Assembly (NCBI RefSeq): GCF_032118995.1
Contig: NC_092651.1
Location: 24,102,349-24,166,348, forward strand
From: Asterias amurensis
Taxonomy: Eukaryota; Echinodermata; Asteroidea; Forcipulatida; Asteriidae
DNA: 64,000 bases
Direction: 5' to 3'
Every line of letters starts with the position of its first letter. Positions within the stretch are counted from its first letter, which is position 1. Under the pieces are notes generated by a model. The model worked only from the letters and a program-made list of their open reading frames with translations, was not told where the DNA came from and did not search any database. The position numbers were made by a program, and so were the translations under genes. This document shows, piece after piece, positions 1 through 64,000 of this stretch.

Positions 1-44
1 CAGATTAGGGATACCAACCCAAATATAATTTTACATGTACTTAA

Positions 45-155
45 TGTACCATGGAATCCTGCTCATTTCTTCTGCTCAGCAGGAAAATGTTAAGCAAAAT
101 TTTCTGCTGAAATAGCCGTATGAAAATGGGCCCATTTGGCTTGCTGTGCCACCAG
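45..155. repeat. Fragment of dispersed 'TGCTTAGCAG' repeat
   Basis: Contains TTCTGCTCAGCAGGAAAATG and ends in GAAAATGGGCCCA. The same motif set (runs of TGCTNAGCAG, then TATGAAANTGGGCC) recurs near 1930-2085, 12600-12865, 17945-18065 and 36806-37004. Confidence 0.4.
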
Positions 156-615
156 TCTGTTGGCTTTTTAACATTAAATAGTGATGCTTTTGTTCACCGA
201 AATAGCTGGCCTGACCATTTGATGAGAATTTTGCCTGGTCTCTAGACGTTTTAACAAGCAGTCGTCTAGCGGGCCACTATTTTTACGCTGGTACAAATAT
301 GGAAGATGATGAGCTCCCAACTTCAATCGCTTCATCAGCACTGATCGTTGAATATCCCAAGTCCGTGGTTGCACTAGAAGGCATGGTACGCTTCATCACA
401 AGGATGTTTTTCAGGATCTGGAAACAGGGCCCTCTGTAACGGTCAAAATTGTTCACTTGTAATACCTTAAAAGTGTTCAAATTGCAAATGGTGTGTTCAA
501 TTCTCTCTAATCTCCATCCAGTTTGATTCTTCCATAGTTTTGAAATAGCTCATAATTTAAAAAAAAATGATGCGGGGAAAACTGTTTTAAATCAAATTTA
601 TTTTTGTGTGTGCAG

Positions 616-3600
616 GTTTCAGATGGATATGTTAAGTACACATTTGACTGCGGAAGTGGCCCGGCCAACATTCGCCTGACTACAAAGCGTGTCGATGACG
701 GTGACTGGCACGAGGTGTCCGTCAGCCATCAGGGAAATGTTGCCACTGTGACCCTAGACCGTTCCTCCTCGGCCACCGGGAGCGCAGTTGGAGACAAACG
801 TGCCCTCAATCTCAACAAGATGGTATTTGGTGCGAGGGTGACGGACGGAATGCGCGTCCGACGTGAAACGGTTTCTGATGGCTTTGTTGGATGCATGGGT
901 GATATGAACGTTGATGGCGTCAGGTTGGAGCGATCTGGAGATGGTATCTCTCCGAGTAGCATCGGAGAGTGTCCGTCTAAGGTACTCAAAGCTTGCTCAA
1001 GCAATCCATGCCAGCATGAAGGTACTTGCTTGGATTATGGCTACAGCTACGTCTGCGATTGCCGGCCTGGATGGAACGGCAACCGATGTGAGTACCCCTT
1101 CACCCCCTGTTATCCAGACCCTTGCGCCAACGGTGGTACCTGCTACAGCACCGGCAACGACTTCCAATGTGACTGCCAGGAGCCAAACACGGGGAAGACC
1201 TGTAACGAGGTTCTGTGCCCAGATGAGGTCTGCCGGAATGGAGGCGTCTGCTCAGCGAGCACCAAGACCTGCAACTGCTCAGGGACGGGTTATGGCAGCA
1301 CATACTGCGGTATGGAGCTAACACTCTGCAGTCAGAACCCATGTAGGTACGGGGAGCACTGCGAGCAGCTTGCAGAGTCCTACAAATGCTGTAGTCTCTC
1401 CTCCATGGATGAGGTATGCCGCAGCTTGGACCTAGAGAGCATCCCGAACATGACAGCCGGTCCATTCTCAATCGGCATGATGGAGATCATCGGTATCGTC
1501 GTGGCAGTAGTGATCGCAATCTTCCTCGTACTGATCTTCGCGCTCTTCATGCGGCGCCGTCGTAAGAGATATCAATCACGTAATCTTAATCTGGATAGTT
1601 CTCGCTACCCGATGGAGAAACGTGACAGTAAAGGTTCAGATTATGAATATCATCATCCACCGAGTCCACCAAGCCCACGGCCGCCACCACTGCCTGACAG
1701 ACCTGCTTCATACACTCCTAGCAATCACAACTCACTCAACAATCTGGACTCAGACAGGTACTTTTTATCTTATCAAAAATACGTGTATCTATAAAGACTG
1801 TAGGGTCCATGGGGCATACTTTGTGTTGAATACATCAGATCCCCTACTTTATAAGCTCTGTAATGGCAATTTCATATCAGTGATTATCAAAAGTGCGTCC
1901 TATGCAGCTCTACGAAATTGGGCCCAGGTCCCCAAAGATTTGCCTGAAAGCTGAAAATATTACTCAACAATTTTCTGCTAGGCAGAAATGACCAAGATAC
2001 CAGTTACAGGAGATAAATGAGCAGGCTGTACATGAGATGTAGTATTTTGGCTGATAATTTTATTCAGCTTTATGAAAGTGGGCCGTGGAAATGAAGTCAA
2101 TGTAAAATGAGAAGAGGGGTTTGAAATAATCTGAAATAATTATTTAAACAATTTTATTTTGTCTGCAATTTTCCACAGATATGGGTTTGATGACGCTCAG
2201 CCTTACCACGGTCAGCCCATCAGCCAGCAACCATCATTGCCCCCTCTGCCTTCCAACTCGGCATCGGACAGCGACTCCATTGCTAAGCCAGCCTGGGAGT
2301 TTGATGCTCCTAGTGCCCATGAGAGCTACGTTGATGGTAAGTTTGCCATTTCATGGAGAGTGAACTTGCTAAAACAACCACCCTTTCCCAAAGCACAACC
2401 AAGTACAAGTTGGTAAATCACAGCATAGAGTAAGAAAACCTGTGCAAGACAACGCAAACTCAAAGCAAAATACAAGCAAGCAAAGAAACGCAAAAAGATC
2501 TACAAAAGCTAGCTATAAGCATGTAAAGTTGAACAAAGATAAGAGATTCAAAGATTAAAGATGCAGAAAAGTCAAGTTCTTGAAAACACAGCATTCTTTT
2601 GCACCCTTCCCTCGGCAGAATTACAATATTATTACAATTAACCTTCTAGGCAAAGCATGATATCCGAAAGAATTTTATTTTTTTTACAACAAAATTATTT
2701 CAGAAGAACAATTTTAATACCAACCACAAACAAACTTATGGTTCATACAAAAAAAATGTATACTTTTTAATGAAAAATTAAAAGAAGTTATGATCAAAGC
2801 ATTCACATAAATTTAAAAAGTAACTTTACCTTGCCCCCTTGACGCACCCTTAGGTCGTGACAGTGCCAAGAATGCCCCTATCAACGCCCACCACCCCCTG
2901 CAGCATTCCCATCCCTGCATCCTACCTCCTGCACGCCATGGCCACATGCCCCTGGAACCCCCAGCTTATGATCAGTACAACATGGCAGAGGTTACCTCAA
3001 TGAGCTCCATCAATACGGAGAATGAAGACGACGCTTTGCCCGGTAAGATTAGTTCTCTAGTTATTGGAATTCCTCGCTTTAAAAATATACAAATTTTCAT
3101 GAAAACTAATTTTTGTTTTTACCTTGCAGGCTTATTCTTGCGGGATATAAGTGGGTTGATCGGTCAACTAATTGCACTTTTGTAATAAAAATATCGTAAA
3201 ATGAAAATAACTGATGCAAACTGCTCACCAATGAAAAGGACGTATGGTATAAATGCACAAAAAGGTTTATGGCAAGACGTTTCGACCCTAGTCAGACGTT
3301 TGATTAATTGATTTACTTTGATAGAATTTGATTGATCAAGATGTGCTAAATGGCCGTCCATTTCAACTGCCTTATTAAGGAGGATTAACCATTGCCCTCT
3401 GCTCCTTATAACACTTCTTATTATTTCTTCATCCACTATTACAAACTTTCTTTCGTCTTACAATTAATAACGGACCCCCTTTCCTTTAAGAAATTAAATA
3501 AATAATCCATTTATGTCACTTCTGTATGAACTAACTAATTACCTTCCACGAACTAATAAGTATTAATAACTTTCAAAGTCTCTTTAATCTCCTATGTGGA

Positions 3601-6600
3601 TATAGAGAATAGGTTCGTGAGGAGTTCTAATGTTTTTAAAATCCCATCACTTTACTGATACTGTTTTGCATGTCAACATCCATCTTAACAGATTTATCCA
3701 TACTTAATCATTAGTTACTTTACGCCGGTAAAATAGTCAACTATAAACGGATACCATCACCTTTAAGTTTCATTGAGTGTGTCGCGTTTACTGAATCCTA
3801 ACGAAGCAAGTATTTCTACAACATGTTGTAGGACTGATGTTTACTTAGTGGTTTAAGTTGTTAGAGGTATATTTCTAATATTCCCCTGAAGTCGAGGGAG
3901 GATTTCCAAAGGGAATGATTCATGTGATGTGATTGCTCTGTATTTCTAGAGTAATTCTAGTGAAATGTTCACGAACAAACCATGTTAAACGGAAGTATAC
4001 GTTTGGTAACCGCTCTTAAAACTAATAGAAACACAAACTTATTTGGGTTAAAATTACAGCAGCTTTCGTTAGAACAAAGCATTTTGAGGATCATTACACT
4101 ACAAGGTATCGTGGTTATGGGAAAATGATATCAGTTTTTATCCCAAAATTTGAATCTGAGAAACGTAACTGTCAGAAACGATTCTCAAATTGTGTATTCC
4201 AATTACGGATCATGCTTCCTGCGTGGCCTAAACCGCTCCAGATTTTCAGCAATATCTCAAAAACACAACCACCTTTTGAAGTATTTTTTTGTACAGGTTA
4301 GTCTTGTTGTATAGATCTATATAGGATTAAAATAATCAATAACCAATTTGTTCCCGAAACCAAAGGTATCCGTTCCCTTTAAGGGCAGTGGACACTATTG
4401 GTAATTACTCAAAATAATTATTGTCATAAAACCTTTCTTGATTACGAGTAATGGGGAGAGGTTGATAGTATAAAACATTGTGAGAAGTGACGTAGTTTTC
4501 AAGAAAGAAGTAATTTTCCACGAATTTGTATTCGAGACCTCAGATTTAGAATTTGAGGTTTTGAAATCAAGCATCTGAAAGCACACAACCTCATGTGACA
4601 ATGGTGCGACAAGTTTTTTTTTTCTTTCTTTTTATCTCGCAACTTTGACAACCAATTGAGCTCAAATTTTCACAGGTTTGTTATTTCATGAATATATGTT
4701 GAGATACACAAAGTGAGAAGACTGGTCTTTGACAATTACCAATAGTGTCCAGTGTCTTTAACATCCATCCACATCATTTTCTCTGATCCTAACTGCTCTT
4801 CATTTATTCAAGCTTACTCAGAGACTCAATAAACTACTCAGGGCTGCGGTAAGCTGTACATCTGCATCAGAGTCTGAAATCAAAAATATTGGCTGCAAGG
4901 TTGGGTCATAGATTGGTACAATACTCCAAAAAGTTAATGGTCATGAACACCTTACTTGGTAAGAAGCACTGTAGCTGTTGGTAATTTCAACTATTTTGAG
5001 AAAGGATTTCCTTTGAAGTAAAATGGTTTGGATAGTTTTCACCCCAAAACATACAAATCTGAGAAATGGTTCATGCATGAATTGATTCTCAGATTTTTTG
5101 TGGTTGACTGAAAATTCAAATTCTTTGGTTTCGTTTCGTGAACGCTACTGCCAGAGATGCAACCCGCCGTAGCCTCATTAAACTTAAAATTAATACTGTG
5201 ATAGGTTTTTTTTTTCAACAAGTAGACACTTTATTCAGCTGAAACTTTCACATGAGGCTTTTTATATTTGCCTCCTTGAAAACTAGCCTATAAATCAGCA
5301 TTATGCGAAACAAAACCAATCTACGACCTTAACCTTTGGTGAATTGAAAGCATCTTGCCTAGGTTGCATTAGTACCAAACATTGCATTATGCTGGACTGT
5401 GGTTTCCTTCCTCTTGCTCCTGAGGGTAACCAGATTGTTTCTAGGTTTAACGGGCAGAACGGGCTAGCATAAAAAAATTGCATCATGAGCACCTGATTTG
5501 CATATGAAACCATCCAATAAAAATGTATGAAACATTGCATTTATTCAGCACCTTGTACTTACCCATTTTGCTTGCTAATAACCTCTAACCTTTACCCCCT
5601 TTTCTAATAACTGACATTATCTACCGTTATTTCTGCCTATTCTGCTTTAATGCTTACACTTCGGATGTCACAGCCAATAAGGTTGTGCCAATTACAGCTG
5701 ATGAGGTCAATAAATCGGCCTTAGCAGGAAAGCCTCCGTCTCCATCGACCCCGTCGTCAAACCAAAGCGACTCCGACACGAGTCAAGACACTGTGATATC
5801 GTTTGAAAAGGGGCAGTCGCCCATTAAGCCCTCAGAGAAACCTCAATCCCCGTCAAAAATGTCCCCAGTGGCTCCCGTAAAATCCATCTCGGATGGTTCC
5901 CCAACCGAGCCGAGAAAGGAGAACTGTCAAGCACTCAAGAACGTCGCCCCGATCATCCAGAAGTCCCCCAGCCCTAAGTCGCCCAAGAAGTACGCCCCAA
6001 AGTCTCCAATCCTGAAGAAGCGCCCGTCCAGTACCAGCCTTGTTCTTGAAACGGATATTGATGCCCCGATAGCCACCCCAAAAAGCGTCCGCTTCAACAT
6101 GGAGCCTGAAATCAGTAGCTTTGAAGTGGATAGCTCACAATCAGACACCCAGACAGATTCCGACACCGAACGATCCTACGCCGACATGATTGGACTGAAA
6201 ATAGAGCGTCGCAGCGACGGTGGATCTGTGGTTTCAGATCCATCGAAACGCAACTCTGACTGCGAGATCGGCTTCAACAACGTCCCTCCCTTAGACTTCT
6301 TAGAGACTCAGAAAGCCCTCGGGGTGGAAGGCCCCGTCCAGATTCTCGCCGACGTTAGTTGTCAAACGGTGGACGATAACAACGAATCATCGACGTCACC
6401 CTCCTTCTTGGAAATGGAAACCCCTCTGGAGACCATGACAGAGTTCCACGACACTCATCAGACGGTTTACATCACTCAGAACCCAGAGGAAGATGACGAA
6501 GAGGGAAAGAAGAAGGGTTAGGATTGATGTCTTGTAAGATGTAGTCATCGGTCGTTTTCAAATCCTCCTTGTAGTCATTCGATCATCCTCTTCCTTCCGT

Positions 6601-9600
6601 TTGTAACTCCATCTTGATATTTTCCATATTTCAGTTTTCGTCCTGTTGTGAAACTGTAAACCGAGTGGTATAATTTTTTCCCCCTGACTGTTTTGCCAGT
6701 TCTACCATCGTAATCCCTTTTGAATTATTTTGACATACCCTGTAAATCTTCTAGCATGCTCTAACAATCCTTGGTCATTTAGCACATGATAAATTAACAG
6801 GTACACACTTATTTTGTTGACATTACAAGTGTTTTTACTTATACCATCATTTTTCTTTCAGAATTATTTCTTTAAAATTATTTTACAAAAATGTTATTAT
6901 GTATTAGGCATAATATATTCAACTTTGTACATTTAGTTTTAAATATTGTTTTTACTTTCCAACATTTTTCATTTGTCAATTTTAATTGTTACTTATTTTA
7001 GAGATCATGAAGTTTTGATGGTGTTGTATATTGTATGCATGATTTGCATTAGTAATGTATCTTGTATGTGGACGATTGTGATTTTTACGATACTTTCTCG
7101 CATCCACTTTGCGATGTTTGTGAGAACGATACTTTCTCGCACCCAATTTGCGATGTTTGTGACAACGCTACATTGGTAGAGTCATAACTCCCTTCTTTAA
7201 AAAGCATGGCTTGCCTATCTCATTTTTTTCTTGTATCCAAAAAAAGATATTCCAGTCCAAGTCTAAAATAAAAATAGTAGTTATCAGTCTCCTGACGATG
7301 ACTAGAGCAAAAATCAGAAAAAATCTAAGACAGTTCTCTAAAGAACAAACTCTACCTGGCAAGTAGATACACACATGGTGTTACCGCAAACCAAATAATA
7401 TATAGTAACTATAAATAAGAATTAATGAAAACAGTCGCTGCATATTTTGTTAAGCTTTGTCCTTCCCAGTGGAGAAATCTCAAAAGCTGTTCACTGACTC
7501 CTCTCGCCCAATTGCCAAACAGGCCCCCTAAGGACAGACTACCAGTTTGGATCAAAACTACCACACAGCTAAATCACAAATCACATTAGTTGTAGTTCAA
7601 GCTGCTTTCTGTCGGCACCCCCTCTCCCCCCCCCCCCAAAAAAAAAAAAAAAAAAAAAAACACAGAAGATTCTTCTTTGACCTTTCACCCTTGTTAGTGC
7701 AGCACGTTTACAATTTACTGCACACCTATTTAGAATCTAACACGCCGATGTTTTCTTGCTCTTTTCCTTTGGTCCTTATTGGTCACGTGCGGTGACTCTC
7801 CCCACGCTCTGCAACCTGCTTTTATTCCTTCTAGATTCAGGAGATATGTTAAGGCATAAAGGTACCCTCGTTAAAGTCCGTTTCTTGATCACTAACAAAA
7901 CACTGGAGATAACGAAGTATACTAAAACAACATAAAAGCATGGAGGTGTTTCTCAGTACTCACTTAATTTAACATGAAATGGAATGGTGTGGTCAGAGTA
8001 GACGGTGGCCATAATTTAACATGAATGGTGTGGTCGGAGTAGACGGTGGCGATACTTGCCCTGTGGTTTCTTGTTCCTCATCTACCGACTGAACACTTGG
8101 GTCAAGGGTCAACATTCAGGGCTAATATTTAGACAGTTCTTAATGTTCTTGAAACACACGGTTGTATGAACTTGTTACTTGGTTACTTTTCAGTAAGAAA
8201 AAAAATAATAGAAGGGTAGGGCATGCCATCAGTGAACTATTTCTGTGGTGTAGCGCAGCAAATTGCTACACAAAAATATCAGTTCTTACTCAAAAGAATA
8301 TTATCTCCAATTCAAGCATTGGTGGCTATTAAAAAACTTTTTAAAAAAATCATTAGTTGTTAAAACAAATGGAAATTGAGAAAACAATTTAATGGAAATT
8401 GAGGAACAAAATTTGCTGATGTAATGGTTTTTGGAACATGATGCAAAACCACAAACAACAAGAGTGAATCAATTGATTCACAAAGTTTTCACAGATGTGT
8501 GGTATACTCCTTAAGAAGACTGGCACCTTTTCCATGTTTGTGTAGAGAACCTTGTGAACTGTCTGAATATGAGTCTAGGAACAAGGTCCATCACATAAGA
8601 AGATGTGCACTTAAACACTACTGCATGCTCACCCACACTAGTGACTGTGTTTTTAAGTTGGGCACTTTTATTTCCTGCGTGATTTTATGAAGCTTGTTGG
8701 TTCTCGACCAAAACTGCTCAAAATGATAAAAGTGCCCAATCTTGAGACAGTCACATCAATCTTGAAGGAGGCTAACTCATGAAATCATTCTCCAACTCTC
8801 AATCTTACCAAATAATGATAACTTTGCATCCCATTGTCTCCACCAATCAGGACAGTCGGTTTGAATACTCAAATCCTCCGATATCATCTACTTGTTGCCT
8901 AATTTGTCCAGCACTTCACATCGAAACTAACCATGCTTAGCATGGAGTCAAATTACAGATGGTTTAAGATCGAGTTAAAACAGTTTGGAAGTTGAGTTGG
9001 CATGCGCTGATGGTTTTTAATGAAGAGCTAGACCATGTCACCCCGTTCGAAAAAACGGGTGAACCTGCGCATTCCACTGCATTCCTAGGCAGGCAAGATA
9101 CTACCTTGGTCAAATTGAAACCATGTTACAACAACATCTTGAATTGTAATAACAAGTTGATAAAAGTCGACTGGTGGAATCCCTTAAAAAATGTTAGATT
9201 TTATGTTTGTTTTTTACCATTGAGCTGTGTAAAAATTGAAGAAGTCCAGACTCTGTGGCTCTTTGAGCTGTGTACAAATTGTGCCTGCAGGAAGTCCAGG
9301 CTCTGTGGCTCTTTTGAAAACATGTTAAACACATAATATCACAGGTTACATGGTAAATGATTTGTTTGGTCCAATCAAAAATGCCAAGAATGTTAACTCA
9401 AGACTGCATCATTCTTGATTTCCGCAGTGAGAGCTTGACAATTATTTTAACCTTTTCTGTGGTATCTTGTGGAAATTAATATCTGTGTGAATGACATTGG
9501 TGATATTTCTCTGGTAAAATGACATGCTGATTTCTTTTAATAACACCTTTCACATTAATGTGGCATGCTGACAAGAAAAATATGTTATCTGTGGTTGCTC

Positions 9601-12447
9601 TTTGACTGAAAACACTTCTTTTACTTTAGGCATTTTTCCATACCTCATTTTCTGGTTGGAGCTTGTGTTTTGAATGAAGAATATCTTGAGCTTGGCATGC
9701 CTTTTGTATGAGCCAGTTGTTTTAAACGTTTTTTTCAGGTCAAATTTTTACAAAACGACAAGAAGCACCAAAACTCCAACCAGAAACAAGTCTTTCTTTT
9801 TGTTGTGGTCGTACATTCTGGTCCATGTTTCCGTCTGTTGTCTATTTATGTTTCTGTGTTGATCCAACATCTGGGGCCAGTTTCATGGCTCTACTTGTGG
9901 TAAGCAAAGAATCGGCGCTTGTGGAAGCACAGAATTCTGTGCTTACATCAAGTGTATTTCATGGGTAAGCAGGGAATTTTGGCTAGTGCGCATGCGTACT
10001 CCACGTTACTAGGCATTCCAGGCTTTTGCAGCTAGCGCAGAAATTCGACTTGCAGTAAGCAAAGAATCAGCGCTTGCGGAAGCACAGAATTCTGTGCTTA
10101 CATCAAGCATGTTTCATGGGTAAGTGGGGAATTTTTGCTAGTACGCACACGTACTCCTTGTTACTAGGCATTCCAAGCTTTTGCAGCTAGTGCAGAAATT
10201 CAGCGCTTGCACATAAGCAGAGAATGGTTGTTATAAGGGCAGAGTTCAGCGGTAAGCAGAGCCATGAAATAAGCCCAGGTGATCATACACACATCAACAT
10301 GCGGCTTACTTTATACACAAACATTCAGAACACAAACATTGCTTCAATCACCCATTCCATATAATTCCTTACACTTATTTCTTGTAAGAATAGTTACTAT
10401 TTCAAACCAAATTACACTCCTCATTTCTAAATCTTAATCAGACCATAAACCTTATTATGGGACGTCCATCTCGGTTTTATTCCATTCAACACAATGTAAC
10501 CAAACTAGGGCTGTGATGACAAGAATAGTCTGGTACCTTCTAAGAAATGGCCATTAGAATTTTGATCACGACTAGAGCAGTCCTGAGACCAGACTTGTCT
10601 CACTTAAGAAGAGAGGATTTTTGGAAGAAATATCCCACTCTTCTCGACTCAGTAATCTACTCCACGGCAAAATATACAAAAAAAAAGAAATTAAGTTCTT
10701 TAAGAACTATACAAAACTAGTTTTTATCAGAACCAAATTATACACTACTAAAAGTCTAAAATGCAGTGATAACGCCAACCAAAAACCATAATTCTGATTG
10801 TATACATGGAGCCAAGCGAAGATGGACCAAGCATTACAAATGTCTATTGCAATCATGTGTAACTCATGTTATTCTCTTTCTTTAAAGAAGAAAAAATATT
10901 TATAAATGGATAAATGTTTTTGTCGGAATCTTTTAATAAGAAACTACCCTTTTATAATTTGAGTCCTCCAATTTTTCTCCCCTTAACTCTCCTTATCAAC
11001 TTATATTTCTTCACTGAGTTTTTACGTTCTTATCTTAATATTTTTTAGAAAGGTTAACGTTTCTAAGCAACCTGTTTAAAGAATAAGTTCAGAAGTATTT
11101 GAGATTATGTTTCTCATGGAAGTACTTTTTCCTTAGGCATGATACTTGACGGAATCAATTGCCCCCATGCCCCCTGGTAATTGCCTCGGTGCCCCTTGGG
11201 GTGCTCTAGTATTAATTTCCGGTATCAAGGAAAAACTTTTGTGCCCTAATTTCTGCGCCTTGAACACCCAGCGCATTACAAGTCTTATTACTATTATTAA
11301 TATTACAAGACTGCTGCTTCGGGCATGGGTTCGGTTTCACATGGTTTCACAAAGCACCAAGATTCATCATTCATGTATATACTTTTTTGTGGATTTTTCA
11401 AACAAATTTGTTTGTATAGTGATGATTTATTTTGATTTGAAGTCAGTCATGTAGCATGTATTTTGGTTGTCCTATTATTTGTTATGGTTGCACTCCTAGG
11501 CCTTTTCGAAACCACGATTTAGACTTCAGCTCCGGGTTTGGCACCATCTGCTGGTTTAAAATTCTGTTCTGAAAGTGTATGTTTTTAAAACTACTGGTGA
11601 AGCCCAAGCCAGAGCCTTTGAATCTTAACCGTGGTTTTGCAAATGGCGCTAGATATGATGATACTAAGGATTAAAAAAAGCATGGTGGTTGCAGATTCAT
11701 TTGACCTTTGACATTCCAAGAGAGTTCATAATAAGTGACTTTGTGTAATGTTTGGATTTTGTTTTCCTACCAGCGTTTTTAAACTTGTTTACCTGTATTC
11801 TATTTACAGCTTACCAATGGGACAACAGTGATTGGTTGCCTTCAGAGCCCCTTAGCAACATCCCGGAAATGCAATATGAGACGCCCGAGTCGCCCACCAA
11901 CACTAACCTCTCAAACGACGACATCGAAGACGAGTTTGTCGGGGAGGACACCGACTACCCAGCGGAGAACGAAGACATGCCGTACCCGCGAGCACTCCGG
12001 GATTTCCGTCAGCAATTAGAGAACTATCCACCCGTGGACGACACCCCGTACGTCGGGTTGACGTCGCACTATCAACAACATCCAAACTCGTACTTGCCCA
12101 AACACAGCATCAGTAACTCCACACTGCCACAGCCCGATATGGAGTACGATGACGAGATCACAGACGGGTTACCCTACCCTCAGAAGGGGCAGTTTCCATC
12201 CAGAGGGGCTGCCGCCGCCGTCAACGACTTGAACTTTGACTTTGAAGGAGCTATCGCCAACATGGATAACATGTCGATGTCAGTGTATACAGACACCAAC
12301 GCTTCGTGTTCGGACATCTCGGGAGAGTGTGATCCAGACAGCGAGATGGCACTGAGTGAGTACGACAGCGCTGATGGTGCCGACGATGAAGAAGAGAGAG
12401 ACGGAGATCTTAACGCTCAGTTGAAGAACCTTCATACAGACGTGTGA
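616..12447 (+). CDS. FAT1-like: Fat-like protocadherin (FAT1/2/3 type), 3' exons only
   Basis: This is the C-terminal part of a giant Fat-type cadherin, a plasma-membrane adhesion and polarity receptor; the cadherin repeats lie left of the window. Exons read by splice phase are 616-1757, 2179-2336, 2854-3042, an optional 5674-6516, and 11810-12447 (stop TGA). The first exon gives the rest of a laminin-G domain (ending near GFVGCMGDMNVDG), then four Cys-rich EGF-like segments, a hydrophobic helix (IIGIVVAVVIAIFLVLIFAL) and a basic stop-transfer MRRRRKRY. The tail has a proline run (PPSPPSPRPPPLP), KPAWEF and, in the last exon, YQWDNSDW. The end resembles vertebrate FAT1: MSMSVYTDTNASCSD, an acidic SEYDSADGADDEEE stretch and a terminal HTDV PDZ ligand (HTEV in FAT1). 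Exon junctions keep phase (2, 1, 1). FAT1, FAT2 or FAT3 orthology cannot be decided here. Confidence 0.92.
1920..2090. repeat. Dispersed 'TGCTTAGCAG' repeat in a Fat-like intron
   Basis: Begins with GGGCCCAGG and ends in TTTATGAAAGTGGGCC, with internal CTCAACAATTTTCTGC, ATACCAGTTAC and TATTTTGGCTGATAA segments. These match, in order, the copy at 36806-37004, so this is a short interspersed element rather than coding sequence. Confidence 0.5.
3043..5673 (+). other. Intron of the Fat-like gene
   Basis: Starts with GTAAGA and ends in a CAG acceptor. No coding exon is seen inside. Apart from the MITE at 4379-4762 and AT-rich sequence, nothing is recognised. Confidence 0.6.
4379..4762. mobile_element. 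MITE, family B (GCAGTGGACACTATTGG ends)
   Basis: Terminal inverted repeats: AAGGGCAGTGGACACTATTG at the left and CAATAGTGTCCAGTGTCTTT at the right. Internally it is also partly palindromic (TCGAGACCTCAGA followed by TTTGAGGTTTTGAAATC). Many copies of this family occur in the window (22500, 27627, 41234/42036, 44850, 45876, 46490, 57268, 57900), all non-coding. Confidence 0.8.
5674..6521 (+). CDS. Alternative cytoplasmic exon of the Fat-like gene
   Basis: A long open exon follows an acceptor at 5672-5673 and enters in the same phase (1) as the last exon at 11810. Read to the first stop (6519-6521) it gives a tail ending EEGKKKG. A possible donor, GTTAGG at 6517, lies just before that stop; using it gives an exon of exactly 843 nt (281 codons), phase 1 at both ends, that could join 11810 in frame. 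The protein is disordered, with many Ser-Pro sites (SPSPKSPKKYAPKSP), an RVxF-like PP1 docking motif KSVRF (6081-6095) and acidic stretches. It could be an in-frame cassette or an alternative last exon; an AATAAA at 7267-7272 could serve the latter. I do not recognise it in vertebrate Fat proteins. The open frame and matched phase make it very likely coding. Confidence 0.75.
7088..7166. repeat. Two-copy tandem repeat, ~39 bp
   Basis: CGATACTTTCTCGCA followed by CACTTTGCGATGTTTGTGA is repeated almost exactly once (second copy has CCAATTTGCGATG). Confidence 0.75.
7977..8054. repeat. Two-copy tandem repeat, ~38-43 bp
   Basis: AATGGTGTGGTC(A/G)GAGTAGACGGTGGC occurs twice, separated by AATTTAACATG, which also precedes the first copy. 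A recent local duplication inside the Fat-like intron. Confidence 0.75.
8640..8755. repeat. Inverted repeat (AAGTTGGGCACTTTTAT)
   Basis: GTGACTGTGTTTTTAAGTTG plus GGCACTTTTAT on the left pairs with ATAAAAGTGCCCAATCTTG plus AGACAGTCAC on the right. A short hairpin-forming element with a ~50-bp loop. Confidence 0.6.
9227..9315. repeat. Two-copy tandem repeat, ~50 bp
   Basis: GAAGTCCAGACTCTGTGGCT is repeated as GAAGTCCAGGCTCTGTGGCT, each preceded by a GAGCTGTGTA(A/C)AAATTG segment. Confidence 0.6.
9868..10278. repeat. Dispersed repeat with internal tandem duplication
   Basis: Starts GGGGCCAGTTTCATGGCTCT and ends AGAGCCATGAAATAAGCCCA, so the ends are inverted. Inside, a ~165-bp unit (from GTAAGCAAAGAATC through GCGCAGAAATTC) occurs twice with about 10% divergence. 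Related sequence is at 23702-23885. Confidence 0.6.
11140..11240. repeat. Diverged copy of dispersed repeat family F
   Basis: GCATGATACTTGACGGAATC, TTGCCTCGGTGCCCCTTGG and GTGCCC spacing resemble, on the opposite strand, the repeats at 20052-20227 and 47041-47218. This explains a local open frame that I do not regard as a gene. Confidence 0.4.
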
Positions 12448-12506
12448 TCATCTTATCTTAAATACTTCATTCACTGGTGCTGGAAAGACATTCATCACAC
12501 TGTGGA

Positions 12507-12512
12507 AATAAA
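12507..12512 (+). terminator. Possible poly(A) signal of the Fat-like gene
   Basis: AATAAA lies 60 nt after the stop codon. A second AATAAA at 13064-13069 is an alternative. Choice cannot be made without transcripts. Confidence 0.45.
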
Positions 12513-12599
12513 CACATTGGTTGGTAATATGCCATTGACAATGTTTTTCCCAATTAACATGTTCAGTACTGAAAAAATCCATTTCTCAATACTTGTTTC

Positions 12600-12865
12600 C
12601 TGATCATTATTTTTTGCCCGGGAGATAACCTGCTAAGCAATATTTACCTGCTTAGCGACTCTACAGAAAACAGCCAAGGGCACAATTTGTCAAAGCCTGT
12701 AAGCACAAAAACATGCTATGTACTGAGAATTCAGGTTAATAGCCAAAATTTCATAAAGTTTCATTGTTGCCACTGGTTCCCAACTCATTTTTTTTTTTTT
12801 TTAGCTCAGCGAAGAAATTTGGTAAGCAGTATTTTCTGCTTAACGGCTCTATAAAATTGGGCCTT
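12600..12865. repeat. Dispersed 'TGCTTAGCAG' repeat
   Basis: Contains CCTGCTAAGCAATATTTACC, AGCGACTCTACAGAAAACAG, AGCAGTATTTTCTGCTTAAC and ends GCTCTATAAAATTGGGCC, the diagnostic end of this family. It interrupts the likely 3' UTR of the Fat-like gene. Confidence 0.5.
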
Positions 12866-14769
12866 GGATGAAAGTGGTATGGGATTCTGGTACAGTGTGA
12901 TGAGTGTCTGGTTTTGGGAGAAATCCTAGTTTTTATCTCCATCAAGTAACGCTTGTAGATGCTTAAAATATGTTGTATATATTGAATGATGGAAGGAGAA
13001 ATCATCGGATGTTGTTCGATTCATTTGTCTGTGGTAAGATCATGTCGTCGCTGGCTGGGTCTAAATAAATATAAGTCATACTCTGCACTTAATGTGGTTT
13101 TATGATACGTTCCAGTAAAACGGATTATAATAAAATTTGTTCAAGAATAGATTGTGTTCACCTTGAAAGAAGGAATGTATTCACAGGTTTACTTAATCAT
13201 CAACAGTTTAAAAACAAATTGGTTACTTGTTCATGTTGCAAAACTAATTACCGACAGCGCTAATCTTGTAACATCGAGTGATATGACATTAATATTTTTT
13301 AAATACACACATTTTCAGGAGAACTTTTTTAAGATTAAATGTTAAAAAAAAAAAAAAATCGGCAAATCAGTCTTGAGTCACTGCCATTAAAAAGTGTATG
13401 TGTTCTCCACTTGGTTGTTTTGTTTGAATTTCCTAAAAATTCTGAAATTAAGGTTTTTGGCCTTAAAATGATGAGGGCTTTGGCTCAGAATGGTGTAAGC
13501 TGTTTAAAAAGGTATTAGTGACTTGTGCTTGTCCGAAACAGCCCATACTTCTCCTTGACGTGTCTATATTTTGAGTACTCAATTATTGGAAAAAATATAC
13601 ACAGTAATATGTAGCGAACTTATACCAAAGGTGAAGCAAGTTTGTATTCTGATAAATTACCTGTCAAAATGTTCTTCCCTAACTAGTGAGAGGGTTTTTC
13701 GTTTCTGTACTCAAGCAAGCCTTGTGAGTTGTCTGGAGTTATTCCGTTTTCAGGATTTTTCCTGTTTTCGTGATTTTTCTTCGTTGAATCAGGATTTTCG
13801 TGGACCATGAATCGTCACGCCAGTGCACAAATGTTGTATCTCGATTTTGCCAACTTATCTATCACTTGCATGCTCAGTGTAAAAACGTTATATCTCGACA
13901 CTTACTTGTTTTGTGTGACAATCGGGCTGTTTTAAGCAAGATACAACGTTTTGAGAATATCAAACTCTTAATGTAAGGATTAACAATGTTTGTGTTGCAC
14001 TGATAGGGCATTATGTAACTCCTTACGATGAAACAAAGGTGCTCTTTTCAATATAGGTCTCTGCTTGCATGAACAAAACAAACCACAATTACTGGGGCAA
14101 TAAATCTGAGGGATTTACTTTTGAGTTTTAGAATTCTTGATGAGCAATCTTTCAGCTGGTTTGGAGATGTTTCAACAACAAAATACTCATTTGAGATTTC
14201 TGTAAACGGCGTAGGCTTCAGTTTGATGTGTGAGATGAATTTTGTGCTACATTTTACTAATGTAAATTGGCAATAATTCCTTGAATTGCCACTTCTAGAA
14301 AAATAAACAACACAATAGTATCAACAGTAACAATTCAAACATCAAAAAACACCCAGTAATGGTGGATTGTTATAAATAAGGGAAGATCTGTTATGTATTT
14401 CACTAATTATAAAAAATGTCCTTATCTATGCAGTTACTCTGCAAAAAGTATTCATTGTACATTAGTCCATGTAGCTCTTGTACAGATAAGGAAATACGGC
14501 AAGAATCTACAATATCATTGCCTGGTACTTACTTCATTTCCCTTTCACTCAATATTTTTTAAATGTTTTGTAAAAACTAGCTCCTCTTTCAAAGTATTCC
14601 CTGTTCGATAATACTCTTTATATGAAAAGTGATTTTCCATATTGCAATAAATTTTATGCGGAAACTAATTCATTTTGATCTTTCAGGGGTAGGTGGGGCT
14701 TAATCTCAGGATATGCAAATAACAGTACTCTATTATTTCAACCATTGACTATTAATGCTTTGAGCTTCC

Positions 14770-15290
14770 CCTCTTATGAATATGCAAATCATATGCGCAT
14801 GTTTATGAACTATGTAAATGAATTATAGTACACACTGATTGCATTACTTTGCTTAGTACATGACCAATTAATGCTTGCAATGTTATCAGCAGATGTTTTT
14901 TATTCTAATGCAAATAATGTTTTTAGCAAATTCTTGACAATATGTGAGAACTATCATGTCAATTGAATACATATTCATGATATTTTTTTGTGCTTGTTAA
15001 ATATCTAAGTGGAAAATCCCAAAGGGGAAATAAACTGGGTTAAAACATTTTAAAAGTATCAAGGTTGTATGTACAAAATATTTCTCTTATGAATATGCAA
15101 ATAATATGCGCATGTTAATGAACTATGTGAATGAGTCACAGTGATTTATAAGTCACACAGAATGCATCAATGCTTGCAATCTCATGCAAATAATATTTAG
15201 CAATTACCTGGAAAATCCCCAAGGAAAAAAATTGGGTTAAATCGTTTTAAAAGTTTCAAGGTTGTTTGTACAAAATGGAGTCTCTATAAA
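14770..15290. repeat. Tandem duplication (~317-bp unit) with ATGCAAAT octamers
   Basis: The segment from CTCTTATGAATATGCAAAT through TGGGTTAAA and AAGGTTGT(A/T)TGTACAAAAT occurs twice; the second copy has internal deletions. Exact ATGCAAAT octamers are at 14782, 14908, 15095 and 15184, with two more outside at 14713 and 15591. Both copies carry AATATGCGCATGTT. Confidence 0.65.
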
Positions 15291-17528
15291 AGATTTTATA
15301 TATAGGCTGTGTATTGCTCATAGTGACAAGTTGACATTCTTTCATGTGTATATACCGATGTGGTTATGTGTAAAGTGTATGCTTATGAATAATGCAAAAG
15401 TACATAATGAATAATTCATGTCATGAGAGACAGTTTCATTGGTCAGTACACAAATCATTTGAGTGTGATTTGAGAAGGGATTTATTCGTGTAATTAAGGA
15501 AAAGATTTCACTCTCCTATTTTGAGCTTTAAGTATACGGATGATTAATCTTCATTCATAGCTTGCTATTTTCAACTATTTACATTTTCTTATGCAAATAT
15601 TTTCCTGGCCTTATGAATATTCAGTGTTGTAATGATTATGACCAATTTTAATGTTCTTTCCACATGGTTCCCAGTCCAGCCTTGATAGTAGTTTGTATTC
15701 AAGAATCAAAACCATATTTAAATTACTGTATTCAATACTCATAATAATGGCTTACTACTTTTGGGGAAATGTATATCTTCAAACAAAATGGAAAGGTGGA
15801 CCTTTTTATCTCAAAAATGCACACCATGTAAAAAGAAGGAGGTAATTCCAGTTGGTTTTCAAAATGGTGGTTTTCTGGAATAAATTCAGATTAATTGGGA
15901 GGAATCCTCCAAAAACTTCAACAAAAATTCAACTTCAAGAATGGAAAAAGTGAGGAATGTAAAATATTTTAACCAAAACAGAATTTACTTTCAGTTTTTT
16001 TAATATACAATTTTATGTGCCTCTCTTATTATTTCTTTAATCAACAAATCATTTTACACCTTTTTAAAAAGTAAGGCCATTATGAATTTTAGTATTTTCA
16101 ACCCCCAGCTCCTCCCCCCCCCCCAAAAAAAAAAAGAAAAGAAAAAGAGAGGGGACTTTTGTGATATGAAAACCAGCTCAAGTTATTCTTTTAGCTAAGT
16201 AAGTTATGCTGTTCTCCAAACCAAAAAAAACTTAAGTATTCTAGATTAATAAAGTTTGTAGTTGTATTCGGTTGTGTTGTTTTCTGTTGTTAAAGTTTTT
16301 TTTAATAGAATGTTTCGATGTGGGAAAGTGTTTGAGTTCGAATTGAACATTTTATATTATAAAATGTTTACGTTCTTACAGTATTGTTGTTAATAGGGAT
16401 TTGATTTGAAATTTTTAATCACTACTCATAATTTGTCATGATTTGAATGATCACACCTCTGCTCAAGTCATTCTTGGGCTAGACCTGGGCAACTACTGGA
16501 ATTCATGCTCCGACTAGTCACGCTTCAATTAGTCGCGTCTTGAACACTTGTCATACTAGTTGCCAGGCAAAGTCACAAGCATTTTACAGAATTTACCCAT
16601 AATGCTGATGTGGAATTAGTCTAGGTAGCAGAGAAGTTTGGCCCCATTACAAAAAAAGAAAATCACCCATAGTTTAATTTGGAACAATTGTACACGGCGA
16701 AGCATAATGGTATATTTATACCCTCATCAACATTACAACCGTACAGACAGAAAGAAAATCATTAGTACTACAAATCAAGCCAAACCTAAAGGTTTTTTTT
16801 CTGAAAGAAAATGATTGTCTTTGTTTAAGTAACTAGTTGTGTTTTTTATAGCATTGTTGTCTTTCTACTTTGATCTGATGTCGATTTAAAATCATCTGTA
16901 TGTAGTCATTTTTGTAAAAGCTTTGGCAATGCCATTTTTTCCATTTGTTAAGTTTACACCAGCACTTTAAGTAGTATTTATTTTTGTTTTCCTTAAAGAT
17001 ATTTATCTCTTCTGTTGAAATTAATCTAAGCTTTACGTTAATTGTATACAAAACCAGCAAAGGTCTTGGAATTCATTTTGTAGAAAGAGATTTAGAACTT
17101 TTGTCAAGTCCTTTTTTGAATATTGTTTGCATAAGACAAGTTGGACACAATTAGTACTATTTTTTCTTAGTACTCTGTATATTTGATACCGTGTTTCTGG
17201 TGCTTATTATTTTGTTGTTTTTTATTATCTTTAAAATTTTGAAATATTTTCTGCTTCTTTTGAAAGTACTGTTGTTGAAGGAAAGATAAGAATTCTGTTG
17301 AAGAATAATCAAATCAAAGTACAACATTTATAGATTGTAAAAAAAAAGAATAAAGAGGAAATTTAATGATTGTGTTTTAACTAGCCAAAAAATGTAAGTA
17401 AATCAAAGTTAATGGAAGGAAAAGATAATAAAAAATATTCTTGGAACTGTAAAATAAAAAGTGGTTTGTTTAATGTTTGCTTTTGTTTTGACTTTCGGTG
17501 TGTGAATTTAAATGTTGTTTTGGGGTCC

Positions 17529-17905
17529 TTAAAGCCATTATACACTTTCGGCACAGAAAATATAAAAAAAGTTCACAGATTTACAAAGAACTTACAGGGT
17601 TTACAGAAGGTAATGGTGAAAGACTTCTCTTGAAATATTACTCCATGAAATGATTTACTTTTCGAGAAAACATTCAAGCAATTATCAATTTTCGTTGTTG
17701 AGAATTACGGATTTGTTTTAAACACATGTCATGACACGGCGAAACGTGCGGAAACAAGGGTGGGTTTTCCCCGTTATTTTCTCCCGACTCTGATGACCGA
17801 TTGAGCCTAAATTTTCACAGGATTGTTATTTTTTATATCAGTTGTGATGCACAAAGTGTGGGCCTTTGGACAATACTGTTTACCGAAAGTGTCCAATGGC
17901 TTTAA
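17529..17905. mobile_element. MITE, family C (AAAGCCATTGGACACTTTCGG ends)
   Basis: Begins TTAAAGCCATTATACACTTT and ends GAAAGTGTCCAATGGCTTTAA, an inverted pair. Internal landmarks CATGTCATGACACGGCGAAA and AATTTTCACAGG are shared with the copies at 25052-25424 and 60362-60738. Confidence 0.8.
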
Positions 17906-17944
17906 ACAAAGGAAGAACTCTTGCAAAAAATAATAAAAATAATT

Positions 17945-18065
17945 AAGCAGCGATGGCAGTTCCTAACCCAACAAGCTTGGCTGAATTTTATAAAGCGTGT
18001 AAGCACAAAAACCTGCTAAGCACCAAACAAATATTGCTTAGCAGAAACTGGTTACCATCCAAAAG
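17945..18065. repeat. Dispersed 'TGCTTAGCAG' repeat fragment
   Basis: GCTGAATTTTATAAAGCGTG, AAACCTGCTAAGCACC and AATATTGCTTAGCAGAAACT are the typical modules of this family. It lies about 250 bp before the NXT start codon. Confidence 0.5.
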
Positions 18066-18306
18066 TTCATAAGATTATGATAACCAGAATAAGTTTACCA
18101 GCCATAACACTATATAAAACTGTTATCCTACTTTATTTTGCTAAACATTTTTGCTAAAAGCACCGGAAGCATTCAACAAAGCACGAAAAAGACTAGCACA
18201 CTGTACGAGCATAAAAAGTTAGACTTGTTCTCGTGTATGCGTGGAACACTTACTATGAACTCATCACTTGAGGGCGTGCTTCATATTTCTTCGCAAATCC
18301 TTAAAA

Positions 18307-21300
18307 ATGGCTGCGTCCACAACAATGGTAAGTCCATGCGGTTTTAGGACTAAAAAATGTCATTTCTGTGCACGTTGTATTGAACATTAATTTTAAATTG
18401 TATTTAAGGTTGTTCTACAATAGCTATCTAACATTTTAAGGCCACGTTTATGAGAGAAACTACTTAAAATAGAACAATTTAGCTAGCCCAAAGATTGTCA
18501 CCGACTGTAACTGTGCGGTTTGACCATGGCCCACGGTCACTTCGTTTGGTGGTTTAGCTTTGCCATATTGTGTGTGGACTGTGGCTAAGCTGCTCAAAAA
18601 CAAGTGACAATGTGGGCTAGAGTCTGGTGGTGGGTGGCATGGAAAAGTTTCCTCGTGGGGCGCCACCACTTTTTCATTTGATACGATATGATTATTATTT
18701 ATAATAATAATGAATCGAAACAGGTCAACTCGTACCCAAGTCAACTCGTACCCAAGTCAACTCGTACCCAAGTCAACTCGTACCCAAAATATTGTTCCCA
18801 AGTCAACTCGTACCAAAGTCAACTCGTACCTAGGTCAACTCGTACCCAGGTCAACTCGTACCCAAGTCAACTCGTACCGTACAATGTACGTTGTATGCCG
18901 AAATGAATAAAAAAAACAAAAAAATTCGTTCTAACAAGCCTATATTAAAAAAAAGTTCTCTGATTAATTTCCCCCACTGATAGGGCCTAACTAAGTAAAA
19001 AAACAACTGCAATATGAAAAAAAACAAGAAAACAAAATCATTGCAACAATGAATAGCTAAATGTATGATTAACAATATAAATAAATAAATTAAACTACAA
19101 TATTTATCAGTACGAGTAAACATTTATGTGGGTGCGAGTTGACTTGGGTACGAGTTGACTTGGGTACGAGTTGACTTGGGTACGAGTTGACTTGGGTACG
19201 AGATGACCCGAATTCATAATGAATAGGGTAGACGGCCTTAGCTTTCGATCCAATCCGGACCTTCTTCAGAGGCATGAAACAAGTACAAACAAATACATAT
19301 CCATTTATAGAGACGAGAGGGGGAAAGGGATTAAGGGAAGGATCCAGAAAGTAGCAAGAAAATTATTTATAATGAGATATCTCTTTTTGTGAAAATGAGT
19401 AAAAAAGTGGTGGCACCATACAGAAAGTGTTACGGCGGCATAAATGATGATGATAAAAATGCATAGAAATTTAGCCTTGATTGGGGGTAATGGCAGGCTT
19501 GGTTGGGGTTGGGTAGGCAGTGTATATTTGCCGGCACTTCTGAGTTTTGTCTTTGGGACTGAGTTGATGTCTGTAGTCCCTGTTTTGTGCGTGGCGCTGA
19601 CTGTACTCCTTTTTAATCTTTTTTATTTGTCATTATTTATTGACGACCGATAAAGACGAATGCTTGGTAAATGGACCCACAACCATGACAACCTACACTT
19701 TTAAATTAAGTTTCGTGAATAAGTTTTCCCCGTCAAAATGATTGCAAATGCAGAGGAAGGGTTTCGTATCTTTTCCAAAAGTTTCTAATGCGTGCACTGC
19801 AGTCTTATGTGCCTGTCAGTGATTTTCTTGGTTGGGTTTGAGTTTTTTTCTTGTTTTTTTTCTTTAGGATATAAAGTCACAGTTGGAACAAGCGACACTC
19901 GCTGGCAAAGAATTTCATAAATTGTTTTATGAAAAATTTGACAAGAGAAGAAATGTAAGTAATAAGTTTGGTTTACTTTATGTTCTTTTATAATGCTTCT
20001 CCGCCCAGGAATAATTTGTACCTGGGGGTAAAGTTTGTAGTGAATGATTTGCAGGCCTGTATGCTTCGTTTTTGAAAGGGCAAGGGCACCAAGGCATTTT
20101 CTCCTTGGTAAAGGGCACCCTATGAGGAAAATGTAAATTTCTACTGGAGCATTTCAAGGGCACCAAGGCAATGACCAAGGGGCACAGAGGCAATTGCCTT
20201 TGTTGCCTCCATGAAGTATCAGGCCTGGATTTAACCCAAGTGCCAATTATGATGTTGATTCTGCATACACTATAAACAGGAGTTGAAATGGTTTTATGTA
20301 GACTCTAGACTCATGACCGGATAAGTCCAGCGGTCTTGTGAACAAAACAAATTTTATTCAAATGCTTGAATGATTCTGAGAAAACATCTTTCAATTCTAT
20401 TTAGCAATGAAGTAGTTGCTTAGCACCCATAAAAAACCCCAGATGAGATTAATATTATGTAACATTTCTGGTGCTTTTTCAAATAAAAACTCTTAAATGC
20501 ATGTTATTTAAACTGTGTCAGGAACTATTTCTCACTTTGATTCTCGTCTTGTAGAAACATCTCTGGTCCAGTGAACAATTTGTAAAACTGGCCCTTTGAT
20601 CTTGTGGATTTCCCCACGACCCTCAAATTCGAGCCCTATTCTAAAAAATTCCTATTGTTATTACAATTATTGTGCTTTTTATTGTTTGTCTTTGTTAATG
20701 CAATCAAAAGAAAAAACCTTAAAATAACAAAATTATTACTCCTGAATATTCTATTTTTCTCACATCTCAGTTGCTGAATAAGTTGTATATGGATACAGCT
20801 ACGATGGTATGGAACGGCAACCCGTTAGAGGGAGGTGAAGCCATCATTAAGTTCCTTGACCAGTTACCAACGAGTGAACATACGATTGACTCCTTGGACT
20901 GTCAGCCAATACCAGGTATGATCCGCAAATCATTAAAAAAAATTGTTTATTTATGGCAGATAGCTTTTGTCACTGCTTTATTTTAGTTGCCAGTTGCTGA
21001 ATAATTTGATTTTCTGATGATTTACTTTTGATGATTGTGTCTTTCATTTAGAGAAGGAATATTCTGACCATTTTATAGATGAGTAATGTTTGTCTCACAC
21101 ACTACATTTAGGACTACAGTATTTACAATATCAAACTATTATTTCATTGTGTGTACTTCCAATATTGTGTTTATTTCTGTATCATAACTATTTTGTTTTC
21201 TATTTTAATATAATATGTATCATTGTTTTGGACTTGTTATCCATCGGTTATTACTATTGCAATGTTTCACTGAAACTTTTCACTTAATCAATGGTGGAGA

Positions 21301-21778
21301 ATGTGTTATTTAAATGTCTTCTAACCTTCCTACTCATGCATGTCTTGGTAACATATGAATATAGCATATCTTTCATAAAAATAACTAATGCTTGTAGACG
21401 CTTGTTGATAAAGCTTTATAATAATTTTTTGTATTAACATCATGATTATTATTGATTATTATGTATACAATTTATAATGAATTCTTTGATTATTACATTG
21501 AATTTTGTAAAGTATTTAAAAGTTTTCTAGGTGCTATGACAGTTTGCAGTCAAGCTCAAGCACATATTCTGAAGCTGTTGATTCTAAAAACCTTCTTTTG
21601 TTTGTTTTAACCAGCTGCCATCACACAGGGCCAGACAACAGTGATGGTCATCGTTGGTGGGTGGGTCAAATTCGAAGGCAACAAACGAAATTTCCAGTTC
21701 ACAGAAAACTTTATGCTCACGCGGACTCAAGCGGGCGTCTGGAAGATCGCAAGCGACTGCTTCAGGTACCAAGAGTGA
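18307..21778 (+). CDS. NXT1: NTF2-related export protein (NXT1/NXT2, p15)
   Basis: A complete four-exon gene for the small partner of the mRNA export receptor NXF1/TAP, acting at the nuclear pore. Exons are 18307-18327, 19868-19954, 20771-20915 and 21615-21778, giving 138 residues (human NXT1 has 140). The start ATG opens MAASTTM and splices in phase 0; the other junctions are phases 0 and 1. The NTF2-like fold is recognisable from [21 protein letters not shown], the central [10 protein letters not shown] strand, [10 protein letters not shown] and [12 protein letters not shown], all close to human NXT1 ([39 protein letters not shown]). The protein stops where the human one continues for only a few residues. 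NXT1 and NXT2 cannot be separated, since invertebrates usually have one gene. Intron 1 holds nested transposons. Confidence 0.93.
18716..19215. mobile_element. Element with inverted terminal arrays of a 16-bp repeat
   Basis: The left end has about nine units of AAGTCAACTCGTACCC (some diverged, one interrupted by AAATATTGTT); the right end has four units in inverse orientation (GGGTACGAGTTGACTT). The flanks are a perfect 9-bp direct repeat, ATAATGAAT (18707-18715 and 19216-19224), a target-site duplication length typical of Mutator-like elements. The ~220-bp core is AT-rich and has no transposase. The element sits in intron 1 of NXT inside a family E MITE. Confidence 0.8.
19225..19330 (-). mobile_element. 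Possible Penelope-like element fragment
   Basis: On the minus strand this reads a CTGAAGA ... GAAA core with a GGTCC/GGATC stem between them (19243-19269), like the hammerhead-ribozyme segments of Penelope-like retroelements. No reverse transcriptase remains and stem III does not pair well, so assignment is tentative. Confidence 0.3.
20052..20227. repeat. Dispersed repeat family F (GCAGGCCTG ends)
   Basis: GCAGGCCTGTATGCTTCG at the left, ATCAGGCCTGG at the right, with two GGGCACCAAGGCA motifs inside. A near-identical copy is at 47041-47218. It lies in intron 2 of NXT. Confidence 0.75.
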
Positions 21779-22060
21779 CGAGAATGTGGTTGTTCGTAAG
21801 ATGCTTCTTCCGTTAGGAAAGTTGTATGGATTGGGTTTGAAGTATACGGCAGGCGAAGACAGGAACAAGTGTGTAACATCAGACAAGAGATTGTCTTCTT
21901 GTAGAGTAAAGAGCATGTGCCTCGGTACCAGGAGTGACATAACATATAGAGGAGGATTCTTCCGCAAGGAAAGTTGTATGAGGGGTTTGAAGTCTTTGAC
22001 GCCAGAAGATAAAAACATGTGTGTAGCATCAGATGAGAGATTGTCTTCTTGTATAGTGAG
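21764..22060 (+). repeat. Direct repeat in the NXT 3' UTR
   Basis: Two ~155-bp copies start with GGTACCA(A/G)GAGTGAC (21765 and 21924) and end with GAGATTGTCTTCTTGTA (21887 and ~22037). The first copy starts inside the last codons and stop of NXT. A third, short piece (CTTCTTGTAGCCCGATACCA at ~22436) follows. Confidence 0.75.
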
Positions 22061-22499
22061 GGGTGACCGGAGTGCGTTGCAAGATGTACATGTACCTAGG
22101 ATGGTTCTCGACCTTCGGAATATTTCAAAATTCAAATCTTCAGATATGTGCTGTTAAACTGTAGGTTTGTTTTAAACCTGGAAAAGGGAACAATGGTGTA
22201 TACAAGTTTACTAAACAATGACATCAGAATTTGACCATGGCTGACGCCTGCTGGCCCAATGCAGGCATGTGATTCTGTAGGATTTGTCCACCAGGTTTTA
22301 CCGTAGTAACCTGCTTGGATTCAGTAACCAATAATATTGGCAATTCACACTCTCATCAGATTGGGCTTCACTCCATTCTAAAATCTAGACTCTACCGTTA
22401 GCTCCCTAAAGTTATTTTATTCTTGAACAATTTCTTCTTGTAGCCCGATACCAAGAGTGGTTTTTAGCCCTTGTTTTAGGGAAATTTGCATAAATTGTT

Positions 22500-22852
22500 T
22501 TAAAGGGAGGGCCAGTCCAGAAGACCAATCTTCTCACTTGGTGTATCCCATCACAACCTTAAAATAACAGGCCTGTGAAAATTTGGGTTCAATTTGCGAG
22601 AAAATGATGTAGAAAAAACACCCTTGTTGGATGAGTTTGTGTGCTTTCAGATAAGAATAAAAGACTTCTAGCTAGAAGTCTTTAACTTTTTTAGTGAGAA
22701 ATTGCCTCTTTCTCAAAAACTATGTTACTTCAGAGGGAGTCGTTTCCCACAATGTTTTATATTATCAACAGCTCTCCAATGCTCATTACCAAGTCAGTTT
22801 TTAGTTAATATTTGTTTTGAGTAATTACCAAACGTGTACCTTCCCTTTAAAC
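22500..22852. mobile_element. MITE, family B (diverged)
   Basis: TTTTAAAGGGAGGGCCAGTC on the left and ACGTGTACCTTCCCTTTAAA on the right, with the family's internal TCTTCTCACTTGGTGTATCC, CTGTGAAAATTTGGGTTCAA and AGAAATTGCCTCTTTCTCAA. Confidence 0.65.
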
Positions 22853-23701
22853 CACTCAGATCTCGTACCAAGAATTTAGAAAGTGATGTTGGAAGAATGT
22901 TAGCTGAAATGGGTCATGTACAACCTTCACAGTTCGAAATGGAAATAACCAAATTCAATACATCTTGGATTCAATCAAAAATGTATTTATTGATTTTCAA
23001 AATTAGATTAAAGAGCCTAGGCTACCAAGAGCATGAAAGAACACATTGCAAAACTCTTCCCGTATCATAAATTAACAGAAATTCCTTTGTTTAATTCATC
23101 ATGTTATAAATCGCAATGGCTTAACAATTCAACAGAAATTGTACATGTATTTACAGCATGGATACAAAAAGTACTTTGGAAAATAATTTTAAGTCATTTT
23201 TAGTTGAAATCTAAGTTTTTGTAGAAGTCTGCTCATAGGAACCAATGCTGATTTGGTTGATTCTTTTGAAGAATTTTCCAAAGTTAATAGTATGTATATT
23301 CCTTGGACGTTTGTTTACATGTAAGATTTAAATGCAACAAATTGTCTGTAAATGCTGCCATATAATCTTAAACAATAAAATCAAATGATAAACACCTTTT
23401 TTATTTAAAACTCTGTCCAGGACTTTTGTTATAAAGCTTTTTCTGCAAAGAAATTAACCAAAATGTGTCATCACAATTTGAAGCTTCCATTAACAGTATT
23501 TGGAATTGCTTGGTTCTACTTCAGGTCTACAGCAACAATCGTTCTTTTATACAAATGATATCAATTTCACCATGTGAAGAAGAAGAAATGAAAGTCAAGG
23601 AAGATTAGGATTATTAGAAATTCAACCCCCAGTCTTCCCCAAAAATGGTCAATGATTACCGTTTTGGCAAATAAAAACCTCGCCCTTACCATTCACTAAC
23701 T

Positions 23702-23885
23702 GGGCCCAATTTTATGACTGCTAACTGTAATCAAAGGATCAGTGCTTACGGAAGCAGAGAATTTTGTGCTCGTGTCAAACGTATTTCACAGGTTATCAAG
23801 GAATCTTTTGCTTGCCGTGTAAGCGAAGAATGGAGATCACAAGTGCAGAATTCGGTGGTTAGAGCCAGGAAATTCAGCCAAGGTC
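23702..23885. repeat. Dispersed repeat related to 9868-10278
   Basis: GGGCCCAATTTTATGACTGC, GGATCAGTGCTTACGGAAGC and AGAGAATTTTGTGCT match the modules of the repeat at 9868-10278. Confidence 0.5.
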
Positions 23886-24034
23886 CAGGACCAATAATAA
23901 AGTTTCAGCGATACCACAGAAATTTATGTTGATAAAATATTTGCTGTCTTCAAAGAATCTGGTGACTTTAATCCAGACTTGCAAGCCTCTAAAATGGAAC
24001 ACCAGTACATCAAAGGCTACATTTTTATGTTCAC

Positions 24035-24040
24035 TTTATT
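24035..24040 (-). terminator. Possible poly(A) signal for SGT1
   Basis: AATAAA on the minus strand (TTTATT on the plus), about 390 nt past the SGT1 stop codon. Plausible but untested. Confidence 0.35.
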
Positions 24041-24428
24041 TCCTGGGCTCAATTTCAAGGCTCTGCTTATCGAGAAAATTCTGTGCATATTGCTCGAAAA
24101 TCACAAGCTTTCAAGGGTGCTGCAAGTGCCGATTTATGTGGCAAACTCTTCCATGTTAAGCTCAGCTCTGAGCACGTTATACCATTGTTGTTCAATGCAT
24201 GAGAAACACAAACTTCCTGGTGACCGATTCTACTCCAATCATAATCCAGTCAATTGCAATTCATTGCTCTGGTCATCTGACTGTTGCTCAAGTAAAGGGC
24301 GCCCTCAAGCAATCAAGTCTGTTTCAAAAGTACCTCCGCTGGTGCATATAAGTTCTTTTCAAGATCTGTTTTCCACAACGCAGTGATGCTTTTAGTCGTT
24401 GTTTTTTGCATTCTGTGGGAAACTGTTG

Positions 24429-27400
24429 CTATACGTCCCACTTTTTATGTTCCATTCCATCTGGTGGTTTGACTTCCGTTTTCTTTGCTCCGATTTCGTT
24501 CCAGTTGGTGCTGAGGACAGTTCCACCAGACTCCGTCTGTAGACAAGTGACACAATTTGTGGTACTTTTAAAGGGTTTGGGTACTTTTTATATGACACAA
24601 AACGTCCACAAATTTACATTCGGAATGGTTTAAATATGATGATAGAAAACTTCCCTTGAAATATTACTTGCTGAGGTGCTGTATTTTTCATGACAATTTT
24701 TTGTCTCAATAAGAAAACATTACGAGACTCTGAAAACATGGCTCTGTGATTTTCACTATTTTTAAATGACAACTAATGAAGCTGAAACTTCTACAGGTAA
24801 ATTTTATTACATTCACAGTGAATAGGGATTCAAAGGTATCAAAGCCCTTTAAAGACAAGAATAATTTTGTAATTGTAAAAAAAACAAGAGAAAAAAAAAA
24901 ACACTTTTATTTACTCTAATAACTTTGCATTTATGTATGTACAGACCATGTCACCTTAACCAAAGAGCCTGGATTATTAAACCGCATGATTGGTACATAC
25001 AAAAAGGAAAACAATGAAAACATTGCTGTTTGTGCGGTTTAAATAGATTTCTTTAAAGCCATTGGACCCTTTCGCAACAGAAAAAAAAAAAGTTCACAGA
25101 TTTACAAATAACTTACAGGGTTTACAGAAGGCAATGGTGAAAGACTTCTCTTGAAATATTATTCCATGAAATGCTTTACTTTTTGAGAAAACAGTAAAAC
25201 AATATCAATTCTCGTTAACGAGAATTACAGATTTATTTTAAACACATGTCATGACACGGCGAAACGTGCAGAAACAAGGGTGTGTTTTCCCGTTATTTTC
25301 TCCCGACTCCGACGACCGATTAAGCCCAAATTTTCACAGGTTTGTTATTTGATATGGAAGTTGTGATACACGAAGTGTGAGCCTTGGACAAGACTGTTTA
25401 CCGAAAGTATATAATGGCTTTAAATTGCTTATTGTGTATTTTGGAGCTCCTGGTAAATGGAGTTTAAAGAGTGGCAAATTGATCGAACACAGAGTGTAAT
25501 GTTTTTCACATCAACATTCTATAAACCACTTACGAATGATTTATTCATTGCCTTCTTGACTTCATCAGTGCTGTCACCATAGATCTTTTGAAAGAGTTGA
25601 TTGAGGGCGGCCTCTCCTTGGGCACCATCCTTCTCCTCTTGCTCCGCCTCTTTCCCGATCTGATCCCAGTTCCGTGTCACATGACTGGAGGTCGGGTAAT
25701 TATGCACGGTGTCTTTGGTAACTACAAACAGTCGACACAAATCAGTGTTGTTAAATAAATGTCAAATATTGTAAGCCACAAGGGAAACTGACTGGGTAAA
25801 TTCTAAATGATTTGGGGTTAAAAAAAAAAATTCTAGAGTGGGACTCGAAAACGTGGTTAAGTGGTTAGACTGCAGAACATGCAGTCACAAGGTTGTGGGT
25901 TTGAATCCCCCAGCTAACCGCTGATTTCACAATGACTAGAATATCTAGTTACTGAATCTAGTTACTGAATGTCTAGTTACTGAATCACAATTTCTCGATT
26001 CCTAGTTTCAGACCTTTAAGTCAGCGGTGAACCTCCCCCCTGCAATTTAAACCTAATTCAAAGAAGAATCCCAACTCACCGTCTCCCGTTGGTACAGTTG
26101 CGGCCAGCGTGTCCTCTCCTTCTAGCTTATTCCACCTCAATCCCTCCTCTTTACTCAATTTCAACTCAATCTGTTTATCAATCGGATACGGAAATTCAGA
26201 AGAAAAAACCATTTCACTTATTATTTCTGTGTGGCTGTACAGAATTGATTTAGGTCAAGGTAACATTTTAAGAGGCACAAGGGGTTAACCATTTTTTTCT
26301 AGTCAAGTCCCAGACCGCCAGTCTACTGGTGTCTTGAGTGGGCATTTATTTAATTGAAATTGGTGAAAGTGTTGGGCACAACGCAATCTAAGCTTACAGT
26401 AGTACAAACCGTGGTCAAGTGGTTAGACTGCAGGACTTGCAATCACAGGGTTGTGGGTTCAAATCCCCCAGCTAACCGCTGATTTCACAATGACTAGAAT
26501 AAAGATTGTCATCTAGTTTTTATGAATCACAATTTCTTGCTTTGTGTAATTCATAATCATAGACGTTAAACCAATGTTTGTGAGAGAGATTAGCTGTTGC
26601 CAGCTTGGTGTTTATATCCCTTGTAGGAAGGAGTTTGCCAAGTTCCCTTGATGGGAAAATCATTCATACAAACAAACAACAAACCTTCATTTTCCTTATG
26701 GACGTGATACACTTGGCTGGGATTATATTGTGTGCTAGGTCCAACTCCAGACTGAAGTCACTTCCTGATGCCTGCTTCACAGTGGCACTTAACTGGACAG
26801 AGAAAAACAAAATATTTCATATTTGCAGTATATGGGTTTGAGGCATTGCATGGTCAGGTATACTCTACTACCGCAGGTAGTTCTTTTGATATTTTGTATT
26901 GCTTTATAGATTTTGGAGTAGATTTTTGATTTGGGAGATATTTATTATTACAGTATTTTTAAAGACTCAACAACTTGTATTAATAGTTGCTGGTTTGTTG
27001 ATCAACCCTTGGGATAATTTAACTGCACAGGTTATGTATGCTGTAACAGCTGGGCACATGTATGTGAACTAAGGAGAATAACCACATTGTGATATCATCA
27101 TCACAGACATCCCACCCGAGTAACTTGCCTGTGATATTTTTTCACAGGACTCGGGAAAGTACTGAGTATACAGTGCTAACACACATCGGTGTATGGTTAC
27201 AGACATACTTTATCTATCAAGATCAATCATAGTGGATGGTATTGAATGGTCAGTTAGTAGGAGGGTTGACTATGTACTGTGTACAAAAGATAAATTCACC
27301 ACATGATATCATGTTGTAGGCTGGACTAGTTATTCAAAACTATTATGATATTGAATGGAGGGTTGGGTTGTTGACTGTGTACTATAGATCAAGAATGCAT

Positions 27401-29734
27401 TCACCACATCATGTTGCAGGCTGGTATAGTTTGTCATTCACAACCACAACGGATTATATTAAATGGACAGACAGTGGGAGAGTTGAATATGTACTGTGTA
27501 GAAAAGGTGCACTGGTCACATGATATTATAAAACAGGCTGGCATAGATAGTTCACAACCACAGTGGATGATATTGAGTGGTCAGACAGTAGGTGGGTTTA
27601 TAATAAAATCAAGTAACTAAAACTATTAAAGGCAGTGGACACTATTGGTAATTACTCAAAATAATTATTAGTATTACCATAAAACCTTCCGTGGTAACGA
27701 GTAATGGGGAGAGGTTGATGGTATAAAACATTGTGGGAAACGGCCCCCCCTGAAGTGACGTAGTTTTTGAGACAGAAGCAATTTTCCACGAATTTGATTT
27801 CGAGACCTCAGACTTAGAATTTGAGGTCTCAAAATCAAGCGTCTGAAAGCACACAAGGTGTGACCATGGGGCGATAAGGGTGTGTTTTTCTTTCATTAAT
27901 ATCTTGCAACTTCGATGACCGATTGAGCTCAAATTTTCACAGGTTTGTTATTTTATGCATATGTTGAGATACACCAACTGTGAAGACTGGTCTTTGATAA
28001 TTACCAATAGTGTCCACTGCCTTTAATCTAACCTGTAAAATCTTTTTTTGAAAAATCAACAAATTTATGAGAAACTGGTCCCCAAAATAATGTAACTGTT
28101 TTATTTGTCAATAGGTGGATTTTGATAGAGTTTTGCTAATTTTGCTAAATTTATGATTTTGATGATATGGGATCCCCATAACGGAATACAATCTGAATGA
28201 TTTTGGAAATCTTTTCGAAAGTAAACCTCTACCATTTCATCTTAAAAATAACATTTGTAGCTCATCCCAAACCTTACCGCTCTATCTGTGTAGTTCACTT
28301 CGACGTCTTCCTTGTTGGCGTTTTTAACCAGCAGTGTAATAATCACATGAGAGTCTGTTTGGTACCAGTCATACCTGAAAGAAATTTAGGTTTAAAACAT
28401 CAAACTTGATAAGACGCATCTTACTTTTGTGTAATCCAATTTTTCAATTGTAACTGCCACTTGAAAAAGTTTGTACTTCCAATTACCAACCTTGAGTAAT
28501 GATCCTTTCACACTAGAATACAATCCAACATCCAGTATTATAAACGAAAAGGGAAAACCCACCGCCTCCAAAGCAGCTGCCCTGCCTGCGCCATCAAAAG
28601 GGATGAGGCTACCGGTTGGTTCCAGGCTCCTCTAAATCTTCAAGTCAAGCTTTTTAATATTATGCACCCTAGTTTTGTAGGATTTTGTCAACTTCTTGTG
28701 CCTTTTGTCTCCACTCTGTTTATTTTCCTGGAAAAGTTTCCGTATGGCGCCACCGTTTTTTCATTTGATATGAAATATTAATATAGTATCTAATTTACCT
28801 TAAATTGATGAGATATCCCTTTTTATTTTGTAAAAATAAGTGAAAAAGTGGTGGTGCCATACGGAAAGTTATCCATTTTGACGGCTTCTGACGGCTGCTT
28901 TGACGCAAAGCTGCACCCATCCCGATTTACAAAATTTGTGCTGCAAAGGGATCACATACTCAAGACCCAGAGCAGAGCAGAGTCCACCCCCCCCCCCCAA
29001 TTCACTAAGCCTGGGTGATCAGTCATTGTCAGTAGAACTTTAGAAGTTTGAAACTTCTTCAAATTTATCTTTAATGTTTAAAAGAAATAAAATAAAATGT
29101 TTAGGGGATATCGTCTGATTGGTTAAGAACATTCATTTGCAATAAAGTTTACTGAAAACTTGTGTTTAAAGGAACACGTTGCCTTGGATCGGTCGAGTTG
29201 GTCTTTGAAAAGCGTTTGTAACCGTTTTTTTTTAAATGCATATGGGTAGAAAGATGTTGTAAAAGTAGAATACAATGAATCATGATCCACACAAACATGC
29301 CTCGAAATTGCGTGGTTTTCCTTTTACCGTGTCGACTAACACGTCGGCCATTTATGGGGGTCAAAATTTTGACTCCCATAAATGGCCGACCATGTTAGTT
29401 CGCACAGTAGAAGGAAAACCACGCAATTTCGAGGCAAACTTGTGTGGATCATTGTATTCTACTTTTAAAACATCTTTCAAACCATATGCATTTTATAAAA
29501 AACGGTTACAAACGCTTTTGTTTTGACCAACTCGTCCGATCCAAGGCAACGTGTTCCTTTAATTGATTTCGATTCCCAGAAATACGATACAAAAATGTTT
29601 TTCACGAATTGGATGCAGCTCATGTATGTTTCCATGGTTTTCTACACTTCTTGGTCGTATTCTTTCCTTTAATCATGTTAATCCTACCTCTGTTTCACAC
29701 TTGGAGGTGCCTTAATCGTCTCTTCATCAGCCAT
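24429..29734 (-). CDS. SUGT1: SGT1 co-chaperone (SUGT1), TPR-less form
   Basis: A complete six-exon gene for SGT1, the HSP90 co-chaperone that supports kinetochore assembly, SCF ligases and innate immune receptors. In transcript order the exons are 29734-29688, 28374-28278, 26792-26685, 26170-26080, 25721-25534 and 24536-24429, total 639 nt, 212 residues; phases match at every junction. After a 16-residue leader ([16 protein letters not shown]) the CS domain runs from [18 protein letters not shown] through [19 protein letters not shown] to [10 protein letters not shown]. The SGS domain follows: [56 protein letters not shown] and the terminal EHKKWDV. The N-terminal TPR domain of vertebrate and plant SGT1 is absent. 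The start has an A at -3 and G at +4. It is convergent with NXT. Upstream exons cannot be fully excluded. Confidence 0.92.
24567..24853. mobile_element. MITE, family D (TTTAAAGGG ends)
   Basis: Starts TTTTAAAGGGTTTGGGTACT and ends GTATCAAAGCCCTTTAAA, an inverted pair. Resembles families B and C in its middle (CTTCCCTTGAAATATTACT). Lies in the last SGT1 intron. Confidence 0.6.
25052..25424. mobile_element. MITE, family C
   Basis: CTTTAAAGCCATTGGACCCT at the left, and at the right GAAAGTATATAATGGCTTTA. Shares ATGTCATGACACGGCGAAAC and the TTCTCGTTAACGAGAATTAC palindrome region with the other copies. Lies in the last SGT1 intron. Confidence 0.8.
25850..26010 (+). mobile_element. tRNA-derived SINE
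   Basis: An A-box-like GTGGTTAAGTGGTTAGAC and a B-box-like GGGTTTGAATCC are spaced as in a tRNA, followed by CCAGCTAACCGCTGATTTCA and a tail with repeats of TCTAGTTACTGAAT. The anticodon arm is degenerate, so this is not a functional tRNA gene. A sister copy is at 26409-26545. Confidence 0.7.
26409..26545 (+). mobile_element. tRNA-derived SINE, second copy
   Basis: CCGTGGTCAAGTGGTTAGAC, then GGGTTGTGGGTTCAAATCCC (B box) and CCAGCTAACCGCTGATTTCA. About 90% like the copy at 25850, in the neighbouring SGT1 intron. Confidence 0.7.
27218..27602. repeat. Minisatellite, about four diverged ~110-bp units
   Basis: Units carry GTGGATG(G/A)TATTGA(A/G)TGGTCAG, TATGTACTGTGTA, AAAGAT/GTGCA, TCACCACATGATATCATG and GCAGGCTGG in the same order. 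The units differ by small indels. Located in the SGT1 intron between 26792 and 28278. Confidence 0.65.
27627..28025. mobile_element. MITE, family B
   Basis: TTAAAGGCAGTGGACACTAT at the left and ATAGTGTCCACTGCCTTTAA at the right, a clean inverted pair. One of the best-preserved copies in the window; in an SGT1 intron. Confidence 0.88.
28730..28871. mobile_element. MITE, family E (intact ~140 bp)
   Basis: Left GGAAAAGTTTCCGTATGGCG, right GGTGGTGCCATACGGAAAGT, and inner TTTTTTCATTTGATATGAAA. A compact hairpin-like element in SGT1 intron 1. Confidence 0.8.
29168..29561. mobile_element. MITE, family A, long inverted repeat
   Basis: The left arm starts AAAGGAACACGTTGCCTTGG and the right arm ends CCAAGGCAACGTGTTCCTTT. 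Pairing extends inward through CCTCGAAATTGCGTGGTTTT and CGGCCATTTATGGG to a short loop, so most of the element is one hairpin. A second copy is at 45018-45348. Confidence 0.88.
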
Positions 29735-30332
29735 GATGACGGCTTTTGATGTTTTGAAGTCGAATGTTGCAAAGGACCTTTTTTTGTCGGTATTTAACAA
29801 AACAGTTTAGGCTTGTTGTGTTGGATGTGGTACTTCCCCCGAATGCTCAGTCTTGAGTCAGAGAGAAACCTCCAGAAAAAGATTAGAGGTGCTTTCCCTG
29901 GTACAATTTATCGATTCTTTTTTGGAGCTAACTCACCAACTTATTATTTGCTTTATGCATAAAAAACGCATTACAAAACATAGTATCGATACTGTGATTT
30001 GGTAAATATCGATACAGTAAGTATCGGTGAAACCATTTTAACAACGTCATTTCGCCCCCGTTTTGAATGGAAAATTTTGCAAGGTACCGCTACGGGGCAA
30101 CGTTGTGACAAAGACGAATAGATGAGGGATGGAGGGATGGGGCGAATTTTAAGCAGCAATCCCGGCTCAGCTAGCATTGTGTTTTGGGTTTGACGTCGTG
30201 TGTGCGACGTGCGTGGACAACGTGTGTGACCGGAAAGTACACATTTTGCGGATGCTCGTGAGATTGTATTTATAATTTAGCGGATTCGGGTGCTTTACAA
30301 GTTATACAACACAACAGATACAGGTAAGGGAT

Positions 30333-32101
30333 TAGACCCAGTAACTGGGCGCTGTATTCCTTTATTTTGACATTCCTTTTTCGAAATTTTGACATTTTCT
30401 GTCCTATAGTTTAATATAGTCATTATTGCTCCATGGTCATATATAGTCATACGTAGCCCTGGTATGGTAGGACGTCAGTCAGTACACTGCAACAGAGGAG
30501 TCCAACCTGGGCTAATTACTCTATGGTCATACGTAGACCCAGTAACTGGGGCGCTGTACTCCTTTTCAACAATTTTTGACTTTATCTGTCGTACTAGCGC
30601 CCCAGGGAATGGCACAGAATTTTAACGAATACCCAGTTTTTCGCGACACCCAGCCACAAAAAATGCCTCAAAATGACAAAAAGACCAAACAAACTAGCTC
30701 AAAAATCGCCTACTCTATTCTCGATACGTCTAGGATGTAACATCAGGCATTTAATTGTACTCACGATCATTTTTTAAACTCCAAATCGATGATTTTTAAC
30801 TCCGCATCGTGGAGCGATTGACAAGTCTGCGATTTTCGGATGTGTATGGTAACGAAACATGGCGTCGCGTTGTGGGTGGATGTCCATCAACGGCTGTTTA
30901 ATGCTACACTTGTTACAGGCGTTGCAGCGAATGCTATACATTGTACACGGGGATGGGTACAGGCGCTGCAGCTAGCGAGTGCCCACGTGCGTTCAATCAT
31001 GGGCAACGTAACTTACACGGTGCCGGGTTGTTGGAAAATTATCAGAAAGGGGGTGAAAGGTTCTCAGAAAGGGAATATTGTCTGAAAGAGGGGATTTTTC
31101 TGGTCTGAAGTCTGCTGGATGAAGCTGGATGGTTCTGGATGAAGTCTGCTGGTCTGGATTTTTCTGGTCATCGCCCCCCCCCCCCAAAAAAAGAAGGAAA
31201 AAACGAAAAAAAGGGGAAAAAAGATGATAAATAAATTAAAAAAAATTCTACAGTGACACTGGCAGCACTAAACATTATAAGAAGCAATTTAACCATGCAC
31301 AAAAATCGTACGCCTAGATGAAGTACAGCGGTTTTTATTTATTTATCATATTTTTCCCCCTTTTTTTTTTCTTTTTTTTTCTTTTTTTTTGGGGGGCGAT
31401 GACCAGAAAAATCCCCTCTTTCAGACAATATTCCCTTTCTGAGAACCTTTCACCCCCTTTCTGATAATTTTCCAACAACCCGGCACCGTGTAAGTTACGT
31501 TGCCCATGATTGAACGCACGTGGGCACTCGCTAGCTGCAGCGCCTGTACCCATCCCCGTGTACAATGTATAGCATTCGCTGCAACGCCTGTAACAAGTGT
31601 AGCATTAAACAGCCGTTGATGGACATCCACCCACAACGCGACGCCATGTTTCGTTACCATACACATCCGAAAATCGCAGACTTGTCAATCGCTCCACGAT
31701 GCGGAGTTAAAAATCATCGATTTGGAGTTTAAAAAATGATCGTGAGTACAATTAAATGCCTGATGTTACATCCTAGACGTATCGAGAATAGAGTAGGCGA
31801 TTTTTGAGCTAGTTTGTTTGGTCTTTTTGTCATTTTGAGGCATTTTTTGTGGCTGGGTGTCGCGAAAAACTGGGTATTCGTTAAAATTCTGTGCCATTCC
31901 CTGGGGCGCTAGTACGACAGATAAAGTCAAAAATTGTTGAAAAGGAGTACAGCGCCCCAGTTACTGGGTCTAGGTCATACGTAGTAATAGTATGACCATA
32001 GAGTAGAAAATGTCAAAATTTCGAAAAGAAATACAGCGCCCCAGTTACAGAAAATGTAAAAATTTCGAAAAAGAAATACAGCGCCCCAATTACTGGGTCT
32101 A
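30333..32101. mobile_element. Outer foldback element with 9-bp target duplication
   Basis: Ends TAGACCCAGTAACTGGGCGC and GCGCCCCAATTACTGGGTCT+A. Flanks GTAAGGGAT (30324-30332) and GCAAGGGAT (32102-32110) match at 8 of 9 bases, an aged target duplication. A second, younger foldback (30534-31972) is nested in it. No transposase is encoded. Mutator-like by duplication length only. Confidence 0.75.
30534..31972. mobile_element. Inner foldback element, 572-bp arms
   Basis: Ends TAGACCCAGTAACTGGGGCG and its reverse complement. A perfect 9-bp duplication GGTCATACG flanks it (30525-30533 and 31973-31981). The arms 30534-31105 and 31401-31972 are in exact register with no net indel and look identical by eye. 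The spacer (31106-31400) holds poly-C/poly-A and poly-T/poly-G runs. Each arm carries the same 81-codon open frame (30840-31085 plus; 31421-31666 minus) opening MCMVTKHGVALWVDVHQRL, of unknown family and perhaps fortuitous. Confidence 0.9.
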
Positions 32102-32131
32102 GCAAGGGATTAACTATAGAATACAAATTAC

Positions 32132-32243
32132 TAGACCCAGTGACTGGGGCGCTGTACTCCTTTTTTCGAAATAATAGTACGACTACGACAGAGAATGTCA
32201 AAATTTTGAAAAAAGGAGTACAGCGCCCCAGTTACTGGGTCTA
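32132..32243. mobile_element. Short foldback, same ends as 30534-31972
   Basis: TAGACCCAGTGACTGGGGCG and CGCCCCAGTTACTGGGTCTA at the ends, ~112 bp. No matching target duplication is visible (ACAAATTAC versus ATTCTGTAA), so it is older or rearranged. Confidence 0.75.
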
Positions 32244-32283
32244 ATTCTGTAATATTAATAATAGAGTACAGGGCAACACTCGG

Positions 32284-32310
32284 CTAACCCTAACCCTAAC
32301 CCTAACCCTA
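32284..32310. repeat. Interstitial telomeric repeat (CCCTAA)n
   Basis: About four and a half CCCTAA units in a row, the animal telomere repeat TTAGGG on the minus strand. It lies between the foldback cluster and the 16-mer array element. Confidence 0.9.
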
Positions 32311-32337
32311 GGCCTAGCCCAAGATATGACTCTTTCT

Positions 32338-33020
32338 CTGTACACGGGTACCGGTCAACTTGGTCCCAAGCCAACTGTCCCAAGTCAACTCGGTCCCAAG
32401 TCAACTCGGTTCCAAGTCAACTCGGTCCCAAGTCAACTCGATCCCAAATCAACTCGGTCCCGACAGGGAAGCTTGCATGGGCCCGGGCGCGGGGAGGGAC
32501 CGCAACCCAAGTTATTTTAACCCAAGTGAAACTATTTATTATTCTTATAAGTTGGTTTGAAAGATTTCTTCATAATTTAACCAAACATTAATTTCCTTTT
32601 ATTTTTTAATAATTATGTAATTCGTACTGTTTTTATATTGTTTAATTTTAAATGTAAGTTACTGGAAAAGAAATCAAAGAGGATTCAATTATTAATGTTT
32701 GTCAATTAATGAATTGTTGAGAGCCATACAGAAACAAATACTCTGGTTGAAAGCAAACAGACATTTGAAGAAATTTTTTTAGTTGAAAATTATTGGCCAA
32801 CACAATCGGTAATTTTCAATCGGTAATTTTCAATGTTGGATATAGAAACAAATGGGTCGCTATTGAAGGAATCGAATATTATACCCCGAACATTGGTGCA
32901 CACTTATCCCGTTTCATGTGCAAAAAAACAAAGGACATATTTTTTTCCAATTCAAAGAAAACATACAATTACTTCCCGTCAACCATACAGACCGAGTTGA
33001 CTGGGACCGAGTTGACTCAT
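32338..33020. mobile_element. Element with terminal arrays of CAACTCGGTCCCAAGT
   Basis: The left end has about seven 16-bp units close to AAGTCAACTCGGTCCC; the right end has two inverse units (GGGACCGAGTTGACTCAT). The core, including GGTCGCTATTGAAGGAATCG and ATTGTTGAGAGCCATACAGA, recurs in reverse orientation at 41388-42035. The unit differs from the one at 18716-19215 essentially by GT for TA. Confidence 0.75.
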
Positions 33021-33470
33021 ATAAAGCCTGTACACAGATACAGAGTTCGAACTATTAAGGCCCGTTTCTGGGGCGGAAAATTTTCAAAGCTTCATAACTC
33101 AAATCTTATCTGCAACAAGCCACTAATTTCAACAGATTCACATCCTATGGCGGCATACATTTTTCTGCAGTGGGTTTTGGTCATCATTATATTCTTCACA
33201 AATCCGTCATTTTCGTGAAATAATACACGGTCGGGGACAATCGGCATTAGAGTAGTGTAGCGGTAAAAGAGCGGTAGTTGAGAAAATTCACACTTAAAAT
33301 TCATTTGATTTTTACTCAAAACCTGTGATACATGTTTTAAGAATTCCACGTGTAGGGCTATCTGCAACTTCTGAAGCATTAGATCGGTAAGTTTCATGAT
33401 GCAGATAGTTTCAGATGGTTTTTCAAGAAAGCGAAAGATTTTGATATCAGACGCGCTGGGGCCAAGATTA

Positions 33471-33531
33471 CGGAGTGGATTGGACCGATTTATGGGGCTA
33501 CAGAGTGGATTGGAATGATTTACGGGGCTAG
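33471..33531. repeat. Partial copies of the 40809 foldback end
   Basis: GGAGTGGATTGGACCGATTT+ATGGGGCTA followed at once by AGAGTGGATTGGAATGATTT+ACGGGGCTA: two tandem, diverged copies of one arm of the 59-bp element at 40809-40867. Confidence 0.65.
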
Positions 33532-34278
33532 GAGTCGCACAGCGTATGTCACTGAGCTGAGCGTGAGATGAATGAGTGACTCAACATGCCAGCCCGCCAA
33601 TAAGTACAGTCATGACACACAGTGTGTGAATAAACATGTGGGGGCAGTGTTGTAATGTATCTCATTTTCAACTCATTATTAATATTATTGACATTTTTAA
33701 AAGTAAAAATATTATTATTTTAATAATATTTCTAGTTTTTCTACTATGACAGAGTATGACTTTATGAGTTTCCTTCCACTACCCTGGTCTCCACGTGGAG
33801 TTGATAGCGGAACGAACCTCATATATGTTATATATGGCCTACCTAGTTCTGGCCTGGCCTAGTTCTACCTATCTATTCTATGAGTAATGTGTTTTATACT
33901 TTTTACTTATCATTTATGGAGGAAGTTGGTTGTTTCCTCTCTTTCATTTATAAATGCATTGTCACTCTCTTTGCAGATTTATAAACCTTCTTTCCTCATC
34001 ACTATTTTTACCTTACCGTATCCGATGTATCATTTTTCTTTAATTTTAATAGTTTCTTCTCTAGTCTGAAATAGATGGAAGTATTCCTTAAAGGAGTCTA
34101 TCGTAATTTTTTCCTCACAGGAGCTAGAATTGTCTTTCGTCTGGTTAACAGGTAAACTATTATTTTAACCTTCTTACTTTGAGTCTTGAAATTGGAGACA
34201 AAGAAGAGATTGGTAGTTTAATTGTTATCTCCAAGAAGAATTGTGTTACTTAATAAATTGAACTCGTACACAATCATA

Positions 34279-34766
34279 GAGCTATATATATTGACTTGAG
34301 CGCTAACACCCTGTTATACACGCACTAACGTTTTGAAGCCGTGTGGGCGCATCCATGTTTATGTACAAACCAATACAAAAGCTTGAAATTTTGTATGGCA
34401 ATTGTACGGCTATTTGCATGATAGTGCGTTTGTTCTTTTCTATGTGTCATAGAAACCAAAAAATGCAGCAAATATGAACGCACAATCTGCTGATGAGCGT
34501 ACAAACTGTGAGCGTCATGTGCGTCATGTTTAAAAGGCGCGACTACTTTTTTAAGTACGGGGCAATCAAGTTGAACTTACGGTTTTCGTAGCGCGGACAG
34601 ACGCGAATGGGCAGTCGCTTACGTAAGCGCACGCGCCGAATGTAAACAAAACAGCGCCAATTTGAATTAAAATCGTTCCGTATTCACGCAACACATCAAA
34701 CATGTCTGCGCCCAGGGTGGCTTCAAAACGCAGAGCAAGTTAGCGCTCTAGTCAATATATAGCTCT
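34279..34766. mobile_element. TIR element (~490 bp), TA target site
   Basis: Ends GAGCTATATATATTGACTTG and CTAGTCAATATATAGCTC; then inner AGCGCTAAC and GTTTTGAAGCC inverted pairs. TA dinucleotides flank it, as for Tc1/mariner-type MITEs. Its inner part is relatively CpG-rich (GTAGCGCGGACAGACGCG), which could mimic a promoter. Confidence 0.75.
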
Positions 34767-35381
34767 ATGTACACAATACACCAAACCAACTCAAAACTCA
34801 ACCCTTTCATTCTCAAACCATACAACATTACATATTTTGGTCTAAAAACAAATTCCTTTTTAATTGAAAAGGTAATCATTCCCCAATCATTCCCCATAGT
34901 TTAAACTGGTTAACATATCATTTTGTTTAGTTTGATGCACAAGATATTTGACCAAAAAAGAAGCGAAATTTTACTTTATTAAAAATTTATTTGGTGAAAT
35001 GTTAACAGGTTGGTTGTATTGTGTATAATAACCATATTAGAGCAACGTCCTTGCTCTATGGTAATACTTGCTGAAAACTAGAGAATGAAAAATATGTTAC
35101 TACTCCATTAAAAAATGATGTACTTTACCTTATAACTTTTTTAAAAAACCCATAAAAGTTCCTCTAGAATTTAGATAAAAACTTATTCATAGAATTTATG
35201 ATGACATCAGATTTAGGTGAGGTTTTGCGATAGCACCATGTTTAAATGCCGGTAAATCACATTTGATTAAAGTTTCAAATCCTTCTCAATTAAATTGTTT
35301 TGTTTTTTTCCAGAAGAAATTATACTGTTTGTAATACTTTTGTTTTCAAAATCCTGCTTTTTCATCTTTATCTCCAGGGTT

Positions 35382-36675
35382 ATGGGCCAGCCTGCATCAC
35401 GTAACACCATGTTACGTTCAGATTTCTTCGACCATCCTCCAGCTAGTTCAACAACCAGCACAAAGCTCCTGAAGAAATGCGAGGATGCCCACAGTGACAA
35501 ACGGCAGTTACTGACCAGGTCCTTTCATGTAGTATCTGGGTCGACAGACAGTGATCAGAAAGAGCAACGCAATGGCTGCATAAGAGTGATGCAGTGGAAC
35601 ATCTTAGCTGATGGTAAGTTGGATAATACAGTTAACTGTTTCAAACAGCTTACCAACCAAAATGATCTATGGTTTAAAGGCTAGGCGCTGGACAAGTTTG
35701 GTTATTGCCAAAGACCAGTATTCTCACTTGTTGTATCCAAATGTGCATAAAATAACAAATATTAATAATTATTAGAAGTTGTAACCTTCGGGAATTCAAT
35801 GCAATTTTAAGTAATCTTATTTATCATTGTACTTACCAGCTCTTGGTGAAGGCGCAGACAACTTCATCAAGTGCCCCAGTCAAGTGCTCAAATGGAAATC
35901 CAGAAGACTCGCCTGCCTCCAAGAAATCTTAACCTATGACCCCGATGTGGTCTGCCTTCAGGAAGTGGACCACTATGAGGACTTCTTTAAGAAACATCTG
36001 GAGCGGGTTGGATACGTCGGAACCTTCAATCCCAAACCTGATTCCCCATGTTTATACTGTCTTCATAACAACGGTCCCGACGGATGTGCAGTTTTTTACA
36101 AATCAAAGAAGTTTACGTTGGTCAGTAGCATCTCTCCCATTCTGGAGGTGGTTGAGAGTGGCCAAAAGTGGACGACCAATCAGGTTGCAGTTCTGGTGCG
36201 GCTACGATGCAATTCTCCCGAAAAGGGACACCCTAAAGAGTTTGTTGTCGGCACCACACACCTCAAGGCAAAGTCAAGCTATCAGAAACTGAGATATCTT
36301 CAAGGGTTAAATCTCCTGGAAATCCTTGAGAAACAAGCGGACAAATGTCCATTAATCTTTGGAGGTGATTTCAATGCCGAGCCAACTGAGGAGGTGTACA
36401 AGGCATTCGAAAACAGCAAACTGTCACTTAAAAGTGTGAATAAACTTCTTAGTGATGATGGTAGTTCTGAGCCACCGTACACTACCTGGAAAATCCGTCC
36501 GTCTGGTGAGATGTGTCACACCATTGATTACATGTGGTTTACGCAGAGTCAATTGCAACCATTGAGGATCTTACAATTTCCGTCCGGGGTGGAAATTGGC
36601 GAAAACAGGTTGCCGAGTCGGAACTACCCGTCCGATCATTTGTCACTTGTGGCTGATTTTGCTTTCACTCTCTAA
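35382..36675 (+). CDS. NOCT: Nocturnin, NADP(H) 2'-phosphatase
   Basis: Nocturnin belongs to the EEP (CCR4-like) fold but in animals removes the 2'-phosphate from NADP+ and NADPH; it is often clock-regulated. Coding exons are 35382-35613 and 35840-36675 (stop TAA), 355 residues; the junction is phase 1 (GCT GAT G / CT CTT), joining NILAD to ALGEGADNF. The EEP motifs are intact: RVMQWNILAD, VVCLQEVDHY with the metal-binding Glu, NNGPDGCAVF, THLKAKS, GDFNAEPTEEVY, SEPPYTTWKIR, TIDYMW and NYPSDHLSL with the catalytic His. The first ATG gives MGQPASRN, comparable to the short human form (MGTGTSRL), 5 nt after an acceptor at 35376-35377. So at least one 5' exon lies further left, possibly adding a mitochondrial leader. 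The short intron holds a decayed family B MITE. Confidence 0.93.
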
Positions 36676-36805
36676 AGAAACTGTGCTACATTTGGTATCA
36701 GCAGGCTCATCTAAATAAGGGCAAGACCTTTTTCATTTTCCAAAGGGCAATTACATTGGGAAATCTTAACTTAATGGTACACTTTAGAAGAGGCACCAAG
36801 GCCAA

Positions 36806-37004
36806 GACAGTTTCATAGAGCTGCTTTCAAAAGCAGAAAATATTGCTCAACAATTTTTCTGCTCAGTAAAATGAGCAGGATACCAGTCACATATCAACAC
36901 ATGACATGATGTTTTGGCTGGTAACATTATTCTGGTGAGCAAAATTTGTTTGCGCTGAGCTACTTTTTGTGCTTAAGCATCTCTATGAAATTTTGCCTGG
37001 GGCA
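36806..37004. repeat. Dispersed 'TGCTTAGCAG' repeat (best copy)
   Basis: ACAGTTTCATAGAGCTGCTT at the left and AGCATCTCTATGAAATTTTG at the right form inverted ends. Inside are AAATATTGCTCAACAATTTT, CAGTCACATATCAACACATG and TTTTGGCTGGTAACATTATT. Confidence 0.6.
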
Positions 37005-37959
37005 ATGAGGCCATATGACCTCTATGTCATTATGGTAAATCAGCATCAGCCTGTATCAGGCTAATACTATACTTGGGGGGGGGGGTGCAAATAAATTTGT
37101 AGAAACATTGGCTACAAATAAAAAGTCACAGGTGATGATTTAATGCACCAATTCATCCAGTGAAAAGTTTGACAATCATATGCGGCATGGTTTGTACATC
37201 TACCAATCACTCCAGAAACTATGAGTTGTCAAAGTGCTTCGCTTTGGATTCAACTGTTCACATGCAGGTTGATTTGTTTAGATTCTACCCAAATTGGAAA
37301 ACTGTAGATTGTGCTCATCTTTTCCACTCAGATTTGTTGAGGGAGATAAAGATTTTTTATTTGTTTCAGGGTTTATATAATCATGTAATGTGTGTGTGAA
37401 AAAAGCAGTTTATTTAAGTCTTTCGTTTGTCGATTGTTTTTTCATAGTTTTAAATAAGCAATGTATTATGATGCAATTTTCGTGCTGAGATTTTTTTCTG
37501 TTTCCTTTATAATGTATACTCCATCAGAATCTGGTTTGGAAGGAATTCCTGGAAAGAAATTGATTCCTGGAATAAATTTAACAACGTACTGAAATTCATC
37601 TTAATATACCTTTATCATGTTGCCTCCATCTTGGTCACGTTCCTCGTATCCAATAACAATAATAAATGCAAATAACCATTTAGCAAATAGGAACCAGACT
37701 ATTTTGTTCTTCCAACCTCGGTTTGAGAACATTGATATCAATGGGAACAATTCAAGATGGCGGCACAATGATAAAGGTCTATATGAGTGGTCAGTATTGT
37801 CATAGTGATTTGTTTTGTGACATCACACTTTACTTAACATATATAAGATTGGATCGCAGTTAAGATCGATTTTAGCTTTTTGTGTAATCAAGCCCTGGGG
37901 CTTGCTTATTTCACAAAAACTTAAGATTGGTCTAATCTTGTGGTCTTAATGGTGTGGCA

Positions 37960-38110
37960 GACTCGAGCTCTGGTGTTTCTGATCGGCAGAGTGTGGGTTT
38001 GAGCCCCGGTCATGACACTTGTTTGTATCCTTGAGCAAGATGCTTTTACCATAATTGCTTATAGTTCTTTTGATTGGACATTAAGCCATAAGTTCTGTGA
38101 ACTAGGATTG
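37960..38110 (+). mobile_element. SINE fragment, tRNA-Leu/Ser-like type
   Basis: AGCTCTGGTGTTTCTGATCG, GCAGAGTGTGGGTTTGAGCC and CTTGAGCAAGATGCTTTTAC match the body of the fuller copy at 52507-52690. Confidence 0.6.
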
Positions 38111-38509
38111 GTGGTGTAGAGGTAATCTTAGCTAGAACTCTTATCATGGAAGTGTAGGGGTTAACCAGTGTTTCTGGTTCACATAACAAGCACCCTTATT
38201 TATAGGTTTCTTAAGGTGTTACAGTGATTTCGTTCACTTATGAGGCATCCTCGGTTTCATTACCAGAAATACATAATAATGATAGCAATAATAACTTTTT
38301 ATCAATCTTAGCAAAGTTTAGGATGTCACAATACAAATCACTGTGGGGTTTGAAAACTCATCTTAAAATCTATATTGGCTCTTTGTGAAACCGAGTTCTG
38401 GTTCGAGGTTATGATACAAATCAAAGAAAGACCAAACCCACTGTGTACACAACAGACTCTCATAATTGTTAGAGATGCAACAAAAATGCAATGAAAGTGT
38501 CCCTGGGGT

Positions 38510-38659
38510 GGATTTCACAAAGAGTTAAGACTAGTCTTATCTCGAGTTAGGAAGAGTTACTCGTCCTAACTTAGGACCAGCCATACGTTACTTATATCTC
38601 TTAGGACTTGGGACTTGTCCTAAGTTAGGACTTGTCCTTTCTCTTTGTGAAATCGACCC
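38510..38659. mobile_element. MITE, family I (GTCGATTTCACAAAGAG ends)
   Basis: Left GGTGGATTTCACAAAGAGTT and right CTCTTTGTGAAATCGACCCC are inverted. The inside is built from palindromic CTAAGTTAGGA/TCCTAACTTAG motifs. About 150 bp. Confidence 0.75.
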
Positions 38660-39766
38660 CTGTTACTATTAGAGGGATTTTTTTCAGAAGTTTCAGAGCA
38701 AAGATTATATTTTTAAATGCTTTTGATTGAAAACGCTAGGTATTTTTGAACGGGAAAGAAAAAGTTTTAAAAAATAGGTTAGTTTACAGGCAAATGTATG
38801 GCTGCCTTTGGTAAAGAAGTTTGTAAAAAGAAATCTACTATAAGTGAAGGGATAAGAGTAGGGGTAAGACCTGCTTCATTTAGAAGAATTTCAGACCAGG
38901 TCAAGAAATTGTCTCTTGCTGACAACAAAGGATAATATAAAATAAGATAAACATTTTATTATCACACACTGGGGAAATTTAAAACTGTCCTTGATTCAAA
39001 TAGACAGACAACAACAATAAAAAAACAAACAGACAGATGGATTAAACTGGGGGGGAAATGAATATCAAAAAGTATTAAAATATGTGCAAGGTAAAACTAA
39101 AGCATTGTTCTTAATCCTGACTTGCAAATGAGTTTGTGTGAATCGAAAATCAGTTTTGCAAATGTATTACTATAATCTACAAATAATATTTATTGTATAA
39201 AAAATATCTCCAGATTATATTATTCTAGCGGTATTTATTATTTATAGATATATATAGAATCGATTATTACTTTTAAGTTTAAGATAGTTGTGCACGATGT
39301 GTTCCAATATTAAGAACTTATAATAAAATATTATGCACAAATGTATTACACTTTTGTTTTTGTTTTGTTGTTGTCCATCAATTGTCTAGAGTTATCATGA
39401 CCCACATTTCTTTTTTCTGAATGGTTATGAATGTTCAGGACAAGTAACAAAATAATGTACACAATGAATGAGCAATTGTTTTCAAGAAGCATAATCATTC
39501 AAGTCTCATCAAAAGTTGTGATGACTTACATGTACTTGTCATTATAATGTGCACAACCTATCAATTACATGATGGATCATGGTTCATGTATGTAGAAATG
39601 AGGGTAAACAAATTTGAGGTTTTACTTTCTGGGGTATAAGCTACAATTTTAAACGGCTGATGTGCCAAAAACTTTGAAAATCCATTTGACAAGTTTTCAA
39701 AATTCAATTGGTGTTAATTTGGCATAAAATTTTAGCTTTGGTTGCATTTGAGTTAAAATTGAGTGG

Positions 39767-39995
39767 ACAAGCGCCCTCTGCCGACTGGTGTCTACACGTT
39801 TAGTAACGTATAATTCACACAGCATATGACAGAGAGCAGCGCAGCAGACGACGGAATGCCCGTTGACTGACTCTCTGGAGGAGGCACATCCACATGGTAA
39901 TCTTCTAAACAAAATATTATTGGTATGGAGGCAATATCGGCTCTGAACATACATCTCCATGACTATGTAACAACGGGGGCCCGGCTGCCGCTGGT
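39767..39995. repeat. Dispersed repeat family J
   Basis: CAAGCGCCCTCTGCCGACTG, TGGTGTCTACA and CACATGGTAATCTTCTAAAC recur in the same order at 53585-53800 (CGCCCTCTGCCGACCGACTG, GTATGGTAATCTTATGG). Confidence 0.5.
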
Positions 39996-40069
39996 CATCT
40001 CGGAAAAGTTTCTGTATGGCGCTGTTCTGCCCCAACTTGATAATCGTGCGTTTAAACTATAGTTGGGAC

Positions 40070-40197
40070 TAGACCCAGTAACTGGGGCGCTGTACTCCTT
40101 TTCAACAATTTTTGACTTTATCTGTCGTACTAGCTAGTACGACAGATAAAGTCAAAAATTGTTGAAAAGGAGTACAGCGCCCCAGTTACTGGGTCTA
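40070..40197. mobile_element. Perfect 128-bp palindrome with 9-bp target duplication
   Basis: Two exact 64-bp arms meet at 40133/40134 (TACTAG/CTAGTA) with no spacer. The ends are TAGACCCAGTAACTGGGGCG, the same as the foldback at 30534-31972; the arms equal its outermost 64 bp. The duplication is AGTTGGGAC (40061-40069, 40198-40206). A minimal derivative of that family. Confidence 0.92.
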
Positions 40198-40288
40198 AGT
40201 TGGGACTGGTCCCAACAAGGTGGACTTGTTGAGCTGTTAGTGTTAATGGCTCCGCTTTTAACATCGGTAATGGCTCCGCTTTTAACAT

Positions 40289-40336
40289 CGGTCTCATCAC
40301 TGTCACCATTACGTAATGGTGACAGTGATGAGACCG
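40289..40336. repeat. Perfect 48-bp palindrome
   Basis: CGGTCTCATCACTGTCACCA+TTAC meets its exact reverse complement at 40312/40313. To its left TAATGGCTCCGCTTTTAACA+TCGG occurs twice in tandem. No clear target duplication. Confidence 0.88.
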
Positions 40337-40808
40337 AGGTCCCAACTTGAGTGTTAAAGTAGCTTCATACGTTATCGACCCTCATATGTTTTCGAACCCC
40401 AACTTTGATTCCCGTTTACCGCGAGATTGTGCAAGCTGCACCGTTGACAGAAGCTATGCAGTTTACTCACGGTCTGTGTTGTCATCAGACTTAATCATGC
40501 TGAGAATAAAGTTTCCTGTCGTTGGTTATGCTCAAACATTTATAAAATGATTGATTTTTGGTACAAATCACCAGTGCATTATTATTATGCCAACATTCAA
40601 ATGAGTCAAAGAAACATCTGAGGCCTATTTCCAGTGCGCCACCTTTACCTGGTCCACCTGGGCCGAAGCCGTCCCTTGCATCATGTGTCGAATAACTCGG
40701 CAGTGTGTTCCTTCACGAACTCAGCCAAAATTGTTGTTTCTTTCGAAAGACCAGTTCGGTACTCGGTCTTGGCTAGGCCCTAGACTTGCTTTTAGGCATG
40801 ACTAGTAC

Positions 40809-40867
40809 TAGCCCCATAAATCGGTCCAATCCACTCCGTATCCGGATTGGACCGATTTATGGGGCTA
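40809..40867. mobile_element. 59-bp foldback with 9-bp target duplication
   Basis: The ends are TAGCCCCATAAATCGGTCCA and its reverse complement; only a short asymmetric centre (ACTCCGTAT) lies between the arms. Both sides carry GACTAGTAC (40800-40808, 40868-40876). Confidence 0.9.
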
Positions 40868-41186
40868 GACTAGTACAGGCAGTACTGACTGTAGAGTGTA
40901 GGCTAACTTCTTAATAATAATAAAAATGACTTCAAACCGAATCCTTCACCGACTCAAAAGTGCTCAATATTGCAGCAATCCTAATTGATAAAAGTATGCA
41001 GTATGCAGTACAGTACTACAGCAGTAATTAAAAACGAGCACCAATGCGAATGAAAACACTTAAATGTTTAATTTATTTGACAAAACTTGCACCGATAATC
41101 TCTTAACCACAGACAGAAACCAAATGACTTACCAAAATCTTAGCAACAAGGTTCTAGCAGACGACATTTCCCCCTCACATCTTGCA

Positions 41187-42232
41187 CATTTTGCGCGTCT
41201 GCACGGTTTCTTTCTCCTCTCTACGTTTCTTGTTAAAGACAGTGGACACTATTGGTAATTGTTAAAGACCAGTCTTCTCACTTGGTGTATCTCAACATGT
41301 GCATAAAATAACAAACCTGTGAAAATTTGAGCTCAATTGGTCTTTGAAGTTGCGAGATAATAATGAAAGAAGAAAAGCTTATGAGTCAACTCGGTCCCAA
41401 GTCAACTCGGTCCCAGTCAACTCGGTCCCAAGTCAACTCGGTCCCAAGTCAACTCGGTCCCAAGTCAACTCGGTCCCAAGTCAACTCGGTCCGTATGGTT
41501 GACGGGAAATAATTGAATTGGAAAGAAAAAAACTACTGTCCTCTGACTTTGTACATAAAATGGGATAAGTGTGCACCAATGTTCAGGGTATAATATTTTA
41601 TGCCTTCAATAGCGACCCATTTGTTTCTATATTCAACATTCACTTTTGAAAATTACCGATTGTATTGGCCAATAAGTTTCAACTAAAAAAAAGATCTTCA
41701 AAATGTCTCTTTGCTTTCAACCAGTCTGTATGGCTCTCAACAATTCATTAACTGACAAACATTAACAATTGAATCCTCTTTGATTTCTTTTCAAGTAACT
41801 TACATTTAAAATTAAATAAAAACCAAAATCTACTAATTAAAAAACAAAAACTATTAAGGAAAATAGTGTTGTTTGGTCGAAAATAAATAACAAATATAAT
41901 ATTGTTCAATTATAACTTGGGTTGCGGTCCCGCCAGCCCTCCCTCTCCCCTGCCCGTGCAAGCGTCCCTGCCTTGGGACCGAGTTGTCTTGGGACCGAGT
42001 GGACTTGGGACCGAGTTGACTTGGGACCGAGTTGACTCATAAGCTTTTCTTCTTTCATTATTATCTCGCAACTTCAACGACCAATTGAGCTCAAATTTTC
42101 ACAGGTTTGTTATTTTATGCACATGTTGAGATACACCAGTAAGAAGACTGGTCTTTTACAATTACTAATAGTGTCCACTGTCTTTAACAAGAAACGTAGA
42201 GAGGAGAAAGAAACCGTGCAGACGTGCAAAAT
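41187..42232. mobile_element. Inverted duplication of MITE B halves around a 16-mer array element
   Basis: The arms (41187-41395, 42030-42232) are near-exact inverse copies: GTCTGCACGGTTTCTTTCTC, then the first part of a family B MITE, then AAAGCTTATGAGTCAACTCG. Between them (41388-42035) is a reverse-oriented relative of 32338-33020 with seven left and about four right units of AAGTCAACTCGGTCCC. No coding sequence. Confidence 0.75.
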
Positions 42233-42419
42233 GTACAACTCGTCCGTCAGCTATACTAGACGGACATTGTCCCACAACACAAACGATGGGGTTTGAGCAT
42301 GTCGATATGAGGTAAAAATTGCTCTTTTTAAAATCAATCCCGACAAAATTTGGCTCTAAGTGTTCTTTGATTGAACTCTTATTGACCTAGGACGTGGCCC
42401 AGAAAAGCCACTTCGCAAT

Positions 42420-42640
42420 CTCAAAAAGTGTTTAAAATTCTAGGAACCACGCGAAGTTCGCTCAGGGTGGTTCCCAGACGCGTGGACATATTGTCAGGGG
42501 GCGACATTGTAAAGTCCTGGGGGGCGAGCTGGTCAGGGGGCGACTTTGCCGGGGTGACATTGTTGGGGGCAAGCTTGCAAGGGGGCAAGATGACAAGCAT
42601 CCGGTTGGGAAATTCATGATACAACCATGGAGGTAGTCTA
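42420..42640. repeat. G-rich imperfect repeat block
   Basis: GGAACCACGCGAAGTTCGCTC+AGGGTGGTTCC is hairpin-like, followed by four spaced GGGGGC(G/A)A motifs with CTTG/TTGT. Unlike the AT-rich surroundings; origin unknown. Confidence 0.4.
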
Positions 42641-42644
42641 TCTC

Positions 42645-43740
42645 ATGGGTCATACTACTTGCTGTCAACTCGCCGTTGACTCACTTGGTGTCGTCAACTC
42701 GCCATCAACTCAACCAATACACATTTAAAATCAACAAAAGAGGCATCTAGAACTGTAAAGCTGAAAGATAATTTTCATTGAAGTTTGTTAAATTTCGGTT
42801 ATTTTACAACATTTATATGAGTTTTGTTCACGTGAAAAAATTACGCAGCATAGCTTTTACAACATGGACAACAGAGGGCGCTTTCTGGAAAACGGAATAG
42901 TCTTAGCCAAAGACGTCAATTATTGGTACCGCATAGTGTATTATGTACTGTGCTTCATGTAAATTGATCGCTAACGACTTGGGTCAAGACTAATCCATAC
43001 CAACAGCAGTTGCGGTCCTACTAAAAGCCGACAACAAGCCGACAACGCCGACAACAAGCCCAGAGCGCCGCCAACACGCCGCCAACACGTTTTAAATACC
43101 TCAAAAATGGCAAATAAACCATATACATTTTAGAACTATATGTGTTCTGTAATATAAACGTAAAGTTAATGTAAAAACTTCACAAAAAGTGTGAATTTTT
43201 AACCAGAAAAAAACTTCACTTGCACGGAAAGCGGTCGGACGCCATCTTGGCTTAAAAACCGTGTTTGGACCAGACCATTATGATACGGGTAGATTTAGCA
43301 CTTGTCAACAACAGAGGGCGGGCTTTATGTGAAGACCTTCACTGCAGTGTGCACAGTGCATGACGCCCGCCCTCTATTGCTAAGTCTGACTCACCCGCAT
43401 CATAATGAACTGGTCCAAACACGATTTTAAGCCAAGATGGCGTCCGACCGTTCTCCGTGAACGTTAAGTTTTTTTTCTGGTTAAAAATTCACACTTTTCG
43501 TGAAGTTTTTCCATTAAATTTATGTTTACATTACAAAACACATATAGTTCTAAAATGTATATGGTTTATTTGCCATTTTTGAGGTATTTAAAACTTGTTG
43601 GCGGCGTGTTGGCGGCGCTATAGACTTGTTGTCGGCGTTGTCGGCTTGTTGTCGGCTTTTAGTAGGACCCAGCAGTTGAGTTGACGGCAAGGTGGCGGCA
43701 CAAGTGAGTTGAGGGCAAGTTGACAGCAAGTAGTTGGACC
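42645..43740. mobile_element. Outer imperfect inverted repeat around 43013-43669
   Basis: TACTACTTGCTGTCAACTCG (left) pairs with GAGGGCAAGTTGACAGCAAG+TAGT (right), and further GTCAACTCGCC modules pair with GGCAAGGTGGCGG. Outside, ATGGAGGTA and TACCTCCAT continue the symmetry. It holds a younger foldback. Confidence 0.6.
43013..43669. mobile_element. Foldback element, 657 bp, with 9-bp target duplication
   Basis: Ends CGGTCCTACTAAAAGCCGAC and GTCGGCTTTTAGTAGGACC. Arms of about 300 bp follow, with GCCGACAACAAGCCGACAAC repeats and GGACGCCATCTTGGCTTAAA. The duplication is CAGCAGTTG (43004-43012, 43670-43678). Arms have diverged by a few percent and small indels, so it is older than 30534-31972. 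Confidence 0.85.
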
Positions 43741-43784
43741 GTACCTCCATCCATGATATAACCGTCCATAAATGTAGAGGCTTC

Positions 43785-43870
43785 TAAAAGGACACAAGTG
43801 TCACGACCGGGACTCGAACCCACATTTTACTGATCAGAAGTACTTGAGGTGATCAAAAATACTAAAGCTT
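43785..43870 (-). mobile_element. SINE fragment, tRNA-Leu/Ser-like type
   Basis: On the plus strand GTCACGACCGGGACTCGAAC+CC with TTTTACTGATCAGAAGTAC is the reverse complement of the B-box region of the SINE at 52507-52690. Confidence 0.55.
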
Positions 43871-44066
43871 CAAAAGTCCAGTGCACATGATCACACAGCC
43901 TCAAATTTTTAGGAAAGAGAATCAAACAAATAAATGGTAAATATTCATCAAGGTACCTCCATTTCAAAGACATTTAAAAATAATGTGATTTTTGTGTCTT
44001 CTAGTTGCCAGTGTAATTTCTACCCACTAAGCTTACTACCAACACATGGAAAGTAAAGTTTGAAAA

Positions 44067-47000
44067 ATGACTGACACACCATCAGGGGACGAGCCAGCTT
44101 CAAAAGGGACTGTGAATGAATTCCATTACTTCCGGGAGCAAGTCTATACTTGCACGGGAGAGGACCAGATACCAAATATTTACGATCAGTGGGCAGAAAA
44201 GTATGACGAGGTAAGTGTGCTATTATATTAAAAGTGAATTGGGAAAAGTTTCCGTATGGCGCCACCACTTTTTCATTTGATATGAAATAATATAGGAACT
44301 TATTAACCTGATTGATATATCCCTATTTCTAAAAATGAGTGAAAAAGTGGTGGCGCCATGCGGAAAGTTATCCGTGAATTGCTTCAGTTATTACCACGCA
44401 ATTAGCTATTTCCGATGTAGACTTTGTCTTTTGAAGTTTGTAGTCGCCAGACACACAAGGCCTGAAGGTCACTTTAAAGTGTGGGCTACAAACTATTTTT
44501 TCCAGTGTCCATTGCCACCTACTCCTTGTGCTGAAACAGGGTCACTTCCTTTACAGACCATTAGGATGTAGGCTTGGGTATCATCCATCAGAAGCTTGGC
44601 TGGTAGAGCAGAAAGCACTACCTACCCAACTTTACAAAGCAATCCATGAAGTGTCTTGGTTAAGGACACAAGAGTCACGACCAGGACTCAAACCCATACT
44701 CTGCTGATAAAACACCAGAGCTTGAATCGGGTGCTCTTAACCGCTGCGCCATGACACGCCACCAAAATATTGGTGACATGAGAACATCAAGAGTCATCCC
44801 AAAGTTATAGTGAAAGTTGAACAAGTAACCAACACTTCAAGCTCCCGGGCCGACTTCAGACAGAGTTAAGATTTATCCTTATAAATTACTAAGATGGATC
44901 TTTGAATCGAGTGGTCCTCAAAGTTGCAAAAATATGTTGAAAGAAAAAACACTCCTTGTTGCACAAATTTGTGTGCTTTCACTTGCACAACAAAAGGCTT
45001 CAGGCCTGATGTCTTTTAAAGGAACACGTTGCCTTGGATCGGTCGAGTTGGTCTTTGAAAAGCGTTTGTTACAATATGCATATGGGTAGAAAGATGTTGT
45101 AAAAGTAGAATACAATGATCCACACAAATATGCCTTGAAATTGCACGGTTTTCGTCGTTGACTCCCATAAATGGCCGACCATGTTAGTTTGCACAGTAAA
45201 AGGAAAGCCACGCAAATTCCAGGCAAACTTGTGTGGATCATTGTATTCTACTTTTAAATTATCTTTCCAACCATATGCATTTTATAACAAACGGTTAGAA
45301 ATGCTTTTTATAGGCCAACTCGTCCGATCCAAGGCAACGTGTTCCTTTAATATTTTAGTGAGAAATTACTTCAGAGGGAGCTTTTTCTCACAATGTTTTA
45401 TACTATCAACAGCTCTCCATTGCTTGTTACCAAGTAAGTGTTTATGCTAAATACTATTTTGAGTAATTACCAATAGTGTCCTGTGCCTTTAAAGGTAGGG
45501 TCATAGATTGGTTTTTTTTCAATGTAATTATATTAGCAAAATTATAAAGAAATTGTAAATGTAATTATATAAGGAAAATTATAAAGCAAGATACAATATG
45601 TCATGCGTATGATTAACTGGTATTATGTTCATCCTTACCACTGACATTAACCATTTATTTATACAGCATTGTTCCTCAGTGGGCTATGTGGGCCCAGCCA
45701 ATCTGGCGAGTGTCGCATCAGATATCATTAGTGAAAAGTCAGCGAGGATCTTGGATGCGGCTTCTGGGACTGGGATGGTTGGTGAAGAGGTAAAGTTTTG
45801 ACATCTTTTAATCACAGGCCTATATATTTTGTGGTGTTGAAATGTCCAGACATGCTATTTTTCCCTTATACTTAAAGGTACTTGTCATGTTTGGTAATTG
45901 TCAAAGATTCTCACTCGGCATATCCCAACATGTGCATAATAAAATCAAACCTGTGAAAATTTGTTCATCTAAGTTGCAAGAGAATAATAAATAGTGAATG
46001 AAAAAACACCATTGTAGCACACCTTTGTGTGCTTTCAAATACTAATAAATGACTTTAGATGAAGTCTTTTTTTATTTAAATGAGAAACTAACCTCTTTCT
46101 TAAAAACTACATTACTTCAAAGGGAGTCGTTTCTCACAATGGTTATAATATTAACAGCTTTTTACCAAGTTTTTATGCCCACAATTGTTTTGAGTAATAC
46201 AATAGTGGCCAGTGCATTTAAAGGAGGTTTGGGGAAAATACCACATGTCTACTCTAAACTCTACTCCATAATCACCATAAAAAGAAACAAATTATTCTTT
46301 TTCCAAACAGTTGAAGAAACTTGGCTTCTCCTGTATCGATGCCTTGGATCCATCTCAAGGTTCACTTGACCAGAGTAAGACACTGGATGCGTACACTAAC
46401 TACATATGTGACACTCTGGATGAGCATCGGACGCAAATACAAGACGGTCAGTTGAACTTTAAACGCTTTGTTTTAATTTCGTTAATGTTAAAGGCAGTGG
46501 ACATAATTGATTAATTGTTAGCTTAAAACCTTACTTGGTAACGAGTAATGGGGAGCTGTTAATAGTACAAAATATTGTGAGAAACAGCTCCCTTTTAACT
46601 ACGTAGTTTTCGAAAAAGAAGTAATTTTCCACGAAATTGATTTTCAGGCCTCCGAATTATATTACGAGGCCTCGAAATCAAGCATCTGAAAGCACACACT
46701 TTGCGTGATGACAAGGGTCTTTTTTCTTTCATTATTATCTCGCAACTTTGACGACCAATTGAGTTAAAATTTTCACAGTTTAGCTATTTTATGCATATGT
46801 TGAGATACTGGTCTTTGACAATTACCAATAGTGTCCAGTGCCTTTAATCCTGGCCAGCTTGAACTAGGTTGTCTCTGTTCCTAAATCCCTGCTGTTCCCT
46901 CTCCCACCCCATTTCCTGTTCTTACACAATCTACCCTCATCTCTCATCTATTCTTCACATGTTGCCTGTAATTGTATCCAAACCTTCCATCGGTCGTCTT

Positions 47001-48505
47001 TATTCAGGACCAGTACTTTAGTTGCTATTTAGCCTATAGGCAGGCCTGCTTGCTTTGTTTTAGAAAAGGGCAAGGGCACCAAGGCATTTTCTTCTTGGAA
47101 AAGGGCACCCTATAAGGAAATTGTAAATTTCTACTGGATTATTTCAAGGGCACCAAGGCAATGACTAGGGCGCATGGAGGCAATCGCCTTTGTTGCCTCC
47201 CTAATGTATCAGGCCTGTGTATATGCTTACATATAGTTCTGTATAACATATTAATTTTATTGTTTTCCTATAGCTAAACTTTTGTTTGCAAATATTGTTA
47301 TTGTACTTCGTGAAATAGTGAATAAATATTAATAATAAAAATAAAAGTATCATATATTTATTTGCTGTAGTATCATAACAGGGAAGCCTAAGTTACTCCC
47401 TAGGTCACTAACAAAAGATTCGCCAAGCTGACTCTCCTCATATTTTTAAGGGACTTTTAAAGACTCATTTGTTTGAATCTTTAGTTTTGTAACTAATGCT
47501 TTATATTTCATGTCATTGTTTTATGTTATGTGTTGCGCAGAGAGGCTCCTCAATTATGGGAATGTCTTGTGTGTTTTTCTTTTTACAGATTGCTACGATG
47601 CTGTGGTGATGTGTGGAGCCTTTGGGATACCTTTTCATGTGACTGCTTCGTGCTTCCCGGAGCTCATCCGAATAACAAAACCAGGTCAGTTTATAATAAT
47701 CATTTTAAAGAATAAAAGATCTTTTGTAACACATTTCTGTTTTTGATATTCTTATATGTATTCTTGTTCTTTATTTGGCCAATAAACAATTACAAGCAGA
47801 CAGTATGTGAAATGAACATAATACAAAAGTAAATACAAGACGAAACAAACCGCATGGGTACAGAACAACCGTAATGTGATGGCCAGGATCAACAAATATA
47901 TAATAAAACACTGTAGCTCGAAAGCCTGTTAATCCAGTCACATGGGGAAGCAAAATAAAATACTACCTATAAAAAAGTAATAATAATTTAGAATAAATCT
48001 GTAATCTGTATACACAAAGCACAACTTAAAATAACAAAAGCAAATTTGATACAAAATGAGGTTTTATCTTTACAATAAGAGCATGGCAAAAACAAACATC
48101 AGCAAATATAAAATAAAGGGAAGGTAAAAACAAACATCAGCAAATATAAAATAAAGGGAAGGTATATATGCCTAGTAATTGGAACCCACTGTTTGTTTCA
48201 ATATACAATTAAAATAACCTGTGAAAATTTGATATGAAAAGGCTGGAGTGTTTTTGATATTGCTGAAAATACATTTAATAAAAAAATGTGTGTTTCTATA
48301 CTTGTTCTCTGCAGGTGGTTACATCATGTTCACAATGAGCACAAAGATACTGGAGGAATGGCAGGATAGGGTCACAGCAGCCATTGATTCTTTTATTCAA
48401 CAGGGAATCTGGGAACTTAAGGAGATGCGCTGGATTCTTTACCATGTGCATGATACCATTAGTGAAAAGGCAAAAGTCACAATTCTTAGAGTTAAGGAAA
48501 GGTAG
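44067..48505 (+). CDS. METTL27: METTL27-like (WBSCR27) methyltransferase, copy 1
   Basis: A putative SAM-dependent methyltransferase of the METTL27 family; its substrate is unknown. Five exons: 44067-44210, 45667-45789, 46311-46446, 47589-47684 and 48315-48505 (stop TAG), 690 nt, 229 residues (human about 245). Splice phases 0, 0, 1, 1 fit. The start gives MTDTPSGDEPASKG. The family's IYDQWAEKYDE opening is followed by motif I, ILDAASGTGMVGEEL (SAM-binding), GFSCIDALDPSQGSL, then CYDAVVMCGAFGIPFH, ELIRITKPGGYIMFTMST, and IDSFIQQGIWEL. The glycine-rich motif and the strand-4 Asp are present. The introns are full of MITEs. A second copy lies 12.3 kb downstream in the same orientation. The short ORF at 44047 upstream of the start could be a uORF. 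Confidence 0.88.
44241..44370. mobile_element. MITE, family E
   Basis: GGGAAAAGTTTCCGTATGGC at the left and GGTGGCGCCATGCGGAAAGT at the right, 30 bp after METTL27 copy 1 exon 1. Absent from the matching intron of copy 2, so it arrived after the duplication or was lost there. Confidence 0.8.
44595..44765 (-). mobile_element. SINE, tRNA-Leu/Ser-like type
   Basis: Reverse complement of the 52507 copy: GTCACGACCAGGACTCAAAC, ACTCTGCTGATAAAACACCA+GAGCTTGA and CCGCTGCGCCATGACACGCC at the tRNA-like 5' end. In METTL27 copy 1 intron 1. Confidence 0.7.
44850..45495. mobile_element. MITE B copy split by a nested MITE A
   Basis: Family B sequence (TTGCACAAATTTGTGTGCTT, AAGGCTTCAGGCCTGATGTC) breaks at 45017 and resumes after 45348 (AGTGAGAAATTACTTCAGAG, AGTAATTACCAATAGTGTCC, TGCCTTTAAA). 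Confidence 0.7.
45018..45348. mobile_element. MITE, family A, nested in MITE B
   Basis: AAAGGAACACGTTGCCTTGG to CCAAGGCAACGTGTTCCTTT, the same ends as at 29168-29561, with a shorter centre. In METTL27 copy 1 intron 1. Confidence 0.85.
45876..46228. mobile_element. MITE, family B (diverged)
   Basis: TTAAAGGTACTTGTCATGTT to TAGTGGCCAGTGCATTTAAA, with AAACCTGTGAAAATTTG inside. METTL27 copy 1 intron 2; a matching MITE is in copy 2 (57268-57605), so this insertion predates the gene duplication. Confidence 0.7.
46490..46847. mobile_element. MITE, family B
   Basis: TTAAAGGCAGTGGACATAAT to ACCAATAGTGTCCAGTGCCT+TTAA. Intron 3 of METTL27 copy 1, 44 bp after the donor. Confidence 0.85.
47041..47218. 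repeat. Dispersed repeat family F
   Basis: CAGGCCTGCTTGCTTTG to GTATCAGGCCTG, closely matching 20052-20227 including both GGGCACCAAGGCA motifs. Confidence 0.75.
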
Positions 48506-49424
48506 TTTTTTTACACTGACTAACTAACTACATGCGCTTTATTGTATTTTCGGTCTCATGATGACAGTAGGAAACATATCCTTGAAATATTTCTGTCTGA
48601 AATGTCATATTTTTTCGTGATAATACATTAAATTCCCATTTGGAGTTTATTGTTCAGTGAGCGTTTTAATCATATTCTTTTTAAATCATTTTCATAAAAA
48701 ATGTGTAATCGGTTTTTTACTATTAAGATTTACATAAAACTTTTACATGGTCTAATGATGACGATAGTAAACATTCTGAAATGTCCTATTTTATGAGAAT
48801 AAATACATATATTTTCCCATTTGAAGTTATCGCTCAGTGAACACTTTAATAATTTTTTTAAAATAGGTTTTTCACTATTTTCTCGTGACCCAGATGGCTA
48901 ATCGATCTCAAACTTCTACAGCATGGAGCAAGGTCGAGTGCGAGCACAATGGTTAACTAAAGGTTGATCATTTTGACTCGAACCCAGGCTGGTCGACCAT
49001 TGGTTGACTACTGTGGTCGACCATTTGGAACCAGCCTTGAGCCCATGGTTTCTTCACTGGTCCCAACAGCATGTTCCATTCTAACATGTGTTAAGCGCAG
49101 AGGGGAACCAGTGACACTTAGCGAAAAGGTGGAAGGTTGACTAGACTACCAAACGAGTTATTCGGGCGAGTCTGTGGTCGACCACTGGTGGACTAAATGT
49201 GCGCACTCAAACTTGCTTTTTGTCAGTTTATGTACATGGTGGATTACACTGCCAGCAATTGTTTTGTGAGCAAAAAACCAATTCTGTAATGGAACGTTCC
49301 TTAAAAATTATGCTTAAAACTTTCTTGGTTTAATGGTTTCCATTGTGAATGATCACACTATTATTAATGATGTCAATAAAATAATTTGTATAAAATCTGA
49401 AAATCACCTTTTTTTTCACAGTTT
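48506..49424. other. Intergenic, after METTL27 copy 1
   Basis: Mostly AT-rich. Two similar stretches (48540-48690 and 48745-48870: TCTGAAATGTC(A/C)TATTTT, CCCATTTG(G/A)AGTT) look like a local duplication. At 48930-49200 TGGTCGACCA-type palindromes recur four times. No gene seen. Confidence 0.5.
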
Positions 49425-52200
49425 ATTGATTGTTTATTTATTTATTTATTTATTTATTTCTTGTTTATCCTGGGAAATCCATTCAGTAAGAAAAACTCAC
49501 TGATCTCCCATGGATCCCAGCTAATAACAAACTACAGAAGTGAACTTAAGATAAAAATATTACAAATTTACACAGAAAAACATTGCACATTCATTTAAAA
49601 AAGCACTAGATCCAAGCTTTTTGATCCTTTTTCTAGATCCAAGCACATACATTTTGAAACTAAAAATAAAAAACGATTTTAAATAGGACGAAGAAATTTA
49701 AAGGGGGAAAAATACACATCCATTAAAAACACACAACCAAATACAAAAAACAAACAAACAGATGAACCTCAATGGAGTAATGACAAAAGCCAGTAAAATT
49801 GGGATTAAGAAAGTCAGTAAGAATGGGATAAACTGAGCTGTTTGAGTTGAGTTAAAAATTGATTGAGTTCTTTTGGCTGTAGAGATTTCAGATTATGCGG
49901 CAAGTTGTTCCAAGCCTGGGCACCCCTAAAATTAAACGTTCTTCTCCCACTTTCTGTTCTAGGGGGCAGGAGGGTCACATTACCAACAGTGCTATTCCTA
50001 GTTTGGTGACGGTGTAATTCACTGACTGGAACAAAAACACTGCTAAGATAACTTGGAACAGTGCCTGATAAACACTTAAAAACCATGGTATTTATATGAA
50101 CGGCTCTTCTTTCTTCAAGAGTTTTCCAGCCTAGTTCATTACGAACAACTGAAGCTGATGTTCTAGATGGGACCTTAAGAATAGTCCGTCCTGCTCTATT
50201 CAAAAGAACATCAAGCCGCTGTAACAGGGTTTTGGATGCATTACTCCAAACAATATCACAGTAATCAAACTGAGGTAATATAAGACTTTTCACAATAAGG
50301 TTAAGGGTACGCATAGGCAAGACATTTTTAAGTCTGTTTAAGATACCTATTCTTTTGGAGACAGAGGATGCTACATGGTCAGTATGTTCTGTCCATTTCA
50401 ATTTACAATCAATATGAACACCAAGATATTTATAACTGGTGATTTGCTCCAGGCAATTATCATTCACAAAAATATCAAGATTCGGATGTTCACATCTGGC
50501 AAGTTTTTGGGCTGAACCAATCAACATGCTCTTAGACTTGGTAGTATTCAATTTTAATCTATTGTCGTTGAGCCAGTTAGATATTTTCTGCAGATCATGG
50601 TTCAGATATAAATTAATCTGATGGATATCTTTACTTGAATAAAAAATAGAAGTGTCATCGGCATAAAGAACAACTTTAGTATGCTCAGTTACAGAGGTGA
50701 TATCATTAATAAAAATAGAAAATAATAATGGGCCCAAGATAGTTCCTTGAGGGACTCCAAAATTGATAGCATCAGATTTGTTTGACAGGACATTCCCAAT
50801 TTTTGTTACCTGTGTCCTTCCACAAAGGTAGGACCGGAACCAGTTGAGCTTTGGGAATTTTCAAAGACTTGCGAACAGCATAAATCAAACAATGGTCACT
50901 AAGATTAATCTCCAGTGTTCCTGAGTTAGTGTACATAGTGGGTTGGTTGGTCCAGATATGATCTATGCAGGTACTACTATGTTGAGTGACTCTTGTAGGG
51001 CAGGTGATTAATTGATTTAGTTCGTAATTATTCAAAAGCCGTTTCAGTTTTTTCCAATGGTTTGAACTTGGAGTCAGATAGTCAGCATTAAAATCGCCCA
51101 TGCAGGTTAATTCCGGTGGAGTTCCTGATGACGTGTACATATTTGTGACATCATCAAGCACAGCTGGAAAATCCTCAAAGAATGCCTCATTGTCTGGAGG
51201 CCGATACACGTAGCTGATAATTAGTGGTCTTGTTGATGGCAGCTGGATCTCTAGCCATATTGATTCGACTTTGTCCATACTATCAGTAAGAAGTATCTTG
51301 TGGTTAACTGTATCTCTGACAAATACTGCAACTCCACCTCCATAGCGATTCCGATCTTTCCTATAAAGTTTATAGTTGGGTATTTCAAGTTCCTGAGTAT
51401 CTATTGAGTCACTAAGCCATGTTTCAACAAGGCCAATGAGATGAGACTTTGTGTTGGCTGCCAACAGGCGCATTTCTTCCAACTTAGGGAGAAACGATCG
51501 GACATTAAAGCATATTAATTTCATACCTTTTGCTGAATTAAGGCTTTGTTCGCATTCATGGTGTTCATTCCTTGGATGTGTGTGTTGACTTTGAGACAGC
51601 TCTAAGATTTCAGCTTGGGTGCTGGGAGGGTCATATACGTTGTTAAAGAAAGTAGGTACAATATATATAATGTTATCAGGATGGCGTTTTCTGTCATTAG
51701 AAACCTGTCTACGCAAGGGATTGATGATCGTAGGTATAGCCTGTCGTAGATGTTTAGATTTCTTAAGTCCACCTCTAGTTCCCCTGTAATTTCGCCGAAG
51801 GTTTAACTCTGTAATGATGTTCCAAACCTCCGTGGGTAGATTCGCTTTAACAGTCTTAGAGCCTATGCAGTATAGTTGGTTTATGCTGTATCTGTTACAT
51901 GTTTTCTGCGTATGATTTGCTGATTGCGTTTGAAGCTCTGGTCCTGGGTTCGGTTGTATGTCACCACAGCATATTATTGGGAGACTGAACGTTGCACTGC
52001 TATTTGGGTAATAGCTAATAGGAGCTTTCAGGTATCTGTTTCTGTGCAAATGTTTCTGGGTGGTAAATTGTTCGGTAAAGGCGCCATTTTGGATTGTAGT
52101 AGTCCCAGTAGAAAGGACACACAGAAGGCATAGTAGCAGAGCACGTACCCCAGCTATTTCCATTCTAGTATCACCTTTGTATGTTGAAACGTCTTATTAG
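49425..52200 (-). mobile_element. Non-LTR retrotransposon (CR1-like), internally deleted
   Basis: On the minus strand the first frame (52163-50772, 463 residues) opens with a hydrophobic, signal-like MEIAGVRALLLCLLCVLSTG. Then comes a 2A-like CGDIQPNPGP (residues 66-75) and an APE-type endonuclease (LICFNVRSF, LVETWLSD, YRPPDNEAF, GDFNADYL, DHCLI). The second frame (about 50860-49814) has RT motifs LNWFRSYLCGRTQ, GVPQGTILGPLLFSIFINDI and YADDTSIF, and a C-terminal WNNLPHNLKSL. The fingers and early palm of the RT are missing: the endonuclease frame runs into LNWFRSYL in a different frame near 50850. So it is non-autonomous. A (TTTA)n-like tail at 49433-49459 marks the 3' end. Confidence 0.88.
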
Positions 52201-52506
52201 TGCTCAATATCGGTGCACATGAAAGGTTTACTCAACTGTGGCAATGCAGCAAAGTAGTGGTCAAGGCACAATGATATGGGGAACGGGACAATTCTCAATG
52301 GCCATCCATACCTGTTAATGTATACACTACAGTGTATCTATCCATGGGAACATCAAATAGATGTTGTTAAAATCTGGGAACTGTTGTCCCATAGAGTAAG
52401 GGTTGTCCTTATCATAGCAGACATGTGGCTGTATATTAAATTGTAAACTCTATTCCAGTAGGGCTGCACCTGTGCATGCTGGCCATCACATCACAATAAT
52501 GTGGGG

Positions 52507-52690
52507 TGTCGTGGCCGAGCGGATGAGAACACCTAACTCAAGCTCTGGTGTTTCTGTTTGGCAGAGTGTGGGTTCAAATCCCGGTCGTGAAACTTGTGTA
52601 CTTGAGCAAGACGCTTAACAATTCCTTCTCTCCACCCAGGGGTAAATGGGTGCACAGGCTGTATACTCCCCAGGGAGCTGAGATAAGAAA
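52507..52690 (+). mobile_element. SINE, tRNA-Leu/Ser-like
   Basis: GTCGTGGCCGAGCGGATGAG (A box) and GGGTTCAAATCCCGGTCGTG (B box) form a tRNA-like head with a long variable arm. The body has GTACTTGAGCAAGACGCTTA, CTTCTCTCCACCCAGGGGTA+AATGGGT and ends near CCCAGGGAGCTGAGA. Fragments of the same family are at 37960, 43785 and 44595. Not a working tRNA. Confidence 0.8.
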
Positions 52691-54066
52691 ACATTATTCA
52701 ACAAAGTTTTAAGTTTACCAATTATGAAGTGTAAATCTACAGGCTGCTTTTTGAAAAACGGCAGTGAGCCAGTTTCAGGTAAACAAAATTTGAGGTGTTT
52801 TACTTCCTGGGGTAAAGAATATTATATATATAATATTTTTGCCAAGGGGTGCTGGATTTTCCAGAGAATCGGCGAGCGCGGTATGCGAAGCCAATACGGC
52901 GTGGGGTCCAGGGCCCGCTTAAGAGCCCCGAAAGTTTTTTGGTGCATTCTGAGCCATTATTTGGCACTTACATGTATCTTTTCGAGGTAGGATATTATTA
53001 TTATAGTTGTCTGACATTCGTACTAAGAACCGATCGTAATAGTTTGGCGCTTGCGGCAGTGCAGGGACTTCACAACATCGCGATCGACATACAACTAGAT
53101 GTCTCCCTCCCTCCTCACGCATGGCATTGTACATGTATAGTGTGTTTTTAAAAGCAGTTCTATCCGATCCTTGCTGCAAGATTTTAGCGTAGCGGCGCCG
53201 GCTAAATAGTGGGAGTTAAAAATTTATTTGTTAATGTTATAAAGTGTTACAAATTTTTCACTCGGGGATTTTAGGGGTGAGTTAAAAATAGTTATTATGT
53301 TACAACCATTAACGTTCGAAAAGTAGGGTCGCTTTAGCATATTCCAGCACCCCCTTCATTTTTGCTAGGGGTGCTGCAGCACTCACAGCACCCCCCCCCC
53401 CCCCCCCCCCGCTCTCGCGGGCCTGGAGAAATCTTCAGTATAGTTATCCAAAAACATATATGATAAGTTTTGAATTGGTGAGTGTTTTTAGAATGAAATG
53501 TGAGCATTTAGCATTTTGCTATTGGAATAGTGCAAGTGCACCTGTTGATCATTCAGTGGCACAATATTTGTATTAACTTCTGAACAGTCGCCCTCTGCCG
53601 ACCGACTGGTGTCTACAACTTTTAGTACAGTTGTAATACTTTTAGTGTCAACAACATAGAGTTATGTAACAATTGTCAAGAAGCACAAGGGACACAACGC
53701 CAATCGCTTCTGAGGAGCACATTGTATGGTAATCTTATGGCATGATGCTTAAAACAAATATTTGTTTTAAAAATGGTATCGGGCCAATCTGAACTCGTTT
53801 CTGAATGACCACAACAAATGAGCTGGTGCACGGTATTTGACCGAAAACTTTTCCAAATTCAGGGCAGGGTTAGCAGGGCCATACTTGGTCATTTCCTACA
53901 TCTCATCAATCATGGAGCTATAATCTCATGATCTCCCCATGCATGGTCGACCATTATACGTATACGTAACACTGTTACTGCACTGGTCATGCCCTAGCCC
54001 AACTTGTGTGGCAAGTGGGGCTAGTCACGCCCTAACTCAAGGTACGTGAAGAACAAATTCGATGTC
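52691..54066. other. Intergenic; no gene seen
   Basis: Contains a ~22-nt poly-C run (about 53390-53410) beside CTGCAGCACTCACAGCACCC, and a family J repeat at 53585-53800. Open frames here are short and unlike any family I know. Confidence 0.5.
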
Positions 54067-54070
54067 AAAT

Positions 54071-56364
54071 CAGTCCGCGCAAAGTGCAGATAAGGCAACG
54101 TTGCCTTATTGTGCAACCAGTAGCGCAATAATGCAACTTCCGGTGTAAAAGTAGAAAAATGTAAGCTACGTTGAAAACAAGGTGAAATACTATGTCAATG
54201 CTTATCAGCTTATGTGGTCTGAGGGTAAAATGAAACATCTTTACTGTTGTTTTAGGATAGTTGGGCTGGTTGGGGATGGGGTGGGGTGGAGCATGGAGGA
54301 GGGGTGGGGTATGGGGGCGGAGCTAATACTACACGTGAGAATAGCGTCATGATTAAAGGTTTATTTATTCATTTTTTTAAGCTTCATAATTTTATTCTGT
54401 ATTTACATTGAGTTTTTAATTGTAATACATTTCTTTAATAAAATTATTTCTGAACGTTGATTAGTTCTTTTTGTATTTATATTTATAATGACGATTTAAT
54501 TCCTTCTCTGTGAGCACAGGCTTTCTTGATCTGCCGGCTCCAAGTCTTTTTCTCTGGCTGGGCTGGAGGAATGGAACAAGTTACCAAAACTCGTCAGGGA
54601 ATCATCTTCTACTGCCATTTTCAAGAAAAACCTCAAAACCTACTTTTTCAGTCAGCCTCGACATTAATATGTTGTTGTTTTGTTTTTCTTGTTTCTTTGC
54701 TTGGTTCTTGTTTAGTTCAGGCGCTTATAAATACCTATATTATTATTATCAACTCTCAAATGTTTTACTTTTTTCTAAGTCTCGTATTTCAAAAGTGTAC
54801 ATTTTCTAGGTTTTATTTTTAACATTGAAAGAGCAATAAATAATAAATATAAACTATAACTTGTGTTTAAAGTAAAGTTATTTCTAGAAAAATTTACTGA
54901 CAGTGATTGAATAATTTAAAATAAAAAATGGCAAATTGCAAACTGCATGGTCACTTAAAAAAATGTAAATAAAAATAATTAAAAATTTGTCTCATACAAA
55001 ACACAAAAGTTTCATTTATGGTAATGATTAATCAAGATTGCACAACTTTAGTAAACATCAAAGTGAAAAACACTTCTTAAATAAACATTTTATAAATCTT
55101 TAAAAATTAAAAAAAAATGTGATTTTCAAATCAAATGGAAGTCAGCAATTACAACAATGTTACACTTTTACCAAGTTAATAAAATGTTGCCACCATGTGT
55201 GTTCAGAATGTTGAATGGGACATCTAATTAGTACAGAACTTCCTGCTGATTGGCGTGCCCAATAGTTTTTGTTGAAAAGTGGATATACCAAGTTTAGTTC
55301 TGCCCTAATTAATAAAGATTGCACAAACCAAAATTAATTATTTTATATCACTGATGTTTAATTTGTAGCCATACTTAACAAAGATTGCACAATTAAAATA
55401 ATTACTAATTACTAATTATTTATTTCCGAAATAATTACTGTACCTTCCTTTTTACTTGTTTACATTTGGTTGCAATCTACTGTTTTAAATCAATTATGTC
55501 AATGGGACGGGCCGGGATGGCTAAGTTAGAGAACCGCCTGCACATCTCCCCCCCCCCCCACCCCCCTCAACCTCCAAAATATTTTGGGTCCACCACAACG
55601 AACTTGTCTGGCGTAAATGAAAAATTCCGGCATCGGGCCGATCTCAAGTTTCAAACCACGGTCCCTTGGACATAGACAGGCCTACTCTTGCCAAAGTTGT
55701 CACTATATTTACTTAGGTTCCCTGCTTTAATATGAAATTCTCGTCTACATACAAAATTTGTTATCCAAACTACTTCAGCCAAGGCAAGGAGCAAAGTTAC
55801 TAAAATAGTTATTACTGTTACAAGGCTCTTCCAAGTTTCCCGCAATTCATGAATGGTCAGGCACGTCAATACATTTAAAAACTTAACATCAATAAAGTTT
55901 TTATTTTATTAAATTTTAACAATAAAAAATATTAAGTTTAATTTAAAACTGTAATATCATTTTTTTATTGACTATAATCAATGTTATTTTTAAAATAAGA
56001 GTGGTTTTTAAACTTGATAAATTAACACCGCTGGACGAGGATACAATCTGACACAGTAAAATGGCGTCGCAGTTTTCCTGAACGGCAAGTGTGGAGTGAT
56101 GATTTTCAAAAGCCAATTGCGCGAAAACGCACAGATAACTTTTTGATTTGCACAGATAGAAAGTTGGGTAAGGAACTGTACAATACTATTATATGATTTT
56201 AACTATTCCAATAAAGCCTTTTTCGATTCCCTTTTTGTGTTTGAATGCAAGAGTTGCCGAATAGTGCAACTTTGAAGTAGTGCAATTCGTCAACGTTTCT
56301 CAATTCTGCTACTCAACGTTGCACAATAAGGCAACGTTGCCTTAATTGCACTTTGCGCGGACTG
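54071..56364. mobile_element. 2.3-kb TIR element upstream of METTL27 copy 2
   Basis: The left end CAGTCCGCGCAAAGTGCAGA, then AAGGCAACGTTGCCTTATTG+TGCAAC, pairs with the right end TTGCACAATAAGGCAACGTT, then GCACTTTGCGCGGACTG (TIR about 45 bp). Flanks are AAAT on both sides (54067-54070, 56365-56368). The inside is AT-rich with a G-rich block (54245-54320) and a LINE fragment; no transposase. Its right end is 42 bp before the METTL27 copy 2 start codon. Confidence 0.8.
54517..54665 (+). mobile_element. Non-LTR retrotransposon RT C-terminal remnant
   Basis: Read with frameshifts, it gives the usual end of such RTs: a W-N-x-L-P-like segment (GGAATGGAACAAGTTACCAA) and FKKNLKTYFFS (TTCAAGAAAAACCTCAAAAC). 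Too decayed to be a gene. Another trace (FKGLLKTHLF-like) is near 47445-47475. Confidence 0.6.
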
Positions 56365-57267
56365 AAATACCAATTTCTACCAACACGTGGACACTTAGTA
56401 AAAAAAATGGCGGACAAAACAGCTTCACATGTGACCGTGAATGAATTCCATTACTTTCGGGAGCAAATTTATACTTGCACGGGAGAGGACCAGATACCAA
56501 GTATTTACGATCAGTGGGCAGACAAATTTAACGAGGTAAGTGTGCTATTAATTGATGCAGTCAGTTCTGACCATGCTCTTCCTCCATGTTGCAATTAAGC
56601 CATGATTTCCAAGTTACACTTATGAGATTACATCAACAGGCACTCCAAAATCTTAGCGTGTGCCTCTTGATATAAATTACTGGCGATATTGACAAACGTC
56701 TTAAAGATGAATTTTAGTGTTTTGTCAAAATCATGTAGGTTGAAATCCATGGTCAAAATTAAATGAAGTAGGGGGATTACTGAGTCATAGATTGTTGTTT
56801 TTGTCAATGTATTATTTATAGGCAAAATTTTAAGAAAGAAACAATAAAAGGCCGAGTTGGATATGGGATTTGTCAAGTAGTCAATCGTTGTAAACTCTGG
56901 GTTTAACTTGTCCCCATCAGGAAGTCTTAGTTGCCCAGATTTTAAACATGTATTGTCATATTATTAAATAAATGTCTTGTATCTTTTCATCTGATGCATT
57001 AATGGTAGCAATCACAACCAATATATTAGGCAAATAAGTTTGCAATTAAACAATCCATTTATTTACAGCATTGTTCCTCAGTGGGCTACGTTGGTCCATC
57101 AAACCTGGCGAGTGTCGCATCAGATATCATCAGTGACAAGTCAGCAAGGATCTTGGATGCGGCTTCTGGGACTGGGTTGGTTGGAGAAGAGGTAAAGTTT
57201 TGACATCTTTTAATCATATATATTTTGTGGTGTTGCAAAGTCTAGCCATGATGTTGTTCCATATCTT

Positions 57268-57605
57268 AAAGGCATTTGATGTTTGGTAATTGTCAAAGAC
57301 CAGTATTCTCACTTGGTGATCCCAACATGTGCATAAATTTAATAACAAACCTGTGAAAATTTGGTCATTGAAGCTGCGAGAGAATAGTGAAAGAAAAAAA
57401 CCACCCTTGTTGCACAGCTTTGTGTGCTTTCAGCAGATGCCTATAATAAAAGGCTTCAGCTGAAGTCTTTTATTATTCAAGTGAGAAATTTCCTCTTTCT
57501 CTAAAACTTCAGAGGGAGTCGTTTTCACAATGTTTATACAATCAACAGCTCTCCATTGCTCGTATCAGAGTTTTTATACTAACAATATTTTTAGTAATCT
57601 CACTA
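57268..57605. mobile_element. MITE, family B, shared with copy 1
   Basis: TTAAAGGCATTTGATGTTTG, GTCAAAGACCAGTATTCTCA and AAACCTGTGAAAATTTGGTC. At the same place as 45876-46228 in METTL27 copy 1, so present before the gene duplicated. Confidence 0.7.
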
Positions 57606-57899
57606 ACCAGACTCCGTAATCAGCATAAAAGGGAACCAATAAAAAGATCTGATTCTTTTTCCAAACAGTTGAAGAAACTTGGCTTCTTCTGTATCGATGC
57701 CTTGGATCCATCTCAAGGTTCACTTGACCAGAGTAAGACACTGGATGCGTACACTAACTACATATGTGACACTCTGGATGAACATCGGACTCAAATACAA
57801 GAAGGTATGTTGAACTTTTGTTGTTTTAATTTCATCATTTCATATATTGTTTTGACTCCCCAGGTCACAAACAAATTGTCTGCAACTAAAATATCATCT

Positions 57900-58275
57900 T
57901 AAAGACAGTGGACACTATTGGTAAATGTCAATGACCAGTCTTCTCACTTGGTGTCTCTCAACATATGCATAAAAAAACAAACCTGTGAAAATTTGAGCTC
58001 AATCGGTCGTAGAAGTTGCGAGATAATAATGAAAGAAAAAACACCCTTGTCACACGAAGTTGTGCTCTTTCTGATGCTTGATTTCGAGACCTCAAGTTCT
58101 AAACTTGAGGTCTCGAAATCAAATTCGTGGAAAATTACTTCTTTCTCGAAAACTACGTCACTCTCAAAATGTTTTATACTATCAACCTCTCCCCATTACT
58201 CGTAATCAAGAAATGTTTTATGATGATAATTATTTTGAGTAATTACCAATAGTGTCCATGTCCACTGCCTTTAAA
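57900..58275. mobile_element. MITE, family B
   Basis: TAAAGACAGTGGACACTATT to GTGTCCATGTCCACTGCCTT+TAAA; inner palindrome ATTTCGAGACCTCAAGTTCT / ACTTGAGGTCTCGAAATCAA. Intron 3 of METTL27 copy 2. It lies in the opposite orientation to the copy 1 insertion at 46490, so the two look independent. Confidence 0.85.
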
Positions 58276-59423
58276 GGATACATGCGACAATGTGCAATGA
58301 ATCTCATGACATCACACCTGTATGCTCACATTAAGCAGTGTCTCGATAGGGCCACCATAGCTTTGTTAACCAATGTCAACTCGGTGCAATAAGGTCATTA
58401 ATTGCAATTTCATATACTTGCAATGGTCAAAAGGTCATCACATCAAAAATAGGTATACAGTTTGGAGGAAAATGACTCAGATTAATAATTATGTTTTACT
58501 AATGTTTCTTATATTTTGCCAAGCAAATACTTTGAAGACAATATAAATCAATTTACCAGGAGCTCCAAAATATGGAAAAAGCTATTTTATGAAATTATGC
58601 AAATTACCCCCAATGACCTTATAGTTTCTGAGCAGATTGTTATTAAAATAAATATTATAGTACTGTGTATTGTCTCCTGTCACAGATTGCTGTGGTGATG
58701 TGTGGAGCCTTTGGGATACCTTTTCATGTGACTGCTTCGTGCTTCCCGGAGCTCATTCGAATTACGAAACCAGGTCAGTTTGAAAAATATTGCTATTTTA
58801 TATCATTTAAGTTTAACGTATTTAAGTTTCTTAGTAATTTGGTTGTTATTTAGTGTATTTTAATCAAAATTATGACATCATCGAAGGCATAAATCAATCA
58901 ACTTTTAATATATAAAAAATGTAAATCAGGAGAACCATTAATATTGCTGTAATACATATAATGGTTTTGCACCATATGAAAGCTCTTGACATATTTTACA
59001 AATCTTTTAAAAAGGTGGCCCCATTAGCCTTTACTTCCTGTCGAAGTGAAGTGAAAATAAACATTCTATTTTTAGTGTACACTATATTATTATTACTTTC
59101 TAGAATTTTTAGTTTCTTAGTAATTTGAGTGATTCCAATTTGAGTGATTCTTAGTAAATTTAGTTTGCAAATAAGTGTTCTATTTTGCTATTGTTGTATA
59201 TTTTCTATACTTTCTCTTTCCAGGTGGTTACATCATGTTTACAATGAGCACAAAGATACTGGAGGAATGGCAGGATAGGGTCACAGCAGCCATTGATTCT
59301 TTTATTCAACAGGGAATGTGGGAACTTAAGGAGACGCGCTGGATTCTTTATCATGTGCATGATACCATTAGTGAAAAGGCAAAAGTCACAATTCTTAGAG
59401 TTAAGAAAAATTGCACTTTATAA

Positions 59424-61160
59424 ATCTTACTTATTTATTCAAATTATTATAAAACATTTAACAAACAATACTTTTGGTGATTACTTAAACTAGAAGTTGA
59501 ACATAAGACTAAAAATGTTTGCATAGACTAAACATTTATGCAATATACATCTTCTTTTTTTATAAACAATTATAGACCAATCTGAAAATCACCTTTTTTA
59601 TATGAGTGTATTGTTTGTTGTTAAAAACGGGGAAATTTGTTTTGTTCCTGTGCATCAAAATCGGCAATCTTAAAAGTTGTTCTCTTTTTTTTCTTCTTAC
59701 GGATTCCCTTTTTTAATCGATTAAGAAAGAAAATCTTTGCAAAAAAAACACCGTGCCACATTTTAAAATGGCCACGCGCCCAACAGTGCAACACTGATCG
59801 AAAATATTACTCAAACTGTGGCACCAACTTGGTAGCTCTCCTCTGTACCTTTTCTAAAACTTAATGTCTTTCGTGAATTCAGGATTCCAGGCTTGGACGC
59901 AATATTCCAACTGCGGCCTTAGTAGGTTTTGTACAGAATTGAAAAGTTGTCGACATGCTTGATTAATTCAGTTGTGCCCAAAATTGTAGCCCATATAGTA
60001 GTGTGTATATTGACAGATTCAATTGAACATGCAAATATATTTGCATTTGCCAGCATTAAAACGTATAGCAGCCATGTTTGTCTGACCATTTCTTGAGGTA
60101 TAGTTGAATGTTGCTGCATCTTCTACGGTATTTACTGGAAATTATTGTACTGTATAATTTGGCAAGGCTGTGTACTTTTGTATCTCTGTTCTTATGTCTC
60201 ATGTTATATAACTCTATTCAAATGGTAAATAATCATTAAAAAAAAACGCGGCTATGCCTATGGTGCGAGTGAATAGTCATTTAAATGATCCCAGACGAAG
60301 AATAATAAAATTTGAAGAAAACAAACAATAGCCCATCAGCTGGTTGTCTGTCAGACGACCATTTAAAGCCATTGGACACTTTCGGTAAACAGTATTGTCC
60401 AAGGCCCACACTTCGTGTATCACAACTTGTATATAAAATAACAAACCTGTGAAAATTTAGGCTCAATCGGTCATCGGAGTCGGGAGGAAAATAACGAGAA
60501 AACCCACCCTTGTTTCCGCACGTTTCGCCGTGTCATGACATGTGTTTAAAATAAATCCGTAATTCTCGATATCGAGAATTGGTATTGTTTTAATGTTTTC
60601 TCAAAAAGTAAAAGCATTTCATAGAATAATATTTCAAGAGAAGTCTTTCACCATTACCTTCTGTAAACCCTGTAAGTTATTTGTAAATCTGTGAAGTTTA
60701 AACAAAAATTCTGTTCCGAAAGTGTCCAATGGCTTTAACAAAAGGCAGGACTAAATATGTTTCATTTATTTATTTGGTGGCCTTATCCCATTGACCGATC
60801 TCGTCCGATGCGGGGCGTGACCACATAATAATTTTCGTCGTTTTATTATTTCATACTGGCTGTTTCGTCTACCCTGAGTAGAGTCAGAGTAGTGGATGTT
60901 GAAATTATAATTTTAGCATGATAACAAACCCGTTTTGCACCAGAACTTGACCTTTTTACAGATTATTCACGCGGCATCTAGGCCTAACTCGGTAAGTGAA
61001 GTTTCTATATTATTTCGTCGTCGTCGCAAATGGGTCCGCTATCTTTTTTACGATGTTCGACGGTGGTTAAAAGCTCCCTGGATTACCTTTTACTTATAGA
61101 CATATAAATAAAAACGACATTTTACTAACAACAGGTTCATATTTAACTGTATTTTTTTAG
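59424..61160. other. Intergenic, after METTL27 copy 2
   Basis: No gene seen. Holds the MITE at 60362-60738 and AT-rich sequence. At 59810-59950 CTCTCCTCTGTACCTTTTCT and ATTCCAGGCTTGGACGCAAT+ATTCCAACTGCGGCC look like the 3' part of an old non-LTR element. Confidence 0.45.
60362..60738. mobile_element. MITE, family C (best copy)
   Basis: TTTAAAGCCATTGGACACTT and AAGTGTCCAATGGCTTTAA at the ends; CACGTTTCGCCGTGTCATGA and the palindrome TTCTCGATATCGAGAA at the centre. Confidence 0.88.
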
Positions 61161-61162
61161 AT

Positions 61163-62140
61163 TTGCTTATTTTTCAAATTTACAGCTTAAAATTGTCATT
61201 ATGGTCTGTAAATTGCTCTCGAAACAGGATTTTAAAGCAACAAATTTTTGTTTTACCATTTTTTCCTCCAAATCGTGAAAAATATGCTGTAGATTTTACG
61301 ACTCAATCTAATTTTGCTATGCTAACTTTTTACAAAATGGATAAGTCACACGTATTTGTTGCATTATATCACACTCGTTGTCGTGTTTTAGTTTCAAGGG
61401 ATACAACAATCTATCCCTTCCTCTTTTTCGGTTGGTTTTTAGCAGCAAAGGACAAACAAATCTATCCCTTCTACTTTTCAGCTTGATTTAAGCACCAAAG
61501 GATAAACAAAACTATCCCCTCCTCTTTTTGGCTAAGTTTGTGCACCCAATATTGACTTTGTTCTCCCAAAGGTATTTTATGGAGAAAAACAGTATAGTTT
61601 TAACATTTTGAAAACATCTTCAAGAAAAGTTGCTATTAATTACCAAAAACAGTACAAAACTAAAAATGGTTTATTTAATTGTGAACCTGTTTATTTTTGG
61701 TTATTTGTCAAGTATCTTAAAATATTCATTATGGTCTGAGAATTGCTCTCGAAACAGGATTTTGCTATGCTAACGTTTTAAAAATAGATAAATTCCACTT
61801 ATTTGTTACAATATATCGCACATTTTGCCGTGTTTGAGTTTCAAGGGGTAAACAAATCTACCCCTCCTACTTTTTGGTTGGTTTAGAGCAGCAAAGGATA
61901 AACAAATTTATCCCTCCAACTTTTCAGCTTGATTTGAGCAACAAAGGATAAACAAATCTAACCCTCCTTTTTCTTGCTAAGTTTGTGCACCCGATACTGA
62001 GTTTGTTCTCCCAAAAATATTTTATAGAGAAAACAGCATAATTTCAACACTTTGAAAACACTCCTTCAAGAAAATTTGCTATATATTACCGAAAAAGGCA
62101 AAAAATAAAAAATCATAGTTAATTGTGAACCTGTTTAACA
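61163..62140. repeat. Tandem duplication (~450-535-bp unit)
   Basis: ATTATGGTCTGTAAATTGCT+CTCGAAACAGGATTTT at 61198 recurs near 61729. The following block with three repeats of AGCAGCAAAGGA(C/T)AAACAAAT+CTATCCCT and GCTAAGTTTGTGCACCC is also repeated. The second copy is shortened by deletions. Confidence 0.75.
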
Positions 62141-62523
62141 TACTGTAGCAATTACTTGTATTTTTACAAGCTACTGCATGAGGAGCTTGAGATTTTACTT
62201 GAACAACAGTGTTGCATATAATATGTCGGTTTTATTTAAATAAGAAGAGTCCCTCAAGCATTGATTTTACCTACTAGTTCGACCAATTACTAGCAATATT
62301 AAGGCTTACATTTATTTATAAGGATTTAAGTAAAAGACTAGTAAAAGCAAATGCTAGTTTTTATTTATCTGGCCCATTATCTCCCATTATGTACCCTAGC
62401 TTCCCATCCTATGTAATTGAACCACATCCATCTCTTCATTACTTGTCTTATTTTGCCATCTTGTCGCTTCTATTACGAATTCGTTGTGTCATGTATTATG
62501 TTCATCTGTCCTTTTTTTCTATT

Positions 62524-62558
62524 TGTCTGTCTGTCTGTCCGTCTGTCTGTTTGGCTGT
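62524..62558. repeat. Microsatellite (TCTG)n
   Basis: GTCTGTCTGTCTGTCCGTCTG+TCTGTTTGGCTG: about eight imperfect tetranucleotide units. Confidence 0.85.
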
Positions 62559-63039
62559 TTTTTGCAAGCTTTATGCATCGTTTTAGATTTAAACTGACCA
62601 TCAAATAACGTGAGTTACATGCATGATCAAGTATAGGCAGAAACCATTTAGTCAAAAATACCTCTCAAAAAACGTCAAATATCCAGAGGATGTACGGAGG
62701 GATTTCAGGAATGAGAGATCTGTCCCTCATCATAACGTTCAGTAAAAAAATCAGAGGATGAACGAAATTTTTTTTCACTTGTCGATGTTTATAGCCATTT
62801 TAGGGGTGACGTTTTGTAACGCCACAAACTCGCCCCTGGACCCATTCATACACGTTGGCCGCTGCAAAGCCAACGAAAAATTTTGGTAAAAATGTGTAAG
62901 CATTTTATGTAAAACTAACCAGTTTAACAATGGAAAATGCTCTTACAATAAGTACTGTTATGTTTTCAGTGCTGATTTCAGCGGTATTCATGTTATCTTT
63001 CTATTTTTAAAATGGAGTGTACCCACAACGCGCTAGCAA

Positions 63040-63192
63040 ATGATTGCGCAATACCTCTTCCGCCCCCTCCAGTCCGATCACACGTGACGCGTCGCGAGTC
63101 TATAGGTCACGTGATCACATGTAAACATTGGTAGCGCAATCATCTCTGCAGTCTAGCAGCTGCAGTGAGTTGGACAACATCGCGAGCGAGCA
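63040..63192 (+). promoter_or_regulatory. Possible promoter and first non-coding exon of a downstream gene
   Basis: A locally GC-richer stretch with several CpGs contains ATCACACGTGACGCGTCGCG and AGGTCACGTGATCACATG, two E-boxes (CACGTG) of the type bound by USF or MITF/TFE. A GAGCGAGCAG/GTAACT donor-like site follows at 63191-63192. No ATG-led frame is evident before it. The rest of such a gene would be right of the window. Inference only. Confidence 0.4.
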
Positions 63193-63351
63193 GGTAACTC
63201 AAAATTACTTCTGAATGTTATTTGATGGTCAGTTTAAATCTAAAACGATGCAATTTGAGGGATGGGATTGGACCGATGTTAAATTAAAAGAGATATATTT
63301 ATAATATCAGTTCAAAAACAAGTTGCAAAACAAGCAGTGGCTACGCCGCCT

Positions 63352-63438
63352 TACTCCTAGAACTATTTCGGTTTCGTCCGGCTATCGTCTCCCGTAACGA
63401 GACGATAGCCGGACGAAACCGAAATAGTTCTAGGAGTA
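63352..63438. mobile_element. 87-bp foldback with 9-bp target duplication
   Basis: Arms of 40 bp start TACTCCTAGAACTATTTCGG and are exact reverse complements around a 7-bp centre (CCCGTAA region). The duplication is ACGCCGCCT (63343-63351, 63439-63447). Confidence 0.9.
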
Positions 63439-63559
63439 ACGCCGCCTTACCTAAGTAACTGACAAATATTATTTAATGAAGGCAGGCCACTGGGAAAAAA
63501 CAAAAAAACAAAAAACAAGCAGCTAACACTGCTTTTTTGTGATCTGTATGTTTTTTGCT

Positions 63560-63748
63560 TTGTTTTCCGTAGTTAATATTTTGCCATTGCTTGTAAATGT
63601 TGTATTATATTATAGTATTACGGCACAATATTACTTCATGTATTATCAAATCATTATTCCATTTGCTTGTAAAACATAATTCTTTATTCACTCCTTATTG
63701 TTTTGTTTATTTATTTGGATTTGGAAATAATAAAGTGAATTGAATTGA
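63560..63748 (+). mobile_element. 3' end of a non-LTR retrotransposon
   Basis: AT-rich 3' UTR-like sequence ending in GTGAATTGAATTGAAAATTG, the short-repeat tail typical of CR1/L2-type elements. No coding part is visible. Confidence 0.5.
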
Positions 63749-63759
63749 AAATTGAAAAA

Positions 63760-63855
63760 TTTGACTGGGGCCAGCCCTATCCCCACTTTGTGTGGCCAAG
63801 GCTAACTGAATCCCTAAGCCTTGGCCACACAAGTGGGGCTTGGGCCGGCCCCTGA
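63760..63855. repeat. Imperfect palindrome (GGGGCCAGCCC...)
   Basis: CTGGGGCCAGCCCTATCCCC and TGTGTGGCCAAGGCT pair with AAGCCTTGGCCACACAAG and GTGGGGCTTGGGCCGGCCCC, with a ~12-bp loop. Related CCCAACTTGTGTGGCAAGTG is near 54000. Confidence 0.7.
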
Positions 63856-63879
63856 AGTGAAAGAGAGCCATATTAACAG

Positions 63880-64000
63880 CTCAAGGTTCAAGGTTCAAGG
63901 TTCATTTTATTTCCACAGTATCAAAAGACAAAAAAAAAAAGAACAATATCAAACAGCAGTCACAAGAAATTATTACAACAATGAAAAAATAATTGTTTCA
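63880..64000 (-). mobile_element. 3' end of a minus-strand non-LTR retrotransposon
   Basis: On the minus strand sequence with AAATAAAATGAACC runs into three TTGAACC units (plus: TCAAGGTTCAAGGTTCAAGG), the tail of CR1/L2-like elements. The body extends beyond the window. Confidence 0.5.

Follow-up and report, generated by a model that had tools for sequence, protein, structure and literature searches.

Palindromes and foldbacks that begin and end with TA in the genome of Asterias amurensis most likely form one foldback-type group of non-autonomous DNA transposons, with TAGACCC (E1, E2, E7 and E8), TAGCCCC (E3) or TACTCC (E5) ends. Its members are dispersed with a target duplication of constant length, and long and miniature forms have ends and arm sequence in common. 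We consider it probable that these non-autonomous elements belong to the Mutator class and that the miniatures arise by a centre-directed deletion across a hairpin.

Elements in the window

We analysed a stretch of 64,000 nucleotides (the window). A preceding sequence-only reading had reported 9-bp repeats at seven places, of which six carry exact repeats (E1 to E6), while in E7 the flanks match at 8 of 9 positions. The elements are:

18716..19215, strand., E6, foldback-type, inverted arrays of the 16-bp unit GTCAACTCGTACCCAA; flanking repeat 18707-18715 and 19216-19224, ATAATGAAT, exact 9 bp
30333..32101, strand., E7, older and diverged, TAGACCC end family, host of the nested E1; flanks 30324-30332 and 32102-32110, GTAAGGGAT/GCAAGGGAT, match 8/9
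30525..30533, strand., E1 left target duplication, GGTCATACG, exact 9 bp
30534..31972, strand., E1 foldback, TAGACCC ends, TA at both termini
31973..31981, strand., E1 right target duplication, GGTCATACG, exact 9 bp
32132..32243, strand., E8, 112 bp, TAGACCC end family
33226..33500, strand +, diverged right arm of a long-form E3, 86% over 277 bp
40070..40197, strand., E2, perfect 128-bp palindrome, loop zero, TA at both termini; duplication 40061-40069 and 40198-40206, AGTTGGGAC, exact 9 bp
40809..40867, strand., E3, 59-bp palindrome, TAGCCCC ends, TA at both termini; duplication 40800-40808 and 40868-40876, GACTAGTAC, exact 9 bp
43013..43669, strand., E4 foldback, arms about 88% complementary, CGGTCC/GGACC ends; duplication 43004-43012 and 43670-43678, CAGCAGTTG, exact 9 bp
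63352..63438, strand., E5, 87-bp palindrome, TACTCC ends, TA at both termini; duplication 63343-63351 and 63439-63447, ACGCCGCCT, exact 9 bp

The arms of E1 (30534-31105 and 31401-31972) are 572 bp long each, 100% complementary and separated by a spacer of 295 nt; the element has no open frame of more than 89 codons. E2 consists of the outer 65 bp of E1 in two head-to-head copies that share GC at the join. The TA start and TA end noted earlier were recovered in E1, E2, E3 and E5, all of which lie inside exact 9-bp repeats. Five end types exist among these places, E1, E2, E7 and also E8 belonging to a single family. Inspection of the flanks of E8 (32132-32243) revealed no target duplication.

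Repeats of 9 bp also flank E4 and E6. The ends of E4 show a one-base asymmetry (CGGTCC...GGACC), and a shorter copy at L030:78-426 is flanked by ACTAAAAAT/CCTAAAAAT (8/9). The outermost bases of E6 are not mutual inverted repeats, and its left flank copy counts for less since it sits in an AAT-rich run. Another element of the window, at 44242-44373, has an 8-bp duplication (GTGAATTG).

Chance controls

An unbiased scan of the window for 12-bp ends with at most one mismatch and an adjoining exact 9-mer returned four matches (E1, E2, E3 and E5), compared to none in each of 10 dinucleotide shuffles. That the repeats are chance matches chosen by eye has therefore a negligible probability: loose criteria do yield chance matches (five in the window at 3 mismatches versus 0-3 per shuffle), but the strict criterion gave none in the shuffles, and exact 9-mers flank most elements of the genome-wide sample below. 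The fifth match of the loose scan (55046) was discarded as being at chance level.

Most hairpins, in contrast, are without the repeat. Among 101 non-overlapping hairpins from the window and L009-L028 (minimum arm 18 bp, maximum span about 700), 7 had flanking repeats of 9-10 bp and 2 of 8 bp, whereas for 92 no flanking repeat of 6-12 bp was found. The scan overlooked an E5 copy in L013 with GGCCGGACC at either side, the ends of which lie outside the detected arm.

Duplication length and copy number across the genome

The sample of TA-ended elements comprised 74 members, 4 from the window and 70 from elsewhere in the genome, the fetched end pairs being selected for intact ends. The exact flanking repeat was 9 bp long in 58 elements, 8 bp in 2 and 5 bp in 1; 13 had none, although in 7 of these the flanks match at 8 of 9 positions. 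A 9-bp duplication is the rule among the 74 elements, which bears out the earlier expectation of consistent 9-bp duplications genome-wide. Exact 9-bp repeats flank 16/20 long E1 copies, 15/17 E1-family pairs, 16/20 E5 elements, 7/13 E3 elements and all 4 window elements. For five elements (L023, L055, L064, L076 and L086) no flanking repeat of 7-12 bp was found even at one mismatch, and the flanks of L009 match at 7/8 at best. Other elements in the same DNA have 8-bp duplications (L083:476-1310, GATCCGTG; L013:1608-1988, ATGTTTAA).

The three TA-type ends occur 508 (252+256), 429 (208+221) and 254 (119+135) times in the genome, while reversed-pattern controls for all three gave no match. E1 has 33 further near-complete copies; its young copies are 97-99% alike. 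A further TA-ended family, with TAGTTGC ends, was seen in L016 and L082. The collection viral_contigs, which may omit this genome, contained neither an exact match to an E1 end nor relatives of the reverse transcriptase frame in the window. Titles and abstract openings of the searched literature contained no description of these families.

For MULEs, target duplications of 8-11 bp are described (PMC6446971). The E1/E3/E5 group lies in this range and has mostly the typical 9 bp. The long terminal inverted repeats of the superfamily are present as well, as seen from the arms of E1 and from the identical 412-bp arms of L080. The small members resemble MITEs in being short (59-206 bp), non-coding and of high copy number (254-508 ends per family), with inverted ends and a duplication of fixed length.

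Dispersal of this kind is difficult to reconcile with the palindromes being products of replication template switching and the 9-bp repeats by-products, which we regard as very improbable. The palindrome at L016:6508-6565 adjoins related sequence and resembled a local inverted duplication. However, the same sequence recurs inside L082, where it forms a nested element of 835 bp flanked by a separate 9-bp duplication (GTCGTCTAT on both sides), such that local template switching was dropped for L016. Moreover, the 9-mers at dispersed E1, E3 and E5 copies vary while their length is constant.

Target sites

At 39 sites (37 of the TAGACCC family, E3 and E5) we observed a weak symmetric pattern with purine at position 1 (30/39), pyrimidine at 3 (30), purine at 7 (27) and pyrimidine at 9 (32). 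Compared to simulation, positions 1, 3 and 9 were beyond the 99% level and position 7 only at about 95%. Within the window, short palindromes lie at or around the insertion sites of E1, E2 and E3. Of 19 E1 sites, 3 lay inside inverted repeats scoring at least 12, compared to 4% of 950 background windows (Mann-Whitney P 0.036 for the hairpin scores). A preference for hairpin targets is nevertheless weak and unproven, as fold energy gave P 0.46 and the 39 sites revealed no clear centre of symmetry (highest value 0.333 at 10.5, others 0.20-0.32).

Long forms and miniatures

Each of the three families (E1, E3 and E5) contains a long foldback (0.8-1.4 kb) as well as miniatures (59-206 bp). In E1 the long form measures about 1.4 kb, in E3 and E5 about 0.84 kb, and almost the entire length consists of arm. 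The miniatures are arm tips joined head-to-head, which usually keep just the last 24-67 bp per arm. E2, L050, L052, L054 and L059 match E1 exactly over 58-65 bp inward from each end, with exactly symmetric junctions at GC, GTAC, CTAG, CG and GC, respectively. Among 30 E1 and E5 miniatures the junction was symmetric within 10 nt in 26; in L051 and L079 the deletion is clearly asymmetric. Junction microhomology was absent in 10 of the 30, and where present at 1-2 nt may be due to chance. For E3 miniatures such symmetry was found in just 2/6 (29/35 and 38/28 kept); E3 itself keeps 35/24, and L084, L086 and L088 are asymmetric or fit poorly.

The sequence-only reading had considered a transposase that creates hairpins. 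Deletion within longer foldbacks does seem to have produced the small palindromes, but a role of the transposase in their creation gained no support. The reverse order, in which the miniatures came first as MITEs and later acquired central sequence to become long foldbacks, appears unlikely. A 124-bp form with the same centre is present in two end subfamilies (L048, L057), as if it were old. Against this stand the exactly symmetric E1 junctions, which use short sequences found in the long arms, and the relation between the long forms of E3 and E5. Though their ends differ, as the earlier description of unrelated ends implied, the long E3 and an E5 subfamily have interior sequence in common (75% over 170 bp, E 3e-24). 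E3 and E5 thus appear to be of common lineage, and a long form probably existed by the time their ends diverged.

Nine sites of the E1 arms deviate in at least 2 of 21 copies. At sites 45, 232, 383 and 470 the changes are found on both arms, while at 146, 489, 494, 506 and 527 they are confined to one arm. Within individual copies the E1 arms have been homogenised in part, which is what pairing between the two arms would produce.

MULE transposases and E6

With the PF10551 profile we found 12 MULE transposase places in the genome, each taken with 1.5 kb of flank. Two MULE families carry foldback-type tandem-repeat ends and flanking repeats of 8-9 bp, up to 11 bp in one (GACGCGCGC inside an 11-bp common stretch for L034/L042, 8/9 for L038/L041, 8 bp for L035/L043). 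The L034 protein scores 38.7 bits for the MULE domain, above the cut-off of 27.6. The ends of E6 match those of L034 (80% over 158 bp, E 1e-34; 86% over 80 bp) and L035, such that E6 has ends in common with an element encoding a MULE, the transposon L034+L042, and is probably a relative of this foldback-ended transposon. Drosophila FB and sea urchin TU elements are foldbacks with tandem-unit arms, as in E6 with its 16-bp arrays; the arms of E1 and E5 are without such units.

A MULE with matching ends, as had been envisaged, was thus found for E6 but not for the TA-ended families. Neither the matches listed, the first 100 for each end pattern, nor the 12 PF10551 places yielded a transposase gene with TA-type ends. 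These loci (3.3 kb each) contained no inverted ends of at least 14 bp, the span being too short even for the tandem ends of the MULEs. Comparing MULE proteins with element interiors gave a best E of 0.028 (L082), with 0.15 for E1, and no match up to E 1 for E4 and long E5. The PF20700 (Mutator) profile gave no match, but its control was likewise silent, such that absence is not established. A 9.15-kb E1 end pair (C2:1179908-1189061) was rejected as autonomous copy, since its flanks carry no repeat and its right end is a nested E1/E5 mixture.

Other transposase classes, e.g. Merlin, can give 8-9 bp duplications. The TA-ended group may have been moved by a non-MULE class that also makes 9-bp staggers, being foldback-like without being Mutator; we regard this as possible, though not favoured. 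In its favour are the negative outcome of the search for a MULE with TA-type ends and the fact that the MULE families recovered have ends of the GAATGTCGG type, unlike ends starting with TA. The constant 9-bp duplication, the long arms and the foldback-ended MULEs of the same genome, in contrast, fit Mutator. Of the earlier Mutator-like interpretation, the duplications and the presence of MULE genes are borne out, whereas the view that one Mutator transposase moves all elements is plausible only.

Discussion

Under the Mutator-class reading, a cut-and-paste transposase would insert the TA-ended group via a 9-bp staggered cut. The arms of the long form would pair into a folded hairpin, and small palindromes would result when the arms are cut or skipped across it at facing positions. 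Miniatures, or their parental long forms, would then be inserted with the same 9-bp duplication. Control by a MULE and hairpin-based deletion from long to short are likely; the miniatures may also move as miniatures. A more far-reaching version appears improbable to us: one transposase would act on folded hairpins of families with exchangeable ends, and every mobilisation would be accompanied or followed by opening and rejoining of the centre. Arms would thereby be homogenised, mainly the centre would vary, and every family would be driven towards a near-loopless, still-mobile palindrome with abutting ends.

Long perfect palindromes are normally unstable, and a transposon of 59-128 bp with touching ends is hard to square with a transposase that binds and joins two ends. 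The present genome has three families of this kind, both sizes being represented in every one of them; their ends number in the hundreds, and there are young E1 copies. This opens the questions of how small palindromic MITEs derive from longer elements and how foldback arms remain identical. With three abundant families having both forms and with young E1 copies, both can be answered by counting.

Among described systems, the Mutator/Foldback family Tm1 of root-knot nematodes (PMC3169594) has 9-bp duplications, one member with a MULE transposase and small MITE-like members. Like those of E6 and the L034 MULE, its ends are of the foldback type and built from tandem units, the outermost motifs being asymmetric. 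The Tm1 ends are described as units of about 14 bp, whereas the arms of E1 and E5 lack tandem units. A further difference from Tm1 as described there is that each of the three TA-ended families has palindromic members whose loop is minimal or missing. Rehavkus and other animal MULEs (PMC6446971) have a 9-bp duplication, a PHD finger and a minisatellite near one (3') end. The L030 and L034 MULEs, which have tandem repeats near their ends, fit this in outline; their PHD match is at 20.4 bits under the cut-off of 24, FLYWCH matches are likewise below the Pfam cut-off, and there is no link to the TA-ended elements. Table 1 of that paper gives Arthropoda and Annelida as Rehavkus hosts.

Made1, the palindromic MITE of human Hsmar1, is described as an 80-bp near-perfect palindrome in which two terminal repeats enclose an interior of 6 bp (PMC1784062). 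It resembles the miniatures in its palindromic form and its kinship to a longer element, but is of the mariner class, while here we find 9-bp duplications, long foldbacks and three families with both sizes. Tetris and DAIBAM of Drosophila (PMC4079207) also have long inverted arms without coding capacity, with duplications of 8-10 bp for Tetris; their arms are described as modular or tandem, whereas those of E1 and E5 are non-repetitive and nearly perfect.

Window elements and their flanking repeats

The sequence-only reading had pointed out seven places in the window with 9-bp direct repeats and had proposed one Mutator-like transposase for them. Direct reading as well as scanning of the window independent of that list bore out all seven. 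The ends, taken at that time to be unrelated, do comprise five types, but E1, E2 and E7 belong to a single end family.

Elements of the window with their end types
18716-19215, E6, tandem 16-mers
30333-32101, E7, TAGACCC
30534-31972, E1, TAGACCC
32132-32243, E8, TAGACCC
40070-40197, E2, TAGACCC
40809-40867, E3, TAGCCCC
43013-43669, E4, CGGTCC
63352-63438, E5, TACTCC

A strict scan, which tolerated one mismatch in the 12-bp ends and required an exact 9-mer next to them, returned E1, E2, E3 and E5 from the window and nothing from ten dinucleotide shuffles. For E4 and E6 the 9-mers were exact and the outer ends imperfect, the 9-mer of E6 lying partly inside an AAT-rich run. The repeat flanking E7, the host of the nested E1, matched at 8 of 9 positions. 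By sequence comparison E7 and E8 are diverged relatives within the E1 end family, while E2 consists of the outer 65 bp of E1 and their own reverse complement, with a GC common to both halves.

The interior of an E5 subfamily copy (L083) matched the interiors of long E3 elements with 75% identity (170 bp, E = 3e-24) and 74% identity (187 bp, E = 2e-26). Since the interiors are alike despite different ends, this supports a common lineage of these two end types. In the same comparison the sole match of E1 among the other elements was E7. A diverged remnant of the long E5 interior (72-74% identity) is found at 42336-42438 of the window.

Genome-wide copies and duplication length

Across the searched genome (491.5 Mb, 23 contigs) at least 33 other nearly complete E1 copies with 97-99% identity were found among the 40 of 592 candidates that were scored. 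The exact TAGACCC end occurred 252+256 times, the TACTCC end 208+221 times and the TAGCCCC end, with at most one mismatch allowed, 119+135 times; reversed-pattern controls for these three ends gave zero.

Duplications were assessed in 74 elements: the best 20 E1 copies after that of the window, 17 E1-family, 20 E5-family and 13 E3-family end pairs from the first 100 listed places per end search, and 4 window elements. An exact flanking repeat of exactly 9 bp was present in 58 of them, of 8 bp in two, of 5 bp in one and of no length in 13, a rate that holds for intact elements, as the set was picked for good ends on both sides. Seven of the 13 (L019, L024, L057, L067, L074, L088, L091) had an 8/9 match; the flanks of L009 agreed at 7/8 and those of L101 at 9/10. 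L023, L055, L064, L086 and L076 (the 5-bp case) had no repeat of 7-12 bp with one mismatch allowed. Outside this set, additional E5 copies in L013 and, within an E1-type miniature, in L062 were flanked by GGCCGGACC and GGGCGCTGT (both 9/9); in L082 a nested element with TAGTTGC ends had GTCGTCTAT on its flanks. The elements have thus dispersed with 9-bp duplications. This length belongs to the group, because other elements of the same DNA gave 8 bp (nested in L083, at L013:1608-1988 and at window 44242-44373).

Long forms and miniatures

Each family of the TA-ended group (TAGACCC, TAGCCCC and TACTCC ends) contains long forms and miniatures, i.e. small palindromic members, with shared ends. E1 has two 572-bp arms around a 295-nt spacer and no reading frame above 89 codons. 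A long E5 element in L080 measures 845 bp, its arms being identical over 412 bp with about 21 nt between them; that in L081 has 4 arm mismatches. Two long E3 elements read whole have 829 and 843 bp and an arm likeness of 91% and 85%. Miniatures span 94-206 bp in the E1 family (the same pair set also holds 758 and 1,089 bp), 73-171 bp for E5 and 59-203 bp for E3.

The E1 arms are partly homogenised. At nine arm sites, two or more of 21 copies departed from the majority; sites 45, 232, 383 and 470 were changed on both arms in some copies, and the remaining five on one arm only. Changes at mirror positions of both arms mean that sequence has been copied between the arms, if not always.

If the arms were paired when the centre was lost, near-symmetric miniatures are expected, whereas independent cuts would rarely provide them. 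The retained left and right lengths differed by at most 10 nt in 26 of 30 E1 and E5 miniatures (exceptions: L047, L049, L051, L079), a count that left out L044, L046, L055, L056, the L010 miniature, E8 and the L013 copy and in which L047, L049, L053 and L057 are of another subfamily or carry 4-43 mismatches to the E1 reference. In the E3 family two of six were within 10 nt, E3 itself being one nt beyond the limit. Five E1-type miniatures were exactly symmetric, with self-complementary junctions (GC, GTAC, CTAG, CG, GC). The centre would probably be lost through a folded hairpin, either by nuclease cleavage and end joining or by polymerase skipping. E2 and L059 are 128-bp forms with an identical junction at different sites, which fits transposition of the miniature or formation in place after insertion of a long element. 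At L016:6560-6615 a 58-bp TAGTTGC palindrome is adjoined by a diverged copy of its own arm, 9-bp flank included.

MULE transposases

The MULE profile PF10551 found 12 places in the genome. Two related families were distinguished (L029-L033 with L038; L034 with L035), some copies having long open frames. In P0001, the protein encoded by L034, the MULE domain scored above the cut-off, while the matches to PHD and FLYWCH did not reach it. Both families end in tandem arrays around CACTTCGTACC. L034+L042 has GACGCGCGC on each side inside a shared 11-bp stretch, such that the exact end position is ambiguous; the flanks of L035+L043 share an 8-bp match, and those of L038+L041 read GTTCCTTCG/GTTCCTTCT. 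The check proposed in the sequence-only reading, for a MULE with ends like those of window elements, was positive among these places for E6 only, the arrays of which match L034/L035-type ends at 80-86%. MULE proteins compared with the interiors of E1, E4 and long E5 gave nothing beyond chance. We infer that a Mutator-class enzyme would move the TA-ended group in trans.

A shortened E4 copy lies near a MULE transposon end (L030:78-426). L037 and L039 hold a different kind of MULE with a 1,045-aa open frame and tandem repeats alongside; its C-terminal part is, by eye, presumably cysteine protease-like. The 16-bp foldback unit also forms two inverted arrays elsewhere, at window 32354-33017 and 41385-42037, with interiors alike by eye in opposite orientation and no flanking 9-mer in the ranges tried; the latter is enclosed by a longer inverted repeat (41182-42238).

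Other repeats of the window

At 40288-40337 lies a perfect, loop-free palindrome of 50 bp that has no repeat on its flanks; a 24-bp tandem duplication (TAATGGCTCCGCTTTTAACATCGG) precedes it. An inverted-end element at 34275-34769 with the exact 8-bp duplication TACACAAT is hAT-like, going by length alone. Members of a MITE family (GGAAAAGTTTCCGTATGGCGCCACC) have 8-bp duplications at window 44242-44373 (GTGAATTG) and L027:3694-3825 (GACAGGAG), and none was seen at window 28729-28875; the E1 copies L019 and L028 sit inside such MITEs. A hairpin MITE with TTAAAGG ends has two copies (29166-29562, 45016-45350). The window also contains:

49814-52193, minus strand, non-LTR retrotransposon frames with endonuclease and reverse transcriptase domains

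Comparison with known systems

Among titles and abstract starts, a literature search returned no parallel shrinkage of several foldback families of the same group to nearly or wholly loop-free palindromes at constant duplication length. For the miniatures the closest system is Made1, an 80-bp near-perfect palindrome with a longer relative (PMC1784062); both features are shared, while Made1 differs by its mariner class. For E6 the closest described system is Tm1, which combines a MULE transposase and 9-bp duplications with foldback ends whose outermost motifs are asymmetric (PMC3169594); E6 resembles it in the form of its ends, its 9-bp duplication and its link to a MULE.
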